64,000 nt of DNA, taken from Actinomadura sp. 6K520 (GTDB taxonomy: Bacteria > Actinomycetota > Actinomycetes > Streptosporangiales > Streptosporangiaceae). Numbering within the stretch: the first letter of the stretch is position 1; each line of letters begins with the position of its first letter. The stretch spans positions 1-64,000 of the forward strand of contig NZ_SMLC01000002.1 in the NCBI RefSeq assembly GCF_004349245.1, in the 5' to 3' direction. The notes below the pieces were generated by a model. The model saw only the letters and a list, made by a program, of their open reading frames with translations, was not told where the DNA came from and searched no databases. A program made the translations under genes and the position numbers. This document shows, piece by piece, positions 1-64,000 of the stretch.

Positions 1-167
1 TTGGCCTGCTAGGGCTTCAAGCCACCTGGCGCAGACTCAGACCAGCGGCTTGACGAACCGCCGGATGCGGGCCCGCATGTCCGGTGGTGTGAGAGGAGGG
101 CCGGGCGACCCGGCCCTCCTACTCGATCGGATGGGTCGGGAACGGAGCCGGAACGGGGATGGCTCGT
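1..167. other. Left edge, no supported gene
   Basis: No reading frame here has convincing actinobacterial coding character. One short open frame on the plus strand runs through the hairpin at 94-120 and into the antisense of the next gene, so it is not called. The only clear structure is that hairpin. Confidence 0.5.
94..120 (-). terminator. Hairpin terminator behind the SSI-like lipoprotein gene
   Basis: A perfect 12-bp stem (AGGAGGGCCGGG, 94-105, with its complement at 109-120) closes a 3-nt loop CGA. It starts 48 nt beyond the stop codon of the minus-strand gene at 168. There is no T-run, as is usual for intrinsic terminators of very GC-rich actinobacteria. It could also serve a plus-strand gene lying left of the window. 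Confidence 0.6.
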
Positions 168-629
168 TCAGCGGACCTTGGGCACGTCGCCGAACAGCGG
201 CGCCACCTCCGTCCAGCGGTGCAGCTGGCAGCCGTCCTTACGGCTGAACCGGGTGTCGATCTTCTTGCCGTCCCAGGTGCCCTTGACCGTGGCGACCTCC
301 GGGCCGCCGTAGATGTCGGTGCACATCTGGTCCTTGGGGACGGGCTCGAACGGGTCCTTGGCCTTGGTGAGGGCCGCGCAGGCTTCGGCGGCCTTGGGAT
401 GGTCGCCGCCCGGCGGCTCGCAGGTGAGGGTCCAGGACTTGGCGGGGGCCTGCTCGGAGGCCCGGACATTGATGGTGAGGGTCTCCGCCGGCGAGCTGGA
501 CGGTTGCACGGACGTCGTGCCCGAGGGCTCGGCGGCGGGATTTCCGTTGGCCTGTTCGTCGCCGCAGGCGGCCGAGAAGAGGAGCACGGCCAGCCCGGGC
601 GCTACGAAGAGGAGCGTCCGATACCGCAT
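168..629 (-). CDS. Subtilisin-inhibitor-like (SSI) lipoprotein
   Basis: A 153-residue exported protein. Residues 1-22 form a signal peptide ending at a lipobox-like SAAC, so it is probably a lipoprotein anchored outside the membrane. A Ser/Thr/Pro-rich linker follows. The C-terminal ~95 residues match the Streptomyces subtilisin inhibitor fold: TCEPPGG, then EACAAL, a MCTDIYGG segment and a late Cys in RKDGC, giving the usual four-Cys disulfide pattern. Family members inhibit secreted serine proteases. The lipid anchor is an inference, and a regulatory or non-inhibitory role is possible. It stands alone, divergent from the rhodanese gene. Confidence 0.8.
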   Translation of the reverse strand: MRYRTLLFVAPGLAVLLFSAACGDEQANGNPAAEPSGTTSVQPSSSPAETLTINVRASEQAPAKSWTLTCEPPGGDHPKAAEACAALTKAKDPFEPVPKDQMCTDIYGGPEVATVKGTWDGKKIDTRFSRKDGCQLHRWTEVAPLFGDVPKVR

Positions 630-675
630 GAGTGATTCGACGCAGGGGGGCTTGGCGCGGTTCCATGGAGGTGTG

Positions 676-1011
676 ATGAATTTCGGGGACGACGTGCCGG
701 CCGTGGGAGCCGCTGACGTTCCGCAGGGCGCCTACCTGCTGGACGTGCGTGAGCAGTACGAGTGGGACGCGGGTCACGCGCCCGCGGCGGTCCACATCCC
801 CATGGGCCAGCTCGGTGACCGCGCCGGGGAGGTTCCGCGTGACCAGGAGGTCTTCGTGATCTGCCGGTCCGGGGCCCGTTCCGCGCAGGTGACCGTCGCG
901 CTCAACCAGGCGGGCTGGCTGGCGAAGAACGTCGACGGGGGAATGAAGGACTGGGCCGAGGCGGGCCGTCCGATGGAGGGCGGCGGTGACGGCCCCCCGT
1001 ACGTGGCGTGA
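676..1011 (+). CDS. Rhodanese-like sulfurtransferase domain protein
   Basis: A single-domain rhodanese of 111 residues. The active-site loop CRSGARS has its Cys at position 63 (VICRSGARS), the right place to carry a persulfide. The family signatures DVREQYEWDAGH and HIPMGQL come before it. The ATG at 676 is chosen because GGAGG (667-671) lies just upstream and homology starts there; the upstream ATG at 628 would add residues with no resemblance to the family. It is probably cytoplasmic and involved in sulfur transfer or thiol detoxification. No sulfur-metabolism partner is adjacent. Confidence 0.85.
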   Translation: MNFGDDVPAVGAADVPQGAYLLDVREQYEWDAGHAPAAVHIPMGQLGDRAGEVPRDQEVFVICRSGARSAQVTVALNQAGWLAKNVDGGMKDWAEAGRPMEGGGDGPPYVA

Positions 1012-1061
1012 TGCGCAGCGGCGCGTACCCGGGGCGGGCGCGCGGGTTACCGGACGGTAGT

Positions 1062-1077
1062 CTTACCAAAAGGTAAG
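1062..1077. promoter_or_regulatory. Inverted repeat upstream of the PAS histidine kinase
   Basis: CTTACC-AAAA-GGTAAG is a perfect 6-bp inverted repeat with a 4-bp spacer. It lies 58 bp before the kinase start and 50 bp after the rhodanese stop. Its size and place fit an operator for a dimeric regulator. No binding protein can be named. Confidence 0.4.
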
Positions 1078-1135
1078 TGTGACGTGGGAACTTTCGGTGC
1101 AAGTTACCCCGCGTCGCGTGGGGCGCGGTGGCACG

Positions 1136-3148
1136 ATGACAGGCGTGAACCACGTCCACGACCCGATCGCGCGCGCCGTCATCGAGAGCGCCGCCGATGC
1201 GATCGTGGCCGTGGACCAGCGGCACCGTGTCACCGTGTGGAACCCCGCCGCCGAGCGAATGTTCGGCTGGACGGCCGACGAGATGGTCGGGCGGGTGCCG
1301 CCGATCGTCCCGGACGAGCTGAAGGCCGAGCACAACGCCGTGCAGGAGCGGCTGCTCACCCGGCCCGCCGGCGAGGGCGAGAGCGGGCAGATCTCGATCG
1401 CCACCCGCAGGTTCCACCGCGACGGCCGCCTGATCGACGTGCGGATCGACACGAGCCTGCTGCAGGACCCGTCCGGCACGCTGCTCGGCTGGGTGGGGGT
1501 GTACCACCCGGTGGACGAGGACGAGGTCGTCCAGCACTACATGACCGAGCGGGCCCGGCTCGTCCGCCGGCTGAACGACATCGTCGCCGACCTGAACGCC
1601 GAGCTGGACCTCGCCGTCGTCCTCGACCGGATCACCGGCGCGCTGATCGAGCTGACCGGCGCCGACGCGGGCGGGTTCGTGCGGATCGAGGGCGAGCGGC
1701 TGCGGCTGGTCAGCATGTCGGGGCTGCCGGAGCACATGCGCGGCAGGTCCGCCGAGCTGCGGCCGAGCCTGGTGGGAGAGCTGCTGCGCTCGGGCAAGAC
1801 CGTCAAGCTCGCGACGGGCGAGCGGCGCCTCGGCGACCTGATCTGGTCGGAGCTGTCCGGGCTGCACACCATCGCGCTCGGCCTGTCGTACCTGCAGAAC
1901 CGCCCGTACGGTGCGCTCTACGCCCTGTTCTCGGGCGGCAAGGTCGGGCACACCGAGCTGGAGCTGCTGGAACTGCTCGCCGGTCACGCGGGCGTCGCGG
2001 TCGGCAACGCCGTCGCCTACGCGGAGGTCGTCCGGCAGCGGGCGCACGAGCGCGCCGTCATCGACTCCAGCGCCGACGGCATCGCCGTGCTCGACCACGA
2101 TCTCGTCGTCCGGCAGTGGAACCCGGCCGCGCACACCCTCACCGGCATCCCGCCGGAGGACGCGATCGGGCGGCCGCTGCCGTTCGACATGCCGGCGCTC
2201 GGGGAGATGCTGACGTTCCGGCTGGAGTCCGGGACGTGGCTGAACGTGCTGGCCGCCGAGATCGAGGAGACCGGCGAGCTGGTCCTCGACTTCCGCGACG
2301 TGTCCGAGGCCAAGGCCCTGGAGGAGGCCAAGGACCTCTTCCTCGCCACCACGAGCCACGAGCTGCGCACCCCGATCACGGTCGTGCAGGGGTTCGCGTC
2401 CACGCTGGTCAACCGGTGGGACGAGCTGGCCGACACCGACCGCCGCGCGGCCGTCGCCACCATCGCCGAGCGCGCCCAGTCGCTCGGCCGCCTCGTCGAG
2501 CACCTGCTGCTCGGCTCCCGCGCGGGCGCCGACGAGCTGACGGTGACGATCGAGTCGTTCGACCTGGAACGGGTGCTGACGGGCGTCGTCGCCGGGTTCC
2601 GGTCGCTGTCGCCGCTGCACCGGGTCGAGCTGGAGGTCGCCCCGGACCTGCCGTACTGCCGGGGGGACGCGATGGCGACCGACATCGTCCTCGGGCAGTT
2701 GCTGGAGAACGCGTTCAAGTACTCCCCGGACGGCGGGACGGTCAGCGTCCGGGCGGTCCGCGACGGGTCCGACATCGTCGTGACGGTCGTGGACGAGGGA
2801 ATCGGCATCAAGGCCGGCGACCACGAGCGGATCTTCGAGCGGTTCGTCCAGGGGGAGGCGGGGGACCGGCGGCGTTTCGGCGGTATCGGACTCGGGCTGT
2901 ACATCGTCAGACGGCTTACCGAGGCGCAGGGCGGAACGATCTCTGCACATCCGGCCGGAAATGGCAATCGTGATGGATCTCACACAGAGCCGTTTGGATG
3001 GGGACGCACCGGACCAACCGCCCCGGTGCCGCCGCCCGCCCGGCGGCAGAACACCCTGCTCCGCGCCGCGGACGGGCGAGGACCCGCAGGTGGCGCGCGT
3101 CGCGGCGACGGCACCTGCATGCGGCTCGTGCTCCGCGCCGCCGACTGA
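1136..3148 (+). CDS. PAS-GAF-PAS sensor histidine kinase with an odd C-terminus
   Basis: A soluble sensor kinase with no membrane segment. Residues 13-120 are a PAS domain (VIESAADAIVAVD), ~155-300 a GAF-like domain, ~305-395 a second PAS domain (VIDSSADGIAVLD). The phospho-acceptor is His408 in SHELRTP. The ATPase has an N-box (LLENAFKYS, Asn525), G1 (DEGIGI, Asp553), F-box (FERFVQG) and G2 (GGIGLGLYIV). Homology stops near residue 606. The last ~62 residues are Arg/Pro/Gly-rich, and third-position GC drops at the switch (about 2970-3015), which hints at a frameshift or lost C-terminus. No response regulator is adjacent, so it is an orphan kinase. Start alternatives: GTG 1079 and GTG 1145. 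Confidence 0.8.
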   Translation: MTGVNHVHDPIARAVIESAADAIVAVDQRHRVTVWNPAAERMFGWTADEMVGRVPPIVPDELKAEHNAVQERLLTRPAGEGESGQISIATRRFHRDGRLIDVRIDTSLLQDPSGTLLGWVGVYHPVDEDEVVQHYMTERARLVRRLNDIVADLNAELDLAVVLDRITGALIELTGADAGGFVRIEGERLRLVSMSGLPEHMRGRSAELRPSLVGELLRSGKTVKLATGERRLGDLIWSELSGLHTIALGLSYLQNRPYGALYALFSGGKVGHTELELLELLAGHAGVAVGNAVAYAEVVRQRAHERAVIDSSADGIAVLDHDLVVRQWNPAAHTLTGIPPEDAIGRPLPFDMPALGEMLTFRLESGTWLNVLAAEIEETGELVLDFRDVSEAKALEEAKDLFLATTSHELRTPITVVQGFASTLVNRWDELADTDRRAAVATIAERAQSLGRLVEHLLLGSRAGADELTVTIESFDLERVLTGVVAGFRSLSPLHRVELEVAPDLPYCRGDAMATDIVLGQLLENAFKYSPDGGTVSVRAVRDGSDIVVTVVDEGIGIKAGDHERIFERFVQGEAGDRRRFGGIGLGLYIVRRLTEAQGGTISAHPAGNGNRDGSHTEPFGWGRTGPTAPVPPPARRQNTLLRAADGRGPAGGARRGDGTCMRLVLRAAD

Positions 3149-3539
3149 CGGCCCGCCGCCGGCCGGGCCCGCCGCCGGGCGCGCATCGCGCGGCCACACC
3201 GCCGCCGGCGCCGGGGTGCGGCCGGTGTGACCAGGGCAATCGGCGGCCTCGATGGGTGGCAGGCTTGGCCGCTGCGGGAAAGTGCGGTGTCCCGGGGGTG
3301 TGATGGACGAAACGCGTGCGTGAGGAGTAAGTCCGCCGTTGGCTGGATAGATCCTTTGATGGTTGCCGTTGGTGACGGGATTCCGATCCAGGGGTGATCA
3401 CCGTGACCGGAAGTGCGGTGACTCGTTGTGCAGGTGGCAGACTGAGTCGTTCGCGTTTCCGGTCGGGACTGAAAGGGCATTTCGGTCGTACTGGAAGCGC
3501 GATGACGGGAAGCGTCCGAGTAAGCGGAACCTCGGGGAG
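3149..3539. other. 391-nt gap between the kinase and the anti-sigma-type ATPase
   Basis: No convincing gene. The frame of the downstream gene stays open to 3363, but that stretch has atypical codon use. It contains a palindromic GTGATCAC near 3393 and a sigma-B-like promoter candidate (3455-3480). Confidence 0.5.
3455..3480 (+). promoter_or_regulatory. Candidate sigma-B/F-type promoter
   Basis: GTTT, then 16 nt, then GGGCAT. This differs by one base from the actinobacterial general-stress sigma consensus GTTT-N14-16-GGGTAY. It lies 59 nt before the GTG start of an RsbW-like gene, a gene class often controlled by the sigma factor it regulates. Motif-based inference only. Confidence 0.35.
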
Positions 3540-4076
3540 GTGAGGGCGTCGAGCGTAGTACTGCTGCCCCACGCACCGTCCAGCGTTGCGGTCGCCCGCA
3601 GGCGCCTCAGCTCGGAACTGGTCGACTCGGGCGTCTACGACTCCATCGTCGACGACGCCACCGTCATCATCAGCGAACTCATCAGCAACGCGCTGCGGCA
3701 CGCGCGGCCGCTGCCGTCCGGCCAGGTCCGGGTCCGCTGGCGGCGCCGCGAGGACGTCCTCGAACTCGAGGTCAGCGACGGCGGCGCCATGACCGAGCCG
3801 CGCCGCGGCCCCGGCACCCTGTCCTCGCTCGGCGGGCGCGGGCTCGGCATCGTCGAAACCCTGTCCGACGGCTGGGGCGTGCGCCACGAGGAGGGCTCCA
3901 CCACGGTGTGGGCCATCCTGCGGGCCCCCGGCACGTCCGGCGACGAGGGAACGCGGGCGCTGAACGGGGGGCAGGCCGTCCCCGACCTCTCCGACTGGCC
4001 GGACCTCCTGGACGAGCCGGACGGCGACTTCCACGACCGGAGCCGGACGGCCACGAGCAAGGCATACCCCGCCTGA
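3540..4076 (+). CDS. RsbW/SpoIIAB-type ATP-binding protein (anti-sigma-like)
   Basis: A 178-residue protein with a single HATPase_c_2 domain. The N-box is ISELISNALRHA, G1 is SDGGAMTEP and G2 is GGRGLGIVETL. Such proteins act as anti-sigma factors or as serine kinases of STAS anti-anti-sigma partners. The Asp/Glu-rich C-terminal ~40 residues (DLSDWPDLLDEP) are outside the domain. GTG 3540 is chosen because homology starts at RASSVVLLPHAPSSVAVARR; GGGGAGG lies directly against it, so spacing is poor. No sigma or STAS gene is adjacent; the nearest STAS protein is at 11798. Confidence 0.75.
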   Translation: MRASSVVLLPHAPSSVAVARRRLSSELVDSGVYDSIVDDATVIISELISNALRHARPLPSGQVRVRWRRREDVLELEVSDGGAMTEPRRGPGTLSSLGGRGLGIVETLSDGWGVRHEEGSTTVWAILRAPGTSGDEGTRALNGGQAVPDLSDWPDLLDEPDGDFHDRSRTATSKAYPA

Positions 4077-4105
4077 GTACCCCGCCTGACCGGCCGTGCC
4101 GGCGC

Positions 4106-5314
4106 TCAGACCTCGTCGCGGAGCAGCGGGCAGGACATGCACCGCGGCCCGCCCCGCCCGGTGCCCAGCTCACTGCCGCTGATCCGGATGACCTCGATAC
4201 CGGCCGCCTCCAGTTGCGCGTTCGTCTCGACGTTGCGCTCGTAGGCGACGCAGAGCCGCGGTGACACGGCGAGCGTGTTGTTGCCGTCGTCCCACTGCTC
4301 CCGCTCCGCGGTGACCGGGTCGAGGCCGGTGTCGATCACCTTGATCCGCCCGACGCCCATCGCCTCCGCGGCCGCGTCGAGGAACGGCCGCGGCCCGGTG
4401 ACCCGCAGGTCGCCGTCGCCGGGCGTGACCGTGTAGGCGACGAGCGAGTGCGCCATCGGCGGGTACATGACGACGGTGTCGACGTCGACCATCGTGCAGA
4501 CGGTGTCGAGATGCATGGTCGCCCGTTCCTGCGCGATCGGGACGGCCAGGACGGTGTGCGCCAGCCCCGCCGCGAACACCTGGCGGGCCAGCCGCTCCAC
4601 GCCGGCCGGGGTCGTCCGCTCGCCCGTGCCGACCGCGATCACCCCCGGGCACAGCAGCAGGACGTCTCCGCCCTCCAGATGCTCCAGCGACGGCGAGTAC
4701 ACCGGCTCCACCCCCGCGAACCGCGGGTGATGCGCGTAGACGAGTCCGGTCAGCGCCGCCTCGCGCCGCCGGGCCTCCATGGCCAGGCTCGTCACCGCCA
4801 CCCGGGGCCCGATCCACGCGCTGTTGTCGCGGGTGAACAGCAGGCCGGGCAGCGGATCGATGATGAAGTCGAGCCGGTCCATCAGCCGGTAGACGAGGCC
4901 GTGCCCGGCCTTGAGCTCCTCGTGCGCCAGCCCGGCGATCAGTGTGTGCGCCAGGTTCTCCGGGGCGAGTTCCCGCAGGTGGGCGGCCACGACACGGCGG
5001 AGCTGGCCGCCGAGCCGGAGGTCGGCGGTGGCGTCCGCGATGGCCTGCTCCCGCGCCTCCCCGTACTCCAGCGCGTCCTGCAGCAGTTCCGTCAGGTACA
5101 GCACGTCGACGCCGTGCGACCGCAGCGCCTCGGCGAAGGCGTCGTGCTCCTCCTGCGCCCGGCCCACCCACGGGATCGCGTCGAACAGCAGCTTGTCGCT
5201 GTTGCGCGGCGTGAGCCGCTTCAGCTCGGCACCGGGACGGTGCAGCAGGACGGTCCGCAGCCGCCCGACCTCGCTGGTGACCCGGTACTCGTGTGCCGTC
5301 CTCGATGCCGTCAC
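4106..5314 (-). CDS. arcA: Arginine deiminase
   Basis: A 402-residue enzyme of normal length that hydrolyses L-arginine to citrulline and ammonia. Family motifs are present: [12 protein letters not shown] near the N-terminus, [21 protein letters not shown] with the catalytic His, and [12 protein letters not shown] with nucleophile Cys392 near the C-terminus. The GTG at 5314 is preceded by TAGACT at a 7-nt distance, which suggests a leaderless transcript. Ornithine carbamoyltransferase and carbamate kinase genes are absent nearby, so this is a solitary deiminase, not an arcABC operon. It runs convergently into the anti-sigma-like gene with a 29-nt gap. Confidence 0.92.
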
Positions 5315-5381
5315 ACTCCGCAGTCTAGGTGCGCGCCGAGCGGCGTGATCGACGGGATGGTCCCTATGCCAGGATGCGTCC

Positions 5382-6644
5382 GTGACCGGCAGGACGGCGG
5401 CGCTCCCGCTCCACCTCACCTCGGCGACGCTGCTGCGCGTGTCGGCCGAGGGCGTCGCGACGGCACTGGTCCTGACCGTCCAGGCGCGCACCGGCAACGC
5501 CGCCACCGCCGGATACCTGCAGACCGCGATGACGCTGCCGTACGTCCTGAGCGGCCCCCTGATCGGGCACGCGCTGGACCGGGTGGGACGCCCCCGCCGC
5601 GCGGCGGTCGTCCTGGCCGCCGGGTACACCGTCGCGACCGCGGTGCTGCTGGCGGTGGCGGGCCGGTCGCCGATCGTCCTCGCGCTGCTCGTCGCGGCCG
5701 TGATCGGTGTCACCGAGCCCATCGTCGTGGCCCTGACCAGCCTGCTTCCCCGGTTCGTGCCCGCGGGGCGGCTGTCCCGCGCGTACGGGCTGGAGGCGTC
5801 CAGCTACAACCTCGCGGGGATCGCGGGCCCCGGCCTCGCCGCCGGTCTCGCCTCCCTGGCGGGCGGCCAGTACGCGGGGGTCGCCATCATCGCCGTCGGC
5901 GTCCTCGGCCTCCTGACGCTCCCCCTCCTCCCGTTCCCCGGCCCGCCTCCCGGCAAGGACGCCGACCCGGGCGCCGACCCGGGCGCCGACAAGGACGCCG
6001 GCGCGCGCCCCGGCACCGGCTGGTTCCCGATGATCGCGGGCGGGCTGCTGGTGCTGGCCGAGGTGCGGGTGCTGCGGGCGCTGACCGCGGCGACGACGCT
6101 CGCCTGGATGGGGTTCGGCGGCGTCGCGGTGACCGCGGTGCTCCTCGCCGAGCACATCGGCGCGGCGCCGAGCGCCGGCGGGCAGCTGCTCGTGGCGCTC
6201 GCGATCGGCTCGCTGATCGGCTCGCTCGCGTCCAGCCGCTGGCTGACGCCGAAGCACGGTGAACCGGTCATGATCGCCGGGCTGGTCGCGTTCGGCGCGT
6301 CGCTCGCCGCCCTCGCGGTGGCGCCGTCGCTGGCGTGGGCGACGGCGGCGTTCGTCGTCGCGGGCGTCAGCGAGGGGCCGGTGTTCGCCGCGACCCTGAT
6401 GCTCCGGCAGCGCGAGTCGCCGCCGGAGCGGCTCGGCCAGGTCAACACCACGGCGGGCAGCCTCAAGATCGGCGCGTCCGCGGTCGGCGCCGCGCTGACC
6501 GCCGCGTCCGCCGCCGCGATCGGCCCGGTCGGCCTGGTCCTGGCGATCGCGGCCTTCCAGTTCGCGGGCGCCGCCGTCGGTCTGGTGCTGCTGCGCGTCC
6601 CCGCAGGTGAAAAACCTGTCGACGCGGTGCAGGGCGATTCGTAG
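5382..6644 (+). CDS. MFS transporter
   Basis: A 420-residue integral membrane protein with about twelve hydrophobic segments. The loop [15 protein letters not shown] between helices 2 and 3 is the MFS A-motif. The central cytoplasmic loop (about residues 185-208) is an Asp/Ala/Gly/Pro repeat ([16 protein letters not shown]). It looks like a drug-efflux-type MFS protein; the substrate is unknown. GTG 5382 follows CAGGAT by 6 nt, a weak leaderless signal. It is divergent from arcA with 67 nt between starts, and lies upstream of the EF-Tu gene in the same direction. Confidence 0.8.
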
Positions 6645-6653
6645 TCTTCGAGC

Positions 6654-6776
6654 ATGTTCTTCGCGGCCGGCACCACGACGCTCGCAGGCACCGCCCTGCT
6701 GAGCGCGGTGCCGGCTGCCTTCTCGGCGGTCGCAGCAGCCACCGCAGCAGTCGTCGACGACGGCGCGCGAAGCTGA
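6654..6776 (+). CDS. Possible 40-residue hydrophobic peptide
   Basis: An Ala/Thr/Val-rich peptide starting [12 protein letters not shown] and ending DDGARS, long enough for one membrane helix. Its ATG is 6 nt after TAGTCT, the spacing seen at other leaderless starts here; that TAG is also the stop of the MFS gene. It lies between that gene and the structured leader of the EF-Tu gene, so it could be a leader peptide. No homology is recognised, and chance is a fair alternative. Confidence 0.3.
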
Positions 6777-6798
6777 CCCCTCTCCGTCCCACCCTTCG

Positions 6799-6852
6799 GA
6801 GAACCAGCGGAGGGGGGTGCCAGGGAATGCGCATGCACGCGCATGGGTTCTC
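6799..6852 (+). promoter_or_regulatory. Nested hairpin leader before the divergent EF-Tu gene
   Basis: The outer arms GAGAACC (6799-6805) and GGTTCTC (6846-6852) enclose an inner palindrome ATGCGC-ATGCAC-GCGCAT (6827-6844). The structure ends 27 nt before the EF-Tu ATG. The region is purine-rich between the arms (GGAGGGGGG). It could be an attenuator or an RNA-level control of tuf. The pairing is visible in the sequence; the function is inferred. Confidence 0.4.
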
Positions 6853-6879
6853 ACCGGTCCCACCAGTGAGGACGAGACA

Positions 6880-8064
<1,185 letters not shown>

Positions 8065-8070
8065 CGGGAC

Positions 8071-8100
8071 GGGGCCCGGCGAGATCACTCGCCGGGCCCC
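8071..8100 (+). terminator. Terminator of the EF-Tu gene
   Basis: A perfect 13-bp stem GGGGCCCGGCGAG / CTCGCCGGGCCCC around the 4-nt loop ATCA. It starts 6 nt after the tuf stop codon and is followed by CTACCCTTT. Confidence 0.85.
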
Positions 8101-8237
8101 CTACCCTTTGGGGTGATCCGCCACGTCCGGGGCGCCCGGTGTTGAATGACCGACTGGTCGCGAATCGCTGCGGGAAGCGATCTTGTTGTGGTGGAATGCC
8201 GCTGTCATCCCCGCTGACACCCCCCACTGGAGAATGT

Positions 8238-9140
8238 GTGCGATCCCCCCGCGCCCTGATCCCCCTGTTCTCGGTCTGTGCGGCCGCCGCGGTCGTCACC
8301 GCCGCCGCCACCGGCGCCGGCATCGAGGACATACCGGGCGGCGGAGACTCCGCCCACGCCGACGGTGCCGTGGCCCACGCCGACGGTGCCGACCTGGGCG
8401 CCGAGGCAGTGACGATCAACGCGATGACCTGGAACGTCTGTGGCGACGCCGCGCCCGGCTGCCCGCTCGGCACGGACCCCGCCGGCCTCGGCAAGAAGAT
8501 CGTCCAGCGGATGAAGGCCACCGAGGTGGGCGGGCGCACGGTCAGCACGAACGCCGTCCTCCTCCAGGAGGTCTGCGAGGGGCACGTCCGCGGCTTCAAG
8601 AAGACCCTGGGCAAGTGGAGCTGGGCGTTCACGCCGCTGCCCAAGGCCCCGTCCTGTGCGCGCGGTCAGGGCCGCCTCGGCGTCGCCATCGGCACCGACG
8701 CCCCGCTCACCCACGCCGAGGAGACCGAACTGCCCGCGCCCGCCGGCCGGGCCCCGCTCGCCCTGTGCGGTGACGTCCCGTCCTGGTCGACCCGGGTCTG
8801 CGTCACGCAGCTCGACCCGGCCGAAGACGACGACTGGCGGCGCAGGCAGGCGGGCGCCCTCGTCGACCTCGCCGGCCCCGGCCGCGTCCTCGTCGGCGGC
8901 GACCTCGCCGACGTCCCGGGCAGCCCGTCCCTCGACCCCCTCTACGACGCCTACGCCGAATGCGACCAGACGGGCTCGTCCCGCACCGGCGCCAACACCC
9001 GCCAGGACTGGCAGGGCACCGCGGTGGACAAGACCGACTACCTGTTCACCACCCGCTCGGCCGCGGTCTCCTGCAGCGTCCCGAACACCCGCACCAAGTC
9101 CTCCGACCACCGCCCCCTCTCAGCCGCCGTCAGGTATTAA
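8238..9140 (+). CDS. Secreted endonuclease/exonuclease/phosphatase-family protein
   Basis: A 300-residue exported protein. Residues 1-28 are a signal peptide (Arg, then LIPLFSVCAAAAVVTAAAT). The EEP fold is marked by MTWNVCGD, a metal-ligand Glu in LLQEVC, GGDLADVPGSPSLDPL in place of the usual GDFN motif, KTDYLF and SSDHRPL near the C-terminus. Members cleave phosphodiesters (DNase I-like, sphingomyelinase-like); the substrate here is unknown. Three or more Cys pairs fit an extracellular enzyme. GTG 8238 is chosen because GGAGA sits 4 nt upstream and the signal peptide starts there. Confidence 0.8.
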   Translation: MRSPRALIPLFSVCAAAAVVTAAATGAGIEDIPGGGDSAHADGAVAHADGADLGAEAVTINAMTWNVCGDAAPGCPLGTDPAGLGKKIVQRMKATEVGGRTVSTNAVLLQEVCEGHVRGFKKTLGKWSWAFTPLPKAPSCARGQGRLGVAIGTDAPLTHAEETELPAPAGRAPLALCGDVPSWSTRVCVTQLDPAEDDDWRRRQAGALVDLAGPGRVLVGGDLADVPGSPSLDPLYDAYAECDQTGSSRTGANTRQDWQGTAVDKTDYLFTTRSAAVSCSVPNTRTKSSDHRPLSAAVRY

Positions 9141-9166
9141 GCCTGACAAGGCGACTTGATCAAAGG

Positions 9167-9199
9167 CGAAGGGCGCCCCGAACGTCGGGGCGCCCTTCG
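9167..9199. terminator. Bidirectional terminator between convergent genes
   Basis: A perfect 13-bp stem CGAAGGGCGCCCC / GGGGCGCCCTTCG with a 7-nt loop. It lies 27 nt after the EEP stop and 11 nt from the stop of the convergent acyl-CoA ligase gene, so it can end transcripts from both sides. Confidence 0.85.
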
Positions 9200-9209
9200 G
9201 GGGTTGCGG

Positions 9210-10766
9210 TCAGTGGACGGCTCGGTCCCGGCCTTCCCAGTAGGGCTCGCGGAGTTCGCGCTTGAGGATCTTGCCCGTGGGGTTGCGGGGGATCTCGGCG
9301 CGGCGCTCGACGGTGCTGGGGCACTTGAAGTGGGCCAGGCGCTCGCGGGAGAAGTCGATGATGTCCTGCTCGGGGACGTCCTCGGACAGCACGACGAGGG
9401 CCTTCGGGGTCTCGCCCCACTTCTCGGACGGGACGCCGATGACCGCGCAGTCGGTGACGGCCGGGTGGCTCATCAGGACGTTCTCGATCTCGGCCGGGTA
9501 GATGTTCTCCCCGCCGGAGATGATCATGTCCTTGACCCGGTCGTGCATGTAGACGTAGCCGTCCTCGTCCAGGTAGCCGATGTCGCCGGTGCGGAACCAG
9601 TTCTCGTCGGAGAGGGCGGACGCGGTCGCGTCGGGCAGGCCCCAGTAGCCCTTCATGTTCTGCGGGGTCTGGCAGACGATCTCCCCGACCTGGCCGGCGG
9701 GGACCTCCTGCTGCGTCGCCGGGTCCACGATCTTGATCTTCGTGTTGGCGTTGGGCAGCCCGGCACTGCGCAGCCGGTGGGGGTTCGGGCCGTCCGGGTC
9801 GTGGTCCTCGGCCGGCAGCATGGTGATCGCGCCGGTGACCTCCGTGAGCCCGTACACCTGCATGAACTCGGTGCCCGGCAGCATCCGCATCGCGCCGCGC
9901 AGCACGTCCTCGCTGATCGGGGACGCGCCGTAGAGGAGGAGCTTGAGGCTGGACATGTCCGCCTCGGCGACCTCCGGGATCAGCTGCATGAACTGCAGCA
10001 GGACCGGGACGAGGAAGATGTGCGTGACCCTGTGCCGCTCGATGCCCTTCGCGATCAGCGTCGGGTCGGGTTCGCGCGCGATCACGCCCGCGAGGCCGTT
10101 GTACATGGACGAGACCGTGAGGACGTTGCCCGCCACGTGGTACATCGGCATGGCGATCATCAGGACCGACGACTCGTCGATCTCCCAGACGTCGTTGGTG
10201 ACGGTCAGGGCCGCGAGGAAGTTGTCGTGCGTCAGCATGACGCCCTTGGGGCGGCCCGTGGTGCCCGACGAGTAGAGCTGGACGAACACGTCCGAGGAGG
10301 CGGGTTCGTACTCGGGCTTGGTGTCGGGCGCGGCGTCGATCCAGGCGGCGTAGTCCTGGTAGGCGGTGTCCCCGCCGTTGATGACGACGTTGAGGCCGGT
10401 GTGCTCCAGCTTGTCGGCGATCGCGTCCAGGACGGGGACGAACTCGGGGCCGACGACGAAGACCTTGGCCTTCGCGTTGTTGACGATGTAGGCGACCTCG
10501 TCGGGCGCCAGCCGGTAGTTCACCGGGACCTGGACGGCGCCGACCCGCGCCGCGCCGAACAACTGCTCGGCGTACTCCAGGGAGTTCTTGTCGAGGATCG
10601 CGACGCGGTCGCCCTGCCCGACGCCCGCGCCCACGAGGGCGGACGCGACCCGGTCGACGCGCCGGTCGAAGTCCCCGAAGCTTATTTCGGTGTCGCCCGC
10701 GATGTACGCGGTGCGATCGGGATGCGAACTCGCGCGTTCGCGCAGTACCTCGGTCAGAACCGCCAC
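9210..10766 (-). CDS. Fatty-acid/long-chain acyl-CoA synthetase (FadD-type)
   Basis: A 518-residue ANL-superfamily ligase that adenylates a carboxylic acid and transfers it to CoA. The P-loop is YSSGTTGRPKG, followed by MYHVAGN, YGLTEVTG, the WFRTGDIGYLDEDGY hinge and a C-terminal GKILKREL with the catalytic Lys. The GTG at 10766 is chosen for an AAGGGG ribosome site 7 nt upstream and for domain length. Its upstream region holds a GATAACC/GGTTATC inverted repeat. It stands alone and is not linked to beta-oxidation genes here, so the substrate is unspecified. Confidence 0.88.
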   Translation of the reverse strand: MAVLTEVLRERASSHPDRTAYIAGDTEISFGDFDRRVDRVASALVGAGVGQGDRVAILDKNSLEYAEQLFGAARVGAVQVPVNYRLAPDEVAYIVNNAKAKVFVVGPEFVPVLDAIADKLEHTGLNVVINGGDTAYQDYAAWIDAAPDTKPEYEPASSDVFVQLYSSGTTGRPKGVMLTHDNFLAALTVTNDVWEIDESSVLMIAMPMYHVAGNVLTVSSMYNGLAGVIAREPDPTLIAKGIERHRVTHIFLVPVLLQFMQLIPEVAEADMSSLKLLLYGASPISEDVLRGAMRMLPGTEFMQVYGLTEVTGAITMLPAEDHDPDGPNPHRLRSAGLPNANTKIKIVDPATQQEVPAGQVGEIVCQTPQNMKGYWGLPDATASALSDENWFRTGDIGYLDEDGYVYMHDRVKDMIISGGENIYPAEIENVLMSHPAVTDCAVIGVPSEKWGETPKALVVLSEDVPEQDIIDFSRERLAHFKCPSTVERRAEIPRNPTGKILKRELREPYWEGRDRAVH

Positions 10767-10782
10767 GATAGGCCCCTTCGCC

Positions 10783-10809
10783 GATAACCGCCTGTTTATC
10801 CTGGTTATC
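10783..10809 (-). promoter_or_regulatory. Inverted repeat in the acyl-CoA synthetase promoter
   Basis: GATAACC and GGTTATC form 7-bp arms separated by 13 nt, 17-43 nt before the GTG start of the minus-strand ligase. The placement suits a repressor operator overlapping the core promoter. No regulator gene is adjacent. Confidence 0.4.
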
Positions 10810-10862
10810 CCGGCATCATGCGGCCATCGGCGGTGCCCCGGCAAGGGGGCCAGGCCACTTCG

Positions 10863-11033
10863 CTAGTTACTTTTTGACATCTTGGAAACCGCGGTCACGG
10901 CAAGTACCACCACGACGGCGACCAGTCCGATGAAGAAGAAGAACTTCAGCATCGACAGGATCGAGCCGATGACGGTCATCACCAGCCACACCGCGAGAAC
11001 GACACCGAGAACGGTCAGAACTGTCTTACCCAT
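10863..11033 (-). CDS. Small membrane protein, 56 residues
   Basis: Starts MGKTVLTVLGVVLAVWLVMT and has two hydrophobic stretches (about 5-28 and 30-50) around SMLKFFFFIG, with a short basic C-terminus (SKMSKSN). Tiny two-helix proteins of this style are common hypotheticals in actinobacteria. The ATG at 11033 is preceded by GGTGAAG. Stop is TAG at 10863-10865. Its function is unknown. It lies upstream of the acyl-CoA synthetase in the same direction, 96 nt away. Confidence 0.7.
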   Translation of the reverse strand: MGKTVLTVLGVVLAVWLVMTVIGSILSMLKFFFFIGLVAVVVVLAVTAVSKMSKSN

Positions 11034-11210
11034 GTCTTCACCGTATGCGCTCAGTCCGCTGAGGTCATCACCCTTGGGGACGACTCTGCGCCGTCATCCC
11101 CCACCGTGAGGCGGAGCCCAACCCTGACCCGGGCCAGGGGGCACCCTGAACGGGAGGCGACAAGATCGCCGCGGCCGTGCTGATGGCGGGGGCGGGGTTT
11201 CGCGTGCCGG

Positions 11211-11588
11211 TCAGGTGCTCAGGGTTTCGTCTATGGCGCGGAAGGTCGGGCAGGGCCAGCGGGCCATGCAGGCGCGGCAGCGGTGGATGGGGGCGCCCGG
11301 GTCGCTGGTGATGCCGCCGGACTCCTGGGGCCGGTGCAGGTCGAGGAGCCGGACACCGAGTTCGGCGAACATGATGACCTCCTCGCGGGCGCCCGCGAGG
11401 AAGGAGAGGTCCTCCCGGGACAGGCGCGCCTTGACCGGGACGAAGCCGCCCTTGTTCATCAGGCGGGAGAGGTACTGGGTGGACGTCCGCCACGAAGTTG
11501 ATTTCGCGGAGCGCGTGCGGATCGCTTCCAGGCGTTCGCGAACCCGGGCCTCTCTCGGATCGGCCTTCCGCTCATGCCGCTGTTGCAC
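11211..11588 (-). CDS. Hypothetical protein with C-terminal Cys motif
   Basis: 125 residues. The N-terminal third is strongly charged (Arg/Glu/Lys), followed by a helical middle (REEVIMFAELGVRLLDLH) and a C-terminal HRCRACMARWPCPTFRAIDE. The H-x-C-x2-C-x5-C spacing could bind a metal. The same tail occurs, from memory, in uncharacterised actinobacterial proteins, but no function is known. GTG 11588 has GGAGAGG about 8 nt upstream. It is divergent from the STAS gene at 11798. Confidence 0.6.
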   Translation of the reverse strand: MQQRHERKADPREARVRERLEAIRTRSAKSTSWRTSTQYLSRLMNKGGFVPVKARLSREDLSFLAGAREEVIMFAELGVRLLDLHRPQESGGITSDPGAPIHRCRACMARWPCPTFRAIDETLST

Positions 11589-11797
11589 CTGCTCAGCCTC
11601 TCCTACTCGGGGCCCCCGCGAGGCGGGAACCGGGAGAACACCGGACCGCCCGCGGACATCGCCAATGGCGAGATCATGACATCACGGTGCGTAGTTCTCA
11701 AAGCGTGCGGACCTGCCCGCGTGGCGACACGCCCATGCCGCAGGGGACTTGGTCAACTGTCTGGCCCACGGGCCGTTCGCGAGATAGTGTGCCGGAC

Positions 11798-12133
11798 GTG
11801 GAGCTAAACGTCTCGACCACGTCTCAGGAGGATCACGCCGTCGTTACGGCGGTCGGTGAGCTGGACCTCTATACCGCGCCACGGCTGCAGGCGGCCCTCG
11901 CGGGCCTCCTGCGCGACCAGGTCGACCGCATCGTGGTCGACCTGAGCGGTGTCGAGTTCTGCGACTCGACCGGCATGAACGTCCTGCTCGCGGCCATGAA
12001 GCGGCTCAAGGAGCAGGGCGGCTCGCTGGAACTCGCGGCACCGCGCCCCGCCGTGAAGCGCATCCTCCAGGTCACCGGGCTCGACACCGTGTTCACCGTG
12101 AGCGACGCGGCGCCCGCCATGGACGCGGGCTGA
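11798..12133 (+). CDS. STAS-domain anti-anti-sigma factor
   Basis: A 111-residue SpoIIAA/RsbV-type protein. The phosphorylatable Ser lies in FCDSTGMNVLLAA, after VVDLSGVEF. Such proteins release a sigma factor by capturing an RsbW-type kinase when unphosphorylated. GTG 11798 follows TAGTGT by 7 nt, which supports a leaderless transcript and decides the start against the upstream in-frame GTG at 11789. No sigma or anti-sigma gene is adjacent; the candidate partner at 3540 is 8 kb away. Confidence 0.85.
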   Translation: MELNVSTTSQEDHAVVTAVGELDLYTAPRLQAALAGLLRDQVDRIVVDLSGVEFCDSTGMNVLLAAMKRLKEQGGSLELAAPRPAVKRILQVTGLDTVFTVSDAAPAMDAG

Positions 12134-12320
12134 CCCGGTCCGTCCCGAATCGTTCGTCAGGCTGCCCACCGGCGAGAGCCGGGGGCGGCCCCTTCCGTAT
12201 GTCCCCCGGCCCGGCTTGGGTGAAGCGGGTTCGTCCCGCGGGTGACCGCGCCGGAAACGGGCCGGGGCGTTCGCGGCGGCAGCCCCCGCGGCCCGCCCGT
12301 CCCCGGCTACGATCGCGGAT

Positions 12321-13052
12321 ATGCAGGACGTAGCGGTGATCATCCCGGCCAAGGACGAAGCCGACCGCATCGCGGCCACCGTCAAGGCCGCGCAGGAACT
12401 TCCCGGCGCCGACCTGGTCGTGGTCGTCGACGACGGCTCGTCCGACGGCACCGGGCGGGTGGCCCGCGAGGCCGGGGCGAAGGTCGTCCGGCACAGCCGC
12501 AACCGCGGCAAGGGAGCCGCGATGGAGAGCGGCGCCGAGGCCGTCCGGCTCCTCGACGACGGCCGCGAGCAGCCGCGCCACCTGCTGTTCCTCGACGCCG
12601 ACCTCGCCGAGACCGCCCGGGACGCCGCGCCGCTCACCGAGCCGGTGCGGTCCGGCGAAGCCGACATGACGATCGCGGTGTTCACCACGACGGTGAAGCT
12701 CGGCGGGCACGGGTTCGTCGTCCGGCTGTCCCGCGACGGGATCCGCCGCGCCACCGGCTGGGAGGCCACCGCCCCCCTCAACGGGCAGCGCTGCCTGACC
12801 CGCGCCGCGTTCGACGCCGCGCTGCCGCTCGCCGCCGGGTTCGGGGTGGAGACCGCGCTCACCATCGACCTGCTGCGCGACGGCTTCCGGGTGCGGGAGG
12901 TCGAGGTCCCGCTCGCGCACCGCGCCACCGGGACCGACCTGCGTGCCCAACTGCACCGCGCCCGGCAGTTCCGCGACGTGGCGCGGGCGCTCGCCGTGCG
13001 CGAACCCGCGGTGACCCGCCGCATGGACCGCCTGCGCGGCAACCGCCGGTGA
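12321..13052 (+). CDS. Family 2 glycosyltransferase (polyprenyl-phosphate sugar synthase-like)
   Basis: 243 residues, GT-A fold. VAVIIPAKDEADRI starts the Rossmann-like nucleotide site, VVDDGSSDGT and LFLDADLAE supply the Asp residues that bind nucleotide sugar and metal. The layout resembles dolichyl- or polyprenyl-phosphate glucose/mannose synthases, although no membrane anchor is present. TACGAT lies 7 nt before the ATG, so it is probably leaderless. Its stop overlaps the GTG of the next gene (GTGA), a membrane mannosyltransferase that would use a polyprenyl-linked sugar. Confidence 0.82.
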   Translation: MQDVAVIIPAKDEADRIAATVKAAQELPGADLVVVVDDGSSDGTGRVAREAGAKVVRHSRNRGKGAAMESGAEAVRLLDDGREQPRHLLFLDADLAETARDAAPLTEPVRSGEADMTIAVFTTTVKLGGHGFVVRLSRDGIRRATGWEATAPLNGQRCLTRAAFDAALPLAAGFGVETALTIDLLRDGFRVREVEVPLAHRATGTDLRAQLHRARQFRDVARALAVREPAVTRRMDRLRGNRR

Positions 13053-14578
13053 CCCGTCTCGGGACGGGCGGGCTGTGCGGCATCGGCCTCAGCCTCGGAT
13101 GCTTCCTCGCCACCGCGCTGCTGGGCCCGTCCGTCTTCCAGCCCGAGCTGGAGGGCGCCGCCGCCGAGCCGCCGTACTCGCTGGCCGTCCACCCGTCGCC
13201 GTACCTGGTGATCGGCCTTGTCGTCGCGGGCGTGCTGGCCGGGGCGGCGGGGCTGGGGCTGTGCTTCCTCGCCGTCCGGAAAGGGTGGCGCGTCCGCGCG
13301 TTCCCGCTGGCCATGGCCGGGCTGCTGGCGGCCGTCGCGTTCATGATGATGCCGCCGGTCGGGTCCACCGACCACCTGAACTACGCCTCCTACGGGCGGA
13401 TGGCGGCGACGGGCCACGACCCCTACGACACCAGCGCGGCCGAACTGCCGCACGACCCCGTCGCCGGGGCCCCCGAGGAGTGGCGCACGACCCCGTCGGT
13501 GTACGGGCCGATCGCCACGGGCGAGCAGGCGCTCGCCGCCTGGATCGGCGGCGGATCGGTGCGGCTCACCGTGTTCGTCCTGTCGGTCGCCAACACGCTC
13601 GCGTTCGCGGTGACGGCGCTGATCCTCTACCGGACGGCCGGGAGCGCCGAACGGCGGCTCCGCACGGCGCTGCTGTGGACGTGCAACCCGCTCGTGCTGT
13701 TCCACCTGATCGGCGGCGCGCACAACGACGTCCTCGCGATCGCGCCGATGGTGGCGGCGCTCGCCCTCTTCGGCGCCCGCCGGCCGCGCGCCGGGTGGAT
13801 GCGGGCGCTCGCCGCGGGCGCCCTCACCGGGATCGGCGCGGCGGTCAAGCTGCCCGCCGCGCTCGTCGCCGGCGGCCCCGCCTGGGCGCTGCTCCGCGGG
13901 ACGGGCCCGGGCCGGGTGCGGCGCTCCGTCGCCGGCCTCGCCGCGCTCGCCGCCGGCGCCGGGGCCATGGCGGCGCTGTCGTACCTGCTCGCCGGACCGC
14001 ACGCGCTCGACCAGGTCCGCGAGGCGAGCGGCATGGTCTCGTTCGCCACCCCCTGGCATCTGCTGGACGAGTGGTTCGGCCGCGGCGCGCGGCGCGACGT
14101 CATCAAGGCGGGCGCGCTGCTGCTCGGGCTCGTGCTGTTCGTGCTGCTCGCCCGCACGCTCCCGAGAGCGGACGTCCCGCCCGGGGGAGCCGCCGCGCCG
14201 GACGACGCGCGGGACGGGGAGCACCGCCGCATCGCCGCGGCGTTCGTCCTCGCCTGGCTGTTCGCCGCCCCGTACGCGCTGCCCTGGTACGACGGGTTCG
14301 GCTGGGCGCTGCTCGCCCTGCTGCCCTGGACGCGGGTCGACTGGCTGCTGCTCGCGCACACCGCCGCGCTCAGCCTCGCCTACCTCCCGGCCCGCGCGCC
14401 CGCCCGGATCAGCCTGCCGGACGACCTGTCGTGGCTGTTCACCTTCGTTCGGCCGACGGTGATCCCGTGGACGCTGGTCGCGATCCTGGCGGTTCTGGTG
14501 GTGCAGAGTCTTCGTTTCTCAGGTCGATCTCCAGCGACCGCACACCGGCCGCGAGCATCAGCGGGGTCGCCAGGCTGA
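13049..14578 (+). CDS. MptB-like polytopic mannosyltransferase
   Basis: A 509-residue GT-C-type membrane protein with about 12 hydrophobic segments. The first extracytoplasmic loop contains GSTDHLNYASYGRMAATGHDPY, the Asp-bearing catalytic loop of polyprenol-phosphomannose-dependent transferases, followed by PSVYGPIATGEQALAAW. FHLIGGAHNDVL and LPWYDGFGW are also family-like. It probably adds mannose to a lipoglycan at the outer membrane face. It overlaps the upstream GT2 gene by 4 bp, so the two are coupled. Its last 140 bp overlap the 3' end of the convergent gene at 14439-16712, an unusually long overlap. Confidence 0.8.
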   Translation: MTRLGTGGLCGIGLSLGCFLATALLGPSVFQPELEGAAAEPPYSLAVHPSPYLVIGLVVAGVLAGAAGLGLCFLAVRKGWRVRAFPLAMAGLLAAVAFMMMPPVGSTDHLNYASYGRMAATGHDPYDTSAAELPHDPVAGAPEEWRTTPSVYGPIATGEQALAAWIGGGSVRLTVFVLSVANTLAFAVTALILYRTAGSAERRLRTALLWTCNPLVLFHLIGGAHNDVLAIAPMVAALALFGARRPRAGWMRALAAGALTGIGAAVKLPAALVAGGPAWALLRGTGPGRVRRSVAGLAALAAGAGAMAALSYLLAGPHALDQVREASGMVSFATPWHLLDEWFGRGARRDVIKAGALLLGLVLFVLLARTLPRADVPPGGAAAPDDARDGEHRRIAAAFVLAWLFAAPYALPWYDGFGWALLALLPWTRVDWLLLAHTAALSLAYLPARAPARISLPDDLSWLFTFVRPTVIPWTLVAILAVLVVQSLRFSGRSPATAHRPRASAGSPG

Positions 14579-16712
14579 GCGAGACCGACAGGATCACCAC
14601 GCCCGAGTCGTTCACCAGCATGCCGACGACGCCGACCGTCAGCGCGGAGATCAGCGCGGGACGCATCGTCACGCTGTGCTCGTAGGCGCGCTGCAGCAGC
14701 GACACCCGCCACCGCGTCGGCCGCGCCAGCACGAAGAACAGGAACACGACCGCCGCGGCGATGGCCAGCGTGTACGGCCAGTACCCGAGGCTGTTCACCA
14801 TGGCGTCGAACTTGCGGGTGACGACGCCCCACGCCTCGCCGTCCATGAGGTCGCGCCAGAACCGGCCGAGGTGCGTCGGGTTCGCGCTCCTGGAGTTCAG
14901 GTAGGAGATGAGCAGCACCAGCGCCGCGCCGGCCAGGGCGAACGGGACGAGCGTGAGCGGGGAGACGCGCCGTCCCATGACCATCAGGCCCAGCACGGCG
15001 AACGCGGGGACCATCGCCAGCACGCCGCCGAAGTCGCTGCCCCACGCGGGCAGCCCGTCCACCGCGACGGCGAACGCCCCGATCAGCACGACGATCCCCA
15101 GCGCGAGCCACCTGCGCCCGGCGCGCAGCGGGTACTCCGACAGCCACGCCGCCGTCAGGATCGACGCGACGGCGAACAGCGAGAACGCCTGGTTGCCGAA
15201 CCCGTAGAAGCGTCCGGCGATGAGCGCCGTGTACCCCATGAGCGTGTTGAGCTGGAGGTTCGACCCGGTCATGACGTCCAGCGCGAGGACGGCGGCGGTG
15301 ATGCCGGTGATCACCAGGCCGGGCGCGAACAGGGACCGGCGCCACGGGCCGACCAGCGCCAGCCCGGTCAGCAGCCCGGCGAAGCCGAGCACGGTGCAGA
15401 TCAGGACCGGGGTCGGATGCTCGGCCCGCCACCACGGCAGCAGCCCGGCGAGGAACGACGCGCCCGGCGCCGCTCCCCCGAGCAGCGCTATCACGCGGGT
15501 GCCGCCGAGTATCCGGGCCCGCGAGCTGCGGTCGCCGCCGAGGCGCCGCAGCGCGAGCGCCGCGATGCCGTACAGGACGAGCTGCGTCGCGAAGAGCACC
15601 CAGTAGAACGACGTCTGGACGGTCCGGATGCCCTGGGCGGCGACGTCCTGGTCCTCAAGGGCCTCGACGCGTTCGGCGGTGGTGTCGGCCGACGGCTCCG
15701 GCCGCCAGACCGACCCGACGGCCTGCTTCGGCTGCGGCAGGCCGAGCAGCTTCAGTGTCGTCGCGGTGACGTCGGTGAGCGTGACCAGGCCGTCCTGCCG
15801 GGTGGCGCCGGACGTCATGAAGCCTGGCTCGTAGGTCGTGTCACCGCCGGCCCCGCCCTTGGCGATGGCGACGCGCAGATGCGGGTCGACGCCGATGTCG
15901 GACAGCCCCGCGAGCAGGACGGTCGTCCCGTCCGGGAGGCCGGTCATGACCTGCCCGACCCGGCGGTCCGCGGCGGCCACGGCCGCCGCACGGGCCGGCT
16001 TCGACAGCGGGACCTGCGCGCCCTGGGGGTCGACGCCGGCGTTGAGGTAGGCGCGGAACAGGTCGTCGACCTCGACCGCCGCGAGCGGGCAGGCCGCCCA
16101 GTCGGCGGCGGTCACCCGGTCGGGGGACGGGACGTAGCGGTCGACCCGCCCGCCGCCGTTGCCGAGCCCGAACACCGCGCCGGGCCCGACCGCCAGCGTG
16201 CAGCCGCCCGCCCGCTGGACCGCGTCGCCGAGCAGCCCGATCTGCGCGTGGTAGTTGGTGTCGGCGTTGTCGCTCTTGATCGCGGGCCAGCCGGGGGCAA
16301 CGGCGCCGCCCGCCGGCACCGGGCCCGCGGGGGAGTCCTGCCCGGCCAGGAGCGGCGCGGCCGGGAGCGCGCAGTCGCCGTGCGGCAGCCGGGACCGCTG
16401 TCCCGCCGACACGGTCAGCCACCCGTCCGTCGGGCACGTGCTGACCCGCGTCGTGCGGACGCTGAGGCTCGCCGCGGAGCCCTGCGCGGTCAGCCCCCAC
16501 AGCGCGGGCGTCTCCTTCTTGCCGATGTCGCTCCACAGCAGCCCGGGGACACCGATGATCACGACGCGTCCGTCGATCGCGGACGAGCTCCGCTGGGAAG
16601 CGCTCTCCGGGGACGCCGCCCCGGCGTGCACCGGGAACAGAGCGGAAAGACCCGTCAGCGCCGCGACGAGGGTCGCGAGGAACATGGCGATCTTTGCTCC
16701 CCGCGAAGTCAT
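14439..16712 (-). CDS. Alkaline-phosphatase-superfamily domain fused to a membrane domain
   Basis: 757 residues in two halves. Residues 1-32 are a signal peptide. About 45-345 resemble the phosphatase/phosphoglyceromutase fold (VVIIGVPGLLWSDIG, ETPALWGL, then LLAGLSDIGVDPHLRVAI). About 370-720 hold ten or so membrane helices, with a loop around GRFYGFGNQAFSLF. Proteins of this build are common in actinobacteria but uncharacterised. Neighbouring genes suggest envelope glycoconjugate assembly. The ~35-residue Pro/Ser-rich tail is encoded in the region shared with the convergent mannosyltransferase. Divergent from the GT87 gene, 53 nt apart. Confidence 0.75.
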   Translation of the reverse strand: MTSRGAKIAMFLATLVAALTGLSALFPVHAGAASPESASQRSSSAIDGRVVIIGVPGLLWSDIGKKETPALWGLTAQGSAASLSVRTTRVSTCPTDGWLTVSAGQRSRLPHGDCALPAAPLLAGQDSPAGPVPAGGAVAPGWPAIKSDNADTNYHAQIGLLGDAVQRAGGCTLAVGPGAVFGLGNGGGRVDRYVPSPDRVTAADWAACPLAAVEVDDLFRAYLNAGVDPQGAQVPLSKPARAAAVAAADRRVGQVMTGLPDGTTVLLAGLSDIGVDPHLRVAIAKGGAGGDTTYEPGFMTSGATRQDGLVTLTDVTATTLKLLGLPQPKQAVGSVWRPEPSADTTAERVEALEDQDVAAQGIRTVQTSFYWVLFATQLVLYGIAALALRRLGGDRSSRARILGGTRVIALLGGAAPGASFLAGLLPWWRAEHPTPVLICTVLGFAGLLTGLALVGPWRRSLFAPGLVITGITAAVLALDVMTGSNLQLNTLMGYTALIAGRFYGFGNQAFSLFAVASILTAAWLSEYPLRAGRRWLALGIVVLIGAFAVAVDGLPAWGSDFGGVLAMVPAFAVLGLMVMGRRVSPLTLVPFALAGAALVLLISYLNSRSANPTHLGRFWRDLMDGEAWGVVTRKFDAMVNSLGYWPYTLAIAAAVVFLFFVLARPTRWRVSLLQRAYEHSVTMRPALISALTVGVVGMLVNDSGVVILSVSLSLATPLMLAAGVRSLEIDLRNEDSAPPEPPGSRPASTGSPSAERR

Positions 16713-16765
16713 GGCGCACAGGTTACAAGAGCCATACCAACGCCGTGGGGGCCTATCCTGCGGCT

Positions 16766-18142
16766 GTGGACGGTCCCGAGGCGCAGGTTGTGAGCGAACC
16801 CCGCGACGAGGCCCGCGACGAGGCCGGCGACGAGGCCCCTGCCGGGGACGAGCCCGCGTCCGGCGCCGGACGGCGGTGGCGGCGGGCCGATCTGCTGATC
16901 CTCCTGGCGGGCGTCGTCGTCGCGGTGGCCGCGGTGACGCCCGTGGTCGTCCGCTGGCTCGGCAACCCGCCCGACCAGCGGCTCGTCGACCTGGAGGTGT
17001 ACCGGGACGGCGGCCGCGCCATCCTGCGCGGTGCCCCGCTCTACGACGTGCTGACGCAGCCGCCGCAGCTGCTGCCGTTCACCTACCCGCCGTTCGCCGC
17101 GGTGCTGGCCGTGCCGTTCACCCTGCTCTCCTGGCCCGTCGCCCAGGTGGTGTGGACGGCCCTCATCTACGCCGCGCTGGTCGTCACGGTCTGCTACGCC
17201 TTCCGCGACCTCATCCGCCGGTTCGGCCGCTGGGCGCCGCTCGCCGCGGGTGTGCTCCTCGCGGCGATGACGTGGCTCGAACCCGTCCGCGACCAGTTCC
17301 GCTTCGGCCAGGTCGGGCTGTTCCTCTTGGCCATGTGCCTTGCCGACTGCTGCGCCCGCACCGCCCGGTGGCCGCGCGGGATGCTCGTCGGCCTCGCCGT
17401 CGCGATCAAGCTGGTGCCGGGCGTCTTCCTCATCTGGTTCCTGATCACCGGGCGGCGGGAGGCCCTCGGCAACGCGATACTGACCGCGGCGGCCGCGACC
17501 CTCGCCGGGTTCGCGCTGCTGCCGTCCGACTCGGCCGACTTCTGGTTCGGCGCGCTGCTCCAGGGCGGCGACCGGACGGGCGCGGTGGACGGCACCACCA
17601 ACCAGGCCGTCCACGGGATCGTCGCGCGGATCTTCGACGAGGGCCCGGTCCGCACGCTCGTGTGGCTCGTCCTCGCCGCGGTCGTCGCGTACTACGGGTT
17701 CCGCTGGGCCCGCCGCTCGTCCCAGGTCGCCGGTCTGCTGACCGGGCCCGACGCCACGAGCCTGCTCCTCGGCTCCGTCGCGATCGTCGGGCTGCTGTCG
17801 GTCGCGCTGTCCCCGGTGGGGTGGATCCACCACCTCGTCTGGATGATCGCGGTGATCGCGGCTTTGGCCGGTGATGGCCGGGACACGCGAAGATGTCTGC
17901 TCGCGTTCGCGCTCTGGCTGCTCTTCCTGTTCCCGATCCCGTGGTGGGCGCGGGCCATGATCGGCCCGGACCACTCCCCGGTCTCGGTTTTCACGGGCGA
18001 GGTGCTCCGCGACACGTTCGGCGCCGCCGCCCTCGCGTCGATCGTGCTGCTCGGCCACTGGCTCGTGAAACGTCTCGATCCGCGAGTTGATCACGAGGAT
18101 TCTTCGCAACGGGAGGTCAGGGTGGGTACGCTCAGCCCGTGA
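16766..18142 (+). CDS. GT87-family (DUF2029) mannosyltransferase-like membrane protein
   Basis: 458 residues. The first ~30 are an acidic Glu/Asp/Ala tail (EPRDEARDEAGDEAP) before about 10 membrane helices. The first outer loop LVDLEVYRDGGRAILRGAPLYDV has the Asp-x-x-x-Tyr pattern of PimE-like GT-C enzymes, followed by PFTYPPFAAVL and, later, QFRFGQVGLFLLA. It probably transfers mannose from polyprenyl-phosphate. TATCCT lies 6 nt before GTG 16766, which supports leaderless translation; GTG 16790 with a GAGG upstream is the alternative. The stop overlaps the next GTG. Confidence 0.8.
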   Translation: MDGPEAQVVSEPRDEARDEAGDEAPAGDEPASGAGRRWRRADLLILLAGVVVAVAAVTPVVVRWLGNPPDQRLVDLEVYRDGGRAILRGAPLYDVLTQPPQLLPFTYPPFAAVLAVPFTLLSWPVAQVVWTALIYAALVVTVCYAFRDLIRRFGRWAPLAAGVLLAAMTWLEPVRDQFRFGQVGLFLLAMCLADCCARTARWPRGMLVGLAVAIKLVPGVFLIWFLITGRREALGNAILTAAAATLAGFALLPSDSADFWFGALLQGGDRTGAVDGTTNQAVHGIVARIFDEGPVRTLVWLVLAAVVAYYGFRWARRSSQVAGLLTGPDATSLLLGSVAIVGLLSVALSPVGWIHHLVWMIAVIAALAGDGRDTRRCLLAFALWLLFLFPIPWWARAMIGPDHSPVSVFTGEVLRDTFGAAALASIVLLGHWLVKRLDPRVDHEDSSQREVRVGTLSP

Positions 18143-18600
18143 TGCTTGTCGCGGTGGCCGTCGCCGGCCTGGTCGCGGGTGTTGCGGGCCTGTCCATCGC
18201 GGTGGTCGCCCACAACCGGGTGAACCAGGTCGTCGACGAGTGCGGGGAAATGCTGAGGCGCCAGCTTCAGGTCGCCAGCGGATCGATGGACGAGCGCGCG
18301 CTGCGCGACCTCGCCATCGTCCACTACGACGCCCTCAAGGAGATGTCCGGACACCGGTCCTTCTCGCTCGCGTTGATCAACGCGGTGGGGGACGGGGTCG
18401 TGGTCAGCTCCATCAACGGGCGGACGGAGACGCGTACCTACGCGAAGGCGATCCAGGGCGGGCACGCCGTCGAGATGCTCTCCCCCGAGGAGAACCAGGT
18501 CCTGCGGGCGGCGCGGCTCGGCAAGGGCCCCGTCGTGTCGATGGACGACCCGCTCGCCGACTTCGGCAGCGGCGACCGCACCCCGACCGCCCGCGCCTGA
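18139..18600 (+). CDS. DUF4446-like small membrane-anchored protein
   Basis: 153 residues. An N-terminal membrane helix (about 3-25) is followed by a predicted coiled stretch (HNRVNQVVDECGEMLRRQLQV) and a compact domain with HYDALKEMSGHRSFSLALINAVGDGVVVSSINGR, the hallmark of the DUF4446 family. The biochemical role is unknown. It is coupled to the GT87 gene by a GTGA overlap and also has TACGCT 6 nt before the GTG. pheA follows 136 nt downstream. Confidence 0.75.
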   Translation: MMLVAVAVAGLVAGVAGLSIAVVAHNRVNQVVDECGEMLRRQLQVASGSMDERALRDLAIVHYDALKEMSGHRSFSLALINAVGDGVVVSSINGRTETRTYAKAIQGGHAVEMLSPEENQVLRAARLGKGPVVSMDDPLADFGSGDRTPTARA

Positions 18601-18736
18601 CGGGCGCGCGGCGGCCCGCGGCGGCCCGCGGCGGCTCCCGGGCGGTCTTCGCCGGGCGGGCGGTAAACTCGGCGTCCTCACCTCGCAGCTCACCGAGGCG
18701 ATTCCCACTCACCAGTAACACGCATCCGGGGGACCC

Positions 18737-19675
18737 GTGACCGCAGACGACAGGCCAGTGCGCTACGCCTACCTGGGTCCGCGGGGCACCTTCACCGAGG
18801 CCGCGCTGCTGACGCTTCCGGACGCGGCCGTGGCCGAGCACGTCCCGTACGCGACCGTCCCCGCCGTCCTGGAGGCGCTCCGCCGCGGCGATGCCGACAC
18901 CGCCGTCGTGGCGCTGGAGAACTCCGTCGAGGGGTCCGTCCCCACCACGCTGGACGAACTGGCCACCGGCGAACCCCTGCAGATCGTCGGCGAGATCCAC
19001 CTTCCGGTCTCGTTCGCGCTCCTCGTCCGTCCGGGCACCGCGATGGACGGCATCAAGACCGTCGCGTCCCACCCGATCGCGCAGCCGCAGTGCCGCCGCT
19101 GGCTGCTCGACAACGTCCCGGACGCCGAGTGGCGCGCCGCCACGTCCAACGCCGAGGCCGCCCAGCACGTCGCCGACGGCCACTACGACGCGGCCCTCGC
19201 CGGCTCGTTCGCCGCGGCCCGCTACGGCCTGACCGTGCTCGCCGAGGACATCCACGACGTCGCCGACGCGGTCACCCGCTTCGTCGTCCTGCGGCGCCCC
19301 TGCACCCCGCCCGCGCCGTCCGGCACTGACAAGACGACCGTCGTCGCGTTCATCGGCGAGGACCACCCGGGCGCCCTGCTGGAGATCCTCACCGAGTTCT
19401 CCGTGCGCGGCATCAACCTCACCCTGATCCAGTCGCGCCCGACCGGCGCCGGCCTCGGCTCCTACCTGTTCTGGATGGACTTCGAGGGCCACGTCGCCGA
19501 CGCCCGCGTGGGAGAGGCCCTGATGGGCCTGCGCCGAGTCTGCTCCGACGTGCGCTTCGTCGGCTCCTACCACCGCGCCGACCAGATCCAGCCGGAGATC
19601 CGCCGGGGCACCCACGACGACGACTTCGCCGAGGCCGCCGCCTGGGTCGAGGCCATCCGCACCGGCCGCGCCTGA
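18737..19675 (+). CDS. pheA: Prephenate dehydratase
   Basis: 312 residues, monofunctional. It converts prephenate to phenylpyruvate in phenylalanine synthesis. The catalytic domain spans about 8-190, starting YLGPRGTFTEAAL, with ALENSVEGSV and the essential Thr in VTRFVVL. A C-terminal ACT domain (about 205-285) should bind phenylalanine: HPGALLEILTEF is canonical, but the usual ESRP is QSRP here (LIQSRPTGAG). GTG 18737 has GGGGGA upstream. A -10-like TAAACT is at 18664-18669. Confidence 0.93.
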   Translation: MTADDRPVRYAYLGPRGTFTEAALLTLPDAAVAEHVPYATVPAVLEALRRGDADTAVVALENSVEGSVPTTLDELATGEPLQIVGEIHLPVSFALLVRPGTAMDGIKTVASHPIAQPQCRRWLLDNVPDAEWRAATSNAEAAQHVADGHYDAALAGSFAAARYGLTVLAEDIHDVADAVTRFVVLRRPCTPPAPSGTDKTTVVAFIGEDHPGALLEILTEFSVRGINLTLIQSRPTGAGLGSYLFWMDFEGHVADARVGEALMGLRRVCSDVRFVGSYHRADQIQPEIRRGTHDDDFAEAAAWVEAIRTGRA

Positions 19676-19736
19676 AGAAATCGTTTCGCACCCGGACGTG
19701 TTGGCATGGTCGACCGTCCCTAGAGAGGTGCCCTCC

Positions 19737-20450
19737 ATGCGTGTTGAGATCTGGTCCGATGTCATCTGCCCTTGGTGCTACATCGGGAAGCGGCAGTTCG
19801 AGCACGCCCTGGAGGAGTTCGAGCACAGGGACCAGGTCGAGGTGGTGTACCGCGCGTTCCAGCTCGACCCCTCGTTCCCCAAGGGCGAGACCATGGACGT
19901 CGCCGACATGCTCTCCGGCAAGTTCGGCATGCCGCGCGAGCAGGCCGTCGAGATGAACCGGCAGATGGAGCAGCGCGCCGCCGGCGCCGGACTGGAGTAC
20001 CACCTGGAAGGCGGCCGGGTGGGCAACACCGCGGACGCGCACCGGCTCGTCCATCTCGCTGCCGAGCACGGTGTGCAGGACGCGTTCGTCGAGGCCCTCT
20101 ACAAGGCGCACTTCACAGACCGCCGCTCGGTCTTCGACCACGACTCCCTGGCGCAGATCGCCGAAGAGGCGGGCCTGGACGCCGGCGCCGCCCGCGAGAC
20201 CCTCACGACCGGGAAGTTCGCGGCCGAGGTCGACACCGACCAGCGCGAGGCCCGCGACCTGGGCGCCAACGGCGTCCCGTTCTTCGTCATCGACCGCCGC
20301 TACGGTGTCTCCGGCGCCCAGCCGACCGAAACGTTCACGCAGGTCCTTGACCGCGCCTGGGCGGACGCGCGTCCCAAGCTCACCACGATCGGCGACGACA
20401 CCGACACCTGCACGGACGACGGATGCGCCGTCCCCCACAACAACCCCTGA
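19737..20450 (+). CDS. DsbA-family oxidoreductase (FrnE-like)
   Basis: 237 residues, no signal peptide, so cytoplasmic. The thioredoxin-fold start MRVEIWSDVICPWCYIGKRQ has the C11-P-W-C14 redox motif. The helical insertion and the C-terminal GVPFFVIDRRYGVSGAQP match the polyketide-biosynthesis FrnE/2-hydroxychromene-2-carboxylate isomerase-like group. It is probably a thiol-disulfide oxidoreductase or isomerase. The C-terminal CTDDGCAVPHNN adds two Cys. ATG 19737 is chosen for GAGAGGTG upstream and for homology; ATG 19698 upstream adds no conserved residues. Confidence 0.88.
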   Translation: MRVEIWSDVICPWCYIGKRQFEHALEEFEHRDQVEVVYRAFQLDPSFPKGETMDVADMLSGKFGMPREQAVEMNRQMEQRAAGAGLEYHLEGGRVGNTADAHRLVHLAAEHGVQDAFVEALYKAHFTDRRSVFDHDSLAQIAEEAGLDAGAARETLTTGKFAAEVDTDQREARDLGANGVPFFVIDRRYGVSGAQPTETFTQVLDRAWADARPKLTTIGDDTDTCTDDGCAVPHNNP

Positions 20451-20576
20451 CCAGCCTCGGGAGGCCGGCGAAATCTCCGGTGACCGAGATGTGACCATCT
20501 GGTCGGGTTCGGCAGTGAACCGATAGTCGATCTAGGGCGTCAACTCCACACCACCCCCAAGTGGAGAGGCCCTCCG

Positions 20577-21641
20577 TTGCGACCCTTGTCAGCTCTCTTG
20601 GTCTCCGCCGCCGCCGTGGCGTCGGCCCTGTACGTCCCCGCAACCGCCCACGCGGACACGGCGTTGCCGACCGGCGGCCATGCGACGGCAGGCGCCGCGG
20701 AGGTCCGGAAGGTCGCGCGGTTCGCCAGCTTCGACGCAGGCCCAGAGCCGAGTTGGTACGACGGCTGGAGGCGACTCAGCGGGCGCCTGGTAGGCGATCT
20801 CGATGGGGTCACCTACGGACTGGCCGATGTGCGCGTGTTCGTGGAGTTCTCCACGAACGGCACGGACTGGACGCGTGTGACGTCTCAGACGACCTCTGCC
20901 GACGGGACGTTCGACATGACAACGGTCGGGACAGAGGACGGCTACTGGCGCGCCCAATACCCGGGCAACAACGAGTACACGCCGGCCGTGAGCGGTTCCG
21001 ACTATGTCGATGTCAAGTACCGGACAGCTATCCAGTACTACAACGTCTCGCCGGAGCCGGTGATGAAGGGGGCGTACGTCACGGTCGCGGGGACCCTGTT
21101 CCGCTACATGGCCCAAGGCGGGATGTCGGCGCCGGGGGTGAACGTCCACGTCTACTTCCAGCCGAGCGGGTCGTCCACGTGGACGCGGATGGGTGTGACG
21201 AAGACGGCGAGCAACGGGAAGTTCAGTAAGAAGTTCAAGGCGTCCAAGGATGGGACGTGGCTGGCGAGGTACTGGGGCAATGCCACCTACGCCGGCTCCA
21301 ATCTTTCGACCGACTACGTCGATGTCGGGTACCGGACGCACATTCACTCCTACAACGCCTCGCCGGAGCCGGTGAAGAAGGGCGCGTACATCACGGTCAA
21401 GGGCCTGCTGTACCGCTACATGCCCGCCGGCAAGCCGGGGCCGGGCGCGAATATCCACATCTACTTCAGGCCAAAGGGTTCATCGACCTGGACGAAGATG
21501 GCCATCACGAAGACCGCGACGAACGGCTGGTTCAACAAGAAATTCAAGGCGTCGCAGGACGGTACCTGGCTTGCCAGGTACTGGGGCAGCAGCACCTACG
21601 TCGGCTCCAACCAGCCGGCCGACTACGTGGACGTGCGGTGA
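20577..21641 (+). CDS. Secreted protein with tandem ~104-residue beta repeats
   Basis: 354 residues. A signal peptide (about 1-26, cleavage near AHA) leads into one degenerate unit (about 47-147) and two close copies (148-251 and 252-354). The copies share YRT, SPEPVxKGAY, RYM, GSSTWTxM, NGxFxKKFKAS and DGTWLARYWG, ending DYVDV. The pattern suggests Ig-like or bacterial adhesion-type beta sandwiches. The function is unknown. TTG 20577 is used because GGAGAGG lies 7 nt upstream and the signal peptide starts there. Codon use is more AT-tolerant than neighbours, which may mean transfer or relaxed constraint. Confidence 0.75.
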   Translation: MRPLSALLVSAAAVASALYVPATAHADTALPTGGHATAGAAEVRKVARFASFDAGPEPSWYDGWRRLSGRLVGDLDGVTYGLADVRVFVEFSTNGTDWTRVTSQTTSADGTFDMTTVGTEDGYWRAQYPGNNEYTPAVSGSDYVDVKYRTAIQYYNVSPEPVMKGAYVTVAGTLFRYMAQGGMSAPGVNVHVYFQPSGSSTWTRMGVTKTASNGKFSKKFKASKDGTWLARYWGNATYAGSNLSTDYVDVGYRTHIHSYNASPEPVKKGAYITVKGLLYRYMPAGKPGPGANIHIYFRPKGSSTWTKMAITKTATNGWFNKKFKASQDGTWLARYWGSSTYVGSNQPADYVDVR

Positions 21642-21655
21642 CGTAGGGTGCGTGG

Positions 21656-22474
21656 GTGGTCTTGGACTTCGACGCCTATGAGCGGGAACTGTGGGACGGG
21701 CGCGCCGACGCGTATGAGAAGGGGTTCGCCCGGCTCACCCGTTACATGATCGATCCGCTGCTGGACGCCGCCGGTGTCGCGGAGGGGATGCGGTTCCTCG
21801 ACGTGGGGACGGGGCCCGGCTTCGTGTCGCGGGAGGCGGCCCGGCGCGGTGCCGACGTGTCGGCGATGGACGCCGAACCGGGCATGGCCGAGGCGGCCCG
21901 CCGCAACGTTCCCGGCCTGGACGTGCGGGTCGCGGTGCTGCCCGAGGTGCCGTTCGGGGACGGCGAGTTCGGCGCGGTCGCGGGCAACTTCGTCATCAAT
22001 CACGTCGGGGACCCGGTCAGGGCGCTCGCGGAGCTGCGGCGCGTGCTGCGGCCGGGCGGGCGGCTGGCGCTGAGCTGCTGGGTGATGCCGGGCAGCGGGG
22101 CCCTCGCGATCGTCCGGGAGGCGATCGAGGAGGCGGGCGTGCCGTGGCCCGACGACATTCCGGAGCCGCCGTTCCTGGCGTACGGCGAGCCGGTGGCGTT
22201 CCGGCGGCTGGTCGCGGAGGCCGGGTTCGGCGAGGTGGCCGTCGAAGAGGTGACGTGGGAGCACGTCGTCGACCCCGAGGAGTGGTGGCGGACCGGCGCG
22301 CTGGCCAGGGTCGGCACCAACGGCGTCATCGTCGGCCGGCAGGACGCGGAGACCGTCGCGCGGATCAAGGACGCCTACGACCGCATCGTGTCCCGGCACG
22401 CGGTGCGGGACGGCTCGCTGGACGGCGTGGTCGCGCTGCCGGCGCACGCGCTCCTCGCGAGCGGAGTCCGCTGA
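21656..22474 (+). CDS. Class I SAM-dependent methyltransferase
   Basis: 272 residues. The AdoMet-binding motif I is [19 protein letters not shown], with the acidic residue of motif II in [10 protein letters not shown], then FVINHVGDP and [12 protein letters not shown]. This is a UbiE/Methyltransf_11-type small-molecule methylase whose substrate cannot be read from sequence. GTG 21656 follows TAGGGT by 6 nt, suggesting a leaderless transcript. It starts 14 nt after the secreted repeat protein in the same direction and precedes serS. Confidence 0.85.
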
Positions 22475-22526
22475 CACCGGCGATACTCCCGCGCACGGGA
22501 CCGGCCGGGCCGGTAGCCTCGGGTCT

Positions 22527-23786
22527 GTGATCGACCTGCGAGCTCTTCGAGAGGATCCCGAGCGGCTGCGCGCTTCGCAGCGCGCCCGCGGCGAGGACGA
22601 GACCGTCGTCGACCGGCTGCTGGACGTGGACGGGAGGCGCCGCTCGGCGCTGACGTCGTTCGAGCAGCTGAGGGCCGAGCAGAAGAGTTTCGGCAAGTCG
22701 GTGTCCAAGGCGCAGGGCGACGAGCGGCAGGCGCTGCTGGCCCGCGCGAAGGAGCTGGCGCAGGAGGTCAAGGAGCGCGAGGCGGAGGCCGACCGGCTCG
22801 GCGAGGAGCTCGACGCGCTGCTGAAGAGCGTCCCGAACCTCATCGAGGACGGCGCCCCGCCCGGCGGCGAGCAGGACTTCGTCGTCCTGGAGCACGTCGG
22901 TGAGCCGCCCGCGTTCGACTTCGAGCCCAAGGACCACCTCGAACTGGGGGAGAGCCTCGGCGCGATCGACATGGAGCGCGGCGCGAAGGTGTCGGGCGCG
23001 CGGTTCTACTACCTGACCGGGGTGGGGGCGCGGCTCCAGTACGCGCTGCTCAACCTCGCGATGGAGCAGGCCGTCGCGGCCGGGTTCGTCCCGATGTACC
23101 CGCCGGTCCTGGTGAAGCCGGAGGCGATGGAGGGTACCGGGTTCCTCGGCGCGCACGCCGCCGAGGTGTACCACCTCCCGCAGGACGAGCTGTACCTGGT
23201 CGGGACGTCGGAGGTGCCGCTCGCCGCGTACCACATGAACGAGATCATCGACGGGCTCCCGCGGCGGTACGCGGCGTGGTCGTCGTGCTTCCGCCGCGAG
23301 GCCGGCTCGTACGGCAAGGACACCCGCGGCATCATCCGCGTCCACCAGTTCGACAAGGTGGAGATGTTCTCCTACTGCGACCCCGCCGACGCGCATGACG
23401 AGCATCTGCGGCTGCTGGAATGGGAGAAGGAGATGCTCGCCAAGGTCGAGATCCCGTACCGGGTGATCGACGTCGCGGCGGGCGACCTCGGCTCCAGCGC
23501 GGCCCGCAAGTACGACTGCGAGGCGTGGGTGCCGACGCAGAACACCTACCGCGAGGTCACCTCGACGTCGAACTGCACCGAGTTCCAGGCGCGGCGCCTC
23601 GCGGTGCGGTTCAAGGACCCCGACGGCAGGAACCAGCCGGTCGCGACCCTCAACGGGACGCTGGCGACCACGCGGTGGATGGTCTCGATCCTGGAGAACC
23701 ACCAGCGGGCGGACGGCACGGTCCGCGTGCCGCAGGCGCTGCGGAAGTTCCTCGGGCAGGACGTCCTGGAGCCGGTGAAGCGCTGA
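22527..23786 (+). CDS. serS: Seryl-tRNA synthetase
   Basis: 419 residues, class II. The N-terminal ~110 residues are the two-helix coiled-coil arm that grips the tRNA-Ser variable arm ([24 protein letters not shown]). The catalytic core has motif 2 ([21 protein letters not shown]), [14 protein letters not shown], and motif 3 ([16 protein letters not shown]). GTG 22527 lies 7 nt after TAGCCT with no ribosome site, so it is likely leaderless. It is single-gene, followed by the HAD phosphatase. A tRNA-Ser gene occurs 5 kb downstream. Confidence 0.96.
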
Positions 23787-23848
23787 CACCCGGCGGGGCA
23801 TGTCCGGGGCGTGGCTTATGGTGTGTCCCATCTGCCCTGGAAGGTGAC

Positions 23849-24652
23849 ATGAGCCAGTCCTCGCCGCGCGTGATCGCCACTGACCTCGACGGGACGATCG
23901 TGCGCTCCGACGGGACCGTCTCCGCCCGCACCGTCGCCGCCCTGGCCCGGGTCGAGCGGGCCGGGGCGACGCTCGTCATGGTGACCGGGCGGCCGCCGCG
24001 CTGGATGAAGGAGATCGCCACGGCCGTCGACCACCACGGCGTCGCGATCTGCGCCAACGGCGCCGTGCTGTACGACCTGCACACCGAGACCGTCCTGCAG
24101 ACCAGGGAGATCCCGCCCCCGGTGATCGCGGAGGCGGTGGGGCGGCTCCGCACGGTCGCGCCGGAGCTGCGGTTCGCCGTGGAGCACCCGGACGGCTTCG
24201 TCTTCGAGAAGAGCTACCTGCTCGGCCGCTGGGACGCGAAGGCCCTCGGCGGCCGCCCCGTGGACCCCGAGGACCTCGTCGGCCGCAGCGGGACGAAGCT
24301 GCTCGCGTTCCACCCCGAGGCCGACCCCGACGCGCTCTCGGCGAAGGCGATGGACGCCGTCGGCGACCTCGTCACCGTCACCCACTCGTCGGGGCGGGGC
24401 CTGCTGGAGATGAGCGCGCACGGCGTCACGAAGGCCAGCGCCCTCGCCGCCCTGTGCACCGAGCGCGGTCTCACGTCCGACGCCGTGGTCGCCTTCGGCG
24501 ACATGCCGAACGACCTGCCGATGCTCACCTGGGCGGGCACCTCGTACGGGGTCGCGAACGCGCACCCGCTCGTCCTCTCCGCCGTCACCCACAAGACGTC
24601 CCGTAACGACGACGACGGCGTGGCCGAAGTGCTGGAGCGCCTCTTCCCGTGA
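23849..24652 (+). CDS. Cof-type HAD phosphatase
   Basis: 267 residues. Motif I is ATDLDGTIVRSDG with the nucleophile and acid Asp pair, VMVTGRPP supplies the Thr of motif II, and VAFGDMPNDLPML the metal-binding Asp pair. The large C2-type cap lies between, as in Cof/sugar-phosphatase proteins. It dephosphorylates small molecules such as sugar phosphates or FMN-type compounds; the exact substrate is unknown. ATG 23849 is preceded by GGAAGGTGAC. It converges on bpa with a 16-nt gap. Confidence 0.87.
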   Translation: MSQSSPRVIATDLDGTIVRSDGTVSARTVAALARVERAGATLVMVTGRPPRWMKEIATAVDHHGVAICANGAVLYDLHTETVLQTREIPPPVIAEAVGRLRTVAPELRFAVEHPDGFVFEKSYLLGRWDAKALGGRPVDPEDLVGRSGTKLLAFHPEADPDALSAKAMDAVGDLVTVTHSSGRGLLEMSAHGVTKASALAALCTERGLTSDAVVAFGDMPNDLPMLTWAGTSYGVANAHPLVLSAVTHKTSRNDDDGVAEVLERLFP

Positions 24653-24668
24653 CGCCGCGCGCCGTGCC

Positions 24669-25214
24669 CTACAGGTAGGGGCCGGACGAACGCGTTCCGG
24701 GGGCGTCCTCCTCCGCGCCGGCGCCCGGGGGCATCATCCCGGCGGGCAGGGCACGGCGCATCTGCTCAAGCTGCGCGCGTGCCGCCATCTGCTGGGCGAA
24801 CAGCGTCGTCTGGATGCCGTGGAACAGGCCCTCCAGCCAGCCGACGAGCTGCGCCTGCGCGATCCGGAGCTCCGCCTCGCTCGGCACGGTCCCCTCGGTG
24901 AACGGCAGCGACAGCCGGTCCAGCTCCTCGACCAGCTCCGGCGCGAGACCGTCCTCCAGCTCCTTGATGGACGACTTGTGGATCTCCCGCAGCCGGGCCC
25001 GGCTCGCCTCGTCCAGCGGGGCGGCCTTGACCTCGTCCAGGAGCTGCCGGATCATCCCGCCGATCCGCATCACCTTCGCCGGCTGCTCGACCATCCCGGT
25101 CACCGACTTGTGCTCGTTCTCGCCCTCGTCACCGCCCCCCGCGGCGATGCCCCCCGGGCCGACCACGAGCACGTGGGGGTCCTGTCCGGACTGCTTCTTC
25201 GAAGGGTCGCTCAT
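24669..25214 (-). CDS. bpa: Bacterial proteasome activator
   Basis: 181 residues. A central four-helix region (about 45-155: VEQPAKVMRIGGMIRQLLDEV ... AQAQLVGWLEGLFHGIQTTLFAQQMAARAQ) and a C-terminal GPYL match Bpa/PafE of Mycobacterium, whose GQYL end docks into the 20S proteasome to open its gate without ATP. The Gly-x-Tyr-Leu end is the clearest sign of function. It implies the host has a 20S proteasome. A 10-nt gap separates it from the quinone-reductase gene upstream in the same direction. Confidence 0.9.
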   Translation of the reverse strand: MSDPSKKQSGQDPHVLVVGPGGIAAGGGDEGENEHKSVTGMVEQPAKVMRIGGMIRQLLDEVKAAPLDEASRARLREIHKSSIKELEDGLAPELVEELDRLSLPFTEGTVPSEAELRIAQAQLVGWLEGLFHGIQTTLFAQQMAARAQLEQMRRALPAGMMPPGAGAEEDAPGTRSSGPYL

Positions 25215-25224
25215 TGTCCTCCTA

Positions 25225-26181
25225 TCACACGGTCAGCAGGATCTTGCCGACGTGGCCGCTGTCTTCGAGCAGCCGATGCGCACTCGCCGCGTCCGGCATC
25301 GGGAACCGCCGGTCGACGACCGGCCGGACGGCGCCCGACTCCAGCAGCGGCCAAACATTCTCGCGGACGCCCGCCACGATCTCCGCCTTCTCCCCCGGGG
25401 GGCGGGCCCGCAGCGTCGTCGCGTGGACCAGCGCCCGCTTGCGGAGCAGCTTGCCGAGGTCCAGCTCGGCCTTCGCGCCGCCCTGCAGCCCGATCACCAT
25501 CAGGCGGCCGCCGACGGCCAGCGCGTCCACGTTCCGGGCCAGGTACTTCGCGCCGATCACGTCCAGGATCACGTCGTACGGGCCGTGCTCGACGAAGTCG
25601 TCCTCGCGGTAGTTCACCGTCACGTCCGCGCCGAGGTCCCGGCAGCGGGCCGCCTTCGCCGCGCTGCCGACCGTCGTCACCACCCGGGCGCCGCGCGCCT
25701 TCGCGAGCTGGATCGCGTGCGTCCCGATGCCGCTGCCGCCGCCGTGGACGAGGAGCGTCTCCCCTTCGCGCAGCCCGGCGAGCATGAACACGTTCGACCA
25801 CACCGTGCACGAGACCTCCGGCAGGCCGGCGGCCTCGACGACGTCCACCCCGCGTGGCACCGGGAGCAGTTGCGCGGCGGGCACCGCGACCCGTTCGGCG
25901 TACCCTCCCCCGGCGAGCAGCGCGCACACCTCGTCGCCGACCTGCACTCCCGAGACGTCCGGGCCCAGTTCCGCGATCCGCCCGGACACCTCAAGCCCCG
26001 GGTACGGGGGAGCGCCCGGTGGCGGCGGGTAGAACCCCATCCGCTGCATGACGTCCGCACGGTTCACCGCGCCGGCCACGACGTCGATCAGCACCTCGCC
26101 CGGCTTCGGCGCCGGATCCGGAACCTCCGTCCACTCCAGGACGTCGGGGTCTCCCGGCTCACGGACAACGATCGCACGCAT
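25225..26181 (-). CDS. NAD(P)H:quinone oxidoreductase (MDR superfamily)
   Basis: 318 residues, zinc-independent medium-chain dehydrogenase/reductase of the PIG3/quinone-reductase type. AGAVNRADVMQRMGFYPPPPGAP is the typical N-terminal signature; the Rossmann motif is VHGGGSGIGTHAIQLAK, and YDVILDVIGAKYLARN follows. It reduces quinones or other electrophiles with NADPH. ATG 26181 follows TAGCGT by 7 nt on the minus strand, so it is probably leaderless. It is divergent from the MinD-like gene. Confidence 0.9.
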   Translation of the reverse strand: MRAIVVREPGDPDVLEWTEVPDPAPKPGEVLIDVVAGAVNRADVMQRMGFYPPPPGAPPYPGLEVSGRIAELGPDVSGVQVGDEVCALLAGGGYAERVAVPAAQLLPVPRGVDVVEAAGLPEVSCTVWSNVFMLAGLREGETLLVHGGGSGIGTHAIQLAKARGARVVTTVGSAAKAARCRDLGADVTVNYREDDFVEHGPYDVILDVIGAKYLARNVDALAVGGRLMVIGLQGGAKAELDLGKLLRKRALVHATTLRARPPGEKAEIVAGVRENVWPLLESGAVRPVVDRRFPMPDAASAHRLLEDSGHVGKILLTV

Positions 26182-26341
26182 ACCTGTCACGCTACCGGGC
26201 GTTTCGAAACCCGCCGCTACCGCGCCAACGTCGATCTCCACGCGGGATGCGTGGTATTGGTGCACGGGTATCCTGCACGGGGACCTTTTTGCCGACCTGC
26301 TCCGTGTTGATCATCAGAGGCGTGCCCGAGGGGGAAGAACG

Positions 26342-28498
26342 GTGGCAAGGAACGAGCACGAGGGGCGTTCCCTGGAGGAGCGGCTGGCCTCTCTGGACGC
26401 GATGAGCGGCGAGCCGGCCGCGCAGTCCCCCGCCCCGGCCGCCGAAGGGGAGCAGGGCGCGGGGCAGGCCCCCGCCGAGCAGGAGAACGCGCCCCCGGAA
26501 GAGGACGCCCAGCCCCAGGTCGAGCAGACGGATCCGAATGCCAACCCCTGGCTCGCCGCTCCCCCCTCCTTCCAGCAGCCGCCCGAGACCGGGTACCCGC
26601 CGCAGACCTTCGGGCCGCCGCAGCCCCCGCCCTACGAGGGCGGCCCCATGCCGCAGCCGTTCGACGGCGGGATGCTCCCCCCGCCCTACGCCGCCGGCTA
26701 CCCGGGCCACGACCCGTCGCAGGCCCCCCAGCCGCCGTACGCGCCGCAGCAGTCGCCGTACGACGCCAACGGCAACACCGCCCCGCCCCTCGACCAACTC
26801 CCGCCGTACCCGGCGGACCAGCAGGACCCCGGCGCCGCGGGCCAGCCGTACCAGCCGATCGACCCGGCGACGGGCCGGCCCTTCCCCCAGGACACCGACG
26901 CGTCCGGCCAGCCCTACGTCCCGATCGACCCCGGCACCGGCCGGCCGTTCCCGCCGGACCCGAACGCCACCACGCAGTACACCCCCGCAGACCCCACCAC
27001 GGCCCAGCCCTTCCCCCAGGACCCGAACGCGGCGGCCCAGCCCTACCAGCCGGTGGACCCGAACACCGGCCAGCCGTACGCGCAGGACCCGAATGCGGCG
27101 GCCCAGCCGTACCAGCCGGTGGATCCGAACACGGGTCAGCCGTTCCCGCCGGATCCGAATGCGGCGGCCCAGCCGTATCAGCCGGTCGACCCGAACACCG
27201 GTCAGCCGTATGCGCAGGAGCAGAATGCGGCGGGCCAGTATCAGCCGGTGGATCCGAGCACCGGTCAGCCGTACGCGCCGGACCCGAACGCGGCGGCCCA
27301 GCCGTACCAGCCGGTCGACCCGAACACCGGTCAGCCGTATGCGCAGGAGCAGAATGCGGCGGGGCAGTATCAGCCGGTGGATCCGAACACCGGTCAGCCG
27401 TACGCGCCGGACCCGAACGCCGCCGGTGCCCCTTACCCGCCCGTCGACCCCGCTACGGGGCAGCCTGTGCAGGGGTACGGGTATCCGCCGGCGCTCAACC
27501 AGATGATGCAGCCCGCGCCCGGCTACCCGGGCCAGCAGCCGCCGCCGCAGCAGCCGCAGAACGCCGACAACCTCAGCTCCGAGAACCTGCTCGGTGAGCG
27601 GCGCATCGCCCCGTCCTCGGGATGGCGGCGCGCCGTCTACAAGGCGACCGCGGGCGGCATCCACCCCGGCGAGTCGCAGAGCGAACTGCGCCGCAAGGAC
27701 CTGATCGCCAGGGCGCGCACCGTCGTGGCGGGCGGGCATCACCGGGTCGCCGTGATGTCCCTGAAGGGCGGCGTGGGCAAGACGACCACCACGACCGGGC
27801 TCGGCTCGATGCTCGGGTCGCTGCGCGGTGACCGTGTCATCGCGGTGGACGCCAACCCCGACCGCGGGACGCTGTCGGACAAGGTGCGCCTCGAGACGGC
27901 CGCGACCGTCCGGGACCTGCTCAACAACCGGGACCAGATCCACCGGTACGCCGACGTGCGCGCCTTCACCTCGCAGAACGAGGCGCGGCTGGAGATCCTC
28001 GCGTCCGACCGGGACCCGGCGGTCAGCGAGGCGTTCAGCGCCGACGACTACGCGGCCGTCGCGGTCGTCCTGGAGCAGTACTACTCGGTCTGCATCACCG
28101 ACTGCGGCACCGGGCTGCTGCATTCGGCGATGGCGGGCGTGCTGAGCCTCGCCGACCAGCTGGTCCTGGTCAGCTCCCCGTCGGTGGACGGCGCCCGTTC
28201 CGCGAGCGCGACCCTGGACTGGCTGGAGGCGCACGACCACGGGCACCTCGTCCGCAACGGCGTGGTCGTGCTGTCGATGGTCCGCAACCGCACCCGCAGC
28301 CAGGTCGACCTCGACAAGCTGCAGGCGCACTTCGAGAGCCGCTGCCGCGCCGTCGTCCGCATCCCGTACGACGACCACCTGGAGGAAGGCGCCGAGGTCG
28401 AGCTGGAGCAGCTCGCTCCCGCGACGCGTGAGGCGTACCTGCACCTCGCCGCCGTCGTCGGCGACGGCTTCGCCTTCCAACGTCCCACCGACTCCTGA
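26342..28498 (+). CDS. MinD/ParA-like ATPase with proline-rich repeat N-terminus (EspI-like)
   Basis: 718 residues. Residues 1-50 are acidic, ~50-430 are Pro/Gln/Tyr-rich with ten ~20-residue repeats, and ~450-718 are a P-loop ATPase. The deviant Walker A is LKGGVGKTT (474-482), with VIAVDANPDRGTLSDKV after it and CITDCGTGLLHSAM as Walker B. The layout matches EspI of the mycobacterial ESX-1 locus and other actinobacterial MinD-like proteins. No type VII core genes (eccB/C/D, esxAB, mycP) are in the window, so a secretion role is only a possibility. GTG 26342 has GGGGGAAG upstream. Confidence 0.82.
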   Translation: MARNEHEGRSLEERLASLDAMSGEPAAQSPAPAAEGEQGAGQAPAEQENAPPEEDAQPQVEQTDPNANPWLAAPPSFQQPPETGYPPQTFGPPQPPPYEGGPMPQPFDGGMLPPPYAAGYPGHDPSQAPQPPYAPQQSPYDANGNTAPPLDQLPPYPADQQDPGAAGQPYQPIDPATGRPFPQDTDASGQPYVPIDPGTGRPFPPDPNATTQYTPADPTTAQPFPQDPNAAAQPYQPVDPNTGQPYAQDPNAAAQPYQPVDPNTGQPFPPDPNAAAQPYQPVDPNTGQPYAQEQNAAGQYQPVDPSTGQPYAPDPNAAAQPYQPVDPNTGQPYAQEQNAAGQYQPVDPNTGQPYAPDPNAAGAPYPPVDPATGQPVQGYGYPPALNQMMQPAPGYPGQQPPPQQPQNADNLSSENLLGERRIAPSSGWRRAVYKATAGGIHPGESQSELRRKDLIARARTVVAGGHHRVAVMSLKGGVGKTTTTTGLGSMLGSLRGDRVIAVDANPDRGTLSDKVRLETAATVRDLLNNRDQIHRYADVRAFTSQNEARLEILASDRDPAVSEAFSADDYAAVAVVLEQYYSVCITDCGTGLLHSAMAGVLSLADQLVLVSSPSVDGARSASATLDWLEAHDHGHLVRNGVVVLSMVRNRTRSQVDLDKLQAHFESRCRAVVRIPYDDHLEEGAEVELEQLAPATREAYLHLAAVVGDGFAFQRPTDS
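26841..27470 (+). repeat. Ten tandem ~60-bp coding repeats in the EspI-like gene
   Basis: Ten units with consensus DPNAAAQPYQPVDPNTGQPY, about 57-63 bp each. The last seven are nearly identical at the DNA level and alternate between a DPNAAAQP and an EQNAAGQ variant. The first three are diverged. This pattern points to recent slippage or unequal crossing-over. The unit number is likely to vary between strains and may collapse in short-read assemblies. Confidence 0.9.
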
Positions 28499-28521
28499 TC
28501 ATCGGGGTACGGTCACGTCCT

Positions 28522-28890
28522 GTGAACGGTGTGTACGTGGGGAAGGCGGGCCCGGACGCCGCCACCGACCGGGGCTGGCTGCTCGGCTACTTCAAGCCGG
28601 CCGGAGACCTCCGGCACAGCGACGAGGTCGAGATCAAGTGGGGCGTCCACCAGAAGGGCGAGCGCCGCGGCGAGTGGACGGACGGGGAGCGGCGCACCGC
28701 GCTGCTCGTCCTGATCAGTGGCCGGTTCCGGCTGGAGTTCCCCGAGGGGGACGTGGTCCTGTCGGAGCAGGGCGACTACGTGGTCTGGGGACGCGGCGTC
28801 GACCACTCGTGGCAGGCCGAGGAGGAGTCGATCGTCATGACGGTGCGCTGGCCGTCGATCCCCGGCTACGCCGTCCCGGCGGGGCCGTGA
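28522..28890 (+). CDS. Cupin-like small protein
   Basis: 122 residues. The pattern of short beta strands (ALLVLISGRFRLEFPEGDVVLSEQGDYVVWGRGVDHSWQA) is a single cupin barrel; the late His in GVDHSW and the Glu in FRLEFPEG could be metal ligands. The biochemical role is unknown. GTG 28522 follows TACGGT by 8 nt. It lies 23 nt after the EspI-like gene in the same direction and before tRNA-Ser. Confidence 0.7.
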   Translation: MNGVYVGKAGPDAATDRGWLLGYFKPAGDLRHSDEVEIKWGVHQKGERRGEWTDGERRTALLVLISGRFRLEFPEGDVVLSEQGDYVVWGRGVDHSWQAEEESIVMTVRWPSIPGYAVPAGP

Positions 28891-28980
28891 CGGCGAGCGT
28901 GACGGCCTGCGATAAGCGGTCGAACGCAGGGGCGCGGGGCCGCTATCGTGGGCGTGGACCGCTGGCGAAGGCGGTCACCG

Positions 28981-29069
28981 GGAGAGTTCGCATAGTGGAC
29001 TAGTGCAGGCGCCTTGAAAGCGCCCAGGGCTGGGGACAGTCCTCGTGGGTTCGAATCCCACACTCTCCG
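28981..29069 (+). tRNA. tRNA-Ser (anticodon UGA)
   Basis: The acceptor stem GGAGAGT (28981-28987) pairs with ACTCTCC (29062-29068), discriminator G. The anticodon stem GGCGC/GCGCC encloses loop CTTGAAA, giving anticodon TGA for UCA codons. A long variable arm and the T-loop GGGTTCGAATCCC are present, as expected for a class II tRNA. The 3' CCA is not encoded. Confidence 0.96.
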
Positions 29070-29142
29070 CTCGACCCGGACGCCGGCTGTTCGTGCAGAA
29101 ACGGACAGACCGCCCTGTTGGGTATCCGTTACCCTCTTCGGC

Positions 29143-29307
29143 ATGTCGCAGACACCCAATGATCCGGCAGGCACGACCCACCAGTTCCAGAACTTCGCCA
29201 ACCAGGCGCAGCCCCAGAAGGCCGGGCCGAACATCGGCCTGATCGTCGGCATCGTGGCCGTGGTCGCCGTCGTCGCGATCCTCGCGGTCGCCCTCATGAT
29301 GATGTGA
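29143..29307 (+). CDS. Small tail-anchored-like membrane protein, 54 residues
   Basis: A soluble N-terminal half rich in Gln/Asn/Pro (MSQTPNDPAGTTHQFQNFAN) and a single C-terminal helix (about 31-51, GLIVGIVAVVAVVAILAVAL) ending in MMM. TACCCT lies 7 nt before the ATG, so the start is probably leaderless. The function is unknown. It lies 73 nt after tRNA-Ser and converges on the M15 peptidase. Confidence 0.65.
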   Translation: MSQTPNDPAGTTHQFQNFANQAQPQKAGPNIGLIVGIVAVVAVVAILAVALMMM

Positions 29308-29329
29308 CCACCGCGGGGGGTGCGCCCTC

Positions 29330-30073
29330 CTACCTTCCGGTGCTGCTGAAGTGCTGGTAGTCCTTCGCGCCGGTCCATTCGCCGCCCCAGCCCCAGCCGA
29401 TGGAGTCGAACGCGTCGACGACCCTGTCACCGGCGTGGATCATGCCGGGGGCCTTCCGGTCGCGGTTCTTGTACTTCGTGCAGTCCGGGTGGGCGATGCG
29501 TCCGTCCGCGTACACGTAGGGGTTCTGGCACGGGTTGATGTCGATGGCCAGGCCGTAGGCGTGCTGGGAGTAGGAGCTCGATCCGGTGGCGCGGCGGCAG
29601 TTGAAGGCCGAGGTGTTGTTGGCCTCGATCGAGTCGAAGTCGCTGCCCTTGTACTTGTCGACCGGTTCCATGCGTTCGATGGGGAACTTGCTGTCGTACA
29701 GCTTCCGGAACACGCCGACGAGGTCCTTGGCCGCCTTGGCGTTGACGACGAGCCGCCCGTCGGTGTGCGGCCTGTCGTCCATGCCCCAGTAGGTCATCTC
29801 GATCATCCGCAGGCCGGACGGCGGTACCGGGCAGCCCGGGCGCCAGGAGTGGGGCAGGTCTGCCCTGGTCACCTTCTTGACCTCGGCCTGGAAGCCCTGG
29901 TCGGTCGGCGACGGCGTGGCCGGTGGCGTCGCCGTCGGTGCGGTCGCGGTGGGCGGTGTCGCAGCGGATGTCGGCTCGTCGGTGTCGCCGCCGCCGCACG
30001 CGGCCGCGGCGGACGTCGCGGCGATCAGCGCGGCGACCGCCGCGGCGCTGCGAATCGGCCTTCTACCTGGCAT
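29330..30073 (-). CDS. M15-family D-Ala-D-Ala carboxypeptidase-like lipoprotein
   Basis: 247 residues. A lipoprotein signal (about 1-24, SAAAAC lipobox) is followed by a Thr/Pro/Ala-rich linker and a VanY/M15-type zinc peptidase domain. The zinc ligands are visible: SSYSQHAYGLAIDINPCQN holds the His and Asp, and DYQHFSSTGR the last His. It should trim cell-wall peptide stems outside the membrane. Four Cys in the domain may form disulfides. ATG 30073 is chosen for the signal peptide; CATCCT lies 6 nt upstream. Confidence 0.82.
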   Translation of the reverse strand: MPGRRPIRSAAAVAALIAATSAAAACGGGDTDEPTSAATPPTATAPTATPPATPSPTDQGFQAEVKKVTRADLPHSWRPGCPVPPSGLRMIEMTYWGMDDRPHTDGRLVVNAKAAKDLVGVFRKLYDSKFPIERMEPVDKYKGSDFDSIEANNTSAFNCRRATGSSSYSQHAYGLAIDINPCQNPYVYADGRIAHPDCTKYKNRDRKAPGMIHAGDRVVDAFDSIGWGWGGEWTGAKDYQHFSSTGR

Positions 30074-30235
30074 CTTTCCAGGATGACACGTCCGGTGGCC
30101 GGTGTGCGCCGCCCCCCGATCCGCTACGTTGCGTTTGAAGGCGCGCCCGCCGGAAAGAGGCCGGGACGGACGGGCCGTGAGCCGCATCGGTCCGCCGGGC
30201 ATGTCGTCCGGCGGTCTCCGGCCCAAGGGAGCGGG

Positions 30236-30658
30236 ATGGCGGAACCTCAGGAGAGGGACCTCCCAAGCCTCGAAGACGAGATCTTCGCCGTGGCGCACAA
30301 TGTGGAGGTGGAACAGGCGGCGCAGGCGCATCCGCGGCTGCCCGCGGACAGGGCGCAGGTGCTCGCGGAACGTGCCCGCGCCTTCCTCGGCCGGGACATC
30401 AGGTCGCTCGCGGCCGGTTTCGGCATCTTCCTGTTCGTCGACGTGGTGATGATGTGGGCGCCGCTGATGATGAGCCGGCGGCCGAGCCTGATGCCGCAGT
30501 TCATCACCCTGCTCGTCCTGGCGTTCGGCCTGGGCGGGCTGCTCGTCTGGAAGGTGGGCGGGCGGTGGCGGACGTTCGGCATAGGCATGATGCTCGCCTG
30601 GGTGTTCCTGACCCTGGTGTCCGTCGGCTTCCTCACCGGGGTCACCGCCCCGCTGTAG
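30236..30658 (+). CDS. Membrane protein of unknown function, 140 residues
   Basis: The N-terminal ~60 residues are soluble and charged (EEIxxxAHNVEVEQAAQAHP-like helix region). Three or so membrane helices follow: 64-83 (FGIFLFVDVVMMWAPLMM), 90-107 and 113-136. The ATG at 30236 has GGGAG upstream. No family could be named with confidence. Divergent from the M15 peptidase; convergent with the MarR gene, 9 nt between stops. Confidence 0.65.
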   Translation: MAEPQERDLPSLEDEIFAVAHNVEVEQAAQAHPRLPADRAQVLAERARAFLGRDIRSLAAGFGIFLFVDVVMMWAPLMMSRRPSLMPQFITLLVLAFGLGGLLVWKVGGRWRTFGIGMMLAWVFLTLVSVGFLTGVTAPL

Positions 30659-30667
30659 GGGAGGGGC

Positions 30668-31129
30668 TCAGGTGGCGGGGCCGACGCGCTTGAGGACGAG
30701 GGAGAAGGCGCGTCCGATGGCTTCGAGGTCTTCGGGCTGGATGACGTCGATGAAGAACGTCCGGACCGTCTCGACGTGGTCGCGGGCGGCGCGTTCGAGC
30801 GCGGCGTAGCCCTCGTCGGTCAGCACCGCGAAGACGCCGCGCTTGTCGTTGGGGCAGTTGTCGCGCTGCACCAGGCCCTTGGACTCCAGGCGGGAGCAGG
30901 TGTGCGACAGCCGGCTGCGCGACTGGCTGGCGTTCTCGGCCAGTTCCGCCATGCGCAGCCGCCGTTCGGGCGCCTCCGACAGCCGGACGAGGATCTCGTA
31001 CTCCGAGACCGACAGCCCGTGCTTGGCCTTCAGGTCCCGGTCCATCACCTCGGTGAGCCGGACGCTGCCGTCCACGTACGCCCGCCAGTCGCGCTGCTGG
31101 GTGGCATCGAGCCAGCGAGGTTCGCTCAT
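30668..31129 (-). CDS. MarR-family regulator of the pirin gene (probable)
   Basis: 153 residues. Winged helix: LSVSEYEILVRLSEAPERRLRMAELAENASQSRSRLSHTCSRLESKGLVQRDNCPNDKRGVFAVLTDEGY. One Cys (DNCPNDKRG) sits in the wing. It lies divergent from a pirin gene, and the shared upstream region carries two GTTGA-N4-TCAAC palindromes, which fits autoregulation and control of pirin. ATG 31129 follows TATACT by 6 nt on the minus strand, so it should be leaderless; the upstream ATG at 31162 would lie inside an operator. Confidence 0.85.
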   Translation of the reverse strand: MSEPRWLDATQQRDWRAYVDGSVRLTEVMDRDLKAKHGLSVSEYEILVRLSEAPERRLRMAELAENASQSRSRLSHTCSRLESKGLVQRDNCPNDKRGVFAVLTDEGYAALERAARDHVETVRTFFIDVIQPEDLEAIGRAFSLVLKRVGPAT

Positions 31130-31149
31130 ACCGTAAGTATACGACACAG

Positions 31150-31163
31150 GTTGAACATTCAAC
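31150..31163. promoter_or_regulatory. MarR operator O1
   Basis: GTTGA-ACAT-TCAAC, a 14-bp palindrome just upstream of the TATACT -10 element of the MarR gene (31136-31141). It shares the GTTGA-N4-TCAAC core with O2. Binding here would block MarR transcription. Assignment to the adjacent MarR is inference. Confidence 0.65.
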
Positions 31164-31214
31164 TAATGCTGGCTACTTTAACGGTAGCAGGATCCGCGGC
31201 ATCCGCCCGTCGGA

Positions 31215-31234
31215 ATAGTTGAATCATCAACTAT
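31215..31234. promoter_or_regulatory. MarR operator O2
   Basis: ATAGTTGA-ATCA-TCAACTAT, a perfect 8-bp inverted repeat with the same GTTGA-N4-TCAAC core as O1. The two centres are 68 bp apart. It ends 57 nt before the pirin start, in its promoter zone. Confidence 0.7.
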
Positions 31235-31291
31235 GTTGCCCGGTCAGTGCGCCGCCCGTGGTGGACGGGCACCCGAACGAGGGAGAACCCC

Positions 31292-32302
31292 ATGCCCGCC
31301 GTGATGGCCGATCCGCTGACCCTGCCCCGCCTGCCGCTGCTGCCCGAGGCCGAGACCGGCTGGCGCCGCGTCGCGAAGGTCGTGACCGCGCAGCGCCACC
31401 TTGAGGGAGAGGGCTTCCAGGTCAGGCGCCCCTTCCCGGGAACGGACCTCGCCCTGGCCGACCCGTTCCTCCTCCTCGACCACATGGGCGCCGTCGAATA
31501 CGCGCCGGGCGAGGCGATGGGTACGCCGTGGCACCCGCACCGCGGGTTCGAGACCGTCACGTACATCATCGACGGTGCGTTCCAGCACCGGGACACCACC
31601 GGTGGCGGCGGCCTCATCGCGGACGGCGCCACGCAGTGGATGACGGCGGCGTCCGGTATCCAGCACATCGAGCAGCCGCCGCCAGAGCTGGTGGCCAAGG
31701 GTGGTCTGTTCCACGGCATCCAGCTCTGGGTGAACCTGCCCCGCGCACAGAAGTGGGTCCCGCCGCGCTACCAGGACATCGAGGCCCGCGACGTCAAGCT
31801 CCTGGCCACCGACGACGGGTCGTCCCTCGTCCGCGTCATCGCCGGGTCGCTCGCCGGGTATGACGGGCCGGGCGTCACCTACACGCCCATCAACTACCTG
31901 CACGCGACGGTGGCTCCCGGTGCGCGCCTCGCCCTGCCCTGGCCGCGCGAGTTCAACGCTCTGGTCTACGTCCTCTCCGGACGCGGCACGGCCGGCGTCG
32001 AAGAGGTCGCGCTGGACGAGGGGCAGCTCGCGGTCTTCGGGGGCTCGCACAACAAGGGGGCCGGGGACGGCATCGTCGTCCGCGCCGCGGACGGCCAGCC
32101 GGTCGCCGGCGCGAAAGGCTGGGAGATCCTCGTCCTGGGCGGCCTCCCGATCCGCGAGCCGATCGCGCGGTACGGCCCGTTCGTGATGAACACCCGCGAG
32201 GAGATCGTCCAGGCGTTCGAGGACTTCCAGGCGGGCCGCATGGGAACCGTCCCCGCCGAGAGGGTTCCGCACCGGTCCCAGGAGGACGAAGCCCTCGACT
32301 AA
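31292..32302 (+). CDS. Pirin-family protein
   Basis: 336 residues, a double-cupin protein. The N-terminal pirin signature is FLLLDHMGAVEYAPGEAMGTPWHPHRGFETVTYIIDGAFQHRD with the metal-binding His residues (WHPHRG, FQHRD) and a fourth ligand set around GIQHIEQPP. The C-terminal cupin follows (VYVLSGRGTAGVEEVALDEGQLAVFG). Bacterial pirins can be quercetinase-like or regulate other enzymes; role unknown here. ATG 31292 has GAGGGAGA upstream. The divergent MarR gene and shared operators suggest stress- or ligand-induced expression. Confidence 0.9.
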   Translation: MPAVMADPLTLPRLPLLPEAETGWRRVAKVVTAQRHLEGEGFQVRRPFPGTDLALADPFLLLDHMGAVEYAPGEAMGTPWHPHRGFETVTYIIDGAFQHRDTTGGGGLIADGATQWMTAASGIQHIEQPPPELVAKGGLFHGIQLWVNLPRAQKWVPPRYQDIEARDVKLLATDDGSSLVRVIAGSLAGYDGPGVTYTPINYLHATVAPGARLALPWPREFNALVYVLSGRGTAGVEEVALDEGQLAVFGGSHNKGAGDGIVVRAADGQPVAGAKGWEILVLGGLPIREPIARYGPFVMNTREEIVQAFEDFQAGRMGTVPAERVPHRSQEDEALD

Positions 32303-32638
32303 GAGGAGGCGTCCGCGGCGGTCGGTGCCCGCGCCATCGACCGACCGCCGCGAACGCGGCTTCTGCCGCCGCTCGAAGGGTGATCCAGACCGGTCTTGCG
32401 GATTCGGGTGTTCCTGTGTGACGGCGGTCTCCCATGCGCTACTGTGTTCGAATAGTCGAACAGAGGTTCGACCGATCTGAACGCGCTCGGCCGGGGAGGT
32501 GACAGGGTGGCGACGGTCGTCACGAGGGGGCCGGACGGTGCCGCACGCTGCAAGGCGCCGCGGGGGCGCGCGACACGCCGTAGCGGTTTCTACGCAAATC
32601 TACGGCCCCAGCTATATCGCCTCATAGAGTCCGAGAGC
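32303..32638. other. 336-nt upstream region of the AAA ATPase
   Basis: Contains the LexA-type box (32456-32471), then GGGGAGG and a GTG at 32507 in frame with the ATPase. The 44 codons from 32507 to 32638 lose the high third-position GC of the gene, so they are treated as leader and not as coding. A -10-like TATATC lies at 32613-32618. Confidence 0.5.
32456..32471. promoter_or_regulatory. LexA (SOS) box
   Basis: TCGAAC-AGAG-GTTCGA is an exact match to the actinobacterial LexA operator TCGAAC-N4-GTTCGA. An extra GTTCGA half-site overlaps its left side (32446-32451). It lies 183 nt before the AAA ATPase start at 32639 and 35 nt before the alternative GTG at 32507. Confidence 0.65.
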
Positions 32639-33832
32639 GTGGACCCCGTGCGCAACCCCTACGCCCCCGGTGCCGGGCAGCGGCCCCCGGAACTGGCCGG
32701 CCGCGACCGCGAGCTGAAGCAGTTCGAGGTGGTGATCGAGCGGGTGGCCCGCGACCGTCCCGAGCGCAGCATGATCGTCACCGGGCTGCGCGGGGTGGGC
32801 AAGACCGTGCTGCTCAACGCGTTCCGGTCGATGGCGATCCAGCGGCTGTGGGGGACCGGGAAGATCGAGGCCCGGCCGGACCAGTCGATCCGCCGTCCCG
32901 TCGCCTCGGCGCTGCACCGGGCGGTGCGGGAACTGGCGCCCCGGCATCGCGCGCCCGACCGCATCGAGGAGTTCCTCGGCGTGCTCAAGGCGTTCGCGCA
33001 GGCGGGCCCGGAGCCGTCCGGCAAGGGGAAGGCCCGGGCGCACCGCTGGCAGCCCGGCATCGACGTGCCCGCCTCGCGTGGCCGCGCCGACTCCGGCGAC
33101 CTGGAGATCGACCTGACCGAGCTGTTCGTGGACGCGGCGTCCGTCGCCACGGACGTCGGCGTCGGGATCGCCCTCTTCGTGGACGAGATGCAGGACATCC
33201 CCGCCGACGACGTGTCCGCGCTGTGCGCCGCGTGCCACGAGCTGTCGCAGGTCGGCGGCCCGCTGATCGTGGTGGGCGCCGGGCTTCCGCACCTGCCGGC
33301 CGTCCTGTCGGCCAGCAAGTCCTACTCCGAGCGGCTCTTCCGCTACGCCCGCATCGACCGGCTCGACCGCGAGTCGGCCGACCACGCCCTGCTCGCCCCC
33401 GCCGAACGGGAGGAGGTCACCTTCACCGAGGAGGCCCTCGACGCGCTGTACGGCGCGGCCGACGGCTACCCCTACTTCGTCCAGGCGTACGCCAAGGTCG
33501 TCTGGGACGTGGCACCCGACACCCCGATCACCGCCGACGACATCAAGGTCGCCGCACCGGAGGCGGAGACCGAACTCGCCGTCGGCTTCTTCGGCAGCCG
33601 CTACGAGCGCGCCACCCCGGCCGAGCGCGACTACATGCGCGCGATGGCCATGCTCGGCGACGACCCGGTGCCCACCGCGTCGGTCGCGGACGAACTCGGC
33701 CGCAAGCCGTCGAGCCTGTCACCCGCCCGCGACGGCCTCATCAAGAAGGGCCTCATCTACAGCGCCGAACGCGGCATGGTCGCCTTCACCGTCCCGCACT
33801 TCGGCAAGTTCCTCCGCTCCCAGCCCGCCTGA
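32639..33832 (+). CDS. AAA/Orc1-Cdc6-like ATPase with winged-helix C-terminus
   Basis: 397 residues. Walker A is TGLRGVGKTVLLN, Walker B IALFVDEMQDI, followed by a sensor-like VGAGLPHLPAVL and arginine-rich RLFRYARIDRL. The C-terminal third (about 320-397) reads like a winged helix (PVPTASVADELGRKPSSLSPARDGLIKKGLIYSAERGMVAFTVP). Such STAND/Orc-like ATPases are frequent in actinobacteria with unknown roles. GTG 32639 follows TAGAGT by 8 nt and matches the usual N-terminus (DPVRNPYAPGAGQRPPELAGRD). GTG 32507, with a good ribosome site, would add 44 residues of atypical codon use. Confidence 0.8.
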   Translation: MDPVRNPYAPGAGQRPPELAGRDRELKQFEVVIERVARDRPERSMIVTGLRGVGKTVLLNAFRSMAIQRLWGTGKIEARPDQSIRRPVASALHRAVRELAPRHRAPDRIEEFLGVLKAFAQAGPEPSGKGKARAHRWQPGIDVPASRGRADSGDLEIDLTELFVDAASVATDVGVGIALFVDEMQDIPADDVSALCAACHELSQVGGPLIVVGAGLPHLPAVLSASKSYSERLFRYARIDRLDRESADHALLAPAEREEVTFTEEALDALYGAADGYPYFVQAYAKVVWDVAPDTPITADDIKVAAPEAETELAVGFFGSRYERATPAERDYMRAMAMLGDDPVPTASVADELGRKPSSLSPARDGLIKKGLIYSAERGMVAFTVPHFGKFLRSQPA

Positions 33833-33850
33833 CCGCTACCGCGCTATCAA

Positions 33851-33876
33851 GCTCTCTAGCGCAATCGCTAGAGAGC
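33851..33876 (+). terminator. Hairpin after the AAA ATPase gene
   Basis: GCTCTCTAGCG-CAAT-CGCTAGAGAGC, a perfect 11-bp stem with a 4-nt loop, 18 nt after the stop. It is less GC-rich than other terminators here and its CTAGAGAG element recurs nearby, so it may have a different role. Confidence 0.55.
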
Positions 33877-34041
33877 GGTAGAAAGCCGCATCGAGCCGCT
33901 GTCGTCCGCGAAATATTTGCTTTTCTAGCGGTGGTCATAGAGAGCCATATATTCCTCTCGCGGGCAGCGCCCGTCCGCCACCGCGCCCTCCGAGGCCGCG
34001 GCCCGCGCGGCGGCCTGACCCGCAAGGACTTCATACGCACC

Positions 34042-34085
34042 TATTGGACGTGTCCAATAAGTGGCTAGAGATAGGTGGCTAGAGA
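34042..34085. repeat. Palindrome plus direct repeats between convergent genes
   Basis: TATTGGAC-GT-GTCCAATA (34042-34059) is a perfect 8-bp inverted repeat. It is followed by two copies of GTGGCTAGAGA at 34061-34071 and 34075-34085; the second contains the stop codon of the MauE-like gene. The sequence is AT-richer than its surroundings. Function unknown. Confidence 0.6.
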
Positions 34086-34918
34086 GCGGCGGGGAGGCTC
34101 TTCTCCGGTGCCACCAGCGCCGCCCGGACGGTTCTGCCGCGTTCGGCGGTCGACACGGCGAACACGACCTCCATGTCCCGGTCGCCGACCCTGCCCGGGA
34201 AGGAAACGAAGCGCCAGCAGCCCTCCCGCCATACGTCCAAGGGCAGGGCGCTCGTGACGATGTTCTCGTGCTCCACCCAGGCCGGGCTGCGGTACAGCGT
34301 CGCGTACGTCTCCTCGATCGGGCTCCGCCGCCGCTCGCACGGCATGACCGGACGTCCGTGGCCGGGCGGCAGCCCGCGGCGTCCGAGCAGCGCCGACAGC
34401 TCCGGCGACAGCGCCGCGAACAACGCGAGCTCCGCCGCGAGCACGAGCCCGACGAGCGCCTCGACGTTCCGCAGCACGTCCAGGCCGGCGTGCGGTGCCT
34501 CCAGCGAGGCGATGGCGGCGCAGGTGAACAGCACCGCCCGCAAAACGCTCCGCCGCCCGACCCTTCTGCCGCTCAGCCCGCCGAAGCACCCGCACCCGGC
34601 GTCCGGCCGGCCGACCCGCAGCTCACTGACCACCCAGGTCGCGGCGGCGAACGCCACGGTGGTCGCCAGGCGCACCGACAGGTGCGACGTCACCAGCAGC
34701 GCCAGCCCGAGGAGCCCCTCGCCGATCCCGAGCCCGACCGTCATCCCGCGGCTCTCGCGCAGCGCCGACAGCCGCGCGAGCGCCGCCGGCACCGGGACTC
34801 CGTGGACATGGTCGGGCGCCTCCGCCGGCTGCTCCCGGACCGTCAGCTTCGCCAGGCCCGCGGCCAGCAGCACCGCCGCGAGCAGCAGCACCTGCGTGTT
34901 CTGGAACGCCGTCACCAT
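34079..34918 (-). CDS. MauE/DoxX-like membrane protein
   Basis: 279 residues. Four to five membrane helices in the N-terminal ~170 residues, with the MauE-type CGCFG motif (PDAGCGCFGGLSG) and LAAGLAKL in helix 1. MauE-type proteins pass reducing power for disulfide chemistry at the outer membrane face. The C-terminal ~90 residues are soluble and unrecognised (SPIEETYATLYRSPAWVEHENIV). Its ATG overlaps the end of the upstream Cys-rich barrel protein by 7 bp, so the two are made together, and that protein may be its client. Confidence 0.7.
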   Translation of the reverse strand: MVTAFQNTQVLLLAAVLLAAGLAKLTVREQPAEAPDHVHGVPVPAALARLSALRESRGMTVGLGIGEGLLGLALLVTSHLSVRLATTVAFAAATWVVSELRVGRPDAGCGCFGGLSGRRVGRRSVLRAVLFTCAAIASLEAPHAGLDVLRNVEALVGLVLAAELALFAALSPELSALLGRRGLPPGHGRPVMPCERRRSPIEETYATLYRSPAWVEHENIVTSALPLDVWREGCWRFVSFPGRVGDRDMEVVFAVSTAERGRTVRAALVAPEKSLPAAL

Positions 34919-35964
34919 GGCGCCGCGCCCCCCGGCGCCGCGGACGGCGCACCCGTCCGGACCGCGACGTTGAAGCAGCCCGCGTCCAGCTCACCGCCGA
35001 GCCCCGCGAACGCGGCGGGCGTCAGCTCGACGATCCTTCCGCGCGGGGACGTGTCGCACTCCACGCAGCGGTCGCAGTAGCGGGCCGCCAGGCAACCGCA
35101 CTCCACCACCGGCACGGAGGCCGCGCGTCCGCCGCACTCGTTGCGGACGCCGATCTCGCTGCCGAGCGACAGGTACGGAAACGGGACGCAGCCGGACGGG
35201 GCGTCCGCGCACCCCCCGGCGTCTCCCTCGCAGTCGACCGCCGGGTAGGCCGCCCCGTCCGGCGTCCCACCGCCCGCGCCCCCGAACCAGGTCGCCGTCC
35301 CGCGCAGCACGTCCGGCACGGGCGCGGCGACATCCGGCGCGGCGAGATCGTCGGGCCGGTACCCGGGCTGCGACGTGCCCGGACGCACCGCCCACGGACC
35401 GTCCGGAGACCGCACACAGATCACGTCGATCAGGTAGCCGGGCTCCAGCCGCGGATGCCGGACGAGCACCCGCTCGAAGGCGTGCGGGGGGATCACCACA
35501 TGCGTCCGCCCCCGGTGCGGGCCCATGTCCACCTCCACGGTGTCCCCCTTGCACGCCACGATCGTGCCGGCGACCCGGTTGATGTCGACCCAGATTCGAC
35601 CGGCACCGAGCTCGCCCTCCCCCAGCCGGACGACCACGGACCGCCCAGGCCGCAGCGCGGCGAGGCCCCCGCGCCCGCCGTGCCAGACGGTCGTGCCATC
35701 GCTCATCGCCAGCCGGATCTCGACCTCCCCCGAGCCGAGGTCGCTCACCCCCGCCCCCGGAACCGCCCGGTGAAGTGTCGACGCGGCCACGATCAGCAGG
35801 TGCGGGCTCGCGTCCAGGACGGTGCCCGTGAGCACGGTCAGCGGAGGGGCCGCGCGCTCCGGGTCGCGCGCGGGCACCGGGAGGACGGCCGCGCGGCGTC
35901 GGCGGCGGCTCGCTCCTCGGGGGTGCGGTGGCGGCATCGCGAGGCTCCGGCGTTTGATCATCAC
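34912..35964 (-). CDS. Cys-rich protein with C-terminal double-psi beta-barrel (RlpA/expansin-like)
   Basis: 350 residues. The N-terminus is very Arg-rich ([15 protein letters not shown]) with no clear signal peptide. The middle (about 45-190) is a beta-rich unrecognised region. The last ~130 residues resemble a double-psi barrel: RGTATWFGGAG, LSLGSEIGVRNECGG, VVECGCLAARYCDRCVECD and IVELTPAAFAGLGGELDAGCFNVAVR. Seven or more Cys in this part suggest disulfides. It may act on or bind cell-wall glycan. It is translationally coupled to the MauE-like gene. GTG 35964 or ATG 35961 starts it. Confidence 0.6.
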   Translation of the reverse strand: MMIKRRSLAMPPPHPRGASRRRRRAAVLPVPARDPERAAPPLTVLTGTVLDASPHLLIVAASTLHRAVPGAGVSDLGSGEVEIRLAMSDGTTVWHGGRGGLAALRPGRSVVVRLGEGELGAGRIWVDINRVAGTIVACKGDTVEVDMGPHRGRTHVVIPPHAFERVLVRHPRLEPGYLIDVICVRSPDGPWAVRPGTSQPGYRPDDLAAPDVAAPVPDVLRGTATWFGGAGGGTPDGAAYPAVDCEGDAGGCADAPSGCVPFPYLSLGSEIGVRNECGGRAASVPVVECGCLAARYCDRCVECDTSPRGRIVELTPAAFAGLGGELDAGCFNVAVRTGAPSAAPGGAAPW

Positions 35965-36063
35965 TGTGGGTCACCGCGAGTGAGACGGTGCGTCAAGGGT
36001 CACGTGCGGTGACCGAGCTTGTCGACGGATTTGTCGCGATAAGTCAGCGAGCGGAAAACCTTT

Positions 36064-36141
36064 GATCTACCTGGGGTGAAGATTATGCTCCGGTTGACCC
36101 GGATATATCCTTAGTGTGGGACCGTAATTACGATCTACCTG
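36064..36141 (+). promoter_or_regulatory. Direct repeat in the SigE-family promoter region
   Basis: GATCTACCTG occurs at 36064-36073 and 36132-36141, 68 bp apart, in the 265-bp divergent region between the barrel protein and the sigma gene. TTGACC and several TA-rich stretches lie between the copies. This could be a pair of activator or sigma -35 sites, possibly autoregulatory. Confidence 0.35.
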
Positions 36142-36229
36142 CGATCGTCAGCCATACCGGGAGCGCGCTCGGCCGGGGCCCGGGAAAGCCCGGCCGGACG
36201 CGGCTCCGCAACCCCTGGCCGGTGGTGAA

Positions 36230-36721
36230 TTGAACGGGACGCGGCACGAGGAGTTCCGCTCGTACGTGGCGGAGCGCGGACCCGTGCTGCTGCGCGCCGC
36301 GACGCACCTGACGAGCGACCGCGCCGAGGCCGAAGATCTCCTGCAGGCGGCCCTGGCCAAGACCTACCTGGCCTGGGACCGCATCCAGGACCGCGCCGCC
36401 GTCGACGGCTACGTCCGCCGCGCCATGGTCAACACACATATCTCCTGGTGGCGGCGCCGGAAACTGGACGTCTACCCGACCGACCGGCTCCCCGACCGCC
36501 CCGTCGCCGACGACCACGCGCACCGCTCCGAGATGCGCGACGCCCTGGGCCGGGCGCTCCGCCGCCTCCCCGAACGCCAACGCCTCACCGTCATGCTCCG
36601 CTACTACGAGGACATGTCCGAACAGGAGATCGCCGATTTCCTCGGCGTCAGCGTAGGAACGGTCAAATCCACGGTCTCCCGAGCAATGGCCAAACTCCGC
36701 GACGACGACGCGCTGTATTAA
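36230..36721 (+). CDS. SigE-family ECF sigma factor
   Basis: 163 residues with only regions 2 and 4. Region 2: LRAATHLTSDRAEAEDLLQAALAKTYLAWDRI, then RRAMVNTHISWWRRRK. Region 4: RALRRLPERQRLTVMLRYYEDMSEQEIADFLGVSVGTVKSTVSRAMAKL, a clear helix-turn-helix. It directs RNA polymerase to a dedicated promoter set. It starts with TTG 36230 behind GGTGGTG. No anti-sigma gene lies next to it. It is a single gene followed by a repeat-rich gap. Confidence 0.87.
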   Translation: MNGTRHEEFRSYVAERGPVLLRAATHLTSDRAEAEDLLQAALAKTYLAWDRIQDRAAVDGYVRRAMVNTHISWWRRRKLDVYPTDRLPDRPVADDHAHRSEMRDALGRALRRLPERQRLTVMLRYYEDMSEQEIADFLGVSVGTVKSTVSRAMAKLRDDDALY

Positions 36722-37044
36722 TTGCATTGCCCTTGGCGTCGGGCCTTGGGGGCCCTCCTTCGGCGGGCAATGCGCGCGATCGCTGCATCGCTTCGGCTCG
36801 CCTTGCGGCTCGCTGCGCGATCAGGTTCCTCGCAGGCTCGGAACCTGCCTTCGGACGCGATCGCAGGCGTTGAGGTTGTCGCGGGGGTTGCGGTGGGGGC
36901 TGGGGTCGCTGTGTATGTGGGTGCGGCTTGGCGTTTGGGGTATCGCTTCGGCTCGCCCAGGGGCTCGCTGCGCGCTCTCGTCAAGGTGGGGTGGGCGCTG
37001 CGAGAATTCTGGTCTGGTATTCGCTGCTACCGGGAGGGTCGCCC
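36722..37044. repeat. Repeat-rich 323-nt gap with two copies of a GGCTCGC element
   Basis: A 33-nt element, ATCGCTTCGGCTCGCC-N4-GGCTCGCTGCGCG, occurs at 36787-36819 and 36942-36974. The 29 fixed bases match exactly and only the 4-nt spacers differ (TTGC, CAGG). Between them are AGGTTCC/GGAACCT arms and a GCGATCGC palindrome. No coding frame is convincing. It resembles dispersed intergenic repeats of large actinomycete genomes. Confidence 0.6.
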
Positions 37045-38667
37045 ATGTGGAGCACGATGCAGGATTTCCCGCTGACCATCAGGACGGTCATGCGCTACGG
37101 CGCGGACGTCTTCGGGGACGTCGAGGTGGCCACCTGGACGGGGGACGGGGCGCGGCGCCGTACCTATGCCGAGGTCGGTGAGCGCGCCGAACGGCTCGCG
37201 GGGGCGCTGCGCGGGCTCGGCGTGGACGGGGACCAGCGCGTCGCCACCTTCATGTGGAACAACGCCGAGCACCTTGAGGCGTACCTGGCGATCCCGTCCA
37301 TGGGCGCCGTGCTGCACACCCTCAACCTGCGGCTGTTCCCCGACCAGCTCGTCTACATCGCGAACCATGCCGAGGACCAGGTCGTCATCGTGGACGGGTC
37401 GCTGATCCCGCTGCTCGCGCCGGTGCTGGCGCAGCTGAAGACCGTCCGGCATGTGATCGTGGTCGGGGAGGGCGACACCGCGCCGCTGGACGGTGCCGGC
37501 AAGGAGCTGCACGGCTACGAGGAGCTGCTCGCCGCGGCGCCCGCGACGTTCGACTGGCCGGAGATCGACGAGCGGTCCGCCGCCGCGATGTGCTACACGA
37601 GCGGCACGACCGGGAATCCGAAGGGCGTCGTGTACTCGCACCGGTCGGCGTACCTGCATTCGATGGCGACGTGCACCGGCAACGCGATGGGGCTGAGCGC
37701 ATCCGACAGCGTCCTGCCGGTCGTGCCGATGTTCCACGCGAACGCCTGGGGGCTCCCTTACGCGGCGGTCATGGCGGGTGCGGCGCTGGTCATGCCGGAC
37801 CGGTTCCTGCAGGCCGAGCCGCTGGTCCGGCTCATCGAGACCGAGCGTCCGACGATCGCCGGGGCGGTGCCGACGATCTGGGCGGACGTCCTGCGGCACA
37901 CGAGGGAGCACGGGTCCGATCTCAGCTCGCTGCGGCTCGTCCCGTGCGGCGGGTCGGCCGTGCCCGAGGCGCTGATGCGCGGGTTCGACGAGATCGGCGT
38001 CCGGATCGTCCAGGCGTGGGGGATGACGGAGACGTCGCCGGTCGCGACGGTCGCGCATCCGCCGGCCAAGGCCACCGGGGACGAGGCGTGGCAGGCGCGG
38101 ATCAGCCAGGGCCGCGTCCTGGCGGGCCTGGAGATGCGCATCGTGGGCGACGGCGATGTCGTGCTGGCCAACGACGGCGAGGCCGTCGGGGAGGTCGAGA
38201 TCCGCGGGCCGTGGATCACCGCGTCGTACCACCTGGACGAGGACCCCGGGAAGTTCCATGACGGCTGGCTGCGCACCGGTGACGTCGGGACGCTGTCGCC
38301 GGGCGGTTACCTGGTGCTCACCGACCGGGCGAAGGACGTCATCAAGTCGGGCGGCGAGTGGATCTCGTCGGTGGAGCTGGAGAACCACCTGATGGCCCAC
38401 CCGGACATCGTCGAGGCGGCCGTGGTCGGTGTGCCCGACGACCGCTGGCAGGAGCGGCCGCTCGCGTCCGTCGTCGTGCGTGAGGGGGCGTCGGTCACAC
38501 CGGAGCGGCTCAGGGAGTTCCTGTCCGGGCGGATCGCGAAATGGCAGCTTCCCGAGCGCTGGGCGTTCATCGCCGAAGTTCCCAAGACGAGTGTCGGCAA
38601 GTTCGACAAGAAGGTGCTGCGGCGCCGCTACGCGGACGGTGAGCTGGAGGTGCGGCGCGCCGAGTGA
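37045..38667 (+). CDS. Medium/long-chain acyl-CoA synthetase (FadD-type)
   Basis: 540 residues. CYTSGTTGNPKGVVYSHRS is the P-loop, PMFHANAWGLPYAA and QAWGMTETSPVATV the adenylation core, WLRTGDVGTLSPGGYLVLTDRAKDVIKSGGEWISS the hinge, and GKFDKKVLRRRY the C-terminal catalytic Lys region. It belongs to the branch whose members activate medium-chain or aromatic acids. ATG 37045 is chosen for GGGAGGG 7 nt upstream and for homology beginning at MQDFPLTI. It is monocistronic, closed by a strong hairpin. Confidence 0.9.
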   Translation: MWSTMQDFPLTIRTVMRYGADVFGDVEVATWTGDGARRRTYAEVGERAERLAGALRGLGVDGDQRVATFMWNNAEHLEAYLAIPSMGAVLHTLNLRLFPDQLVYIANHAEDQVVIVDGSLIPLLAPVLAQLKTVRHVIVVGEGDTAPLDGAGKELHGYEELLAAAPATFDWPEIDERSAAAMCYTSGTTGNPKGVVYSHRSAYLHSMATCTGNAMGLSASDSVLPVVPMFHANAWGLPYAAVMAGAALVMPDRFLQAEPLVRLIETERPTIAGAVPTIWADVLRHTREHGSDLSSLRLVPCGGSAVPEALMRGFDEIGVRIVQAWGMTETSPVATVAHPPAKATGDEAWQARISQGRVLAGLEMRIVGDGDVVLANDGEAVGEVEIRGPWITASYHLDEDPGKFHDGWLRTGDVGTLSPGGYLVLTDRAKDVIKSGGEWISSVELENHLMAHPDIVEAAVVGVPDDRWQERPLASVVVREGASVTPERLREFLSGRIAKWQLPERWAFIAEVPKTSVGKFDKKVLRRRYADGELEVRRAE

Positions 38668-38675
38668 TCGGCGGG

Positions 38676-38709
38676 GTCCCGATCCGGCCCTGCCCGGCCG
38701 GATCGGGAC
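38676..38709 (+). terminator. Terminator of the acyl-CoA synthetase gene
   Basis: Perfect 14-bp stem GTCCCGATCCGGCC / GGCCGGATCGGGAC with loop CTGCCC, 8 nt after the stop codon. Confidence 0.88.
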
Positions 38710-38892
38710 GCTGACTCGATTCTGACGCCGAGTCATTGGTAGCGTGATCACGGAGAGAAACGGCATCTCACCCCGGGGTCACCCTAATGGTGATTTCGGC
38801 ATACCATGTGGTGCGGATGGGGTTCACGGGTGTATGCAAGGTGGGCTGATTGTCCGGACGACTCCCCCCTCATGCCGCTGCCGGGAGCGTGA

Positions 38893-40464
38893 ATGCCAAG
38901 GTTGTCCCCCTCCGTGCACGCCCCCGACCGCACACTGGTCAGGGGGCTGAACGAAGGCGACGAAACCGCGTTCGCCGCGCTCTACGACGAGTACGGTGAG
39001 CGCCTTTACGACTACGCCCTGTCGATGACGGGGGATGTGAAAGTCGCCGCCGACATCGTCCACGACACGTTCATCGACGCCGGCCGCCGCGCCCCCCGGA
39101 TGCGCGACCATCTGCATCTGAGCTCATGGCTCTACGGGGCGGCCCGCCGCCGCTGCATCCGCCGCGGCCGGGCGAAGGTCCTGTTCTGGGACCTGGATTC
39201 CGAGTTCTCCGACATCCCCTTTCTGGACCGTGCCGAACAGGACGACCCCGCCCCGGACTGGCCGCCGTCCGAGGAGCTGCACGACCTGTTCCGCGCCACC
39301 GTCGCCCAGCTGGAGCCCGTCGATCAGGAGGTCATGCTCCTGGCGTTCCGGCACGGGCTGCGTCCCGGCCGGCTGGGGGCGACGCTCGGGCTGTCCAGGC
39401 GGCGGGCCGCGCTGCGGGTCCGCAGGGGACGGGCCGAACTCGCGGCGGCGCTCCAGAAGGAGATCGCCCGCGCCGACCGGGCCTGCGCCTCCGCGGCGGA
39501 GTCGGAGCCGGCGGCCGGAGGTGCCCGGGAGCAGCCGGACGGGGCCGGTGCCCCGCCGGTGCCCGTGCAGAGGCCCGGGCGGGTCCTGCGCCGCCGTCCC
39601 CCGGCCCCGCCCGCCGACCCGGAGACCGCACGGCACGCCGCCGGCTGCCCCGACTGCCGCCGCCGCGGCCGGGTGACCGGCGCCGCGCTGTTCGGGCGGG
39701 CGCCCGCCCCGGTGCTGCCGGCCGCGCTGCGCCACCGCGTCATGCACACCGCGACGGACCCCGAGCTCGCCGGCTACCGGGCCGACATCGCCGCCCGCGG
39801 CGGCACCCTCACCCCGGCCGGGCTGCCGAGCCAGCCGGACGTGCCGTCGCCGTTCACCCGCCGGTGGCTGTTCACCGGGGGAGGCATGGCGGGCGCGTTG
39901 GTCGCCGCGTTGGTTGCCGTGTTCGTCATGGGGCCCGGCATCGGCGGCGACCCGCTGTCGTGGCCGCCGTTCCGGTCGGAGCCGCAGCCGTCCATCACGC
40001 GCCAGCCGCCGCCGAACGGTTCGAGCACCGACGCGGACCCGTCCCGGGCGCCCGCCGCGGGCGGTCCCGGCCGCTCCGCGGAACCGCCCATGCGCCCGCA
40101 GACGGAGAAGAAGACCCCGGGAGAGTCGGCGGACCCGACGCGGCCGCCGCCCTCGGCCGACCCGCCCACGCAGCCCGGGGCCCTCGTCGTCAACCCCGTC
40201 AAGGTCGAGCTCTACGGCACCAAGTCCGCGAACGTCAGCCTCGCGGCGGAGAGCGGCCCGGTGACGTGGACGGCGATGACGTCGACCAGCCAGCTCGTCC
40301 TGTCCGAGATGCAGGGCGGCATCGACGAGGGCGGCACGAGCCAGGTGACGATCAGCCTGCGGACGTTCATCGTCGGGCTGCCGGGCCAGGGCACCCTGAC
40401 CTTCACCGACTCCGAGGGCGCGACGCACCAGGTGACGGTCGTCTGGGGCGTCTCACTCCTGTGA
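38893..40464 (+). CDS. ECF sigma factor fused to ZAS-like zinc motif, membrane helix and outer domain
   Basis: 523 residues. About 15-105 are sigma region 2 (EGDETAFAALYDEYGERLYDYALSMTGD ... DIVHDTFIDA); about 128-190 region 4 (LEPVDQEVMLLAFRHGLRPGRLGATLGLSRRRAALRV). H248-x3-C252-x2-C255 is the anti-sigma ZAS signature. A membrane helix spans ~324-348, then a Pro/Ser linker and a C-terminal beta domain (~430-523) that should lie outside. It thus joins sigma and anti-sigma parts in one chain, as in some multidomain ECF groups of actinobacteria. GGGAG precedes the ATG. Its 3' end overlaps the MerR gene by 12 bp. Confidence 0.8.
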   Translation: MPRLSPSVHAPDRTLVRGLNEGDETAFAALYDEYGERLYDYALSMTGDVKVAADIVHDTFIDAGRRAPRMRDHLHLSSWLYGAARRRCIRRGRAKVLFWDLDSEFSDIPFLDRAEQDDPAPDWPPSEELHDLFRATVAQLEPVDQEVMLLAFRHGLRPGRLGATLGLSRRRAALRVRRGRAELAAALQKEIARADRACASAAESEPAAGGAREQPDGAGAPPVPVQRPGRVLRRRPPAPPADPETARHAAGCPDCRRRGRVTGAALFGRAPAPVLPAALRHRVMHTATDPELAGYRADIAARGGTLTPAGLPSQPDVPSPFTRRWLFTGGGMAGALVAALVAVFVMGPGIGGDPLSWPPFRSEPQPSITRQPPPNGSSTDADPSRAPAAGGPGRSAEPPMRPQTEKKTPGESADPTRPPPSADPPTQPGALVVNPVKVELYGTKSANVSLAAESGPVTWTAMTSTSQLVLSEMQGGIDEGGTSQVTISLRTFIVGLPGQGTLTFTDSEGATHQVTVVWGVSLL

Positions 40465-41217
40465 CGGCTCGCCGAGATGGTCCCGGACCGTTTCGAGGTG
40501 CTCGCCGAGCGCCGCCTGGACCCGGGTCTCCATCGCCCGCGCGATGAACGGGTCGACCACCATCTTCACCAGCGGCCGCATGCGGCGGACCACCGCGGCG
40601 ACCTCGGTGATCTCCGCGCCGTCCGGGACGGGCTGCCCCTCCAGCCGGTCGAACACGTGCTCCTGGACGAGGTTCACGAACCGGCCCGCGATCACGTCGC
40701 AGTCGTCGCGGATCTGCTCGGCGATGTCGAGGACGGAGTCGAGCGGGATACCGGCCGCGACCAGTTCGGCGCCCACGTGCAGCAGCCGCGGGCTGGGCAC
40801 CCGGTACTTGTCGCCGTCCGGTTCGATGAGCCCGAGCCGGACGGTCCGGTCCCGCATCCGGGCGAACTCGCGCTCGTCGAGCCCGGTGCCGAAGATCTCC
40901 GCGAGCTCCGCGAAGGTGGTGGTGCCGGGGATCTCGTCCGACCACGGGTCGGTGAGGACCTTCTCCAGCCCCAGGACCTCCCCGACGTCCTTGCCGGTCT
41001 CCCACGCCGTCAGCAGGTCCCTGATGATCGCGAACGTGTAGCCGCGGGCGAGCAGCTGGCCGAGCAGCCGGAGCCGCGCCAGGTGCGAGTCGTCGTAGAG
41101 TCCCACCCGGCCTTCGAGCCGCGGCGGCGGCAGCAGCCCGCGGTCCTGGTAGGCGCGGATGTTGCGGACGGTGCTCCCGGCCTGCCGCGCCAGCTCGTCG
41201 ATTCGGTACTCCGCCAT
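40453..41217 (-). CDS. MerR-family regulator
   Basis: 254 residues. The N-terminal winged helix is typical (YRIDELARQAGSTVRNIRAYQDRGLLPPPRLEGRVGLYDDSHLARLRLLGQLLARGYTFAIIRDLL). The ~150-residue C-terminal part is helical, with only one Cys (DDCDVIAG), so metal sensing of the CueR kind is unlikely; it may bind an organic ligand. It is divergent from the adenylate cyclase gene with 90 nt between starts and may control it. Confidence 0.87.
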   Translation of the reverse strand: MAEYRIDELARQAGSTVRNIRAYQDRGLLPPPRLEGRVGLYDDSHLARLRLLGQLLARGYTFAIIRDLLTAWETGKDVGEVLGLEKVLTDPWSDEIPGTTTFAELAEIFGTGLDEREFARMRDRTVRLGLIEPDGDKYRVPSPRLLHVGAELVAAGIPLDSVLDIAEQIRDDCDVIAGRFVNLVQEHVFDRLEGQPVPDGAEITEVAAVVRRMRPLVKMVVDPFIARAMETRVQAALGEHLETVRDHLGEPSQE

Positions 41218-41307
41218 GCCCCGCCTGCGACTCGTCTCACCTTGACCGCCGTGATCTTACTCCGCCACTATTGTTACATCAGTCAATGACACATAGGGGC
41301 TGGCGCC

Positions 41308-42300
41308 ATGGCGGACCCGGACGACATCGAGGAGACCCTCCTCGGCGGCCCCCTGCGCTACACGCGCAAGGAGGTCGAGGCGCGCTCGGGCGTCCGTGAC
41401 GAGTACGCGCGCCGCATCTGGCAGGCCCTCGGCTTCCCCACCCCGCCCGACGAAGAGGTCGCGTTCACGGACGGGGACGTCGCCGCTCTCCAGGAGATCA
41501 AGGAACTTCTCGGCACCGACCTCGTCGACGAGGACATGGTCCTCCAGCTCGCCCGCGCCGTCGGCCAGACGATGGGCCGCCTCGCGAGCTGGCTCGGCGA
41601 CGTCTGGCTGCAGCGCCTCGGCGAACTCCCGTCCGACGAGCCGGCCGCGGCCGACCTCGTCACCGCCGCCCTCGCCGCCACCGAGGACCTGCGCCCCGCC
41701 TTCGAACGGCTCCTCCTGCACGGCTGGCGCCGCCAGCTCACCGCCGCCGGCATGCGCGCCGCCGCCACGACCGCCGCCGCGCAGTCCGACCCCGCCGCCG
41801 GGGTCGCGAACCTCGCGGTCGGCTTCGCCGACGTGGTCTCCTTCACCCGGCTGAGCCGCCGCCTCGACAGCGGCGCCCTCGCCGCCTTCGTGGAACGGTT
41901 CGAGGTCACCACCGCCGAGATCATCGCGGAACTCGGCGGCCGCGTCGTCAAGACCCTCGGTGACGAGGTCCTGTTCGTCACGTCCGAGCCCCGCGCCGCC
42001 GCCGACATCGGCCTGCGCATCGCGGAACGCTTCGACGCGGACCCAGACTTCCCCAAGGTCCGCGTCGGCCTCGCCTACGGAGAGGTCATCCAGCGCTTGG
42101 GCGACGTGTTCGGCACCCCGGTCAACCTCGCCGCCCGTCTCACGGCCTCCGCGCACCCCGGAACGGTCCTCATCGACGGCGGCCTCGCCTCGGCCCTCTC
42201 CGAAGGCGCGTACGACGTCTCCGCCCTCCGCCCCCGCCCCCTCCAGGGGCTCGGCCGCGTCCGTCCGTTCCTCCTCCGCCGTGCCAGAAAAGGGGCCTGA
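41308..42300 (+). CDS. Class III adenylate cyclase with Rv1264-like regulatory domain
   Basis: 330 residues. The N-terminal ~150 residues (RYTRKEVEARSGVRDEYARRIWQALGFP, then helical) match the pH-sensing, autoinhibitory domain of mycobacterial Rv1264. The catalytic domain has metal Asp in VGFADVVSFTRLS, substrate Lys-Asp in VVKTLGDEVLFV, and Asn/Arg transition-state residues in DVFGTPVNLAARL. All key residues are present, so it should make cAMP from ATP as a homodimer. ATG 41308 has AGGGG upstream. Its stop codon is inside the terminator shared with the OhrR-like gene. Confidence 0.88.
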   Translation: MADPDDIEETLLGGPLRYTRKEVEARSGVRDEYARRIWQALGFPTPPDEEVAFTDGDVAALQEIKELLGTDLVDEDMVLQLARAVGQTMGRLASWLGDVWLQRLGELPSDEPAAADLVTAALAATEDLRPAFERLLLHGWRRQLTAAGMRAAATTAAAQSDPAAGVANLAVGFADVVSFTRLSRRLDSGALAAFVERFEVTTAEIIAELGGRVVKTLGDEVLFVTSEPRAAADIGLRIAERFDADPDFPKVRVGLAYGEVIQRLGDVFGTPVNLAARLTASAHPGTVLIDGGLASALSEGAYDVSALRPRPLQGLGRVRPFLLRRARKGA

Positions 42301-42320
42301 CCGATCTCGATCGGTCAGGC
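42295..42320. terminator. Shared terminator containing both stop codons
   Basis: GCCTGACCGAT-CTCG-ATCGGTCAGGC, a perfect 11-bp stem with a 4-nt loop. The left arm holds the TGA of the cyclase gene (42298-42300) and the right arm that of the convergent MarR gene (42315-42317). One hairpin ends both transcripts. Confidence 0.85.
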
Positions 42321-42776
42321 GGCGGGGTTTGTGACGGCGTCCAGGTGCTGGGTCAGGGCTTGCAGGGTTCGGTGCAGGCTCGTCAGTTCTTCGGGGGGCA
42401 GGCCCGTTGCGTCGAGCATGCGGCGGGGGACGTCGGCGGCGCGGTCGCGGAGGGCGGTGCCCTGGGCGGTCAGGTGGACCGACACAGAGCGTTCGTCCGC
42501 GCGGCCGCGGCGGCGTTCCACCAGGCCGGCGGTCTCCAGGCGCTTGACGAGCGGGGAGAGCGTCCCCGAGTCCAGCCGCAGGCGTTCGCCGAGCTGCTTG
42601 ACGGTGAGGTCGCCGGTCTCCCAGAGGACCATCATGGTCAGATACTGGGGATAGGTGAGCCCGAGGTCCCGCAGCTCTGTCCGGTAGAGCGCGTCGAATG
42701 CCCGCGAGGCCGCGTGCAGGGCGAAACAGACCTGCGCGTCCAGGGTCAGGAGCTCCTCATCGGCCGTCTCCGTCAT
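42315..42776 (-). CDS. OhrR-type MarR regulator
   Basis: 153 residues. The N-terminal LDAQVCFALHAASRAFDALYRTELRDLGLTYPQYLTMMVLW is diagnostic of OhrR peroxide sensors, with the reactive Cys at position 17. The winged helix follows (LTVKQLGERLRLDSGTLSPLVKRLETAGLVERRRGRADERSV). No second Cys is evident near the C-terminus, which would put it in the one-Cys class. OhrR normally represses an adjacent ohr peroxidase gene, but none lies here, so its target is elsewhere. Confidence 0.87.
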   Translation of the reverse strand: MTETADEELLTLDAQVCFALHAASRAFDALYRTELRDLGLTYPQYLTMMVLWETGDLTVKQLGERLRLDSGTLSPLVKRLETAGLVERRRGRADERSVSVHLTAQGTALRDRAADVPRRMLDATGLPPEELTSLHRTLQALTQHLDAVTNPAA

Positions 42777-42820
42777 CCCCCCATCCTACGTTCGGGTAAT
42801 CGAGTCGGACGGAATCTCCC

Positions 42821-42856
42821 GGGTGGTGCTCCCCGGGCGGGCGGGGAGCACCACCC
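42821..42856 (-). terminator. Terminator of the secreted hydrolase gene
   Basis: Perfect 14-bp stem GGGTGGTGCTCCCC / GGGGAGCACCACCC with an 8-nt loop, 6 nt beyond the stop of the minus-strand gene at 42863. Confidence 0.88.
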
Positions 42857-42862
42857 AGAAGG

Positions 42863-44215
42863 TCAGTCCCTTCCGATGCCCGAGCGGAGCGCGTCGGTGC
42901 GGTTCTGGCGGGCGTCCGCCGGGAGCAGGTAGCCCTGCCTCAGGTTGCGGGCGTCGCTCCGCACGACGGCCGCGACGTAGCGGCCGTGGGACCGGTAGAG
43001 CGCGTCGAGCTGGGCCCTGTCGAACGGTGCGTGGGTGCCGAAGAGGAAGCAGAAGGTCTCGCCCGAGTTGTCGCCCGTGTTGAGTGCCGTGGGCGCCTCC
43101 ACCTGGGAGAGCCTGATGCCGCCCTTGGCCAGGCCCAGCGCGTCGCGGGCCTTGCTGCCGTCCGGGTTGAACTGGAGCGGTGGCGCGGACGGCGGTGTGC
43201 GCCCCTTCGTCCAGCGGACGAGGTGGTCGTAGGACGTGGCGATCACGTGGTGCAGGGGGACGCGGCTGAACGGGGGCGCATCGCACCGGTAGGTGGGCGC
43301 CTCGCCCAGATCGCGGGTCAGGATCGGGCGGCGGTACTCCTGGCCGTGCCAGCCGGAATGCGCGCTTCCGGCGACCTCCCAGCGACGGTACGTCTCGGTG
43401 TCCGGTGGACGGACGGGCGAGCGGACGTCGGTCTCCGACAGCACGTGGAACACCGGCTCGGGGCCGCGTCGGGCCGGAGCGGGGCCGACGATGAAGGCGT
43501 AGCCGTCGAAGACCTTCTCGCTCTGCGGAAGGACCGCGTCGTAGTAGGTGGTCATCCGGAACGCCGACTGCGAGGCGCCCGCGGCCAGCACCGTGCCGGT
43601 CCTGAGTCCGCCGAGCGGCGACGACGTGCGCAGGGTCTTGGCGACCTGCGCGTAGATGTCGTACGACAGCTCGTCCTCGGTGAATCGGCCGCCGCCGGTG
43701 ACGTCCAGGTCGCCGTATCGGGCGGGGCTCCACCCGGTCAGGTGCTCCACCCCGACCCGCTGTGCGGAGATGCCCGCCCAGGCGTACCCGTCGCGGGTGA
43801 TCTGGTCGGTGCTCCACAGGGCGTCGAGGTCGTATCCGGCCGTGACGTTCTGCCATTCCGCTATGACCGTGCCGTTGTACCGGTGGGGCCTGGCGGGTTT
43901 CCGCACGACGACGCGGGTCTTGTACGGGACGCCGGTCGCGAGCCGCTCGCCGGTGGGGCTGTACGCGCTGGCCTCGCCGGAGACGAAGAACTCCTGCTCC
44001 ACGTACCCGAGCGAGGCCAGGTCGGCGTTCGTGGCCATCCACGGATAGGTGTCATCGACGTCGGGCGACGACGGGTCCCCGGGCGGCGCGCCCGGTATCG
44101 GACCCTCCACGACGGTGCCGGGCGCGCCTCGCGCGTGGGCGGTGCCCGGTGCGATGACGAGCCCGGCCGCGACCAGCGATGCGGCCAGCAGCCGGGTGAA
44201 CGGTGAGAACTGCAC
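42863..44215 (-). CDS. Secreted alpha/beta-hydrolase domain protein
   Basis: 450 residues. A Sec signal peptide (about 1-28, ending AHA) leads to an alpha/beta hydrolase of the poorly studied 'alpha/beta hydrolase domain' family. The nucleophile elbow is probably GASQSAFRM; GTVIAEWQNVTAGYDLDALW and the late HSGWHGQEYRRPIL are family-like. Esterase-type activity on an unknown substrate is likely. It lies beside the catabolic island but is separated from it by 100 nt and carries its own terminator, so shared control is uncertain. Confidence 0.75.
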   Translation of the reverse strand: MQFSPFTRLLAASLVAAGLVIAPGTAHARGAPGTVVEGPIPGAPPGDPSSPDVDDTYPWMATNADLASLGYVEQEFFVSGEASAYSPTGERLATGVPYKTRVVVRKPARPHRYNGTVIAEWQNVTAGYDLDALWSTDQITRDGYAWAGISAQRVGVEHLTGWSPARYGDLDVTGGGRFTEDELSYDIYAQVAKTLRTSSPLGGLRTGTVLAAGASQSAFRMTTYYDAVLPQSEKVFDGYAFIVGPAPARRGPEPVFHVLSETDVRSPVRPPDTETYRRWEVAGSAHSGWHGQEYRRPILTRDLGEAPTYRCDAPPFSRVPLHHVIATSYDHLVRWTKGRTPPSAPPLQFNPDGSKARDALGLAKGGIRLSQVEAPTALNTGDNSGETFCFLFGTHAPFDRAQLDALYRSHGRYVAAVVRSDARNLRQGYLLPADARQNRTDALRSGIGRD

Positions 44216-44315
44216 GGCGTCCCCTCCACGGGCAGGTGACGGAATCAGCCCATGGTTCCCGCGCTCCCGGGCGGCCGCATCGGCGAAATCACCGGCGGGC
44301 CGCCATGCCGCCGCG

Positions 44316-44735
44316 TCAGGCCGGGCGCACGAGCATGAGGGCGGTGGCCTCGACGACGTGGTCGCCCGCGCCGTCCACCGCCACCCAGCGGTAGTGCTGG
44401 ATGACCTTGCCGCCGCTCGTCTCGCGGGACTCGCCCGGGGTCAGCTCGACGTGCAGTGTCGTGCCCGCCTTGACCATCTTCCGGAAGCGCACCTCGCGCA
44501 GCTCGACCAGGGCGATGGCGTGGTCGAGCAGCCCCGACTGCTCCACCAGCCCGCCCATCAGCAGCAGGATGCCCTGCCCCGGCATCGGCGCGCGGGCGCC
44601 CTCGGCCCACTCGCGGGGGCCGGGGTTGAACAGCGGGTGGGTGTAGCCGCCGAGGCCGACGAGACCGTCGATGAGGGGCTGGGTCACCTCCACCGGCGGG
44701 GTGCTCGACGTCTCGCCGGGCGCCGCGGCCGTCAT
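44316..44735 (-). CDS. Hotdog-fold thioesterase/dehydratase-like protein
   Basis: 139 residues. GYTHPLFNPGPREWAEGARAPMPGQGILLLMGGLVEQSGLL is a MaoC/FAS1-dehydratase-like hotdog core with a possible catalytic His. The end HYRWVAVDGAGDHVVEATALMLV forms the last strands. It probably hydrates an enoyl-CoA or cleaves an acyl-CoA. Its ATG overlaps the stop of the crotonase gene (ATGA), making it the last gene of a three-gene unit in the catabolic island. Confidence 0.72.
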   Translation of the reverse strand: MTAAAPGETSSTPPVEVTQPLIDGLVGLGGYTHPLFNPGPREWAEGARAPMPGQGILLLMGGLVEQSGLLDHAIALVELREVRFRKMVKAGTTLHVELTPGESRETSGGKVIQHYRWVAVDGAGDHVVEATALMLVRPA

Positions 44736-45517
44736 CGGCCGTTCCAGACGGGACGGCGCTTCTCCACGTAGGCCCGGTATCCCTCGTCGGCGTCCGCGAC
44801 CTCCTCGTGGAAGCGGGTGAACAGCTCGCGTTCGAGGCGCAGGCCCTCCTCCAGCGTCACGTCCGGGGCCGCGTTCAGGAGCCGCTTGATGAACGCGGTC
44901 ACCGCGCGGGAGCGGTTGCCGAGCGCGTCGGTGAGGCGGGTGACCTCGTCCGGCAGCTCCGCCGGCGGGACGCTCGCGAGCGCGAGGCCCCAGTCGACCA
45001 TCTCTGGGCCGGTCAGCCAGCGGCCGGCGAGGAGCAGCGCGCGGGCGCGCTGGTCGCCGAGCTTGCGCGGGGCGCGCTGGGACGCGCCCGCGCCCGGCAC
45101 GACCCCGAAGTCGCTGTGCGTGTCGCCGACCCTGGCGTCGTCGGCGGCGATGACGAAGTCGCAGGCCAGCAGCAGCTCGAAACCGCCCGCGCGGGTCAGG
45201 CCGTTGATCGCGGCGACGCTCGGCAGCGGGCACGCCTCCAGCCGGTCGAGGAACGCGTGCAGGCGGCGGATGAACGGCAGGAACACGCCGGGCGGGTCGG
45301 CGAAGCAGTCGCCGAGGAAGCCGATGTCCATCCCGACGCAGAACGCCCGGCCCGTCCCGGTGATCACCAGGGAGGACAGCGAGTCGTCGCGCTCGGCGGC
45401 GTCCAGTGCGGCGTTCAGGCCGTCGAGCGTCTCCGGGGACAGGCTGTTCATCCGCTCGGGGCCGTTGAGCGTGATGGTCATGACCGAACCGGTCACCTTC
45501 GTATCGATCCTGGTCAT
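44732..45517 (-). CDS. Crotonase-family (enoyl-CoA hydratase/isomerase-like) protein
   Basis: 261 residues. The crotonase start SVMTITLNGPERMNSLSPETLDGLNAAL and the oxyanion-hole segments GRAFCVGMDI and GLTRAGGFELLLACD are present. The region holding the two hydratase Glu residues reads DTHSDFGVVPGAGASQRAPRKLG, without the first Glu at its usual place, so it may be an isomerase, hydrolase or ring-opening member and not a true hydratase. It is joined by ATGA overlaps to the genes on both sides. Confidence 0.83.
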   Translation of the reverse strand: MTRIDTKVTGSVMTITLNGPERMNSLSPETLDGLNAALDAAERDDSLSSLVITGTGRAFCVGMDIGFLGDCFADPPGVFLPFIRRLHAFLDRLEACPLPSVAAINGLTRAGGFELLLACDFVIAADDARVGDTHSDFGVVPGAGASQRAPRKLGDQRARALLLAGRWLTGPEMVDWGLALASVPPAELPDEVTRLTDALGNRSRAVTAFIKRLLNAAPDVTLEEGLRLERELFTRFHEEVADADEGYRAYVEKRRPVWNGR

Positions 45518-45693
45518 GAGCGTGCGGCTCCTTCGGTTTCGGTGCGGTCCCGGACGAAGACCAGCAGCGCCGGGGCGTAGCGGTCCGGGCAGCGCCGGTG
45601 CGGTTGCCCGTGCAGGCCGGGCAGGACGACGAGCCGTGCGCCGCGTGCCGGCTCCATCGAGTCGTACGCCTCCCGCCCGTTCACCCACGGCAT
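45514..45693 (-). pseudogene. Alpha/beta-hydrolase C-terminal remnant, 59 residues
   Basis: MPWVNGREAYDSM followed by GARLVVLPGLHGQPHRRCPDRYAPALLVFVRD looks like the last ~50 residues of an alpha/beta hydrolase, where the His of HGQPHR is the catalytic-His region. The nucleophile half is missing. It begins with ATG 45693 behind AGAGGG, or ATG 45726, and its TGA overlaps the crotonase ATG, so it is still the first reading frame of the operon. It is either a decayed gene kept for translational coupling or a small protein of new function. Confidence 0.5.
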
Positions 45694-45713
45694 CGCGGAC
45701 CCTCTGCAGGCGA

Positions 45714-45727
45714 ATACATCAGACATA
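45714..45727 (+). promoter_or_regulatory. Island operator site A1
   Basis: ATACATCAGACATA, the reference copy of the 14-bp motif found at all three control regions of the catabolic island. It lies 21 nt upstream of the ATG of the three-gene minus-strand operon. Confidence 0.55.
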
Positions 45728-45783
45728 AAGATAGCCTGCTGTCATGAGGTAATGTCAATGGACATAGTCCTGGTCGCAGGCGC

Positions 45784-45812
45784 TTGACAGGCGGTTTGTG
45801 ATACATCAGATT
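45784..45812 (+). promoter_or_regulatory. Promoter of the acyl-CoA dehydrogenase operon
   Basis: A perfect -35 TTGACA (45784-45789), 17 nt, then CAGATT as a weak -10 (45807-45812). Transcription should begin near 45819, leaving a short leader with GGGGAGGGGGG before GTG 45838. Operator A2 covers the -10 element. Confidence 0.5.
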
Positions 45813-45814
45813 TA
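45801..45814 (+). promoter_or_regulatory. Island operator site A2
   Basis: ATACATCAGATTTA shares its first 10 bases with site A1, in the same orientation 87 bp away, and overlaps the -10 element of the plus-strand operon. Bound protein would block that promoter. Confidence 0.5.
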
Positions 45815-45837
45815 TGACCATGTGGGGAGGGGGGAGC

Positions 45838-47010
45838 GTGCTCGGGACGAGACCGTTCGAGGAGCCTCCGGAACGCGGCGACCTGCGGGACATGGTCGGC
45901 TCGCTGCTCGCCCGGGAACTCCCCCCGGACCGCGCGCTCGCCCTCGACCGCGCGGGCCTGTTCGCCGCCGAAGCCTGGGCGGCCCTCGGCGCGGCCGGGC
46001 TGCTCGGCCTCGGCGGAGCCGAGTCCGCGGGCGGAACGGGCGGGACCGCCGGCGACGCGGTGGCGGTCACCGAGGAGATCGCCCGCGTCCTCCCCGGCCT
46101 GGCCGTCGACTACGTCACCTGCGGCATGGCCATGCGGATGCTGGGCCACGACGGCGGAGCGGCCGCGGCCGCCCGCGGCTGGCTGCCGCGGATCGCGTCC
46201 GGCGAGATGATCTGCTCGTTCGGGATGAGCGAACCCGACGTCGGCACCGACCTGCTGAACCTCCGCACGTCCGCCCGCGTCGAGGACGGACGCTGGGTGC
46301 TGCGGGGCCAGAAGCTCTGGATCTCCCTCGCCCACAAGGCCGGGATCGTGTTCGTGCTGTGCCGCACCGACCCGCCCGAGGAGAAGCGGCGGTCGCGGGG
46401 CCTCAGCGTGCTCGCCGTGCCGCTCGACCAGCCGGGCGTCACCGTCAACCGCGTCCACCTCGCCGGGATGCGCGCCGCCGGGACCTGCGAGATCTACTTC
46501 GACGACGCGGTCGCGCCGCTCGACCACCTCGTCGGCGAGCGGGGCCGCGGCATGGCGCTCCTCGCCCAGACACTCGACGTGGAACGCGTCCTGGCCGCCG
46601 GGATCAGCCTGGGCATCGGCCGCGCCGCCCTGGACCTGCACCTCGCTCACCTGCGAGAACGTGAGGCGTTCGGCGGGCCCATCGGCCGCTTCCAGGCGCT
46701 GCAGCACGCCGCCGCAGACTCGCTCGCCGACCTCTCGGCGTCCCGGGCGCTGGTGAACACCGCCGTCCGCGCCATCGAGGACGGCCGCCCGGCGACGGCG
46801 CTGACCGCGATGGCCAAGCTCGTCGCGGGCGAGTCGACGGCCCGCATCGTCGACCGCGGGATGCGCGCGATGGCCGCGCACGGCCTCGCCGAGGAGTCGG
46901 CGATGCAGATGTACTTCCGGGACGCCCGGCTCCAGCTGTTCAGTCCCGTGAGCAACGACATGATCCGCAACATCCTCGGCGAGTCGCTCGGCCTGCCGAG
47001 AAGCTACTGA
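45838..47010 (+). CDS. Acyl-CoA dehydrogenase
   Basis: 390 residues. The FAD/substrate segment FGMSEPDVGTDLLNLRTSARVEDGRWVLRGQKLWIS is canonical. The usual C-terminal Glu (YEGT type) is absent; the site reads LFSPVSNDMIRN. Instead LDVERVLAAG offers a Glu at the isovaleryl-CoA/long-chain dehydrogenase position, so it may act on branched or bulky acyl-CoAs. GTG 45838 is chosen because a strong ribosome site (GGGGAGGGGGG) precedes it and the mapped promoter would start near 45819; ATG 45814 is the longer alternative. It is first in a two-gene operon with the isochorismatase-like hydrolase. Confidence 0.86.
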   Translation: MLGTRPFEEPPERGDLRDMVGSLLARELPPDRALALDRAGLFAAEAWAALGAAGLLGLGGAESAGGTGGTAGDAVAVTEEIARVLPGLAVDYVTCGMAMRMLGHDGGAAAAARGWLPRIASGEMICSFGMSEPDVGTDLLNLRTSARVEDGRWVLRGQKLWISLAHKAGIVFVLCRTDPPEEKRRSRGLSVLAVPLDQPGVTVNRVHLAGMRAAGTCEIYFDDAVAPLDHLVGERGRGMALLAQTLDVERVLAAGISLGIGRAALDLHLAHLREREAFGGPIGRFQALQHAAADSLADLSASRALVNTAVRAIEDGRPATALTAMAKLVAGESTARIVDRGMRAMAAHGLAEESAMQMYFRDARLQLFSPVSNDMIRNILGESLGLPRSY

Positions 47011-47025
47011 GTCGGGAGGTCTCCG

Positions 47026-47628
47026 GTGGACATCACGAAAGAGAACACCGCGCTGCTGGTCGTCGACATGCAGAACAGCTTCACCGAGCCCAAGGGCTCC
47101 ATGGCGGCGATGGGACTGCCGCACGAGGAGCTCCGCCCCGCGATCGCGGGCTGCCGCACCCTGATCGACGCCGCGCACGCGGCCGGCGTCCCGGTGCTCT
47201 ACACCCGGTACGTCTTCCAGCCCGGCTACGCGGACGGCGGCCTGGTGCCGGACAGCATCGTCCCGGGCATCAAGGAGGTCGGCGCGCTCGCGGCGGGCAG
47301 CTGGGACGCGGAGATCTGCGCCGAGCTGGCCCCGGCCGAGGGCGACATCGTCATCGACAAGTCGCGGCCCAGCGCCTTCTACGGCACCCGCCTGGAGCCG
47401 ATCCTCACCGGCCTCGGCGTCCGCTCGCTGGTCATCTGCGGCGTGACCACGAACATCTGCGTCGAGACGACCGCGCGGGACGCGGGCCAGCGCGACTACG
47501 CCACCCACGTGATCAGCGACGCGACCGCGGAGTTCGACAAGGCCCGGCACGACTACGCGCTGCACGGGATCGGGTTCATCTTCGGCTGGGTCAACACGGT
47601 GGACGACGTCGTCCGCGCCTGGGCCTGA
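47026..47628 (+). CDS. Isochorismatase-family cysteine hydrolase
   Basis: 200 residues. The catalytic triad is D14 (LLVVDMQNSF), K112 (VIDKSRPSAF) and C145 (GVTTNICVE), with the expected cis-peptide region GVTT. Relatives include N-carbamoylsarcosine amidase, the ureidoacrylate amidase RutB and maleamate amidase, so hydrolysis of an amide or carbamate is likely. GTG 47026 has GGGAGG upstream and follows the dehydrogenase by 15 nt. With two luciferase-like oxygenases and a RidA protein in the island, a Rut-like role is conceivable. Confidence 0.87.
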   Translation: MDITKENTALLVVDMQNSFTEPKGSMAAMGLPHEELRPAIAGCRTLIDAAHAAGVPVLYTRYVFQPGYADGGLVPDSIVPGIKEVGALAAGSWDAEICAELAPAEGDIVIDKSRPSAFYGTRLEPILTGLGVRSLVICGVTTNICVETTARDAGQRDYATHVISDATAEFDKARHDYALHGIGFIFGWVNTVDDVVRAWA

Positions 47629-47640
47629 CCGCACGATCTG

Positions 47641-47695
47641 CCCGCGGCGCGCCCCCCGCTTTTCTCAGCAGCCAAGCGGGGCGGCGCGTCGCGGG
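47641..47695. terminator. Bidirectional hairpin between convergent operons
   Basis: A near-perfect ~21-bp stem, CCCGCGGCGCGCC (47641-47653) and onward, pairs with the segment ending GCGCGTCGCGGG at 47695 around a loop of about 12 nt. It lies between the stops at 47628 (plus) and 47733 (minus). Confidence 0.75.
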
Positions 47696-47732
47696 TCTTT
47701 CGTCGTGCCGCGGGTGAACGACCACACGGCCG

Positions 47733-48626
47733 TCAGCGGGCGAGCGCGGCGACCAGAGCGCGGGTGGCGGCCCGCTCGTCGGGGGTGCCAAAGATCTTGA
47801 CGGCGAACGTGGTCACGCCCAGGTCGGCGAACGACCCGATCCGGGCGGCGACCGTGTCGGCGTCGCCGATCAGCGCCAGCCGGCCGGGCGTCTCGCAGCC
47901 CTCGCGGTCGAGCATCGCGCGGTAGGACGGCAGCGTGCCGTACCACTCCAGTTCCGCCTCGGCGCGGGCCAGGGCGGCGGGGGCGTCGCCGGTCACGCAG
48001 ACCGGCAGCGGGACGATGATCTCCGGGGCGGGGCGTCCGGCCTTGGCGGCGGCCTCCTGGATCGTCGGGATCGTGAGTTCCCGGAGGGTGCGCGGGCCGA
48101 CCATCCACGTGATGGTGCCGTCGGCGAGGGCACCGGTGATCTCCAGCATCTTCGGGCCGAGCGCGGCGACGAGGACGGGCGGCACCGGCGCGCCGGGGAC
48201 GTCCAGGTCGCCGCGGGCGGTCAGCACCTCGCCCCTGAAGCGGACGCGCTGGGTCAGCGCGCCGGTCAGCGCCGCCAGGTACTCGCGCATGTAGCGGGCC
48301 GGACGGTCGTACGACATGCCCCAGCACGGCTCGACCACGGACGGGTGGGACGGGCCGATGCCGAGCGCGAGCCGTCCGTCCACGAGCAGGTTGGTGGTCA
48401 GTGCCTGCTGGGCGAGGGCCATCGGGTGCCTCGGGTAGACGGGGACGACGGCCGTGCCGACCCGCAGCCCCGGCAGGTCGCGGGCGACCGCGCCGAGCAC
48501 GGTGAGCGTGTCGGTGCCGAACGCCTGCGTCAGCCAGTAGCCGTCGATGCCGTCCCGCGCCGCCGCGCGCAGGTCGGCGGCGGTCTCGCGGATGTCGCCG
48601 ACCTGGTCGAAGATCCCGATCTTCAC
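47733..48626 (-). CDS. Luciferase-like (F420-type) flavin oxidoreductase
   Basis: 297 residues. VKIGIFDQVGDIRETAADLRAAARDGIDGYWLTQAFGTDTLTVLGAVARDLPGLRVGTAVVPVYPRHPMALAQQALTT-type TIM-barrel start and LGIGPSHPSVVEPCWG match F420-dependent luciferase-like monooxygenases/dehydrogenases of actinobacteria. Cofactor choice (F420 or FMN) is inferred from the family. Substrate unknown. GTG 48626 overlaps the stop of the crotonase gene upstream (GTGA). It is last in the ligase operon. Confidence 0.84.
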   Translation of the reverse strand: MKIGIFDQVGDIRETAADLRAAARDGIDGYWLTQAFGTDTLTVLGAVARDLPGLRVGTAVVPVYPRHPMALAQQALTTNLLVDGRLALGIGPSHPSVVEPCWGMSYDRPARYMREYLAALTGALTQRVRFRGEVLTARGDLDVPGAPVPPVLVAALGPKMLEITGALADGTITWMVGPRTLRELTIPTIQEAAAKAGRPAPEIIVPLPVCVTGDAPAALARAEAELEWYGTLPSYRAMLDREGCETPGRLALIGDADTVAARIGSFADLGVTTFAVKIFGTPDERAATRALVAALAR

Positions 48627-49372
48627 GAGCCGGCCCCGGACCGGAACGCGAGCAGGTCGCGGCCGGACGCCCGCATGAGGAGCGCCAGCCCGAGCGCCTC
48701 GGCGCGGGACCGCTGGTCCTCGACGGCCGTCCAGATGGTCTCCAGGCTGCCGGCCAGGATCTCGGGCGGGTGCTGCGCCATCACGTGCGCGATCTCCATG
48801 GCGCGCGGGACGAGGTCCTCCAGCGGGACGACCTCGGTGACCAGGCCCAGTTCGCGGGCCCGTTCCGCGCCCAGCCGGTACGCGCGGCCGCTGGCGACCA
48901 TGCGGGTGACCTCGGTGAGCGGCAGCCGGCTGAGCAGGCCGACCGCCTCGACCGGGTTGGCCAGGCCCACGTCGACGTGGGTGTCGAAGAACGTCGCGTT
49001 GTCCGAGCAGAGGATCACGTCGGCGTCGTTGACGAAGTGCCATCCGCCGGCGCAGCAGTGGCCGTTGACCGCGACGATGATCGGCTTGAAGACGCGCAGG
49101 TCGCGGGACGTGAGCGCGACCCGGCCGTCCTCGTCCAGGGACGGGCTGGACACGCCGCTGGCGATGGTGTCGTCCACGTCGAGCCCGGTGGAGAAGCTCC
49201 GGTCGCCCGCGCCGGTCAGCACCGCGACGCGCAGGCCGCCGTCGTCGCGGAACGTCCGCCAGACCTCGCGCAGCTCCCGCACCATCCGGGCGTCGTAGGC
49301 GTTGAGCACCTCGGGCCGGTTCATCGTGACGAGCAGGACGTGCCCGTCCCGGGTGACGTCGAGGGTGTTCAC
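48623..49372 (-). CDS. Crotonase-family (enoyl-CoA hydratase-like) protein
   Basis: 249 residues. VTMNRPEVLNAYDARMVRELREVW, the oxyanion-hole pieces RSFSTGLDVDD and GHCCAGGWHFVNDADVILCSD, and FFDTHVDVGLANPVEAVGLLSRLP define a crotonase. The Glu pattern is again not that of a classical hydratase (DTHVDVG), as in the crotonase at 44732, so both may share a related non-standard reaction. GTGA overlaps join it to the genes on both sides. Confidence 0.83.
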   Translation of the reverse strand: MNTLDVTRDGHVLLVTMNRPEVLNAYDARMVRELREVWRTFRDDGGLRVAVLTGAGDRSFSTGLDVDDTIASGVSSPSLDEDGRVALTSRDLRVFKPIIVAVNGHCCAGGWHFVNDADVILCSDNATFFDTHVDVGLANPVEAVGLLSRLPLTEVTRMVASGRAYRLGAERARELGLVTEVVPLEDLVPRAMEIAHVMAQHPPEILAGSLETIWTAVEDQRSRAEALGLALLMRASGRDLLAFRSGAGS

Positions 49373-49869
49373 GTGTCCTCCGCGATCGGCTTGAGCAGGT
49401 AGCCGCGGCGCATGGTGAGGACGGCCGTGCCGTCCTGCTTGCGGACGACGTCGCGGACCCGGCCCACGAACGCGGACCCGCCCGGCGTCGGCTCCAGGGT
49501 GTGCACCTCGACGTCCACGGTGATCGTGTCGTTCTCGAACACGGGTGCCTCGTAGCGCACCTCGTCGATGCCGAGGGCCGCGTGGCAGTCGAGGCCCGCC
49601 GCCGCCCAGCTCGCGTACATCGTGGGCGAGCTCAGCCCGGCCGCGATCGCGAGCAGGCAGGGGCCGCCGAGGATGCGGCGGCCGAACCCGGTCCCGGACA
49701 TGTACACGTCGTCGGTGTGCAGCGGGCCGTTCTCCCACGTCGCGTTGATGATCGCGGCGAAGTCGCCGGAGGTGAGGGTGCGGCCCGGGGTGCGCAGCGT
49801 GGCACCGGCGGCGAACGCCGCGGGCAGGACGGGCTTCAGGTCGGGCTTCGGGCCGGTCAACGCGCTCAC
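49369..49869 (-). CDS. MaoC-like hotdog dehydratase
   Basis: 166 residues. RTLTSGDFAAIINATWENGPLHTDDVYMSGTGFGRRILGGPCLLAIAAGL is the MaoC hydratase core, with the Asp (SGDF) and His (PLHTDD) at the usual positions. It should hydrate a trans-2-enoyl-CoA. Start GTG 49869 overlaps the ligase stop and its own stop overlaps the crotonase start. Confidence 0.84.
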   Translation of the reverse strand: MSALTGPKPDLKPVLPAAFAAGATLRTPGRTLTSGDFAAIINATWENGPLHTDDVYMSGTGFGRRILGGPCLLAIAAGLSSPTMYASWAAAGLDCHAALGIDEVRYEAPVFENDTITVDVEVHTLEPTPGGSAFVGRVRDVVRKQDGTAVLTMRRGYLLKPIAEDT

Positions 49870-51383
49870 GCTCCGTAGGTGTCGCGGATGACCCGCTTGA
49901 GGATCTTCCCGTTGGCGTTCTTCGGCAGCTCGTCCACGGCCTTCCACACCTTCGGGGCCTTGTAGCCCGCGAGCCGCTCGCGGACGGCCGCCTCCATGGC
50001 GGCGAAGTCGAGCTCCGCCCCGTCGCGCGGCACGACGAACGCGCCGACCGTCTCGCCCCACTTCTCGTCGGGCAGGCCGACGACGGCGACCTCGGCGACG
50101 CCGTCGCAGTGGTGCAGGACGCCCTCGATCTCCCGCGGGTAGATGTTCGCCGCGCCAGAGATGATCATGTCCTTCTTGCGGTCGACGATGGTGATGAAGC
50201 CCTCCTCGTCGCGGACGGCGATGTCCCCGGAGGACAGGTAGCCGTCCGGCCGGATCGCCTCGGCGGTGGCCGCGGGGTCGTCCAGGTAGCCGATCATGTT
50301 GAACGGGGAGTACCCGAACAGCTCGCCCGACTCGCCCGGCCCGACCTCCCGGCCGTCCTCGTCGAGCAGCTTCACGTCGGTCATCCACCACGGGTGCCCG
50401 ACCGACCCGGCCTTGCGGAGCGCGTCGTGGGGCCGCAGGTTCGTCACGATGCCCGCCTCGGTGGAGCCGTACACCTCGTGCACGCCGACGTGCGGGAACG
50501 TCTCGATCACCCATTCCTTCAGCGGCACCGGCAGCGCGGCGGCGTTGAAGTACAGGGTCTCCAGGCTGGACAGGTCCCACTTGCGCGGCGCCTGCTCCAT
50601 GACCTGCCGCAGCATCAGCGCGTGCGTCGGCACCAGGAAGATCGTCTGGAGCCGGTCGCGCTCGATCATGTGGAGCAGTTCCTCGGGGTCCCAGCGGCGG
50701 AGCATGGACGTCTGCCCGCCCATGAACGGGCCCGCGTAGGCGAAGCAGAACCCGGCGCCGAGCGCCATCGGCGCGACGGCCGCGGTCCGCCGGCCGGGGC
50801 CGACGCCGAAGTCGACCGCGCAGCCGAACATGGTGAGCACCCGGGACCGGTGGGTGAGCAGGGCGCCCTTGGGCTGGCCCGTCGTCCCGGACGTGTACTG
50901 CACGCAGAACGGGTCGGTCTCGCGCACCTCGACGCGCGGGTCGACCGCCCGCGCTTCCGCGAGGGCCTTGTCGTAGGGACGGCCCCAGTCCTGCGAGCCG
51001 AGGGCGAGGGCGAGCGGCAGGTCCTCGGCCAGGTCGGGCACGTTGTCCTGAAACGCCGCGTCGGCGATCAGGCCGGTCGCGCCGGACCGCTCGATCAGCG
51101 AGCCGTGCTCGGCGGCGGTGCCGCGCGGGTTCAGCGGGACCATCGCCACCCCGGCCTTCGCCGCGCCCGCCGCGACCTCGACGTACTCCAGCTGGTTGCC
51201 GAGCAGCACGGCCACGCGGTCACCGGCGGTGAGACCCGCGTCGACGAGCAGGCCGGCGACACGGTTGGCGCGGTCGTCCAGCTCGGCGAACGTCAGCCGC
51301 CGGTCCCCGTCGATCAGTGCGGTGGCACGGGGCGTGCTGTGCGCGAACTCGCGGATCCCGCTGGCGATGTTCATCTGTGCCAT
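49866..51383 (-). CDS. Acyl-CoA synthetase (AMP-binding), island ligase
   Basis: 505 residues. QYTSGTTGQPKGALLTHRS, YGSTEAGIVTNLRPHD, GYLSSGDIAVRDEEGFITIVDRKKDMIISGAANIYP and NGKILKRVIRDTYG cover the AMP-binding core, hinge and catalytic Lys. It is the first gene of a four-gene operon and probably activates the island's carboxylic acid substrate as its CoA ester. ATG 51383 has GAGGCGGG upstream. Operators B1 and B2 lie 131-118 and 53-40 nt upstream. Confidence 0.9.
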   Translation of the reverse strand: MAQMNIASGIREFAHSTPRATALIDGDRRLTFAELDDRANRVAGLLVDAGLTAGDRVAVLLGNQLEYVEVAAGAAKAGVAMVPLNPRGTAAEHGSLIERSGATGLIADAAFQDNVPDLAEDLPLALALGSQDWGRPYDKALAEARAVDPRVEVRETDPFCVQYTSGTTGQPKGALLTHRSRVLTMFGCAVDFGVGPGRRTAAVAPMALGAGFCFAYAGPFMGGQTSMLRRWDPEELLHMIERDRLQTIFLVPTHALMLRQVMEQAPRKWDLSSLETLYFNAAALPVPLKEWVIETFPHVGVHEVYGSTEAGIVTNLRPHDALRKAGSVGHPWWMTDVKLLDEDGREVGPGESGELFGYSPFNMIGYLDDPAATAEAIRPDGYLSSGDIAVRDEEGFITIVDRKKDMIISGAANIYPREIEGVLHHCDGVAEVAVVGLPDEKWGETVGAFVVPRDGAELDFAAMEAAVRERLAGYKAPKVWKAVDELPKNANGKILKRVIRDTYGA

Positions 51384-51422
51384 GGCTGCCCGCCTCTTTC
51401 CCTTGCTACTTGCGTGACAAGT

Positions 51423-51436
51423 GTCGTCTGATCTAT
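51423..51436 (-). promoter_or_regulatory. Island operator site B2
   Basis: Read on the minus strand this is ATAGATCAGACGAC, matching the island motif over ATASATCAGAC. It lies 40 nt upstream of the island ligase start. Confidence 0.45.
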
Positions 51437-51500
51437 CTCTCGACCACGGTTGACTGGCTTGATTCTGCCTGGTGTGGGCTCATGCAGGCTATGTCAGTTA

Positions 51501-51514
51501 TATGTCTGATCTAT
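51501..51514 (-). promoter_or_regulatory. Island operator site B1
   Basis: On the minus strand ATAGATCAGACATA, identical to site A1 except for one base (position 4). It overlaps the last codon and stop of the CitE-like gene and lies 118 nt upstream of the ligase operon. Confidence 0.55.
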
Positions 51515-52401
51515 TTCGGTGTGATGATCGGGCCGAGTCCGGACGTGGCCAGGGTGCGGCGGGCGAGCCGGATCACGGCCGCGTCGATCAGCCGGCCCGC
51601 GGCGTCCAGCACGACGCCCGACCCGGCCGCGGCCGCCGCGTCGTACCGCGCCAGGACGTCCTTGGCCCGCGCGATCTCCGCCGCCGACGGCGTGAACACC
51701 TCGTGCACGACCGGGATCTGCGCGGGGTGGACGCACGCCCTCCCCACGAAGCCCTGCCGCCGGACCCGCTCGGTGGACTCCGCGAGCGCCGCGGGATCGG
51801 CGGTGATCGCCGACACCGGGCCGACCGGCGGGGGGAGCCCCGCGGCGGCGCTGGCCAGGACGGTCATGCTCCGGGCGAAGGCCAGCTCCGCCTCGTCCGG
51901 GCCGGGGTCGAGTCCCGCGTCGGCGGCCAGGTCCACCTCGCCGATCTGGAGCCGGTGGACCCTGGGCGCCCGGGAGATGTCCCGGACGTCCAGGATCGCT
52001 CCCGCGGTCTCCAGCAGCGGCATGAGCAGGGTCGTCACGTCCCCGAGGTCGGCCAGCAGCCCCGCGACCGCCGCGACCTGCGCGGCGTCCTCGGCCTTGG
52101 CGAGCACGAGCCCGGTCAGCGCGGGCAGCCCGGCGAGCGCCCGCGCGTCCGCGTGCCCCGCCGCGCCGCCGTTGATACGCACCCACAGCTCGGCGCCGCC
52201 GGCCGCGCCCCGCGACCCCAGCCAGTCGGCGACCGCGCGGCGCGCCGCGTCCTTGCCGGCCGGCGGGACCGCGTCTTCAAGGTCGACGATCAGCGCGTCC
52301 GCGCCGCGGGTGAGCGCCTTGCCGAGCTTGTCCCGGGCGTTGCCCGGCACGTACAGGTAGCTGCGTGGCAGCGGCCCGGGGGCCGGGGAGGGGGAGGTCA
52401 A
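51511..52401 (-). CDS. HpcH/HpaI aldolase / CitE-like lyase
   Basis: 296 residues. SYLYVPGNARDKLGKALTRGADALIVDLEDAVPPAGKDAAR is the CitE-family start with acidic metal ligands (VDLEDAV). WVRINGG, MPLLETAGAI (catalytic Glu region), LQIGEVDLAADAG and GRACVHPAQIPVV follow. Members cleave citryl-, malyl- or citramalyl-CoA-type esters. It starts with TTG 52401, overlapping the TGA of the dehydrogenase gene (TTGA). As last gene of a seven-gene unit it could release acetyl-CoA, pyruvate or glyoxylate from a hydroxyacyl-CoA. Confidence 0.87.
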   Translation of the reverse strand: MTSPSPAPGPLPRSYLYVPGNARDKLGKALTRGADALIVDLEDAVPPAGKDAARRAVADWLGSRGAAGGAELWVRINGGAAGHADARALAGLPALTGLVLAKAEDAAQVAAVAGLLADLGDVTTLLMPLLETAGAILDVRDISRAPRVHRLQIGEVDLAADAGLDPGPDEAELAFARSMTVLASAAAGLPPPVGPVSAITADPAALAESTERVRRQGFVGRACVHPAQIPVVHEVFTPSAAEIARAKDVLARYDAAAAAGSGVVLDAAGRLIDAAVIRLARRTLATSGLGPIITPK

Positions 52402-53558
52402 CGCACGACCGTTTCGCCGCGCAGCAGGGACTTGGCCACCACCGTCCGCAGGACGTCGTTGGTGCCCTCCCCGATGCTCATCAGGATCGCGTCGCGGTAG
52501 AGCCGCTCCACCTCGTACTCGGTGGAGTAGCCGTAGCCGCCGTGCACCTTCATCGCCTCGATCGACGCCTGCAGCGCGACCTCCGAGCAGAAGATCTTCG
52601 CCATGCCCGTCTGCCCGTCGGCGCGGCCCCGCCGGACCGCGTCCGCCGCGAAGTAGGCCATCAGCCGGGCCGCCTGGAGCTGGGTCGCCACGCTCGCGAG
52701 CTGCAGCTGCACGGCCTGGAACTCGCCGATGGGCTGCCCGAACGCCCTGCGCTGCCCCGCGTAGGCGAGGGCCTCGTCGTGGGCGCGCTGGGCGATGCCG
52801 ACCGAGCGGGCGGCGATGTTGACCCGGCCCCACTCCAGCGCGGACAGCGCGTGCTGCATGCCCTTGCCCTCGACGCCGCCGAGGAGGTTCTCCTTGGGCA
52901 CCCGCACGTTGTCGAGGACGATCTCGCAGGACTCCGTGCCCTTGTAGCCGAGCTTCGGGATGTCCTTGGTGATCTGGTAGCCCTCGGTGCCGGCGTCCAC
53001 GAGCAGGATGCTCATGCCCTTGTGCGCGGGGGACGCGGACGGGTCCGTCTTCACCAGCACCGGCAGCGGGTCCGCGTGCCGCGCATTGGTGATCCACATC
53101 TTCGACCCGTTGACGACGTAGTGGTCGCCCTCCAGCCGGGCCGTGGTGCGGATGCCCTGCAGGTCGGTGCCCGCGTCCGGCTCGGTGAGGCCGATGCCGG
53201 TGCGGCGCTCACCGGACGCGAGGCCCGGCAGGTACCTGCTCTTCTGCTCCTCGGTGCCGCGCATCGCGATCATGCGGCAGGCCAGCGAGTGGCTGCCGAG
53301 GATGCCGGCGATGCCCATCCAGCCGCGTGCGATCTCCTCGAAGACCAGCGCGAACGAGACGGGGTCGAGGTCGAGGCCGCCGTACTCCTCCGGGACGGTG
53401 ATCCCGAACAGCCCCATGTCCCGCATGCCCTTGACGATCTCGGTGGGGTAGCGGCCGGACTGCTCCCAGTCGCGCGCCACCGGGATGACCTCGTTGTCCA
53501 CGAAGTCGCGCAGGACGGCGCGGAACTCGCGCTGGTCCTCGTTGAGCTGGAAATCCAC
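52398..53558 (-). CDS. Acyl-CoA dehydrogenase
   Basis: 386 residues, complete. FQLNEDQREFRAVLRDFVDNEVIP is the N-terminal helix bundle, TGIGLTEPDAGTDLQGIRTTA the FAD segment, MKVHGGYGYSTEYEVERLYRDA the C-terminal bundle, and the Glu in SIGEGTNDVLRTVV is the probable catalytic base. It oxidises an acyl-CoA to the 2-enoyl-CoA. GTG 53558 follows the TAA of the DUF35 gene without a gap, with AGGAAGG 8 nt upstream. Confidence 0.9.
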   Translation of the reverse strand: MDFQLNEDQREFRAVLRDFVDNEVIPVARDWEQSGRYPTEIVKGMRDMGLFGITVPEEYGGLDLDPVSFALVFEEIARGWMGIAGILGSHSLACRMIAMRGTEEQKSRYLPGLASGERRTGIGLTEPDAGTDLQGIRTTARLEGDHYVVNGSKMWITNARHADPLPVLVKTDPSASPAHKGMSILLVDAGTEGYQITKDIPKLGYKGTESCEIVLDNVRVPKENLLGGVEGKGMQHALSALEWGRVNIAARSVGIAQRAHDEALAYAGQRRAFGQPIGEFQAVQLQLASVATQLQAARLMAYFAADAVRRGRADGQTGMAKIFCSEVALQASIEAMKVHGGYGYSTEYEVERLYRDAILMSIGEGTNDVLRTVVAKSLLRGETVVR

Positions 53559-54029
53559 TTAGTTGCCTTCCTTGGTCTCAGGGGACGGCGCCGCGCCCGG
53601 GACGAACACCGGCAGGGCACGCCCGTCGGCGAGGTCGACCCAGGCGACCCGGACCGGGTCGTCGATGCGCCACTCGTCGGGCTCCCGCTCCTGGAGGCGG
53701 GTGAGGAGGACGACCCCCTCGTCCAGCCGGACCCGGGCGATGACGTACGGGACGGCGAGGTCCGGACGCGGTGCGCGGTGCACCACCGTGCAGGCGTCCA
53801 CGACGCCCGTGCCGCCGGAGCCGACCCAGTCGAGTTCGTCCGACCCGCAGTGAACGCAGAGGGCACGCGGCGGATGCTGCACGCCCGCCGGCCCACCACA
53901 CCGGTTCTCCCGGACGCAGCGCGAGCAGGTCTGCAGGACGAGGCGGTGCTCCCGCGTCGCCTCCCACCAGGGACCCGTGATCTCGTCGGGCGCCGGGACG
54001 TCGGGCTCGAACCCGTCGAGGCCGGTCAT
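53559..54029 (-). CDS. DUF35 / OB-fold zinc-ribbon acyl-CoA-associated protein
   Basis: 156 residues. ITGPWWEATREHRLVLQTCSRCVRENRCGGPAGVQHPPRALCVHCGS is a rubredoxin-like zinc ribbon (C-x2-C ... C-x2-C) after an N-terminal helix, then an OB fold (GTGVVDACTVVHRAPRPDLAVPYVIARVRLDEGVVLLTRL). DUF35 proteins pair with Ltp2/SCP-X-type thiolase-fold enzymes, for example in steroid side-chain aldol cleavage. Here the partner gene is directly upstream with an ATGA overlap. Confidence 0.88.
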   Translation of the reverse strand: MTGLDGFEPDVPAPDEITGPWWEATREHRLVLQTCSRCVRENRCGGPAGVQHPPRALCVHCGSDELDWVGSGGTGVVDACTVVHRAPRPDLAVPYVIARVRLDEGVVLLTRLQEREPDEWRIDDPVRVAWVDLADGRALPVFVPGAAPSPETKEGN

Positions 54030-55174
54030 CTGTCCACCCCCAGCACCACCGTGGCGTGCGTCGAGAGGATCCCGCCCGTGCCGTGCGCGACGGCGAGCCG
54101 CGCGCCGCCGACCTGCCGGTCCCCGGCCTCGCCGCGGAGCTGCCGCACCGCCTCGACCAGCAGCAGGATTCCGAACTGGCCCGGGTGGCAGTAGGACAGG
54201 CCGCCGCCCGAGGTGTTGAGCGGGAAGTCGCCGCCGGGCCTGATCCGGCCGCCGGCGATCCAGTCGAGGGCCTCGCCGCGCCCGCAGAAGCCGAGCCCCT
54301 CCAGCGTCAGCGCGACCGTGATCGTGAACGAGTCGTACACCTGCACGACGTCGATGTCGGCCGGGGTGACGCCGGCGCGGGCGAACGCGTCCGCGCCGGA
54401 ACCGGCCGCGCCCGTGACGGTCAGGTCGGGCACCGCGGTCATCGAGGTGTTGGTCGTCCGCTCGCCGTACCCGAGCACCTCGACCGGTGTGCGGCGCAGG
54501 TCGCGGGCGCGCTCCAGCGAGGTGAGGACGATCGCGCCGCCGCCGTCGGTGACGAGGCAGGAGTCCAGCGCGGTGAGCGGGCTGGAGATCATCGCCGAGC
54601 CGAGCACGTCGGCCGCGGTGAGCGGGCCCCTGCCGTAGCGGAACGCGGCCGGGTTCAGCAGTGCCCATTCCCGCGCGGCCACCGCGATCTCCGCGAGCTG
54701 CTCGCGCGTCTTGCCGTAGACGTGCATGTACCGCTGCGCGGCCATCGCGTAGTACGACAGCGGGAACAGCGGCCCGTACGGCGTCTCGAACTGCGCCTCG
54801 GGCGTGTGGTCCTCGACCACGCCGCCGAGCGAGCGGGACCGCGCCGACCGCTGGTTGGACGCGAACGTGAGCACGACGGTCTCGGCCTGCCCCGCCTGGA
54901 TCGCCTGGGCGGCGCGGGCGACGAACATCTCGTACACGGAGCCGCCCGCGTACGTCGAGTCCGTCCAGCGCGGCTCGATGCCGAAGTAGTCGGCGAGCTG
55001 GGTCGCCGAGAACCGGGCGACGCCGGTGGTGGCGATGCCGTCGACGTCGCGGAGGGTGAGGCCCGCGTCGTCCAGCGCCCGGGACACCGCCTGCGCCTGG
55101 AGCCCGAGGATCGACCGGTTCGTCACGCCGAGGTCGCACTCGGCGGCGCCGACAATCGCGACGCCCGTGCTCAT
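54026..55174 (-). CDS. Thiolase-fold lipid-transfer/aldolase (Ltp2-like)
   Basis: 382 residues, thiolase fold of the SCP-X/Ltp branch. NTSGGGLSYCHPGQFGILLLVEAVRQLRG is the C-terminal active-site signature. At the N-terminal nucleophile loop, where thiolases carry Cys, the sequence reads TDSTYAGGSVYEM (71-83) without Cys. That fits an aldolase such as Ltp2, which breaks a C-C bond of a beta-hydroxyacyl-CoA together with a DUF35 partner. Overlaps of 4 bp link it to the DUF35 gene and the hotdog gene. Confidence 0.84.
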   Translation of the reverse strand: MSTGVAIVGAAECDLGVTNRSILGLQAQAVSRALDDAGLTLRDVDGIATTGVARFSATQLADYFGIEPRWTDSTYAGGSVYEMFVARAAQAIQAGQAETVVLTFASNQRSARSRSLGGVVEDHTPEAQFETPYGPLFPLSYYAMAAQRYMHVYGKTREQLAEIAVAAREWALLNPAAFRYGRGPLTAADVLGSAMISSPLTALDSCLVTDGGGAIVLTSLERARDLRRTPVEVLGYGERTTNTSMTAVPDLTVTGAAGSGADAFARAGVTPADIDVVQVYDSFTITVALTLEGLGFCGRGEALDWIAGGRIRPGGDFPLNTSGGGLSYCHPGQFGILLLVEAVRQLRGEAGDRQVGGARLAVAHGTGGILSTHATVVLGVDR

Positions 55175-55626
55175 GGGGCCCCCTTCCCGCCCGGCCCGTC
55201 GGCCGTGCCGAGCAGGACCCGGGCGCTCGCCGGGGCCACGGCGACGCGGTCGACCGCGCCGTCGTCGCCGACGACGACCACCCGCAGGTCGAGGTCGAGG
55301 TAGCCGTCCCCGGCCTCGGTGACGGTGCCCTCGCACCGGACGGTCTCCTCCGCGAACACCAGCGCCTTGAAGCCGAACTCCAGCGTGCGGACGAAGCACT
55401 TCGGGCCGAGCCAGTCCTGGATCTGCTCGACGAGGAGGGCGCCGAACACCTGGCCGTCCACGACCACGCCGGGCAGCTTGGCCGCCTTGATGAAGTCCAG
55501 GTCGTAGTGCAGCCGGTACCAGTCCCAGGTGGCCCCCGCGTAGGCGATCATCTCCGGGAACGTGATCGTGCGCTCCAGCGGGGGAACCGTCTCCCCGGCC
55601 CGGTGCGCCGCCGTCGCGGCGGTCAT
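55171..55626 (-). CDS. MaoC-like hotdog subunit
   Basis: 151 residues. RTITFPEMIAYAGATWDWYRLHYDLDFIKAAKLPGVVVDGQVFGALLVEQIQDWLG is a hotdog helix and core with Asp/His near the usual hydratase positions. Together with the next-door hotdog protein (55623-56123) it looks like one half of a heteromeric two-part hydratase, as in actinobacterial ChsH1/ChsH2-type enzymes. ATGA overlaps on both sides. Confidence 0.8.
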   Translation of the reverse strand: MTAATAAHRAGETVPPLERTITFPEMIAYAGATWDWYRLHYDLDFIKAAKLPGVVVDGQVFGALLVEQIQDWLGPKCFVRTLEFGFKALVFAEETVRCEGTVTEAGDGYLDLDLRVVVVGDDGAVDRVAVAPASARVLLGTADGPGGKGAP

Positions 55627-56123
55627 GTCCCCGTCTCCAGCGATACGTAGATGATGGTCTCCTCGTTCTCCGCGAGCAGGTCCCCGTCCTGCTGCGTGTA
55701 CTTCGCCCGCGAGGTGATGATCAGCATTTCCGCGCCGGCCCGGTTCCGCTTGCCGGCCACGTCGGTGATCTCCCAGGTGGCGGTGACGACGTCGGACGGG
55801 AGGATCCGGCGGTGGAACACGTAGCGGTTGCCGCCGCGGACCTGCCGGGTGCCGGGGAGGTGGATGCCCCAGTGGTGGCCCGCGTGGCCGTCCGGGTCGA
55901 TCGGCAGGTTCGCGTACTGGTTCGTCTCGCAGATCAGCGTCGGCGGCGCGGTCACGTCGGGCAGGCCCTGCGCCCGCGCGTACTCCGGGTCGGAGTACAG
56001 CGGGTTGTGGTCGCCGACGGCCAGGCCGAAGTAGCGGCCCGCCGCGGCGCCGAACGGCTCGGGTGCGGTGTAGACCTTCTTCCGGCCGACCAGCGCGCGC
56101 ATCTCGTCGGTGAGCAGCGTCAT
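55623..56123 (-). CDS. FAS1-dehydratase-like hotdog subunit
   Basis: 166 residues. VYTAPEPFGAAAGRYFGLAVGDHNPLYSDPEYARAQGLPDVTAPPTLICE is the N-terminal MaoC-like dehydratase domain, and GNRYVFHRRILPSDVVTATWEITDVAGKRNRAG the second part. Such halves normally work with a second hotdog subunit, here the next gene. It should hydrate the enoyl-CoA that the Ltp2/DUF35 pair then cleaves. ATG 56123 overlaps the stop of the triple-RidA gene. Confidence 0.84.
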   Translation of the reverse strand: MTLLTDEMRALVGRKKVYTAPEPFGAAAGRYFGLAVGDHNPLYSDPEYARAQGLPDVTAPPTLICETNQYANLPIDPDGHAGHHWGIHLPGTRQVRGGNRYVFHRRILPSDVVTATWEITDVAGKRNRAGAEMLIITSRAKYTQQDGDLLAENEETIIYVSLETGT

Positions 56124-57352
56124 GAGGCGTCCTTCACCGTCGCGGCGCCCTCCGGGTACAGGGCGGTCGGGAACACCTCAAGGAGGAACTCCGGCCGCAG
56201 CAGCCCCTTGCAGATCGCCCCGGTCGACGCGGGCCAGGGCGGCGACAGCAGCCGCTCCCGGACGGGCGCGACCGCGCGGTACTGCCGCAGCGCCGACTCG
56301 ACACAGAACTCGATGGTCGACAGCAGGTCCGCCGGGCCGAGGCCCGCATACTCCAGCAGGTGCAGGACAGAGCCGTACGTGACCTCCGCCTGCGCCCCGA
56401 TGTCGTCCGGGTGCAGCGCCTCCTGCGTCTCCATGTCGAGCGCCGCGAACCCCGACATGAACAGGGTCCGTCCCGCGCGGACGCCCGGCGCGTAGGTCAG
56501 CGTGTCGTACCGCGACCAGCCCGGGTTCACGAGTTGGAGAGGGTGCCGCGACGCGGTGACGTCGATCGCGACGAGCGCCTCGGGGTGGTGCAGCCGGCTC
56601 ATCAGGATGCCGCCCGCTCCCGGGTACACGCCCGCGCCGCCGAGCCGCTCCTTCCGGACGCGGTGGGTCCTGCGGTACACGTCGCGCGTGGCGGGCGTCG
56701 AGTAGTCGTAGGTCGTCACCGCGTTGTCGAGCGACAGGCCCGCCTTGCGGAGCAGCGCGTCCGCCCGGTCGAGGCAGTAGGCGTACTGCCCGGCGAGGTC
56801 GCCGGGGCTGACGACGTCGCCCGACTCGTCCAGCGGGACCATGGTCGGCAGGTGCACGGTGCCGTCGTGGCCCTCCCGGACCGGCGAGGGCACCCACGTC
56901 CCGGCCTCGCGCCGCTCGCTCGCCGCGAGCAGTTCGGAGCCGCCCCCGCGGACGGCGTGCAGTTCGACCTCCAGCAGCGCCGCGGACCGGACGAGCCGTT
57001 CCACGACCACCGTCGTCACGGTGGGCCGGTGCTCGCCGAAGACCTCCGCGCGGACCGCCGCGGCGGCCGCGTAGTCGGCCAGCCCGGCGACCGTGACGTT
57101 CTCCGTCACGTGCACGACGTCACCGGGGCCGTACCCGGCCGCCTCGATGATCGTCATGGTCTTCCGGTAGGCGGTGCGCGCCTGCTCGGCCATCGTCCCC
57201 GAGACGGTCATCTTCCCGACCGCCTCATCGAACGCGGCGGACGTGTGCCCGGACGACCACGCGCCCCCGTCCTCCGACAGCCCGAGGCAGAACGTGAACC
57301 CCTCGTAGGGGAACCACGGGAAGTCGGCGGGCCTGATCGCTTGCAGTGTCAT
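56120..57352 (-). CDS. Triple RidA-domain protein
   Basis: 410 residues with three RidA/YjgF-like units: about 15-135 (SSGHTSAAFDE ... VERLVRSAALLEVELHAV), 150-270 (DLAGQYAYCLDRADALLRKAG ... HHPEALVAIDVTA) and 290-400 (RAGRTLFMSGFAALDMETQ ... RPEFLLEVFPTALYP). Single RidA proteins form trimers and hydrolyse reactive enamine/imine or aminoacrylate compounds; this chain may be a covalent pseudo-trimer. It heads the seven-gene operon. The ATG at 57352 lies only 21 nt from the tnpB element, and no strong ribosome site is visible, so the insertion may have removed the native upstream region. Confidence 0.8.
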   Translation of the reverse strand: MTLQAIRPADFPWFPYEGFTFCLGLSEDGGAWSSGHTSAAFDEAVGKMTVSGTMAEQARTAYRKTMTIIEAAGYGPGDVVHVTENVTVAGLADYAAAAAVRAEVFGEHRPTVTTVVVERLVRSAALLEVELHAVRGGGSELLAASERREAGTWVPSPVREGHDGTVHLPTMVPLDESGDVVSPGDLAGQYAYCLDRADALLRKAGLSLDNAVTTYDYSTPATRDVYRRTHRVRKERLGGAGVYPGAGGILMSRLHHPEALVAIDVTASRHPLQLVNPGWSRYDTLTYAPGVRAGRTLFMSGFAALDMETQEALHPDDIGAQAEVTYGSVLHLLEYAGLGPADLLSTIEFCVESALRQYRAVAPVRERLLSPPWPASTGAICKGLLRPEFLLEVFPTALYPEGAATVKDAS

Positions 57353-57462
57353 CGGCTGCCTACAGCGTGGAGACCCCGTCCTTCAGGGCGGGGAGGAGAA
57401 GCGGAACGGTGCGGCATGGTGACCCTCCGGGGTTTGTCGGTGGCGGTCGGTATGTTGCTGGC

Positions 57463-58656
57463 GTGTCCCGGTACCGGCTGTGCCCAACCCCCGTCCAGGA
57501 GGCGGGGCTGCTGGAGCACTGCGGACGCGCCCGGTATGTGTGGAACCTGGCCGTGGAACAGCACGCCTGGTGGACGCCGAGCCGGGGACCCGCACCGGGG
57601 TATGTCGCGCAGGCCCGCCAGTTGACCGAGGCCCGCGCCGCCAACCCGTGGCTGGCGGCCGGTTCGCAGACGGTCCAGCAGCAGGCCCTGCGCGATTTCG
57701 CGCAGGCCATGGCGAACTTCTTCAAAGGGACGCACCGGCGGCCGACATGGCGGAAGGCCGGACGGCACGAGGGATTCCGGATCGTCGGTCGGCGCGGCAG
57801 GCAATGGGATGTGCGGCGCGTGTCCCGCAAGGTTGGTGAGGTGCGGGTCCCGAAGGTGGGGTGGGTGCGGTTGCGCTGGTCGCGGCCCGTCCCAGCCGGA
57901 GTGAAGTCGTTCCGGATCACCCGCGACCGCGCCGGACGCTGGCACATCGCGTTCGCCGCGATCCCCGACCCGACCCCCGCACCCGGCAACGGGGAGGCGG
58001 TGGGCGTAGACCGGGGCGTGGCGGTGTCGGCGGCGCTGTCCACCGGGGAACTCCTGCACGCCCCCGGCCTCACGCGGGCCGAGGCCGCGCGGCTGCGGCG
58101 GCTGCACCGCAGGCTTGCCCGCGCGGAGAAGGGTTCGAACCGCCGCGCCCGGATCAAGGCCGCCGTCGCCCGGCTGAAGGCACGGGAGGCGGACCGGCGC
58201 CGCGACTGGGTGGAGAAGACCACCACGACCCTGGCACGCGGCTACGACGTCATCGCCGTGGAGGACCTGAACGTGCGGGGCATGACCCGCTCGGCCAGAG
58301 GCACCGTCGAAGCACCGGGCGTGAATGTGCGGCAGAAGGCCGGGCTGAACCGGGCCATCCTGGGCAGCGGGTGGGGGCGGCTGGTGGCCCGGCTGGAGCA
58401 CAAAGCGCCCGGCCGCGTCGTCAAGATCGATCCGCGTTACACGTCGCAGACCTGCCATGCCTGCGGGCACCGCGCACCGCAGAACCGCGAGAGTCAAGCG
58501 GTATTGCGGTGCGTGGCCTGTGGGCACCAGGCCAACGCCGACGTCAATGCGGCCATCAACATCCGAACCGCCGCAGGGCATGCGGTGGCAGCGCGGGAAG
58601 GGCCACGGGTTACCGGGCCGGTGCACCGCGAACCTCAACTCATCCTCCTCGCGTAG
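57463..58656 (+). CDS. tnpB: TnpB RNA-guided endonuclease-like transposase protein
   Basis: 397 residues, intact. N-terminal helix-turn-helix region (YRLCPTPVQEAGLLEHCGRARYVWNLAV). The RuvC triad is complete: D183 (VGVDRGV), E267 (VEDLNVRGM) and D360 (ANADVNAAINI). The zinc ribbon has TCHACG and RCVACG. TnpB proteins are omega-RNA-guided nucleases that preserve the element at its donor site and are ancestors of Cas12. GTG 57463 lies 6 nt after TATGTT, so it is likely leaderless and transcribed from inside the element. Confidence 0.9.
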   Translation: MSRYRLCPTPVQEAGLLEHCGRARYVWNLAVEQHAWWTPSRGPAPGYVAQARQLTEARAANPWLAAGSQTVQQQALRDFAQAMANFFKGTHRRPTWRKAGRHEGFRIVGRRGRQWDVRRVSRKVGEVRVPKVGWVRLRWSRPVPAGVKSFRITRDRAGRWHIAFAAIPDPTPAPGNGEAVGVDRGVAVSAALSTGELLHAPGLTRAEAARLRRLHRRLARAEKGSNRRARIKAAVARLKAREADRRRDWVEKTTTTLARGYDVIAVEDLNVRGMTRSARGTVEAPGVNVRQKAGLNRAILGSGWGRLVARLEHKAPGRVVKIDPRYTSQTCHACGHRAPQNRESQAVLRCVACGHQANADVNAAINIRTAAGHAVAAREGPRVTGPVHREPQLILLA

Positions 58657-58692
58657 GTCGAAGGGTTGGAATCCCCCGCCTTCAGGCGGGGG
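58500..58692 (+). ncRNA. Probable omega-RNA overlapping the tnpB 3' end
   Basis: In related elements the guide RNA scaffold is cut from the 3' part of the tnpB transcript and ends at the right-end hairpin, with the guide taken from flanking DNA (here starting AGGACGTCAACGG). The 5' limit given is approximate. The call rests on family knowledge and the hairpin at 58673-58692. Confidence 0.4.
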
Positions 58693-58698
58693 AGGACG

Positions 58699-60084
58699 TC
58701 AACGGTTCTCCTGCCGGTTGAGCTGGGCGAGGCCGGCGGCGGCCCGCATGACGGCGGCGGCGTCCGGCTGCGCGCCGAGCGACTCGACGGTCCGCGCGAA
58801 CCCCTCCGCCTCCGCCGCCGGGACCCCGGCGGTGCCCGCGAACTTGGCGAGCAGTGCCGCGCGGCCGAGCGGGCGGTCCCCGCCGCCCGCGCTGCGCGGG
58901 ACCGAGCCCGTCACCGCGCGGCCGCCGGCGAGGGTGATCGTGACGTGGCCGGGCGCGTCGGCGGCGGCGACGCCGGGCGGGCCGGTGACGTCCCAGCGGA
59001 CGCGTGCGGCGAGCCGGGTCACCTCGGGCCGGGCGATCGAGCGCGGCTCGAAGGTGTCCAGCGCCAGTCCCCCGTCGGTGATCAGCGCCGCGACCGTCCA
59101 GGGCAGCGAGAACTTCGCGGCGTACGGGGTCGCGGGCCGGGTCAGGTCGCGCGAGGTGTCGCAGACGGTCGGCGCCGAGTCCGGGTGGACCACGGCGTGG
59201 ATGCTCGCGATCTCCGCCGGGACGAGCCGCTCGCGGTCCATCGCGTCCAGGACCGCGTCGATCGTGGCGTGCGAGAGCTGGCACGCCGCGTACGGCTTGA
59301 TCCCGATCCGGGTGGTCTCCCAGCGTTCCCCGAGCCCGGCCACGATGGACGCCGGGGCCGCGGGCTTGCCGGAGAGGGCGTCGAACACGCCGTGCGGCCC
59401 GTCGAAGACGGTGTCCGGGCCGGTCGCGCCCGCCGCCGCGAGCCGCGCCGCGATGATCCCGGACTGCGCCGCGAACCCCGGGTGCAGCTGCTTGGTGGAC
59501 GCGCCGGTGCCGAGGAAGGCGAGCAGGCCGCCCGCCTGGCTGCCCGCGATGCCGAGCGCATTGGCCGCCCGTTCCTCGTCCAGCGCGAGGAGCCGCGCGG
59601 CGACCAGGGCGGACGAGAAGACCCCGGCGACCATGGTCGCGTGCAGGCCGCGGGCGTGGAAGCCGTGCGGCGCGGCGGCCGCGACGCGGCAGGCCGTCTC
59701 GTACCCGGCGACCGCCGCGAGCAGGATCTCCCGCCCGGTGGCGCCGGTCTGCTGGCCGGCGGCGAACGCGGCGGGCAGCACGACCGCGGTCGCGTGCACC
59801 AGCCCGCCCGCGTGCGTGTCGTCGAAGTCGAGGGCGTGCACGAGCGTGCCGTTCGCGAGCGCGGCGGCGGGCGCGGACAGCAGCTCGCCGGTGCCGAGCA
59901 GCGCCGCCTCCGGCGGGCCGCCGAGCCCCCGCGCCACCTCGATCGCGGGCGCCGCCGCGCCCGTCCGGAGGGCGCCGAGCGCGGTGCCGAACCCGTCGAG
60001 CAGGTGCCGTGTCGCGGCGGCGCTCACCGTTTCGGGCACCTCGGCCAGGCCGAGCGCCCAGGCGGCCAGCTCCCGTGCGATCAT
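58699..60084 (-). CDS. MmgE/PrpD-family protein
   Basis: 461 residues. The family start ELAAWALGLAEVPETVSAAATRHLLDGFGTALG, LVHALDFDDTHAGGLVHATAVVLPAAFAAGQQTGATGREILLA and KQLHPGFAAQSGIIAARLAAAGATGP are typical. Relatives include 2-methylcitrate dehydratase and cis-aconitate decarboxylase, so dehydration or decarboxylation of a branched tricarboxylic or hydroxy acid is plausible. It is last of a four-gene operon; its stop is 7 nt from the right hairpin of the tnpB element. ATG 60084 overlaps the CoA-transferase stop. Confidence 0.85.
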   Translation of the reverse strand: MIARELAAWALGLAEVPETVSAAATRHLLDGFGTALGALRTGAAAPAIEVARGLGGPPEAALLGTGELLSAPAAALANGTLVHALDFDDTHAGGLVHATAVVLPAAFAAGQQTGATGREILLAAVAGYETACRVAAAAPHGFHARGLHATMVAGVFSSALVAARLLALDEERAANALGIAGSQAGGLLAFLGTGASTKQLHPGFAAQSGIIAARLAAAGATGPDTVFDGPHGVFDALSGKPAAPASIVAGLGERWETTRIGIKPYAACQLSHATIDAVLDAMDRERLVPAEIASIHAVVHPDSAPTVCDTSRDLTRPATPYAAKFSLPWTVAALITDGGLALDTFEPRSIARPEVTRLAARVRWDVTGPPGVAAADAPGHVTITLAGGRAVTGSVPRSAGGGDRPLGRAALLAKFAGTAGVPAAEAEGFARTVESLGAQPDAAAVMRAAAGLAQLNRQENR

Positions 60085-61343
60085 CGTGACGCAGCCTCCG
60101 GCTCCGTGTCGGCGGACGCGGCGGGCGCGGTCTCCGCGGCGGGCGCGTCGCCGAACGCTCCCCCCGCCCGCAGCCGCTCCACCGTGGCGTCGTCATACCC
60201 GGCGATCTCCCGGACGACCAGGTCGAAGTCCTCGTTGCGGCGCGGCGCCCTGCGGTACTCGGGCGGCTCGGCGCCCACCCGGACCGGCGAGGCGAGCTGC
60301 TCCACCGTCCCGAACCGCGGATGCTCGGTCGTCACCCGCAGCCCGCGGGCCCTGGTGTGCTCCTCCCGCATGGCCTGCTCGACGTCGTTGATGGGGCCGC
60401 AGGGGATGGCCGCGGCGTACAGGTCCGCCAGCCACTCCGCCACGGTGCGCCGCCGGAAGATCTCCTCAAGCAGCGGGATCAGCGTGTCCTTGTTGCGCCG
60501 CCGGTCGGCGAACGAGCCGAACCCCGACTCGGCCCCGGCCCATTCGGGATGGCCGACGACGGAGGCCAGCCGCGTCCAGAACTTCTCCTTCGCGCAGCCG
60601 ACGATGAACCAGCCGTCGCTGGCCTCGAACGCCTGGAACGGCACCAGCGACGGGTGCGCCGAGTGGCTCGTCCGCTCCGGGGTGAACCCGGCGTTCAGGT
60701 GCCAGACCGCCGGGTAGGTCAGCAGCCCGATCGCGGTGTCGTACAGGCTGACGTCGCAGTCCATGCCGACGCCGTCGCGGCGCGCCGCGTGCAGCCCGGC
60801 CAGCAGCGAGAGCGCGGCGACGAACCCGCCGGAGTAGTCGACCAGCGACAGCCCCGACTTGGTGGGCGGGCCGTCCGGCTCACCGGTCAGGTCCATCCAG
60901 CCGGCGAGGCCCTGCAGGACGTAGTCGTAGCCCGGCTCCTCGCTGCGCGGCCCGGTCATGCCGAACCCCGTGAGCGAGCAGCACACGATGGCCGGGTTCA
61001 GGTGCTTCAGGTCGTCGTAGGTGATGCCGATCTTCTTCGGGACGTCGCCGCGCAGGTTGGAGTACACGGCGTCGGACACCTTCACCAGGTCCTCGAAGAC
61101 CCGGCGGCCCGCGTCCGTCGACAGGTCGAGGGACAGGCTGCGCTTGTTGCGGTTGAACGTCTCGAAGAACAGGGAGTCCTCGCCCTCGCCGTACGGGGGG
61201 ACGTAGCGGCCGACGTCGCCGCCGGACCGGGGCTCCTCGATCTTGATCACCTCGGCGCCGAGGTCGGCGAGGTGCACGCTGCCGAACGGGCCGGCGCCGT
61301 ACTGCTCGACGGCGATGATGCGGACGTCTTCCAGAGGCTTCAC
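60081..61343 (-). CDS. CaiB/BaiF-type (class III) CoA-transferase
   Basis: 420 residues. VRIIAVEQYGAGPFGSVHLADLGAEVIKIEEPRSGGDVGR is the family start, LSLDLSTDAGRRVFEDLV and SLTGFGMTGPRSEEPGYDYVLQGLAGWMDLTGEPDGPP follow, and the nucleophile is Asp169 in SLVDYSGG. It moves CoA between acids without free energy loss, which would let the pathway activate its acid at the expense of another thioester. The C-terminal ~30 residues are Ala/Glu/Thr-rich. GTG 61343 overlaps the upstream stop. Confidence 0.9.
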   Translation of the reverse strand: MKPLEDVRIIAVEQYGAGPFGSVHLADLGAEVIKIEEPRSGGDVGRYVPPYGEGEDSLFFETFNRNKRSLSLDLSTDAGRRVFEDLVKVSDAVYSNLRGDVPKKIGITYDDLKHLNPAIVCCSLTGFGMTGPRSEEPGYDYVLQGLAGWMDLTGEPDGPPTKSGLSLVDYSGGFVAALSLLAGLHAARRDGVGMDCDVSLYDTAIGLLTYPAVWHLNAGFTPERTSHSAHPSLVPFQAFEASDGWFIVGCAKEKFWTRLASVVGHPEWAGAESGFGSFADRRRNKDTLIPLLEEIFRRRTVAEWLADLYAAAIPCGPINDVEQAMREEHTRARGLRVTTEHPRFGTVEQLASPVRVGAEPPEYRRAPRRNEDFDLVVREIAGYDDATVERLRAGGAFGDAPAAETAPAASADTEPEAASR

Positions 61344-62374
61344 GAAGCGCTCCCGGTGAGGTCGGGCAGCAGCGCCAGGAGCTCGTCCTGGGCGGCGCGT
61401 GTCTCGGCGGCGCTGAGGCCGTGGGTCGGCGGGCTGAGCTTCACCGAGTCGGCGAGGCCCGCGTAGCCGGCGATGCGCTCGGCGACCTCGTCGCGTCCGC
61501 CCGCCATCGTGAGCGCGTCGATCATCTCGGCGGAGACCGTCTCGGCGAGGTGCTCGGCACCGGTGCCGTTGCGGAACGCGCCGAGCACGGCCTGCTGCTG
61601 CTCGGCCAGCCCGTGGAAGGCGAAGAAGTCGGTGTAGCTGCGGACGCTGGCGTAGAAGCCGACGAGCCCGGAGACGCGGCGCAGCGCGGTGGCGCGGTCG
61701 TCCGACACCGAGCAGCACGCGGAGACGACGACGTCGACGTCCGCGCGCCGCTTGCCCTCCGTCCGGGAGATCCCGGCCTCCAGCTCCGGCAGCACCCGCT
61801 CGGCGAGGTAGCGCGGCGAGCACAGCTCGTGGCTGATCCAGCCGTCGCCGATCTCCCCGGCGAGCCGGGTCATGGCCGGGCCCATCGCGGCGAGGTGGAC
61901 GGGGATGCCGGTGCGGCGGACGGCGAACGGGCGCTGGTAGCCGCGGATCCGCATCGGCTCCTCCTCGCCCGGCAGGTCGATCGGCTCGCCGGTGGTGCAC
62001 GTCTCCCAGAAGTGGCGGACGTTGCGGACGACCTCGCGCATGTGCCGGACGGGCTTGCCGAACGGCACGTTGTGCCAGTCCTCGTTGAGCCGCTGCACGC
62101 CGGACCCGAGGCCGAGGATGAACCGCCCCTCGGACAGGTCGTCCAGGTCCAGCGCCTCCAGCGCGGTGATCATGGGGCTGCGGGTGAACGCCAGCGCGAT
62201 CCCGGTGCCGATCCGCGCCCGCCCGGTCGCGGCGGCGAGCGCCGCCGCGGCGACCGTGGCGCTGCGGTGCAGCTCGGGCACCCAGATGACCTCGGCGCCG
62301 CCCGCCTCGGCGCGGCGGGCCGCGTCGGTCAGCTCCGCGAGCGTCTCCCCCCAGGGCGCGAAGGTGATTCTCAT
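61340..62374 (-). CDS. Luciferase-like (F420-type) monooxygenase/oxidoreductase
   Basis: 344 residues. MRITFAPWGETLAELTDAARRAEAGGAEVIWVPELHRSATVAAAALAAAT and SEGRFILGLGSGVQRLNEDWHNVPFGKPVRHMREVVR are those of luciferase-like F420-dependent enzymes. It could oxidise a cyclic ketone or open a ring, or act as an F420-linked dehydrogenase. It is the second such enzyme in the island, only distantly like the one at 47733. ATGA and GTGA overlaps link it to its neighbours. Confidence 0.85.
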   Translation of the reverse strand: MRITFAPWGETLAELTDAARRAEAGGAEVIWVPELHRSATVAAAALAAATGRARIGTGIALAFTRSPMITALEALDLDDLSEGRFILGLGSGVQRLNEDWHNVPFGKPVRHMREVVRNVRHFWETCTTGEPIDLPGEEEPMRIRGYQRPFAVRRTGIPVHLAAMGPAMTRLAGEIGDGWISHELCSPRYLAERVLPELEAGISRTEGKRRADVDVVVSACCSVSDDRATALRRVSGLVGFYASVRSYTDFFAFHGLAEQQQAVLGAFRNGTGAEHLAETVSAEMIDALTMAGGRDEVAERIAGYAGLADSVKLSPPTHGLSAAETRAAQDELLALLPDLTGSAS

Positions 62375-62907
62375 CCGCGCTCGTCCTCGGTGTCGAGGGT
62401 GAGCGGCTTCTTCGCCTCCGGGAACAGGTCGTTCAGCGGCTCGGCGCCCCGCCTGTAGACGTAGAAGGTGCGGCGGAACGTGCAGACCTCGTCGCCGTGC
62501 TGGTTCAGGGTGCGGGTGCGGATGGTGACGATGCCGGCGTGCGGGCGGCTCGACGACTCGCGCTTGTCCAGCACGATCGACTCGCTGAACAGCGTGTCCC
62601 CGGCGAAGACGGGGTGCGGGAGGTTGATGTCCTCCCAGCCGAGGTTGGCGAACGCGTTCTGCGTGGTGTCGATGACGCTCTGCCCGACGGCGATCGCGAC
62701 GGTGAGGGTGGACACGACCAGCGGCTTGCCGAACTCGGACTTCGCGGCGTACTCGCCGTTGAAGTGCATCTGGTTCGTGTTCATCGTCAGCAGCGTGAAC
62801 CAGGTGTTGTCGCTCTCGGTGACCGTGCGCCCGAGGGGATGCCGGTAGACGTCGCCCACCTCGAAGTCCTCGTAGAACCGCCCGTTCCACCCGTCCTTGA
62901 GCGTCAT
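62371..62907 (-). CDS. MaoC-family dehydratase (mesaconyl-CoA hydratase-like)
   Basis: 178 residues. GRFYEDFEVGDVYRHPLGRTVTESDNTWFTLLTMNTNQMHFNGEYAAKSEFGKPLVVSTLTVAIAVGQSV matches the (R)-hydratase type whose members act on mesaconyl-CoA or methylmalyl-like substrates, with TESDN and HFN near the catalytic Asp/His. It pairs logically with the CitE-like lyase, as mesaconyl-CoA hydratase does with a malyl-CoA-type lyase. It heads the four-gene operon; GAGAGGAC precedes ATG 62907. Confidence 0.88.
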   Translation of the reverse strand: MTLKDGWNGRFYEDFEVGDVYRHPLGRTVTESDNTWFTLLTMNTNQMHFNGEYAAKSEFGKPLVVSTLTVAIAVGQSVIDTTQNAFANLGWEDINLPHPVFAGDTLFSESIVLDKRESSSRPHAGIVTIRTRTLNQHGDEVCTFRRTFYVYRRGAEPLNDLFPEAKKPLTLDTEDERG

Positions 62908-62938
62908 GGCCGTCCTCTCGCATCATACTGGGAGTCGT

Positions 62939-62952
62939 TAAAGTCAGACATA
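62939..62952 (+). promoter_or_regulatory. Island operator site C
   Basis: TAAAGTCAGACATA; the last nine bases are identical to site A1. It lies 32 nt upstream of the mesaconyl-CoA-hydratase-like operon on the minus strand, in the 202-nt gap after the E1-like gene. Confidence 0.5.
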
Positions 62953-63109
62953 TTGATTCTAGAGCAAGGTCACGGTCGATGTCCAAGCCGGGGCGGCCGC
63001 GCGATCGAGTCCCATTATGGGCTGCACCTGCACTTTTGCGGCGCCGGCCGCGCCGGCCGCGGCCATCGGCGGTCAGGGTGCGGTTCCGCGAAACATCAGA
63101 GGTTTGCGG

Positions 63110-64000
63110 TCAGGCGTCCGCGAGGTGAAGTGCGGCCAACGCGGCGTTGACGATCGCGCCGGGGCGCAGGTCGTGCAGCTCGTACAGGTCCCGGACGCTC
63201 CCCGACTGCCCGAACTCGTCCACGCCCAGCGGGACCGCGGGCACGCCCAGCGCGGAACCGAGCCACGACAGCGCGTGCGAGGCCGCGTCCTGGACGGTCA
63301 CGACCGGCGCCCGCTCGGCGAACGCGGCGCGCAGCGCGCCCGGCCCCGGCCGCGCCGTCGCCGTGCGCACGCCCTGCCGCAGGCCGCCCTGCCACGCGCG
63401 GTAGAGCCGGCCGGCGGACGTGACGTCCACGACATGGGCGGCGACGCCCTCGTCGCCGAGCTCCTCGGCCGCCTCCAGGACCTCCGGCATGACCGCGCCC
63501 GACGCCGCGAGGTGCACGACCGGCGCGCCCTCGTCCCGCAGCGCCGACCGGGCGTGGTGGGCGTCCCGGAGGCGGTAGGCGCCCGCGAGCGCCTGCGCCC
63601 GGAGCTCCGCGTCGCCGAGCCGTGCCCGCGCCGCCGCGAACGGCGCCTGGTCGATCGGCCGGGTCGTCAGCCGGAAGTAGTACGCGCCCTCGTCGTCGTC
63701 CGCCCCGCCGGGGTCGGCGGCGATCCGGCCGAGCGCGTCGCACAGCAGCCAGTCCAGCGCCGCGCCGTAGGCGGGCTCGACGAACGTGACGTCCGGCAGT
63801 TCGATCCCGACCGACACCGTGATGGACGACTGGTGCGCGCCGCCCTCCGGGGCGAGGGAGATGCCCGACGGAGTGCCCGCCACGACGAACCGCGACCCCG
63901 AGTACGCCCCGTACAGGAAGGCGTCCAGCCCGCGCAGGACGAACGGGTCGTACACCGTGCCGACGGGCAGCAGCGGCTGGTCCGACAGGTCCCACGCCAG
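63110..64000 (-). CDS. Transketolase/pyruvate dehydrogenase E1-like protein, C-terminal part
   Basis: The gene runs off the right edge; 296 C-terminal residues are visible. VVAGTPSGISLAPEGGAHQSSITVSVGIELPDVTFVEPAYGAALDWLLCDALGRIA resembles the second half (pyrimidine and C-terminal domains) of homodimeric AceE-type E1 proteins, and VDEFGQSGSVRDLYELHDLRPGAIVNAALAAL is the usual transketolase C-terminal end. It uses thiamine diphosphate to decarboxylate a 2-oxo acid. Whether it serves the catabolic island or central metabolism cannot be told from this fragment. Confidence 0.78.
   Translation of the reverse strand: MAWDLSDQPLLPVGTVYDPFVLRGLDAFLYGAYSGSRFVVAGTPSGISLAPEGGAHQSSITVSVGIELPDVTFVEPAYGAALDWLLCDALGRIAADPGGADDDEGAYYFRLTTRPIDQAPFAAARARLGDAELRAQALAGAYRLRDAHHARSALRDEGAPVVHLAASGAVMPEVLEAAEELGDEGVAAHVVDVTSAGRLYRAWQGGLRQGVRTATARPGPGALRAAFAERAPVVTVQDAASHALSWLGSALGVPAVPLGVDEFGQSGSVRDLYELHDLRPGAIVNAALAALHLADA

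What the first reader, a model, noticed from the sequence alone, without database searches (positions are those of the whole stretch)
44316..64000. An unassigned CoA-dependent degradation island with mixed chemistry
The genes combine ligase, CoA-transferase, two dehydrogenases, two unusual crotonases, five hotdog proteins, a DUF35/Ltp2 pair, CitE, MmgE/PrpD, two luciferase-like oxygenases, an amidase-like hydrolase and triple RidA. Mesaconyl-CoA-hydratase-like plus CitE-like plus MmgE/PrpD suggests a branched dicarboxylic or citramalyl-type intermediate. I cannot match the set to a described pathway. It may be an undescribed route for a cyclic or branched compound.
Basis: inference. Interest (0 to 1): 0.75.

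Follow-up and report, generated by a model that had tools for sequence, protein, structure and literature searches.

The report
Conserved operon linked to bilin-reductase genes
A set of eleven breakdown enzymes is kept in the same order across many actinobacteria and tends to occur in genomes that carry relatives of a plant chlorophyll-breakdown enzyme, so it may be part of an undescribed bacterial route for digesting pieces of chlorophyll-like or heme-like pigments.

Summary
Of 40 relatives with enough sequence, 32 keep all eleven in order, 39 at least ten, none breaks the order. The flanking genes, the ligase at 49866 included, are variable accessories. No known pathway fits: curated cut-offs of itaconate, methylcitrate, Rut and steroid models are missed. 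One module works like steroid side-chain removal (acyl-CoA dehydrogenase, MaoC pair, Ltp2-like aldolase, DUF35).

The new lead lies outside the window. The operon marker co-occurs with red-chlorophyll-catabolite-reductase (RCCR)-like genes: 9 of 12 marker-positive versus 6 of 382 other genomes of the class; 9 of 10 versus 0 of 139 in one family. A steroid marker shows no link. The RCCR-like genes head a conserved eight-gene operon, often 1-24 kb away, here 65 kb away on the same contig. Best explanation, moderate confidence: CoA-dependent breakdown of pyrrole or maleimide acids from linear tetrapyrroles. Against it: 21 of 48 operon-bearing genomes show no RCCR-like match, and the neighbouring Rieske oxygenase is not the plant type. 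Substrate untested.

The parts
62371..62907 (-). core gene 1: MaoC-type hydratase, nearest to itaconyl-CoA/mesaconyl-CoA hydratases (RipB/Ich-like)
   Evidence: Pfam MC_hydratase 76.2 bits; NCBIfam RipB_Ich 194.2 bits, under its cut-off 340
61340..62374 (-). core gene 2: luciferase-like, probably F420-dependent oxidoreductase
   Evidence: Bac_luciferase; closest solved structures are F420-dependent Mer reductases; an NADPH-F420 reductase family lies nearby in 5 relatives (one member scored)
60081..61343 (-). core gene 3: family III CoA-transferase
   Evidence: CoA_transf_3 392 bits; closest PDB families include formyl-CoA transferase and succinate-hydroxymethylglutarate CoA-transferase
58699..60084 (-). 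core gene 4: MmgE/PrpD-family hydro-lyase/isomerase
   Evidence: Pfam MmgE_PrpD N and C; PDB: iminodisuccinate epimerase, then IRG1/cis-aconitate decarboxylases
57353..58702 (+). IS605-type element with tnpB only (57463-58656), inserted between core genes 4 and 5 in this genome
   Evidence: OrfB_IS605 over cut-off, NF040570 guided_TnpB over cut-off; no match in any of the 79 scanned loci; ends read by eye from the junction comparison; two more near-full-length copies at 80% in the genome
56120..57352 (-). core gene 5: triple RidA-like protein (pseudo-trimer, chorismatase-like overall fold)
   Evidence: Pfam Ribonuc_L-PSP; model m7eda5d06877a pLDDT 88.9; Foldseek; the expected RidA arginine not seen in the three motif windows
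55623..56123 (-). core gene 6: FAS1-DH-type hotdog, probably the non-catalytic partner of a hydratase heterodimer
   Evidence: Pfam FAS1_DH_region; catalytic Dx4H motif not in the usual place (by eye)
55171..55626 (-). core gene 7: MaoC-type enoyl-CoA hydratase, catalytic subunit
   Evidence: Pfam MaoC; D35-x4-H40
54026..55174 (-). core gene 8: Ltp2-like thiolase-fold aldolase
   Evidence: PRK06158 over cut-off (463.3 vs 421); Ltp2 6ok1 among PDB hits; YD(S/A)F tyrosine in 46 of 46 family members, no N-terminal thiolase cysteine seen
53559..54029 (-). core gene 9: DUF35/ChsH2-type OB-fold partner
   Evidence: OB_ChsH2_C 65.1 bits, zf-ChsH2 31.9 bits; cysteines 35, 38, 58, 61
52398..53558 (-). 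core gene 10: acyl-CoA dehydrogenase
   Evidence: Acyl-CoA_dh N, M and C domains; FadE3 4iv6 404 bits
51511..52350 (-). core gene 11: CitE-like acyl-CoA lyase
   Evidence: HpcH_HpaI; RipC_Ccl 139 bits, under its cut-off 375
49866..51383 (-). accessory: AMP-dependent acyl-CoA ligase
   Evidence: AMP-binding 267.3 bits; full-length in 19 of 54 operon loci, partial in 2
49369..49869 (-). accessory: MaoC-like hotdog without the catalytic motif
   Evidence: present in 5 relatives
48623..49372 (-). accessory: crotonase-fold protein
   Evidence: ECH_1 127.4 bits
47733..48626 (-). accessory: F420-type luciferase-like oxidoreductase
   Evidence: TIGR03564 312.1 bits, over cut-off 234.25
47026..47628 (+). 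accessory: isochorismatase-fold hydrolase, amidase-like
   Evidence: Isochorismatase 163.4 bits; RutB 128.7 bits, under its cut-off 377.95
45838..47010 (+). accessory: acyl-CoA dehydrogenase
45514..45693 (-). remnant: start of a cupin gene fused by deletion to the end of an alpha/beta-hydrolase gene
   Evidence: residues 1-16 100% to the cupin and 12-52 73% to the neighbouring hydrolase of L003
44316..45517 (-). accessory pair: MaoC-like protein (44316-44735) and crotonase (44732-45517)
   Evidence: pair next to the core or the ligase in several genera

Best explanation
The conserved 11-gene operon is the CoA-dependent lower part of a catabolic route for acids that come from broken-down linear tetrapyrroles (chlorophyll- or heme-derived bilins), that is pyrrole- or maleimide-type acids such as hematinic acid. 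A second operon elsewhere (on this contig at 128013-134770, beyond the window) with an RCCR-like reductase, a distant second one, a Rieske oxygenase, a hydrolase and an Asp/Glu-racemase-family enzyme (perhaps a maleate isomerase) would supply them. Inferred steps: the CoA-transferase (or accessory ligase) puts CoA on a propionate-like side chain; the dehydrogenase makes the enoyl-CoA; the MaoC pair adds water; the Ltp2-like/DUF35 aldolase releases acetyl-CoA (or propionyl-CoA) and an aldehyde or ketone, as in steroid side-chain removal. The remaining dialkyl-maleate-type acid is hydrated or isomerised by MmgE/PrpD, charged with CoA, hydrated by the Ich-like enzyme and cut by the CitE-like lyase to an oxo-acid and an acyl-CoA. 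The F420-type enzyme would do a reduction; the role of the triple RidA protein is open. Shown here: families, order, co-occurrence, proximity, folds, key residues. Not shown: substrate, any reaction.
For: Order conserved in 39 of 40 judgeable loci (>=10 of 11 genes). Operon marker (triple RidA protein, E<=1e-20) in 12 of 394 class genomes; PF06405 RCC_reductase in 15 of 394; both in 9; Fisher p 1.8e-12; without the two weakest marker hits 7 of 10 vs 8 of 384, p 2.6e-9. In the family of G092: marker 10 of 149, PF06405 9 of 149, all nine among the ten, p 1.3e-13. PF06405 in 27 of 48 named operon-bearing genomes; a second marker of the RCCR operon in 30 of 48 and in 12 of 392 class genomes, nine of these marker-positive for the core. 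Steroid marker HsaA: 2 of 12 versus 56 of 382, p 0.55. Gap between operon and nearest RCCR-like gene 1.1-24 kb in 14 of 15 measured loci; same contig in this genome. RCCR-like profile hits plant RCCR (6.5e-18) and bilin reductase GtPEBB (6.3e-9); Foldseek's 18 hits at E<=0.001 are all RCCR, PebB, PcyA or phytochromobilin synthase (from a low-confidence model). Eight-gene RCCR operon in the same order in 12 of 13 fetched genomes and in this one. PrpB-like lyase family in 8 of 15 fetched RCCR stretches, though not in this genome's. Aldolase features. Hematinic acid and maleimides are cited as found in senescent leaves and lake sediments (PMC7318184, passages; that study itself found hematinic acid but no maleimides).
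Against: 21 of 48 operon-bearing genomes have no PF06405 match and 18 of 48 lack the second marker, some of them isolates (Micromonospora L015-L017, Aeromicrobium L018), so the operon can do without it. Six of 15 RCCR-positive class genomes lack the core marker. The genomes are related, so the Fisher values overstate independence; in the class and family samples only the marker gene, not the whole operon, was looked for. No Staygreen (Mg-dechelatase) homologue in 24 genomes, in a search whose control did not ring. The Rieske protein is VanA/NdmA/SxtT-type, with no PaO domain reported. In the RCCR-like proteins the residue aligned to plant Glu154 is mostly Ala and Phe218 mostly Leu (counted by hand; residue roles recalled). 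No porphyrin-specific gene was recognised in 44316-64000. In this genome the RCCR operon is 65 kb away.
Confidence: 0.4

Rival explanations
1. The operon degrades another nitrogen-containing ring or cyclic imide/lactam (not from tetrapyrroles); the RCCR-like enzymes act on a different small conjugated substrate. The CoA chemistry is as above.
For: Around the core in relatives lie an allantoinase/dihydropyrimidinase-like amidohydrolase, a PF04199 cyclase, an Asp/Glu-racemase-family enzyme and isochorismatase-fold hydrolases; 21 of 48 operon genomes show no PF06405 match.
Against: Does not explain why enzymes of the bilin-reductase fold occur in 9 of 10 marker-positive genomes of one family and 0 of 139 others.
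Confidence: 0.27
2. A side-chain pathway for steroids, hopanoids or other terpenoids, homologous to the igr operon (ChsE-ChsH-Ltp2).
For: Dehydrogenase + MaoC pair + DUF35 + Ltp2-like aldolase is the igr module.
Against: No association with the steroid marker HsaA (2 of 12 vs 56 of 382); this genome's two HsaA-type matches (one over the cut-off) are on other contigs, C437 and C4; DUF35 is a separate protein, and the YDHF histidine is Ser or Ala; MmgE/PrpD, CitE and RidA-like genes are unexplained.
Confidence: 0.1
3. A dicarboxylate pathway of the itaconate/mesaconate/citramalate kind with accessory genes.
For: CoA-transferase III, Ich-like, CitE-like and MmgE/PrpD genes.
Against: The itaconate- and mesaconate-type models are under their curated cut-offs (RipB 194.2 of 340, RipC 139 of 375, succinyl-CoA:mesaconate CoA-transferase 236 of 700); it leaves the dehydrogenase-hydratase-aldolase module and the RCCR link unexplained.
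Confidence: 0.1
4. A biosynthetic operon that makes or tailors a pyrrole- or bilin-like metabolite.
For: The triple RidA protein resembles chorismatases in overall fold; thiolase-fold + DUF35 pairs also build C-C bonds (PhlC is among the hits).
Against: Dehydrogenase, lyase and aldolase, FadR/IclR-type regulators (identified by eye) and Liv-type transporters nearby (by eye) look catabolic.
Confidence: 0.06

Closest known systems
igr operon / cholesterol and bile-acid side-chain removal (ChsE1/E2, ChsH1/H2, Ltp2; Shy/Sal)
   Same: Acyl-CoA dehydrogenase, MaoC pair, DUF35 and thiolase-fold aldolase with the catalytic YDxF tyrosine, in one operon
   Different: DUF35 stands alone instead of being fused to MaoC; YD(S/A)F instead of YDHF or YDCY; six further core genes (Ich-like, F420-type, CoA-transferase, MmgE/PrpD, RidA-like, CitE-like); no link with the steroid marker
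Itaconate degradation (RipABC / Ict-Ich-Ccl)
   Same: CoA-transferase III, MaoC hydratase and CitE-like lyase in one operon
   Different: The matched models are under their curated cut-offs; eight further core genes
Anaerobic benzylsuccinate beta-oxidation (bbs)
   Same: Family III CoA-transferase, acyl-CoA dehydrogenase, DUF35 + thiolase-fold pair (BbsA/BbsB models hit under cut-off)
   Different: No BbsCD-type gene in the core (BbsCD recalled); active site aldolase-like rather than thiolase-like
Plant chlorophyll breakdown (PaO-RCCR) and ferredoxin-dependent bilin reductases
   Same: The co-occurring operon encodes RCCR/bilin-reductase-fold proteins next to a Rieske oxygenase
   Different: Rieske protein is VanA-type, not PaO; Glu154 equivalent is mostly Ala; bacterial, catabolic neighbourhood; activity unknown
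Methylcitrate cycle / dimethylmalate pathway
   Same: MmgE/PrpD plus, in relatives, a PrpB-like lyase
   Different: PrpD and PrpB models under cut-off (40.7 of 950 for the window protein; up to 223.2 of 354.4 for the lyase)

Membership tests
igr-type steroid side-chain aldolase module (Ltp2/ChsH2) | Catalytic tyrosine in a YDxF motif of the aldolase | tested here: met
   Tyr280; YDSF in 44 and YDAF in 2 of 46 family members, the window's included; motif from PMC12329534 (passages)
igr-type steroid side-chain aldolase module (Ltp2/ChsH2) | His (Ltp2) or Cys (Sal) in the third place of the motif | tested here: not met
   Ser in 44, Ala in 2 of 46
igr-type steroid side-chain aldolase module (Ltp2/ChsH2) | Second catalytic tyrosine (Tyr344 of TcLtp2) | tested here: inconclusive
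   Tyr328 is invariant in the alignment but two places off by simple counting; no structural alignment made
igr-type steroid side-chain aldolase module (Ltp2/ChsH2) | DUF35 fused to a MaoC domain (ChsH2) | tested here: not met
   53559-54029 is a separate 156-aa protein
Steroid degradation | Genomic association with a steroid-ring gene | tested here: not met
   HsaA in 2 of 12 marker-positive vs 56 of 382 other genomes
Itaconate degradation (Ict-Ich-Ccl) | Proteins reach the curated model cut-offs | tested here: not met
   RipB 194.2/340, RipC 139/375, mesaconate CoA-transferase 236/700
Pyrimidine Rut pathway | RutB and RutC reach cut-offs, RutA-type monooxygenase | tested here: not met
   RutB 128.7/377.95, RutC 61.2/169.1; the luciferase-like proteins match F420 families, RutA not among the listed hits
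RCC reductase family (neighbour operon, not in window) | Pfam PF06405 over the gathering score | tested here: met
   45.8 bits (this genome) and 52.1 bits (L073) vs 24.9
RCC reductase family (neighbour operon, not in window) | Catalytic Asp291 and Glu154 of Arabidopsis RCCR (roles recalled) | tested here: inconclusive
   Asp291 aligns with invariant Asp235; Glu154 aligns with Ala111, which is nearly invariant (counted by hand on the alignment; columns)
RCC reductase family (neighbour operon, not in window) | Ferredoxin-dependent reduction of a linear tetrapyrrole | not testable with these tools
   needs protein
Pheophorbide a oxygenase | PaO C-terminal domain | tested here: not met
   VanA_C and Rieske only at E<=0.001
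RidA enamine deaminase | Catalytic arginine (recalled: Arg105 of E. coli RidA) | tested here: not met
   no conserved Arg at the expected place in the motif windows of the three units over 32 aligned members, judged by eye
TnpB (57463-58656) | NCBIfam guided_TnpB over cut-off | tested here: met
   252.9 vs 100 bits

The most novel reading that the evidence does not exclude
Actinobacteria possess a complete, undescribed pathway that mineralises chlorophyll- or heme-derived linear tetrapyrroles: an RCCR-like reductase/Rieske operon takes the bilin apart, and the window's operon strips the propionate side chains by aldol cleavage and feeds the dialkylmaleate remains into central metabolism as oxo-acids and acyl-CoA.
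Probability: 0.33. Interest if true: 0.92.

Novelty: new variant of a known kind. Interest (0 to 1): 0.72.

Why it matters
Chlorophyll is made and degraded on a 10^12-kg-per-year scale (PMC7318184, passage). Among the titles and abstract starts listed by the literature searches made here (capped lists of an open-access library) I saw no bacterial gene cluster for breaking its linear products down to central metabolites. If the link holds, the operon gives a marker, a set of knock-out targets and candidate substrates for that missing step. Even without it, it is a widely conserved, unassigned catabolic operon with a clean chemical logic.

Tried and rejected
Itaconate, Rut, methylcitrate, phenylacetate and steroid assignments: curated cut-offs or the association failed. 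Staygreen search in 24 operon genomes: nothing, control silent, uninformative. A 317-aa protein of the RCCR operon (contig 131672-132625) has no PDB relative at E<=5 and no Pfam match better than E 3.8. A second 258-aa protein there was recognised as a distant RCCR relative only by profile-profile comparison (97.4%, E 1.2e-11); a PDB profile search of it gave nothing sensible. The impression that the SDR of that operon resembles plant chlorophyll b reductase (NYC1/NOL) is recalled and untested; Pfam and NCBIfam give only generic SDR names among the rows shown. The RCCR-like structure model is low confidence (pLDDT 57.7); its matches are used only because they agree with the profile search. Paper searches returned plant or unrelated papers in the rows listed; I read passages only of PMC10151467, PMC6755814, PMC12329534, PMC7318184 and PMC4789205. 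On checking, a duplicate of the window's own protein was found in the alignment (47 rows, 46 distinct), and two class-sample marker hits (G241, G259, 42-45% identity, one with an in-frame stop) were found weaker than the rest; both counts are given with and without them.

Full report
What is there. Two things were missed: a tnpB gene at 57463-58656 (+) in the middle of the set, and a short remnant at 45514-45693. The gene at 63110, cut by the window's end, continues to 65488; its product (792 aa) looks like a transketolase/pyruvate-dehydrogenase E1 protein by eye only and is not counted as part.

Core and accessories. One scan of named bacterial genomes with the thiolase-like protein 54026-55174 found 103 relatives and kept the best 80, 79 distinct loci. 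Of these, 54 carry at least one of the two neighbouring genes 53559-54029 and 55171-55626; 40 of the 54 have enough sequence on both sides to judge the operon. In those 40, 32 have all eleven genes 62371-62907 to 51511-52350 in the same order and strand, 39 have at least ten, one (L035) has eight, and none breaks the order. The other 25 of the 79 loci are mostly proteobacterial by title, with the thiolase-like protein in other contexts. By record title, the carriers include Actinomadura, Nonomuraea, Streptosporangium, Micromonospora, Dactylosporangium, Nocardioides, Aeromicrobium, Mumia, Catellatospora, Actinoplanes and several actinobacterial MAGs. The genes 44316-51383 are accessories: the ligase is full-length in 19 of 54 loci and partial in two, and 47733-49869 were found only in five close relatives.

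Chemistry readable from the core. Genes 52398-56123 are an acyl-CoA dehydrogenase, a DUF35 protein, a thiolase-fold protein and two hotdog proteins, of which 55171-55626 has the catalytic Dx4H and 55623-56123 does not have it in the usual place (by eye). This is the composition of the module that removes steroid side chains by dehydrogenation, hydration and retro-aldol cleavage. The aldolase's base is a tyrosine in YDHF (Ltp2) or YDCY (Sal) (PMC12329534, passages). The window protein has Tyr280 in YDSF; the tyrosine is present in 46 of 46 family members, with Ser (44) or Ala (2) in third place, and the N-terminal region shows YAGGSV where thiolases carry their cysteine (the cysteine's place is recalled). 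An aldolase is therefore more likely than a thiolase. The other genes (CoA-transferase III, Ich-like MaoC, CitE-like lyase, MmgE/PrpD) fit a substituted dicarboxylate that is charged, hydrated and cut. None reaches the itaconate, mesaconate or methylcitrate cut-offs. The luciferase-like protein 61340-62374 is nearest to F420-dependent Mer reductases; in five relatives an NADPH-F420 reductase family lies downstream (one member scored, 233.5 vs cut-off 149.8). The RidA-like protein is a pseudo-trimer; its best full-length PDB matches are chorismatases, and the RidA arginine was not seen in the three motif windows.

The lead outside the window. In five Nocardioides loci (L026, L034, L038, L040, L073) a gene divergent from the operon belongs to one sequence family that matches RCC_reductase (PF06405; scored for L073, 52.1 vs 24.9 bits). 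I then asked whether this family tracks the operon. In a class-wide sample the operon marker (56120-57352, E<=1e-20) is in 12 of 394 genomes and PF06405 in 15 of 394; nine have both, against 6 of 382 without the marker (p 1.8e-12). The nine come from three families (f1, f5, f26). Two of the twelve marker hits (G241, G259) are only 42-45% identical and one has an in-frame stop; without them it is 7 of 10 against 8 of 384 (p 2.6e-9). In the family of G092 the marker is in 10 of 149 and PF06405 in 9 of 149, all among the ten (p 1.3e-13). The steroid marker HsaA, as a control in the same class sample, is in 2 of 12 against 56 of 382 (p 0.55). Only the marker, not the whole operon, was looked for in these samples. 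Of the operon-bearing named loci I gave 48 of 54 as handles (six left out, two of them second loci of the same genomes): PF06405 is in 27 of 48, and a second marker of the RCCR operon, the 317-aa protein, in 30 of 48 and in 12 of 392 class genomes, nine of them core-marker-positive (p 8.6e-14 if all twelve marker-positive genomes are among the 392, which the listing does not show). Relatedness makes all these p values too small.

Proximity. For 15 loci whose coordinates suggested the same contig, the gap between operon and nearest RCCR-like gene is 1.1-24.1 kb in 14 and 197 kb in one (L033). In this genome the RCCR-like gene is at 128013-128816 of the same contig, 65 kb from the operon.

What the RCCR-like genes are. 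A profile of 13 of them finds plant RCCR (6.5e-18), the bilin reductase GtPEBB (6.3e-9), phytochromobilin synthase (0.018) and PebA (0.95) among seven PDB hits at E<=1, one of which is unrelated (0.15). A low-confidence model (pLDDT 57.7) gives 18 Foldseek hits at E<=0.001, all of them RCCR, PebB, PcyA or phytochromobilin synthase. On the alignment, plant Asp291 falls on an invariant Asp and Glu154 on a nearly invariant Ala; the roles of these residues are recalled. PMC10151467 (passages) uses RCCRs as the outgroup of bilin reductases and describes pre-PcyA reductases in heterotrophic bacteria; the string 'actinobacteri' does not begin any word of its main text. The gene is first of eight in constant order (RCCR-like, hydrolase, Rieske, distant RCCR-like, 317-aa protein, SDR, membrane protein, Asp/Glu-racemase family) in 12 of 13 genomes fetched and in this one (13 of the 27 positive genomes were fetched; in G405 only the RCCR-like gene is there). 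Aldehyde dehydrogenases, an FAD monooxygenase and a nitrilase-like protein flank it in most of these and in this genome, and in 8 of 15 fetched stretches, not in this genome, a PrpB-like lyase. Several families of this genome's RCCR region sit beside the core operon in relatives, for example the IclR-like regulator in 10 loci and a membrane protein in nine.

Reading. Hematinic acid and alkylmaleimides are known breakdown products of chlorophyll and heme and are cited as found in leaves and lake sediments (PMC7318184, passages; that study found hematinic acid but could not detect maleimides). A propionate on a ring is what the dehydrogenase-hydratase-aldolase module could shorten by one acetyl-CoA, giving an aldehyde for the aldehyde dehydrogenases; imide hydrolysis would leave a dialkylmaleate, for which MmgE/PrpD, CoA-transferase, Ich-like and CitE-like or PrpB-like enzymes are suitable. 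This part is inference. Against it stand the 21 of 48 operon genomes without PF06405, the non-PaO Rieske protein, the lack of a Staygreen match (silent control), and the missing Glu154. I put 0.4 on the tetrapyrrole reading and about 0.27 on another N-heterocycle.

The insertion. Compared with L003 and L005, where core genes 4 and 5 overlap as ATGA, this genome carries 1,350 bp at 57353-58702 with TCAT on the left and TCAA at the right end (ends read by eye); a stop for gene 4 and the start of gene 5 are both kept. Two further near-full-length copies at 80% identity and five partial matches lie elsewhere in the genome. Since tnpB runs head-on to the operon, expression of genes 5 to 11 may be altered in this strain (inference).

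Noticed in passing
57353-58702 (+): tnpB-only IS605-type element inserted between two core genes, keeping a stop for one and the start of the other; two more near-full-length copies (80%) elsewhere in the genome.
   Followed up: yes
45514-45693 (-): Remnant made by a deletion that joined the start of a cupin gene to the end of the next alpha/beta-hydrolase gene; both families are present side by side in relatives such as L003 and L006.
   Followed up: yes
G000:C222:80148-93557, beyond the window: By eye, a separate N-heterocycle-type cluster: molybdenum hydroxylase subunits, amidohydrolase, isochorismatase-fold hydrolase, allantoinase-like hydrolase, TPP-enzyme halves and an ABC transporter.
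   Followed up: no
L041, L046: MAG records titled Bifidobacterium breve and Candidatus Melainabacteria carry large parts of this actinobacterial operon; the labels are probably wrong or the bins mixed.
   Followed up: no
G004, G032, G083 and other genomes of family f5: Very small genomes (1.0-1.7 Mb) with up to four RCC_reductase-family matches each, up to three of them over the cut-off; f5 includes the marker carriers G004 and G083.
   Followed up: no
L036 and L073; L022 and L023: Nocardioides soli has two core operon loci; N. alcanivorans has one plus a partial one on a 6-kb contig, which may be an assembly duplicate.
   Followed up: partly
56120-57352: Triple RidA-like protein whose predicted fold matches chorismatases over its length; an enzyme of unknown reaction conserved in the operon.
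   Followed up: partly
L013, L014, L019, L024, L029, L034, L035, L039, L045, L047, L049, L052: A second module (CoA-transferase III, PF04199 cyclase, another MmgE/PrpD, allantoinase-like amidohydrolase, IclR-type regulator) lies, whole or in part, near the core in these loci.
   Followed up: partly
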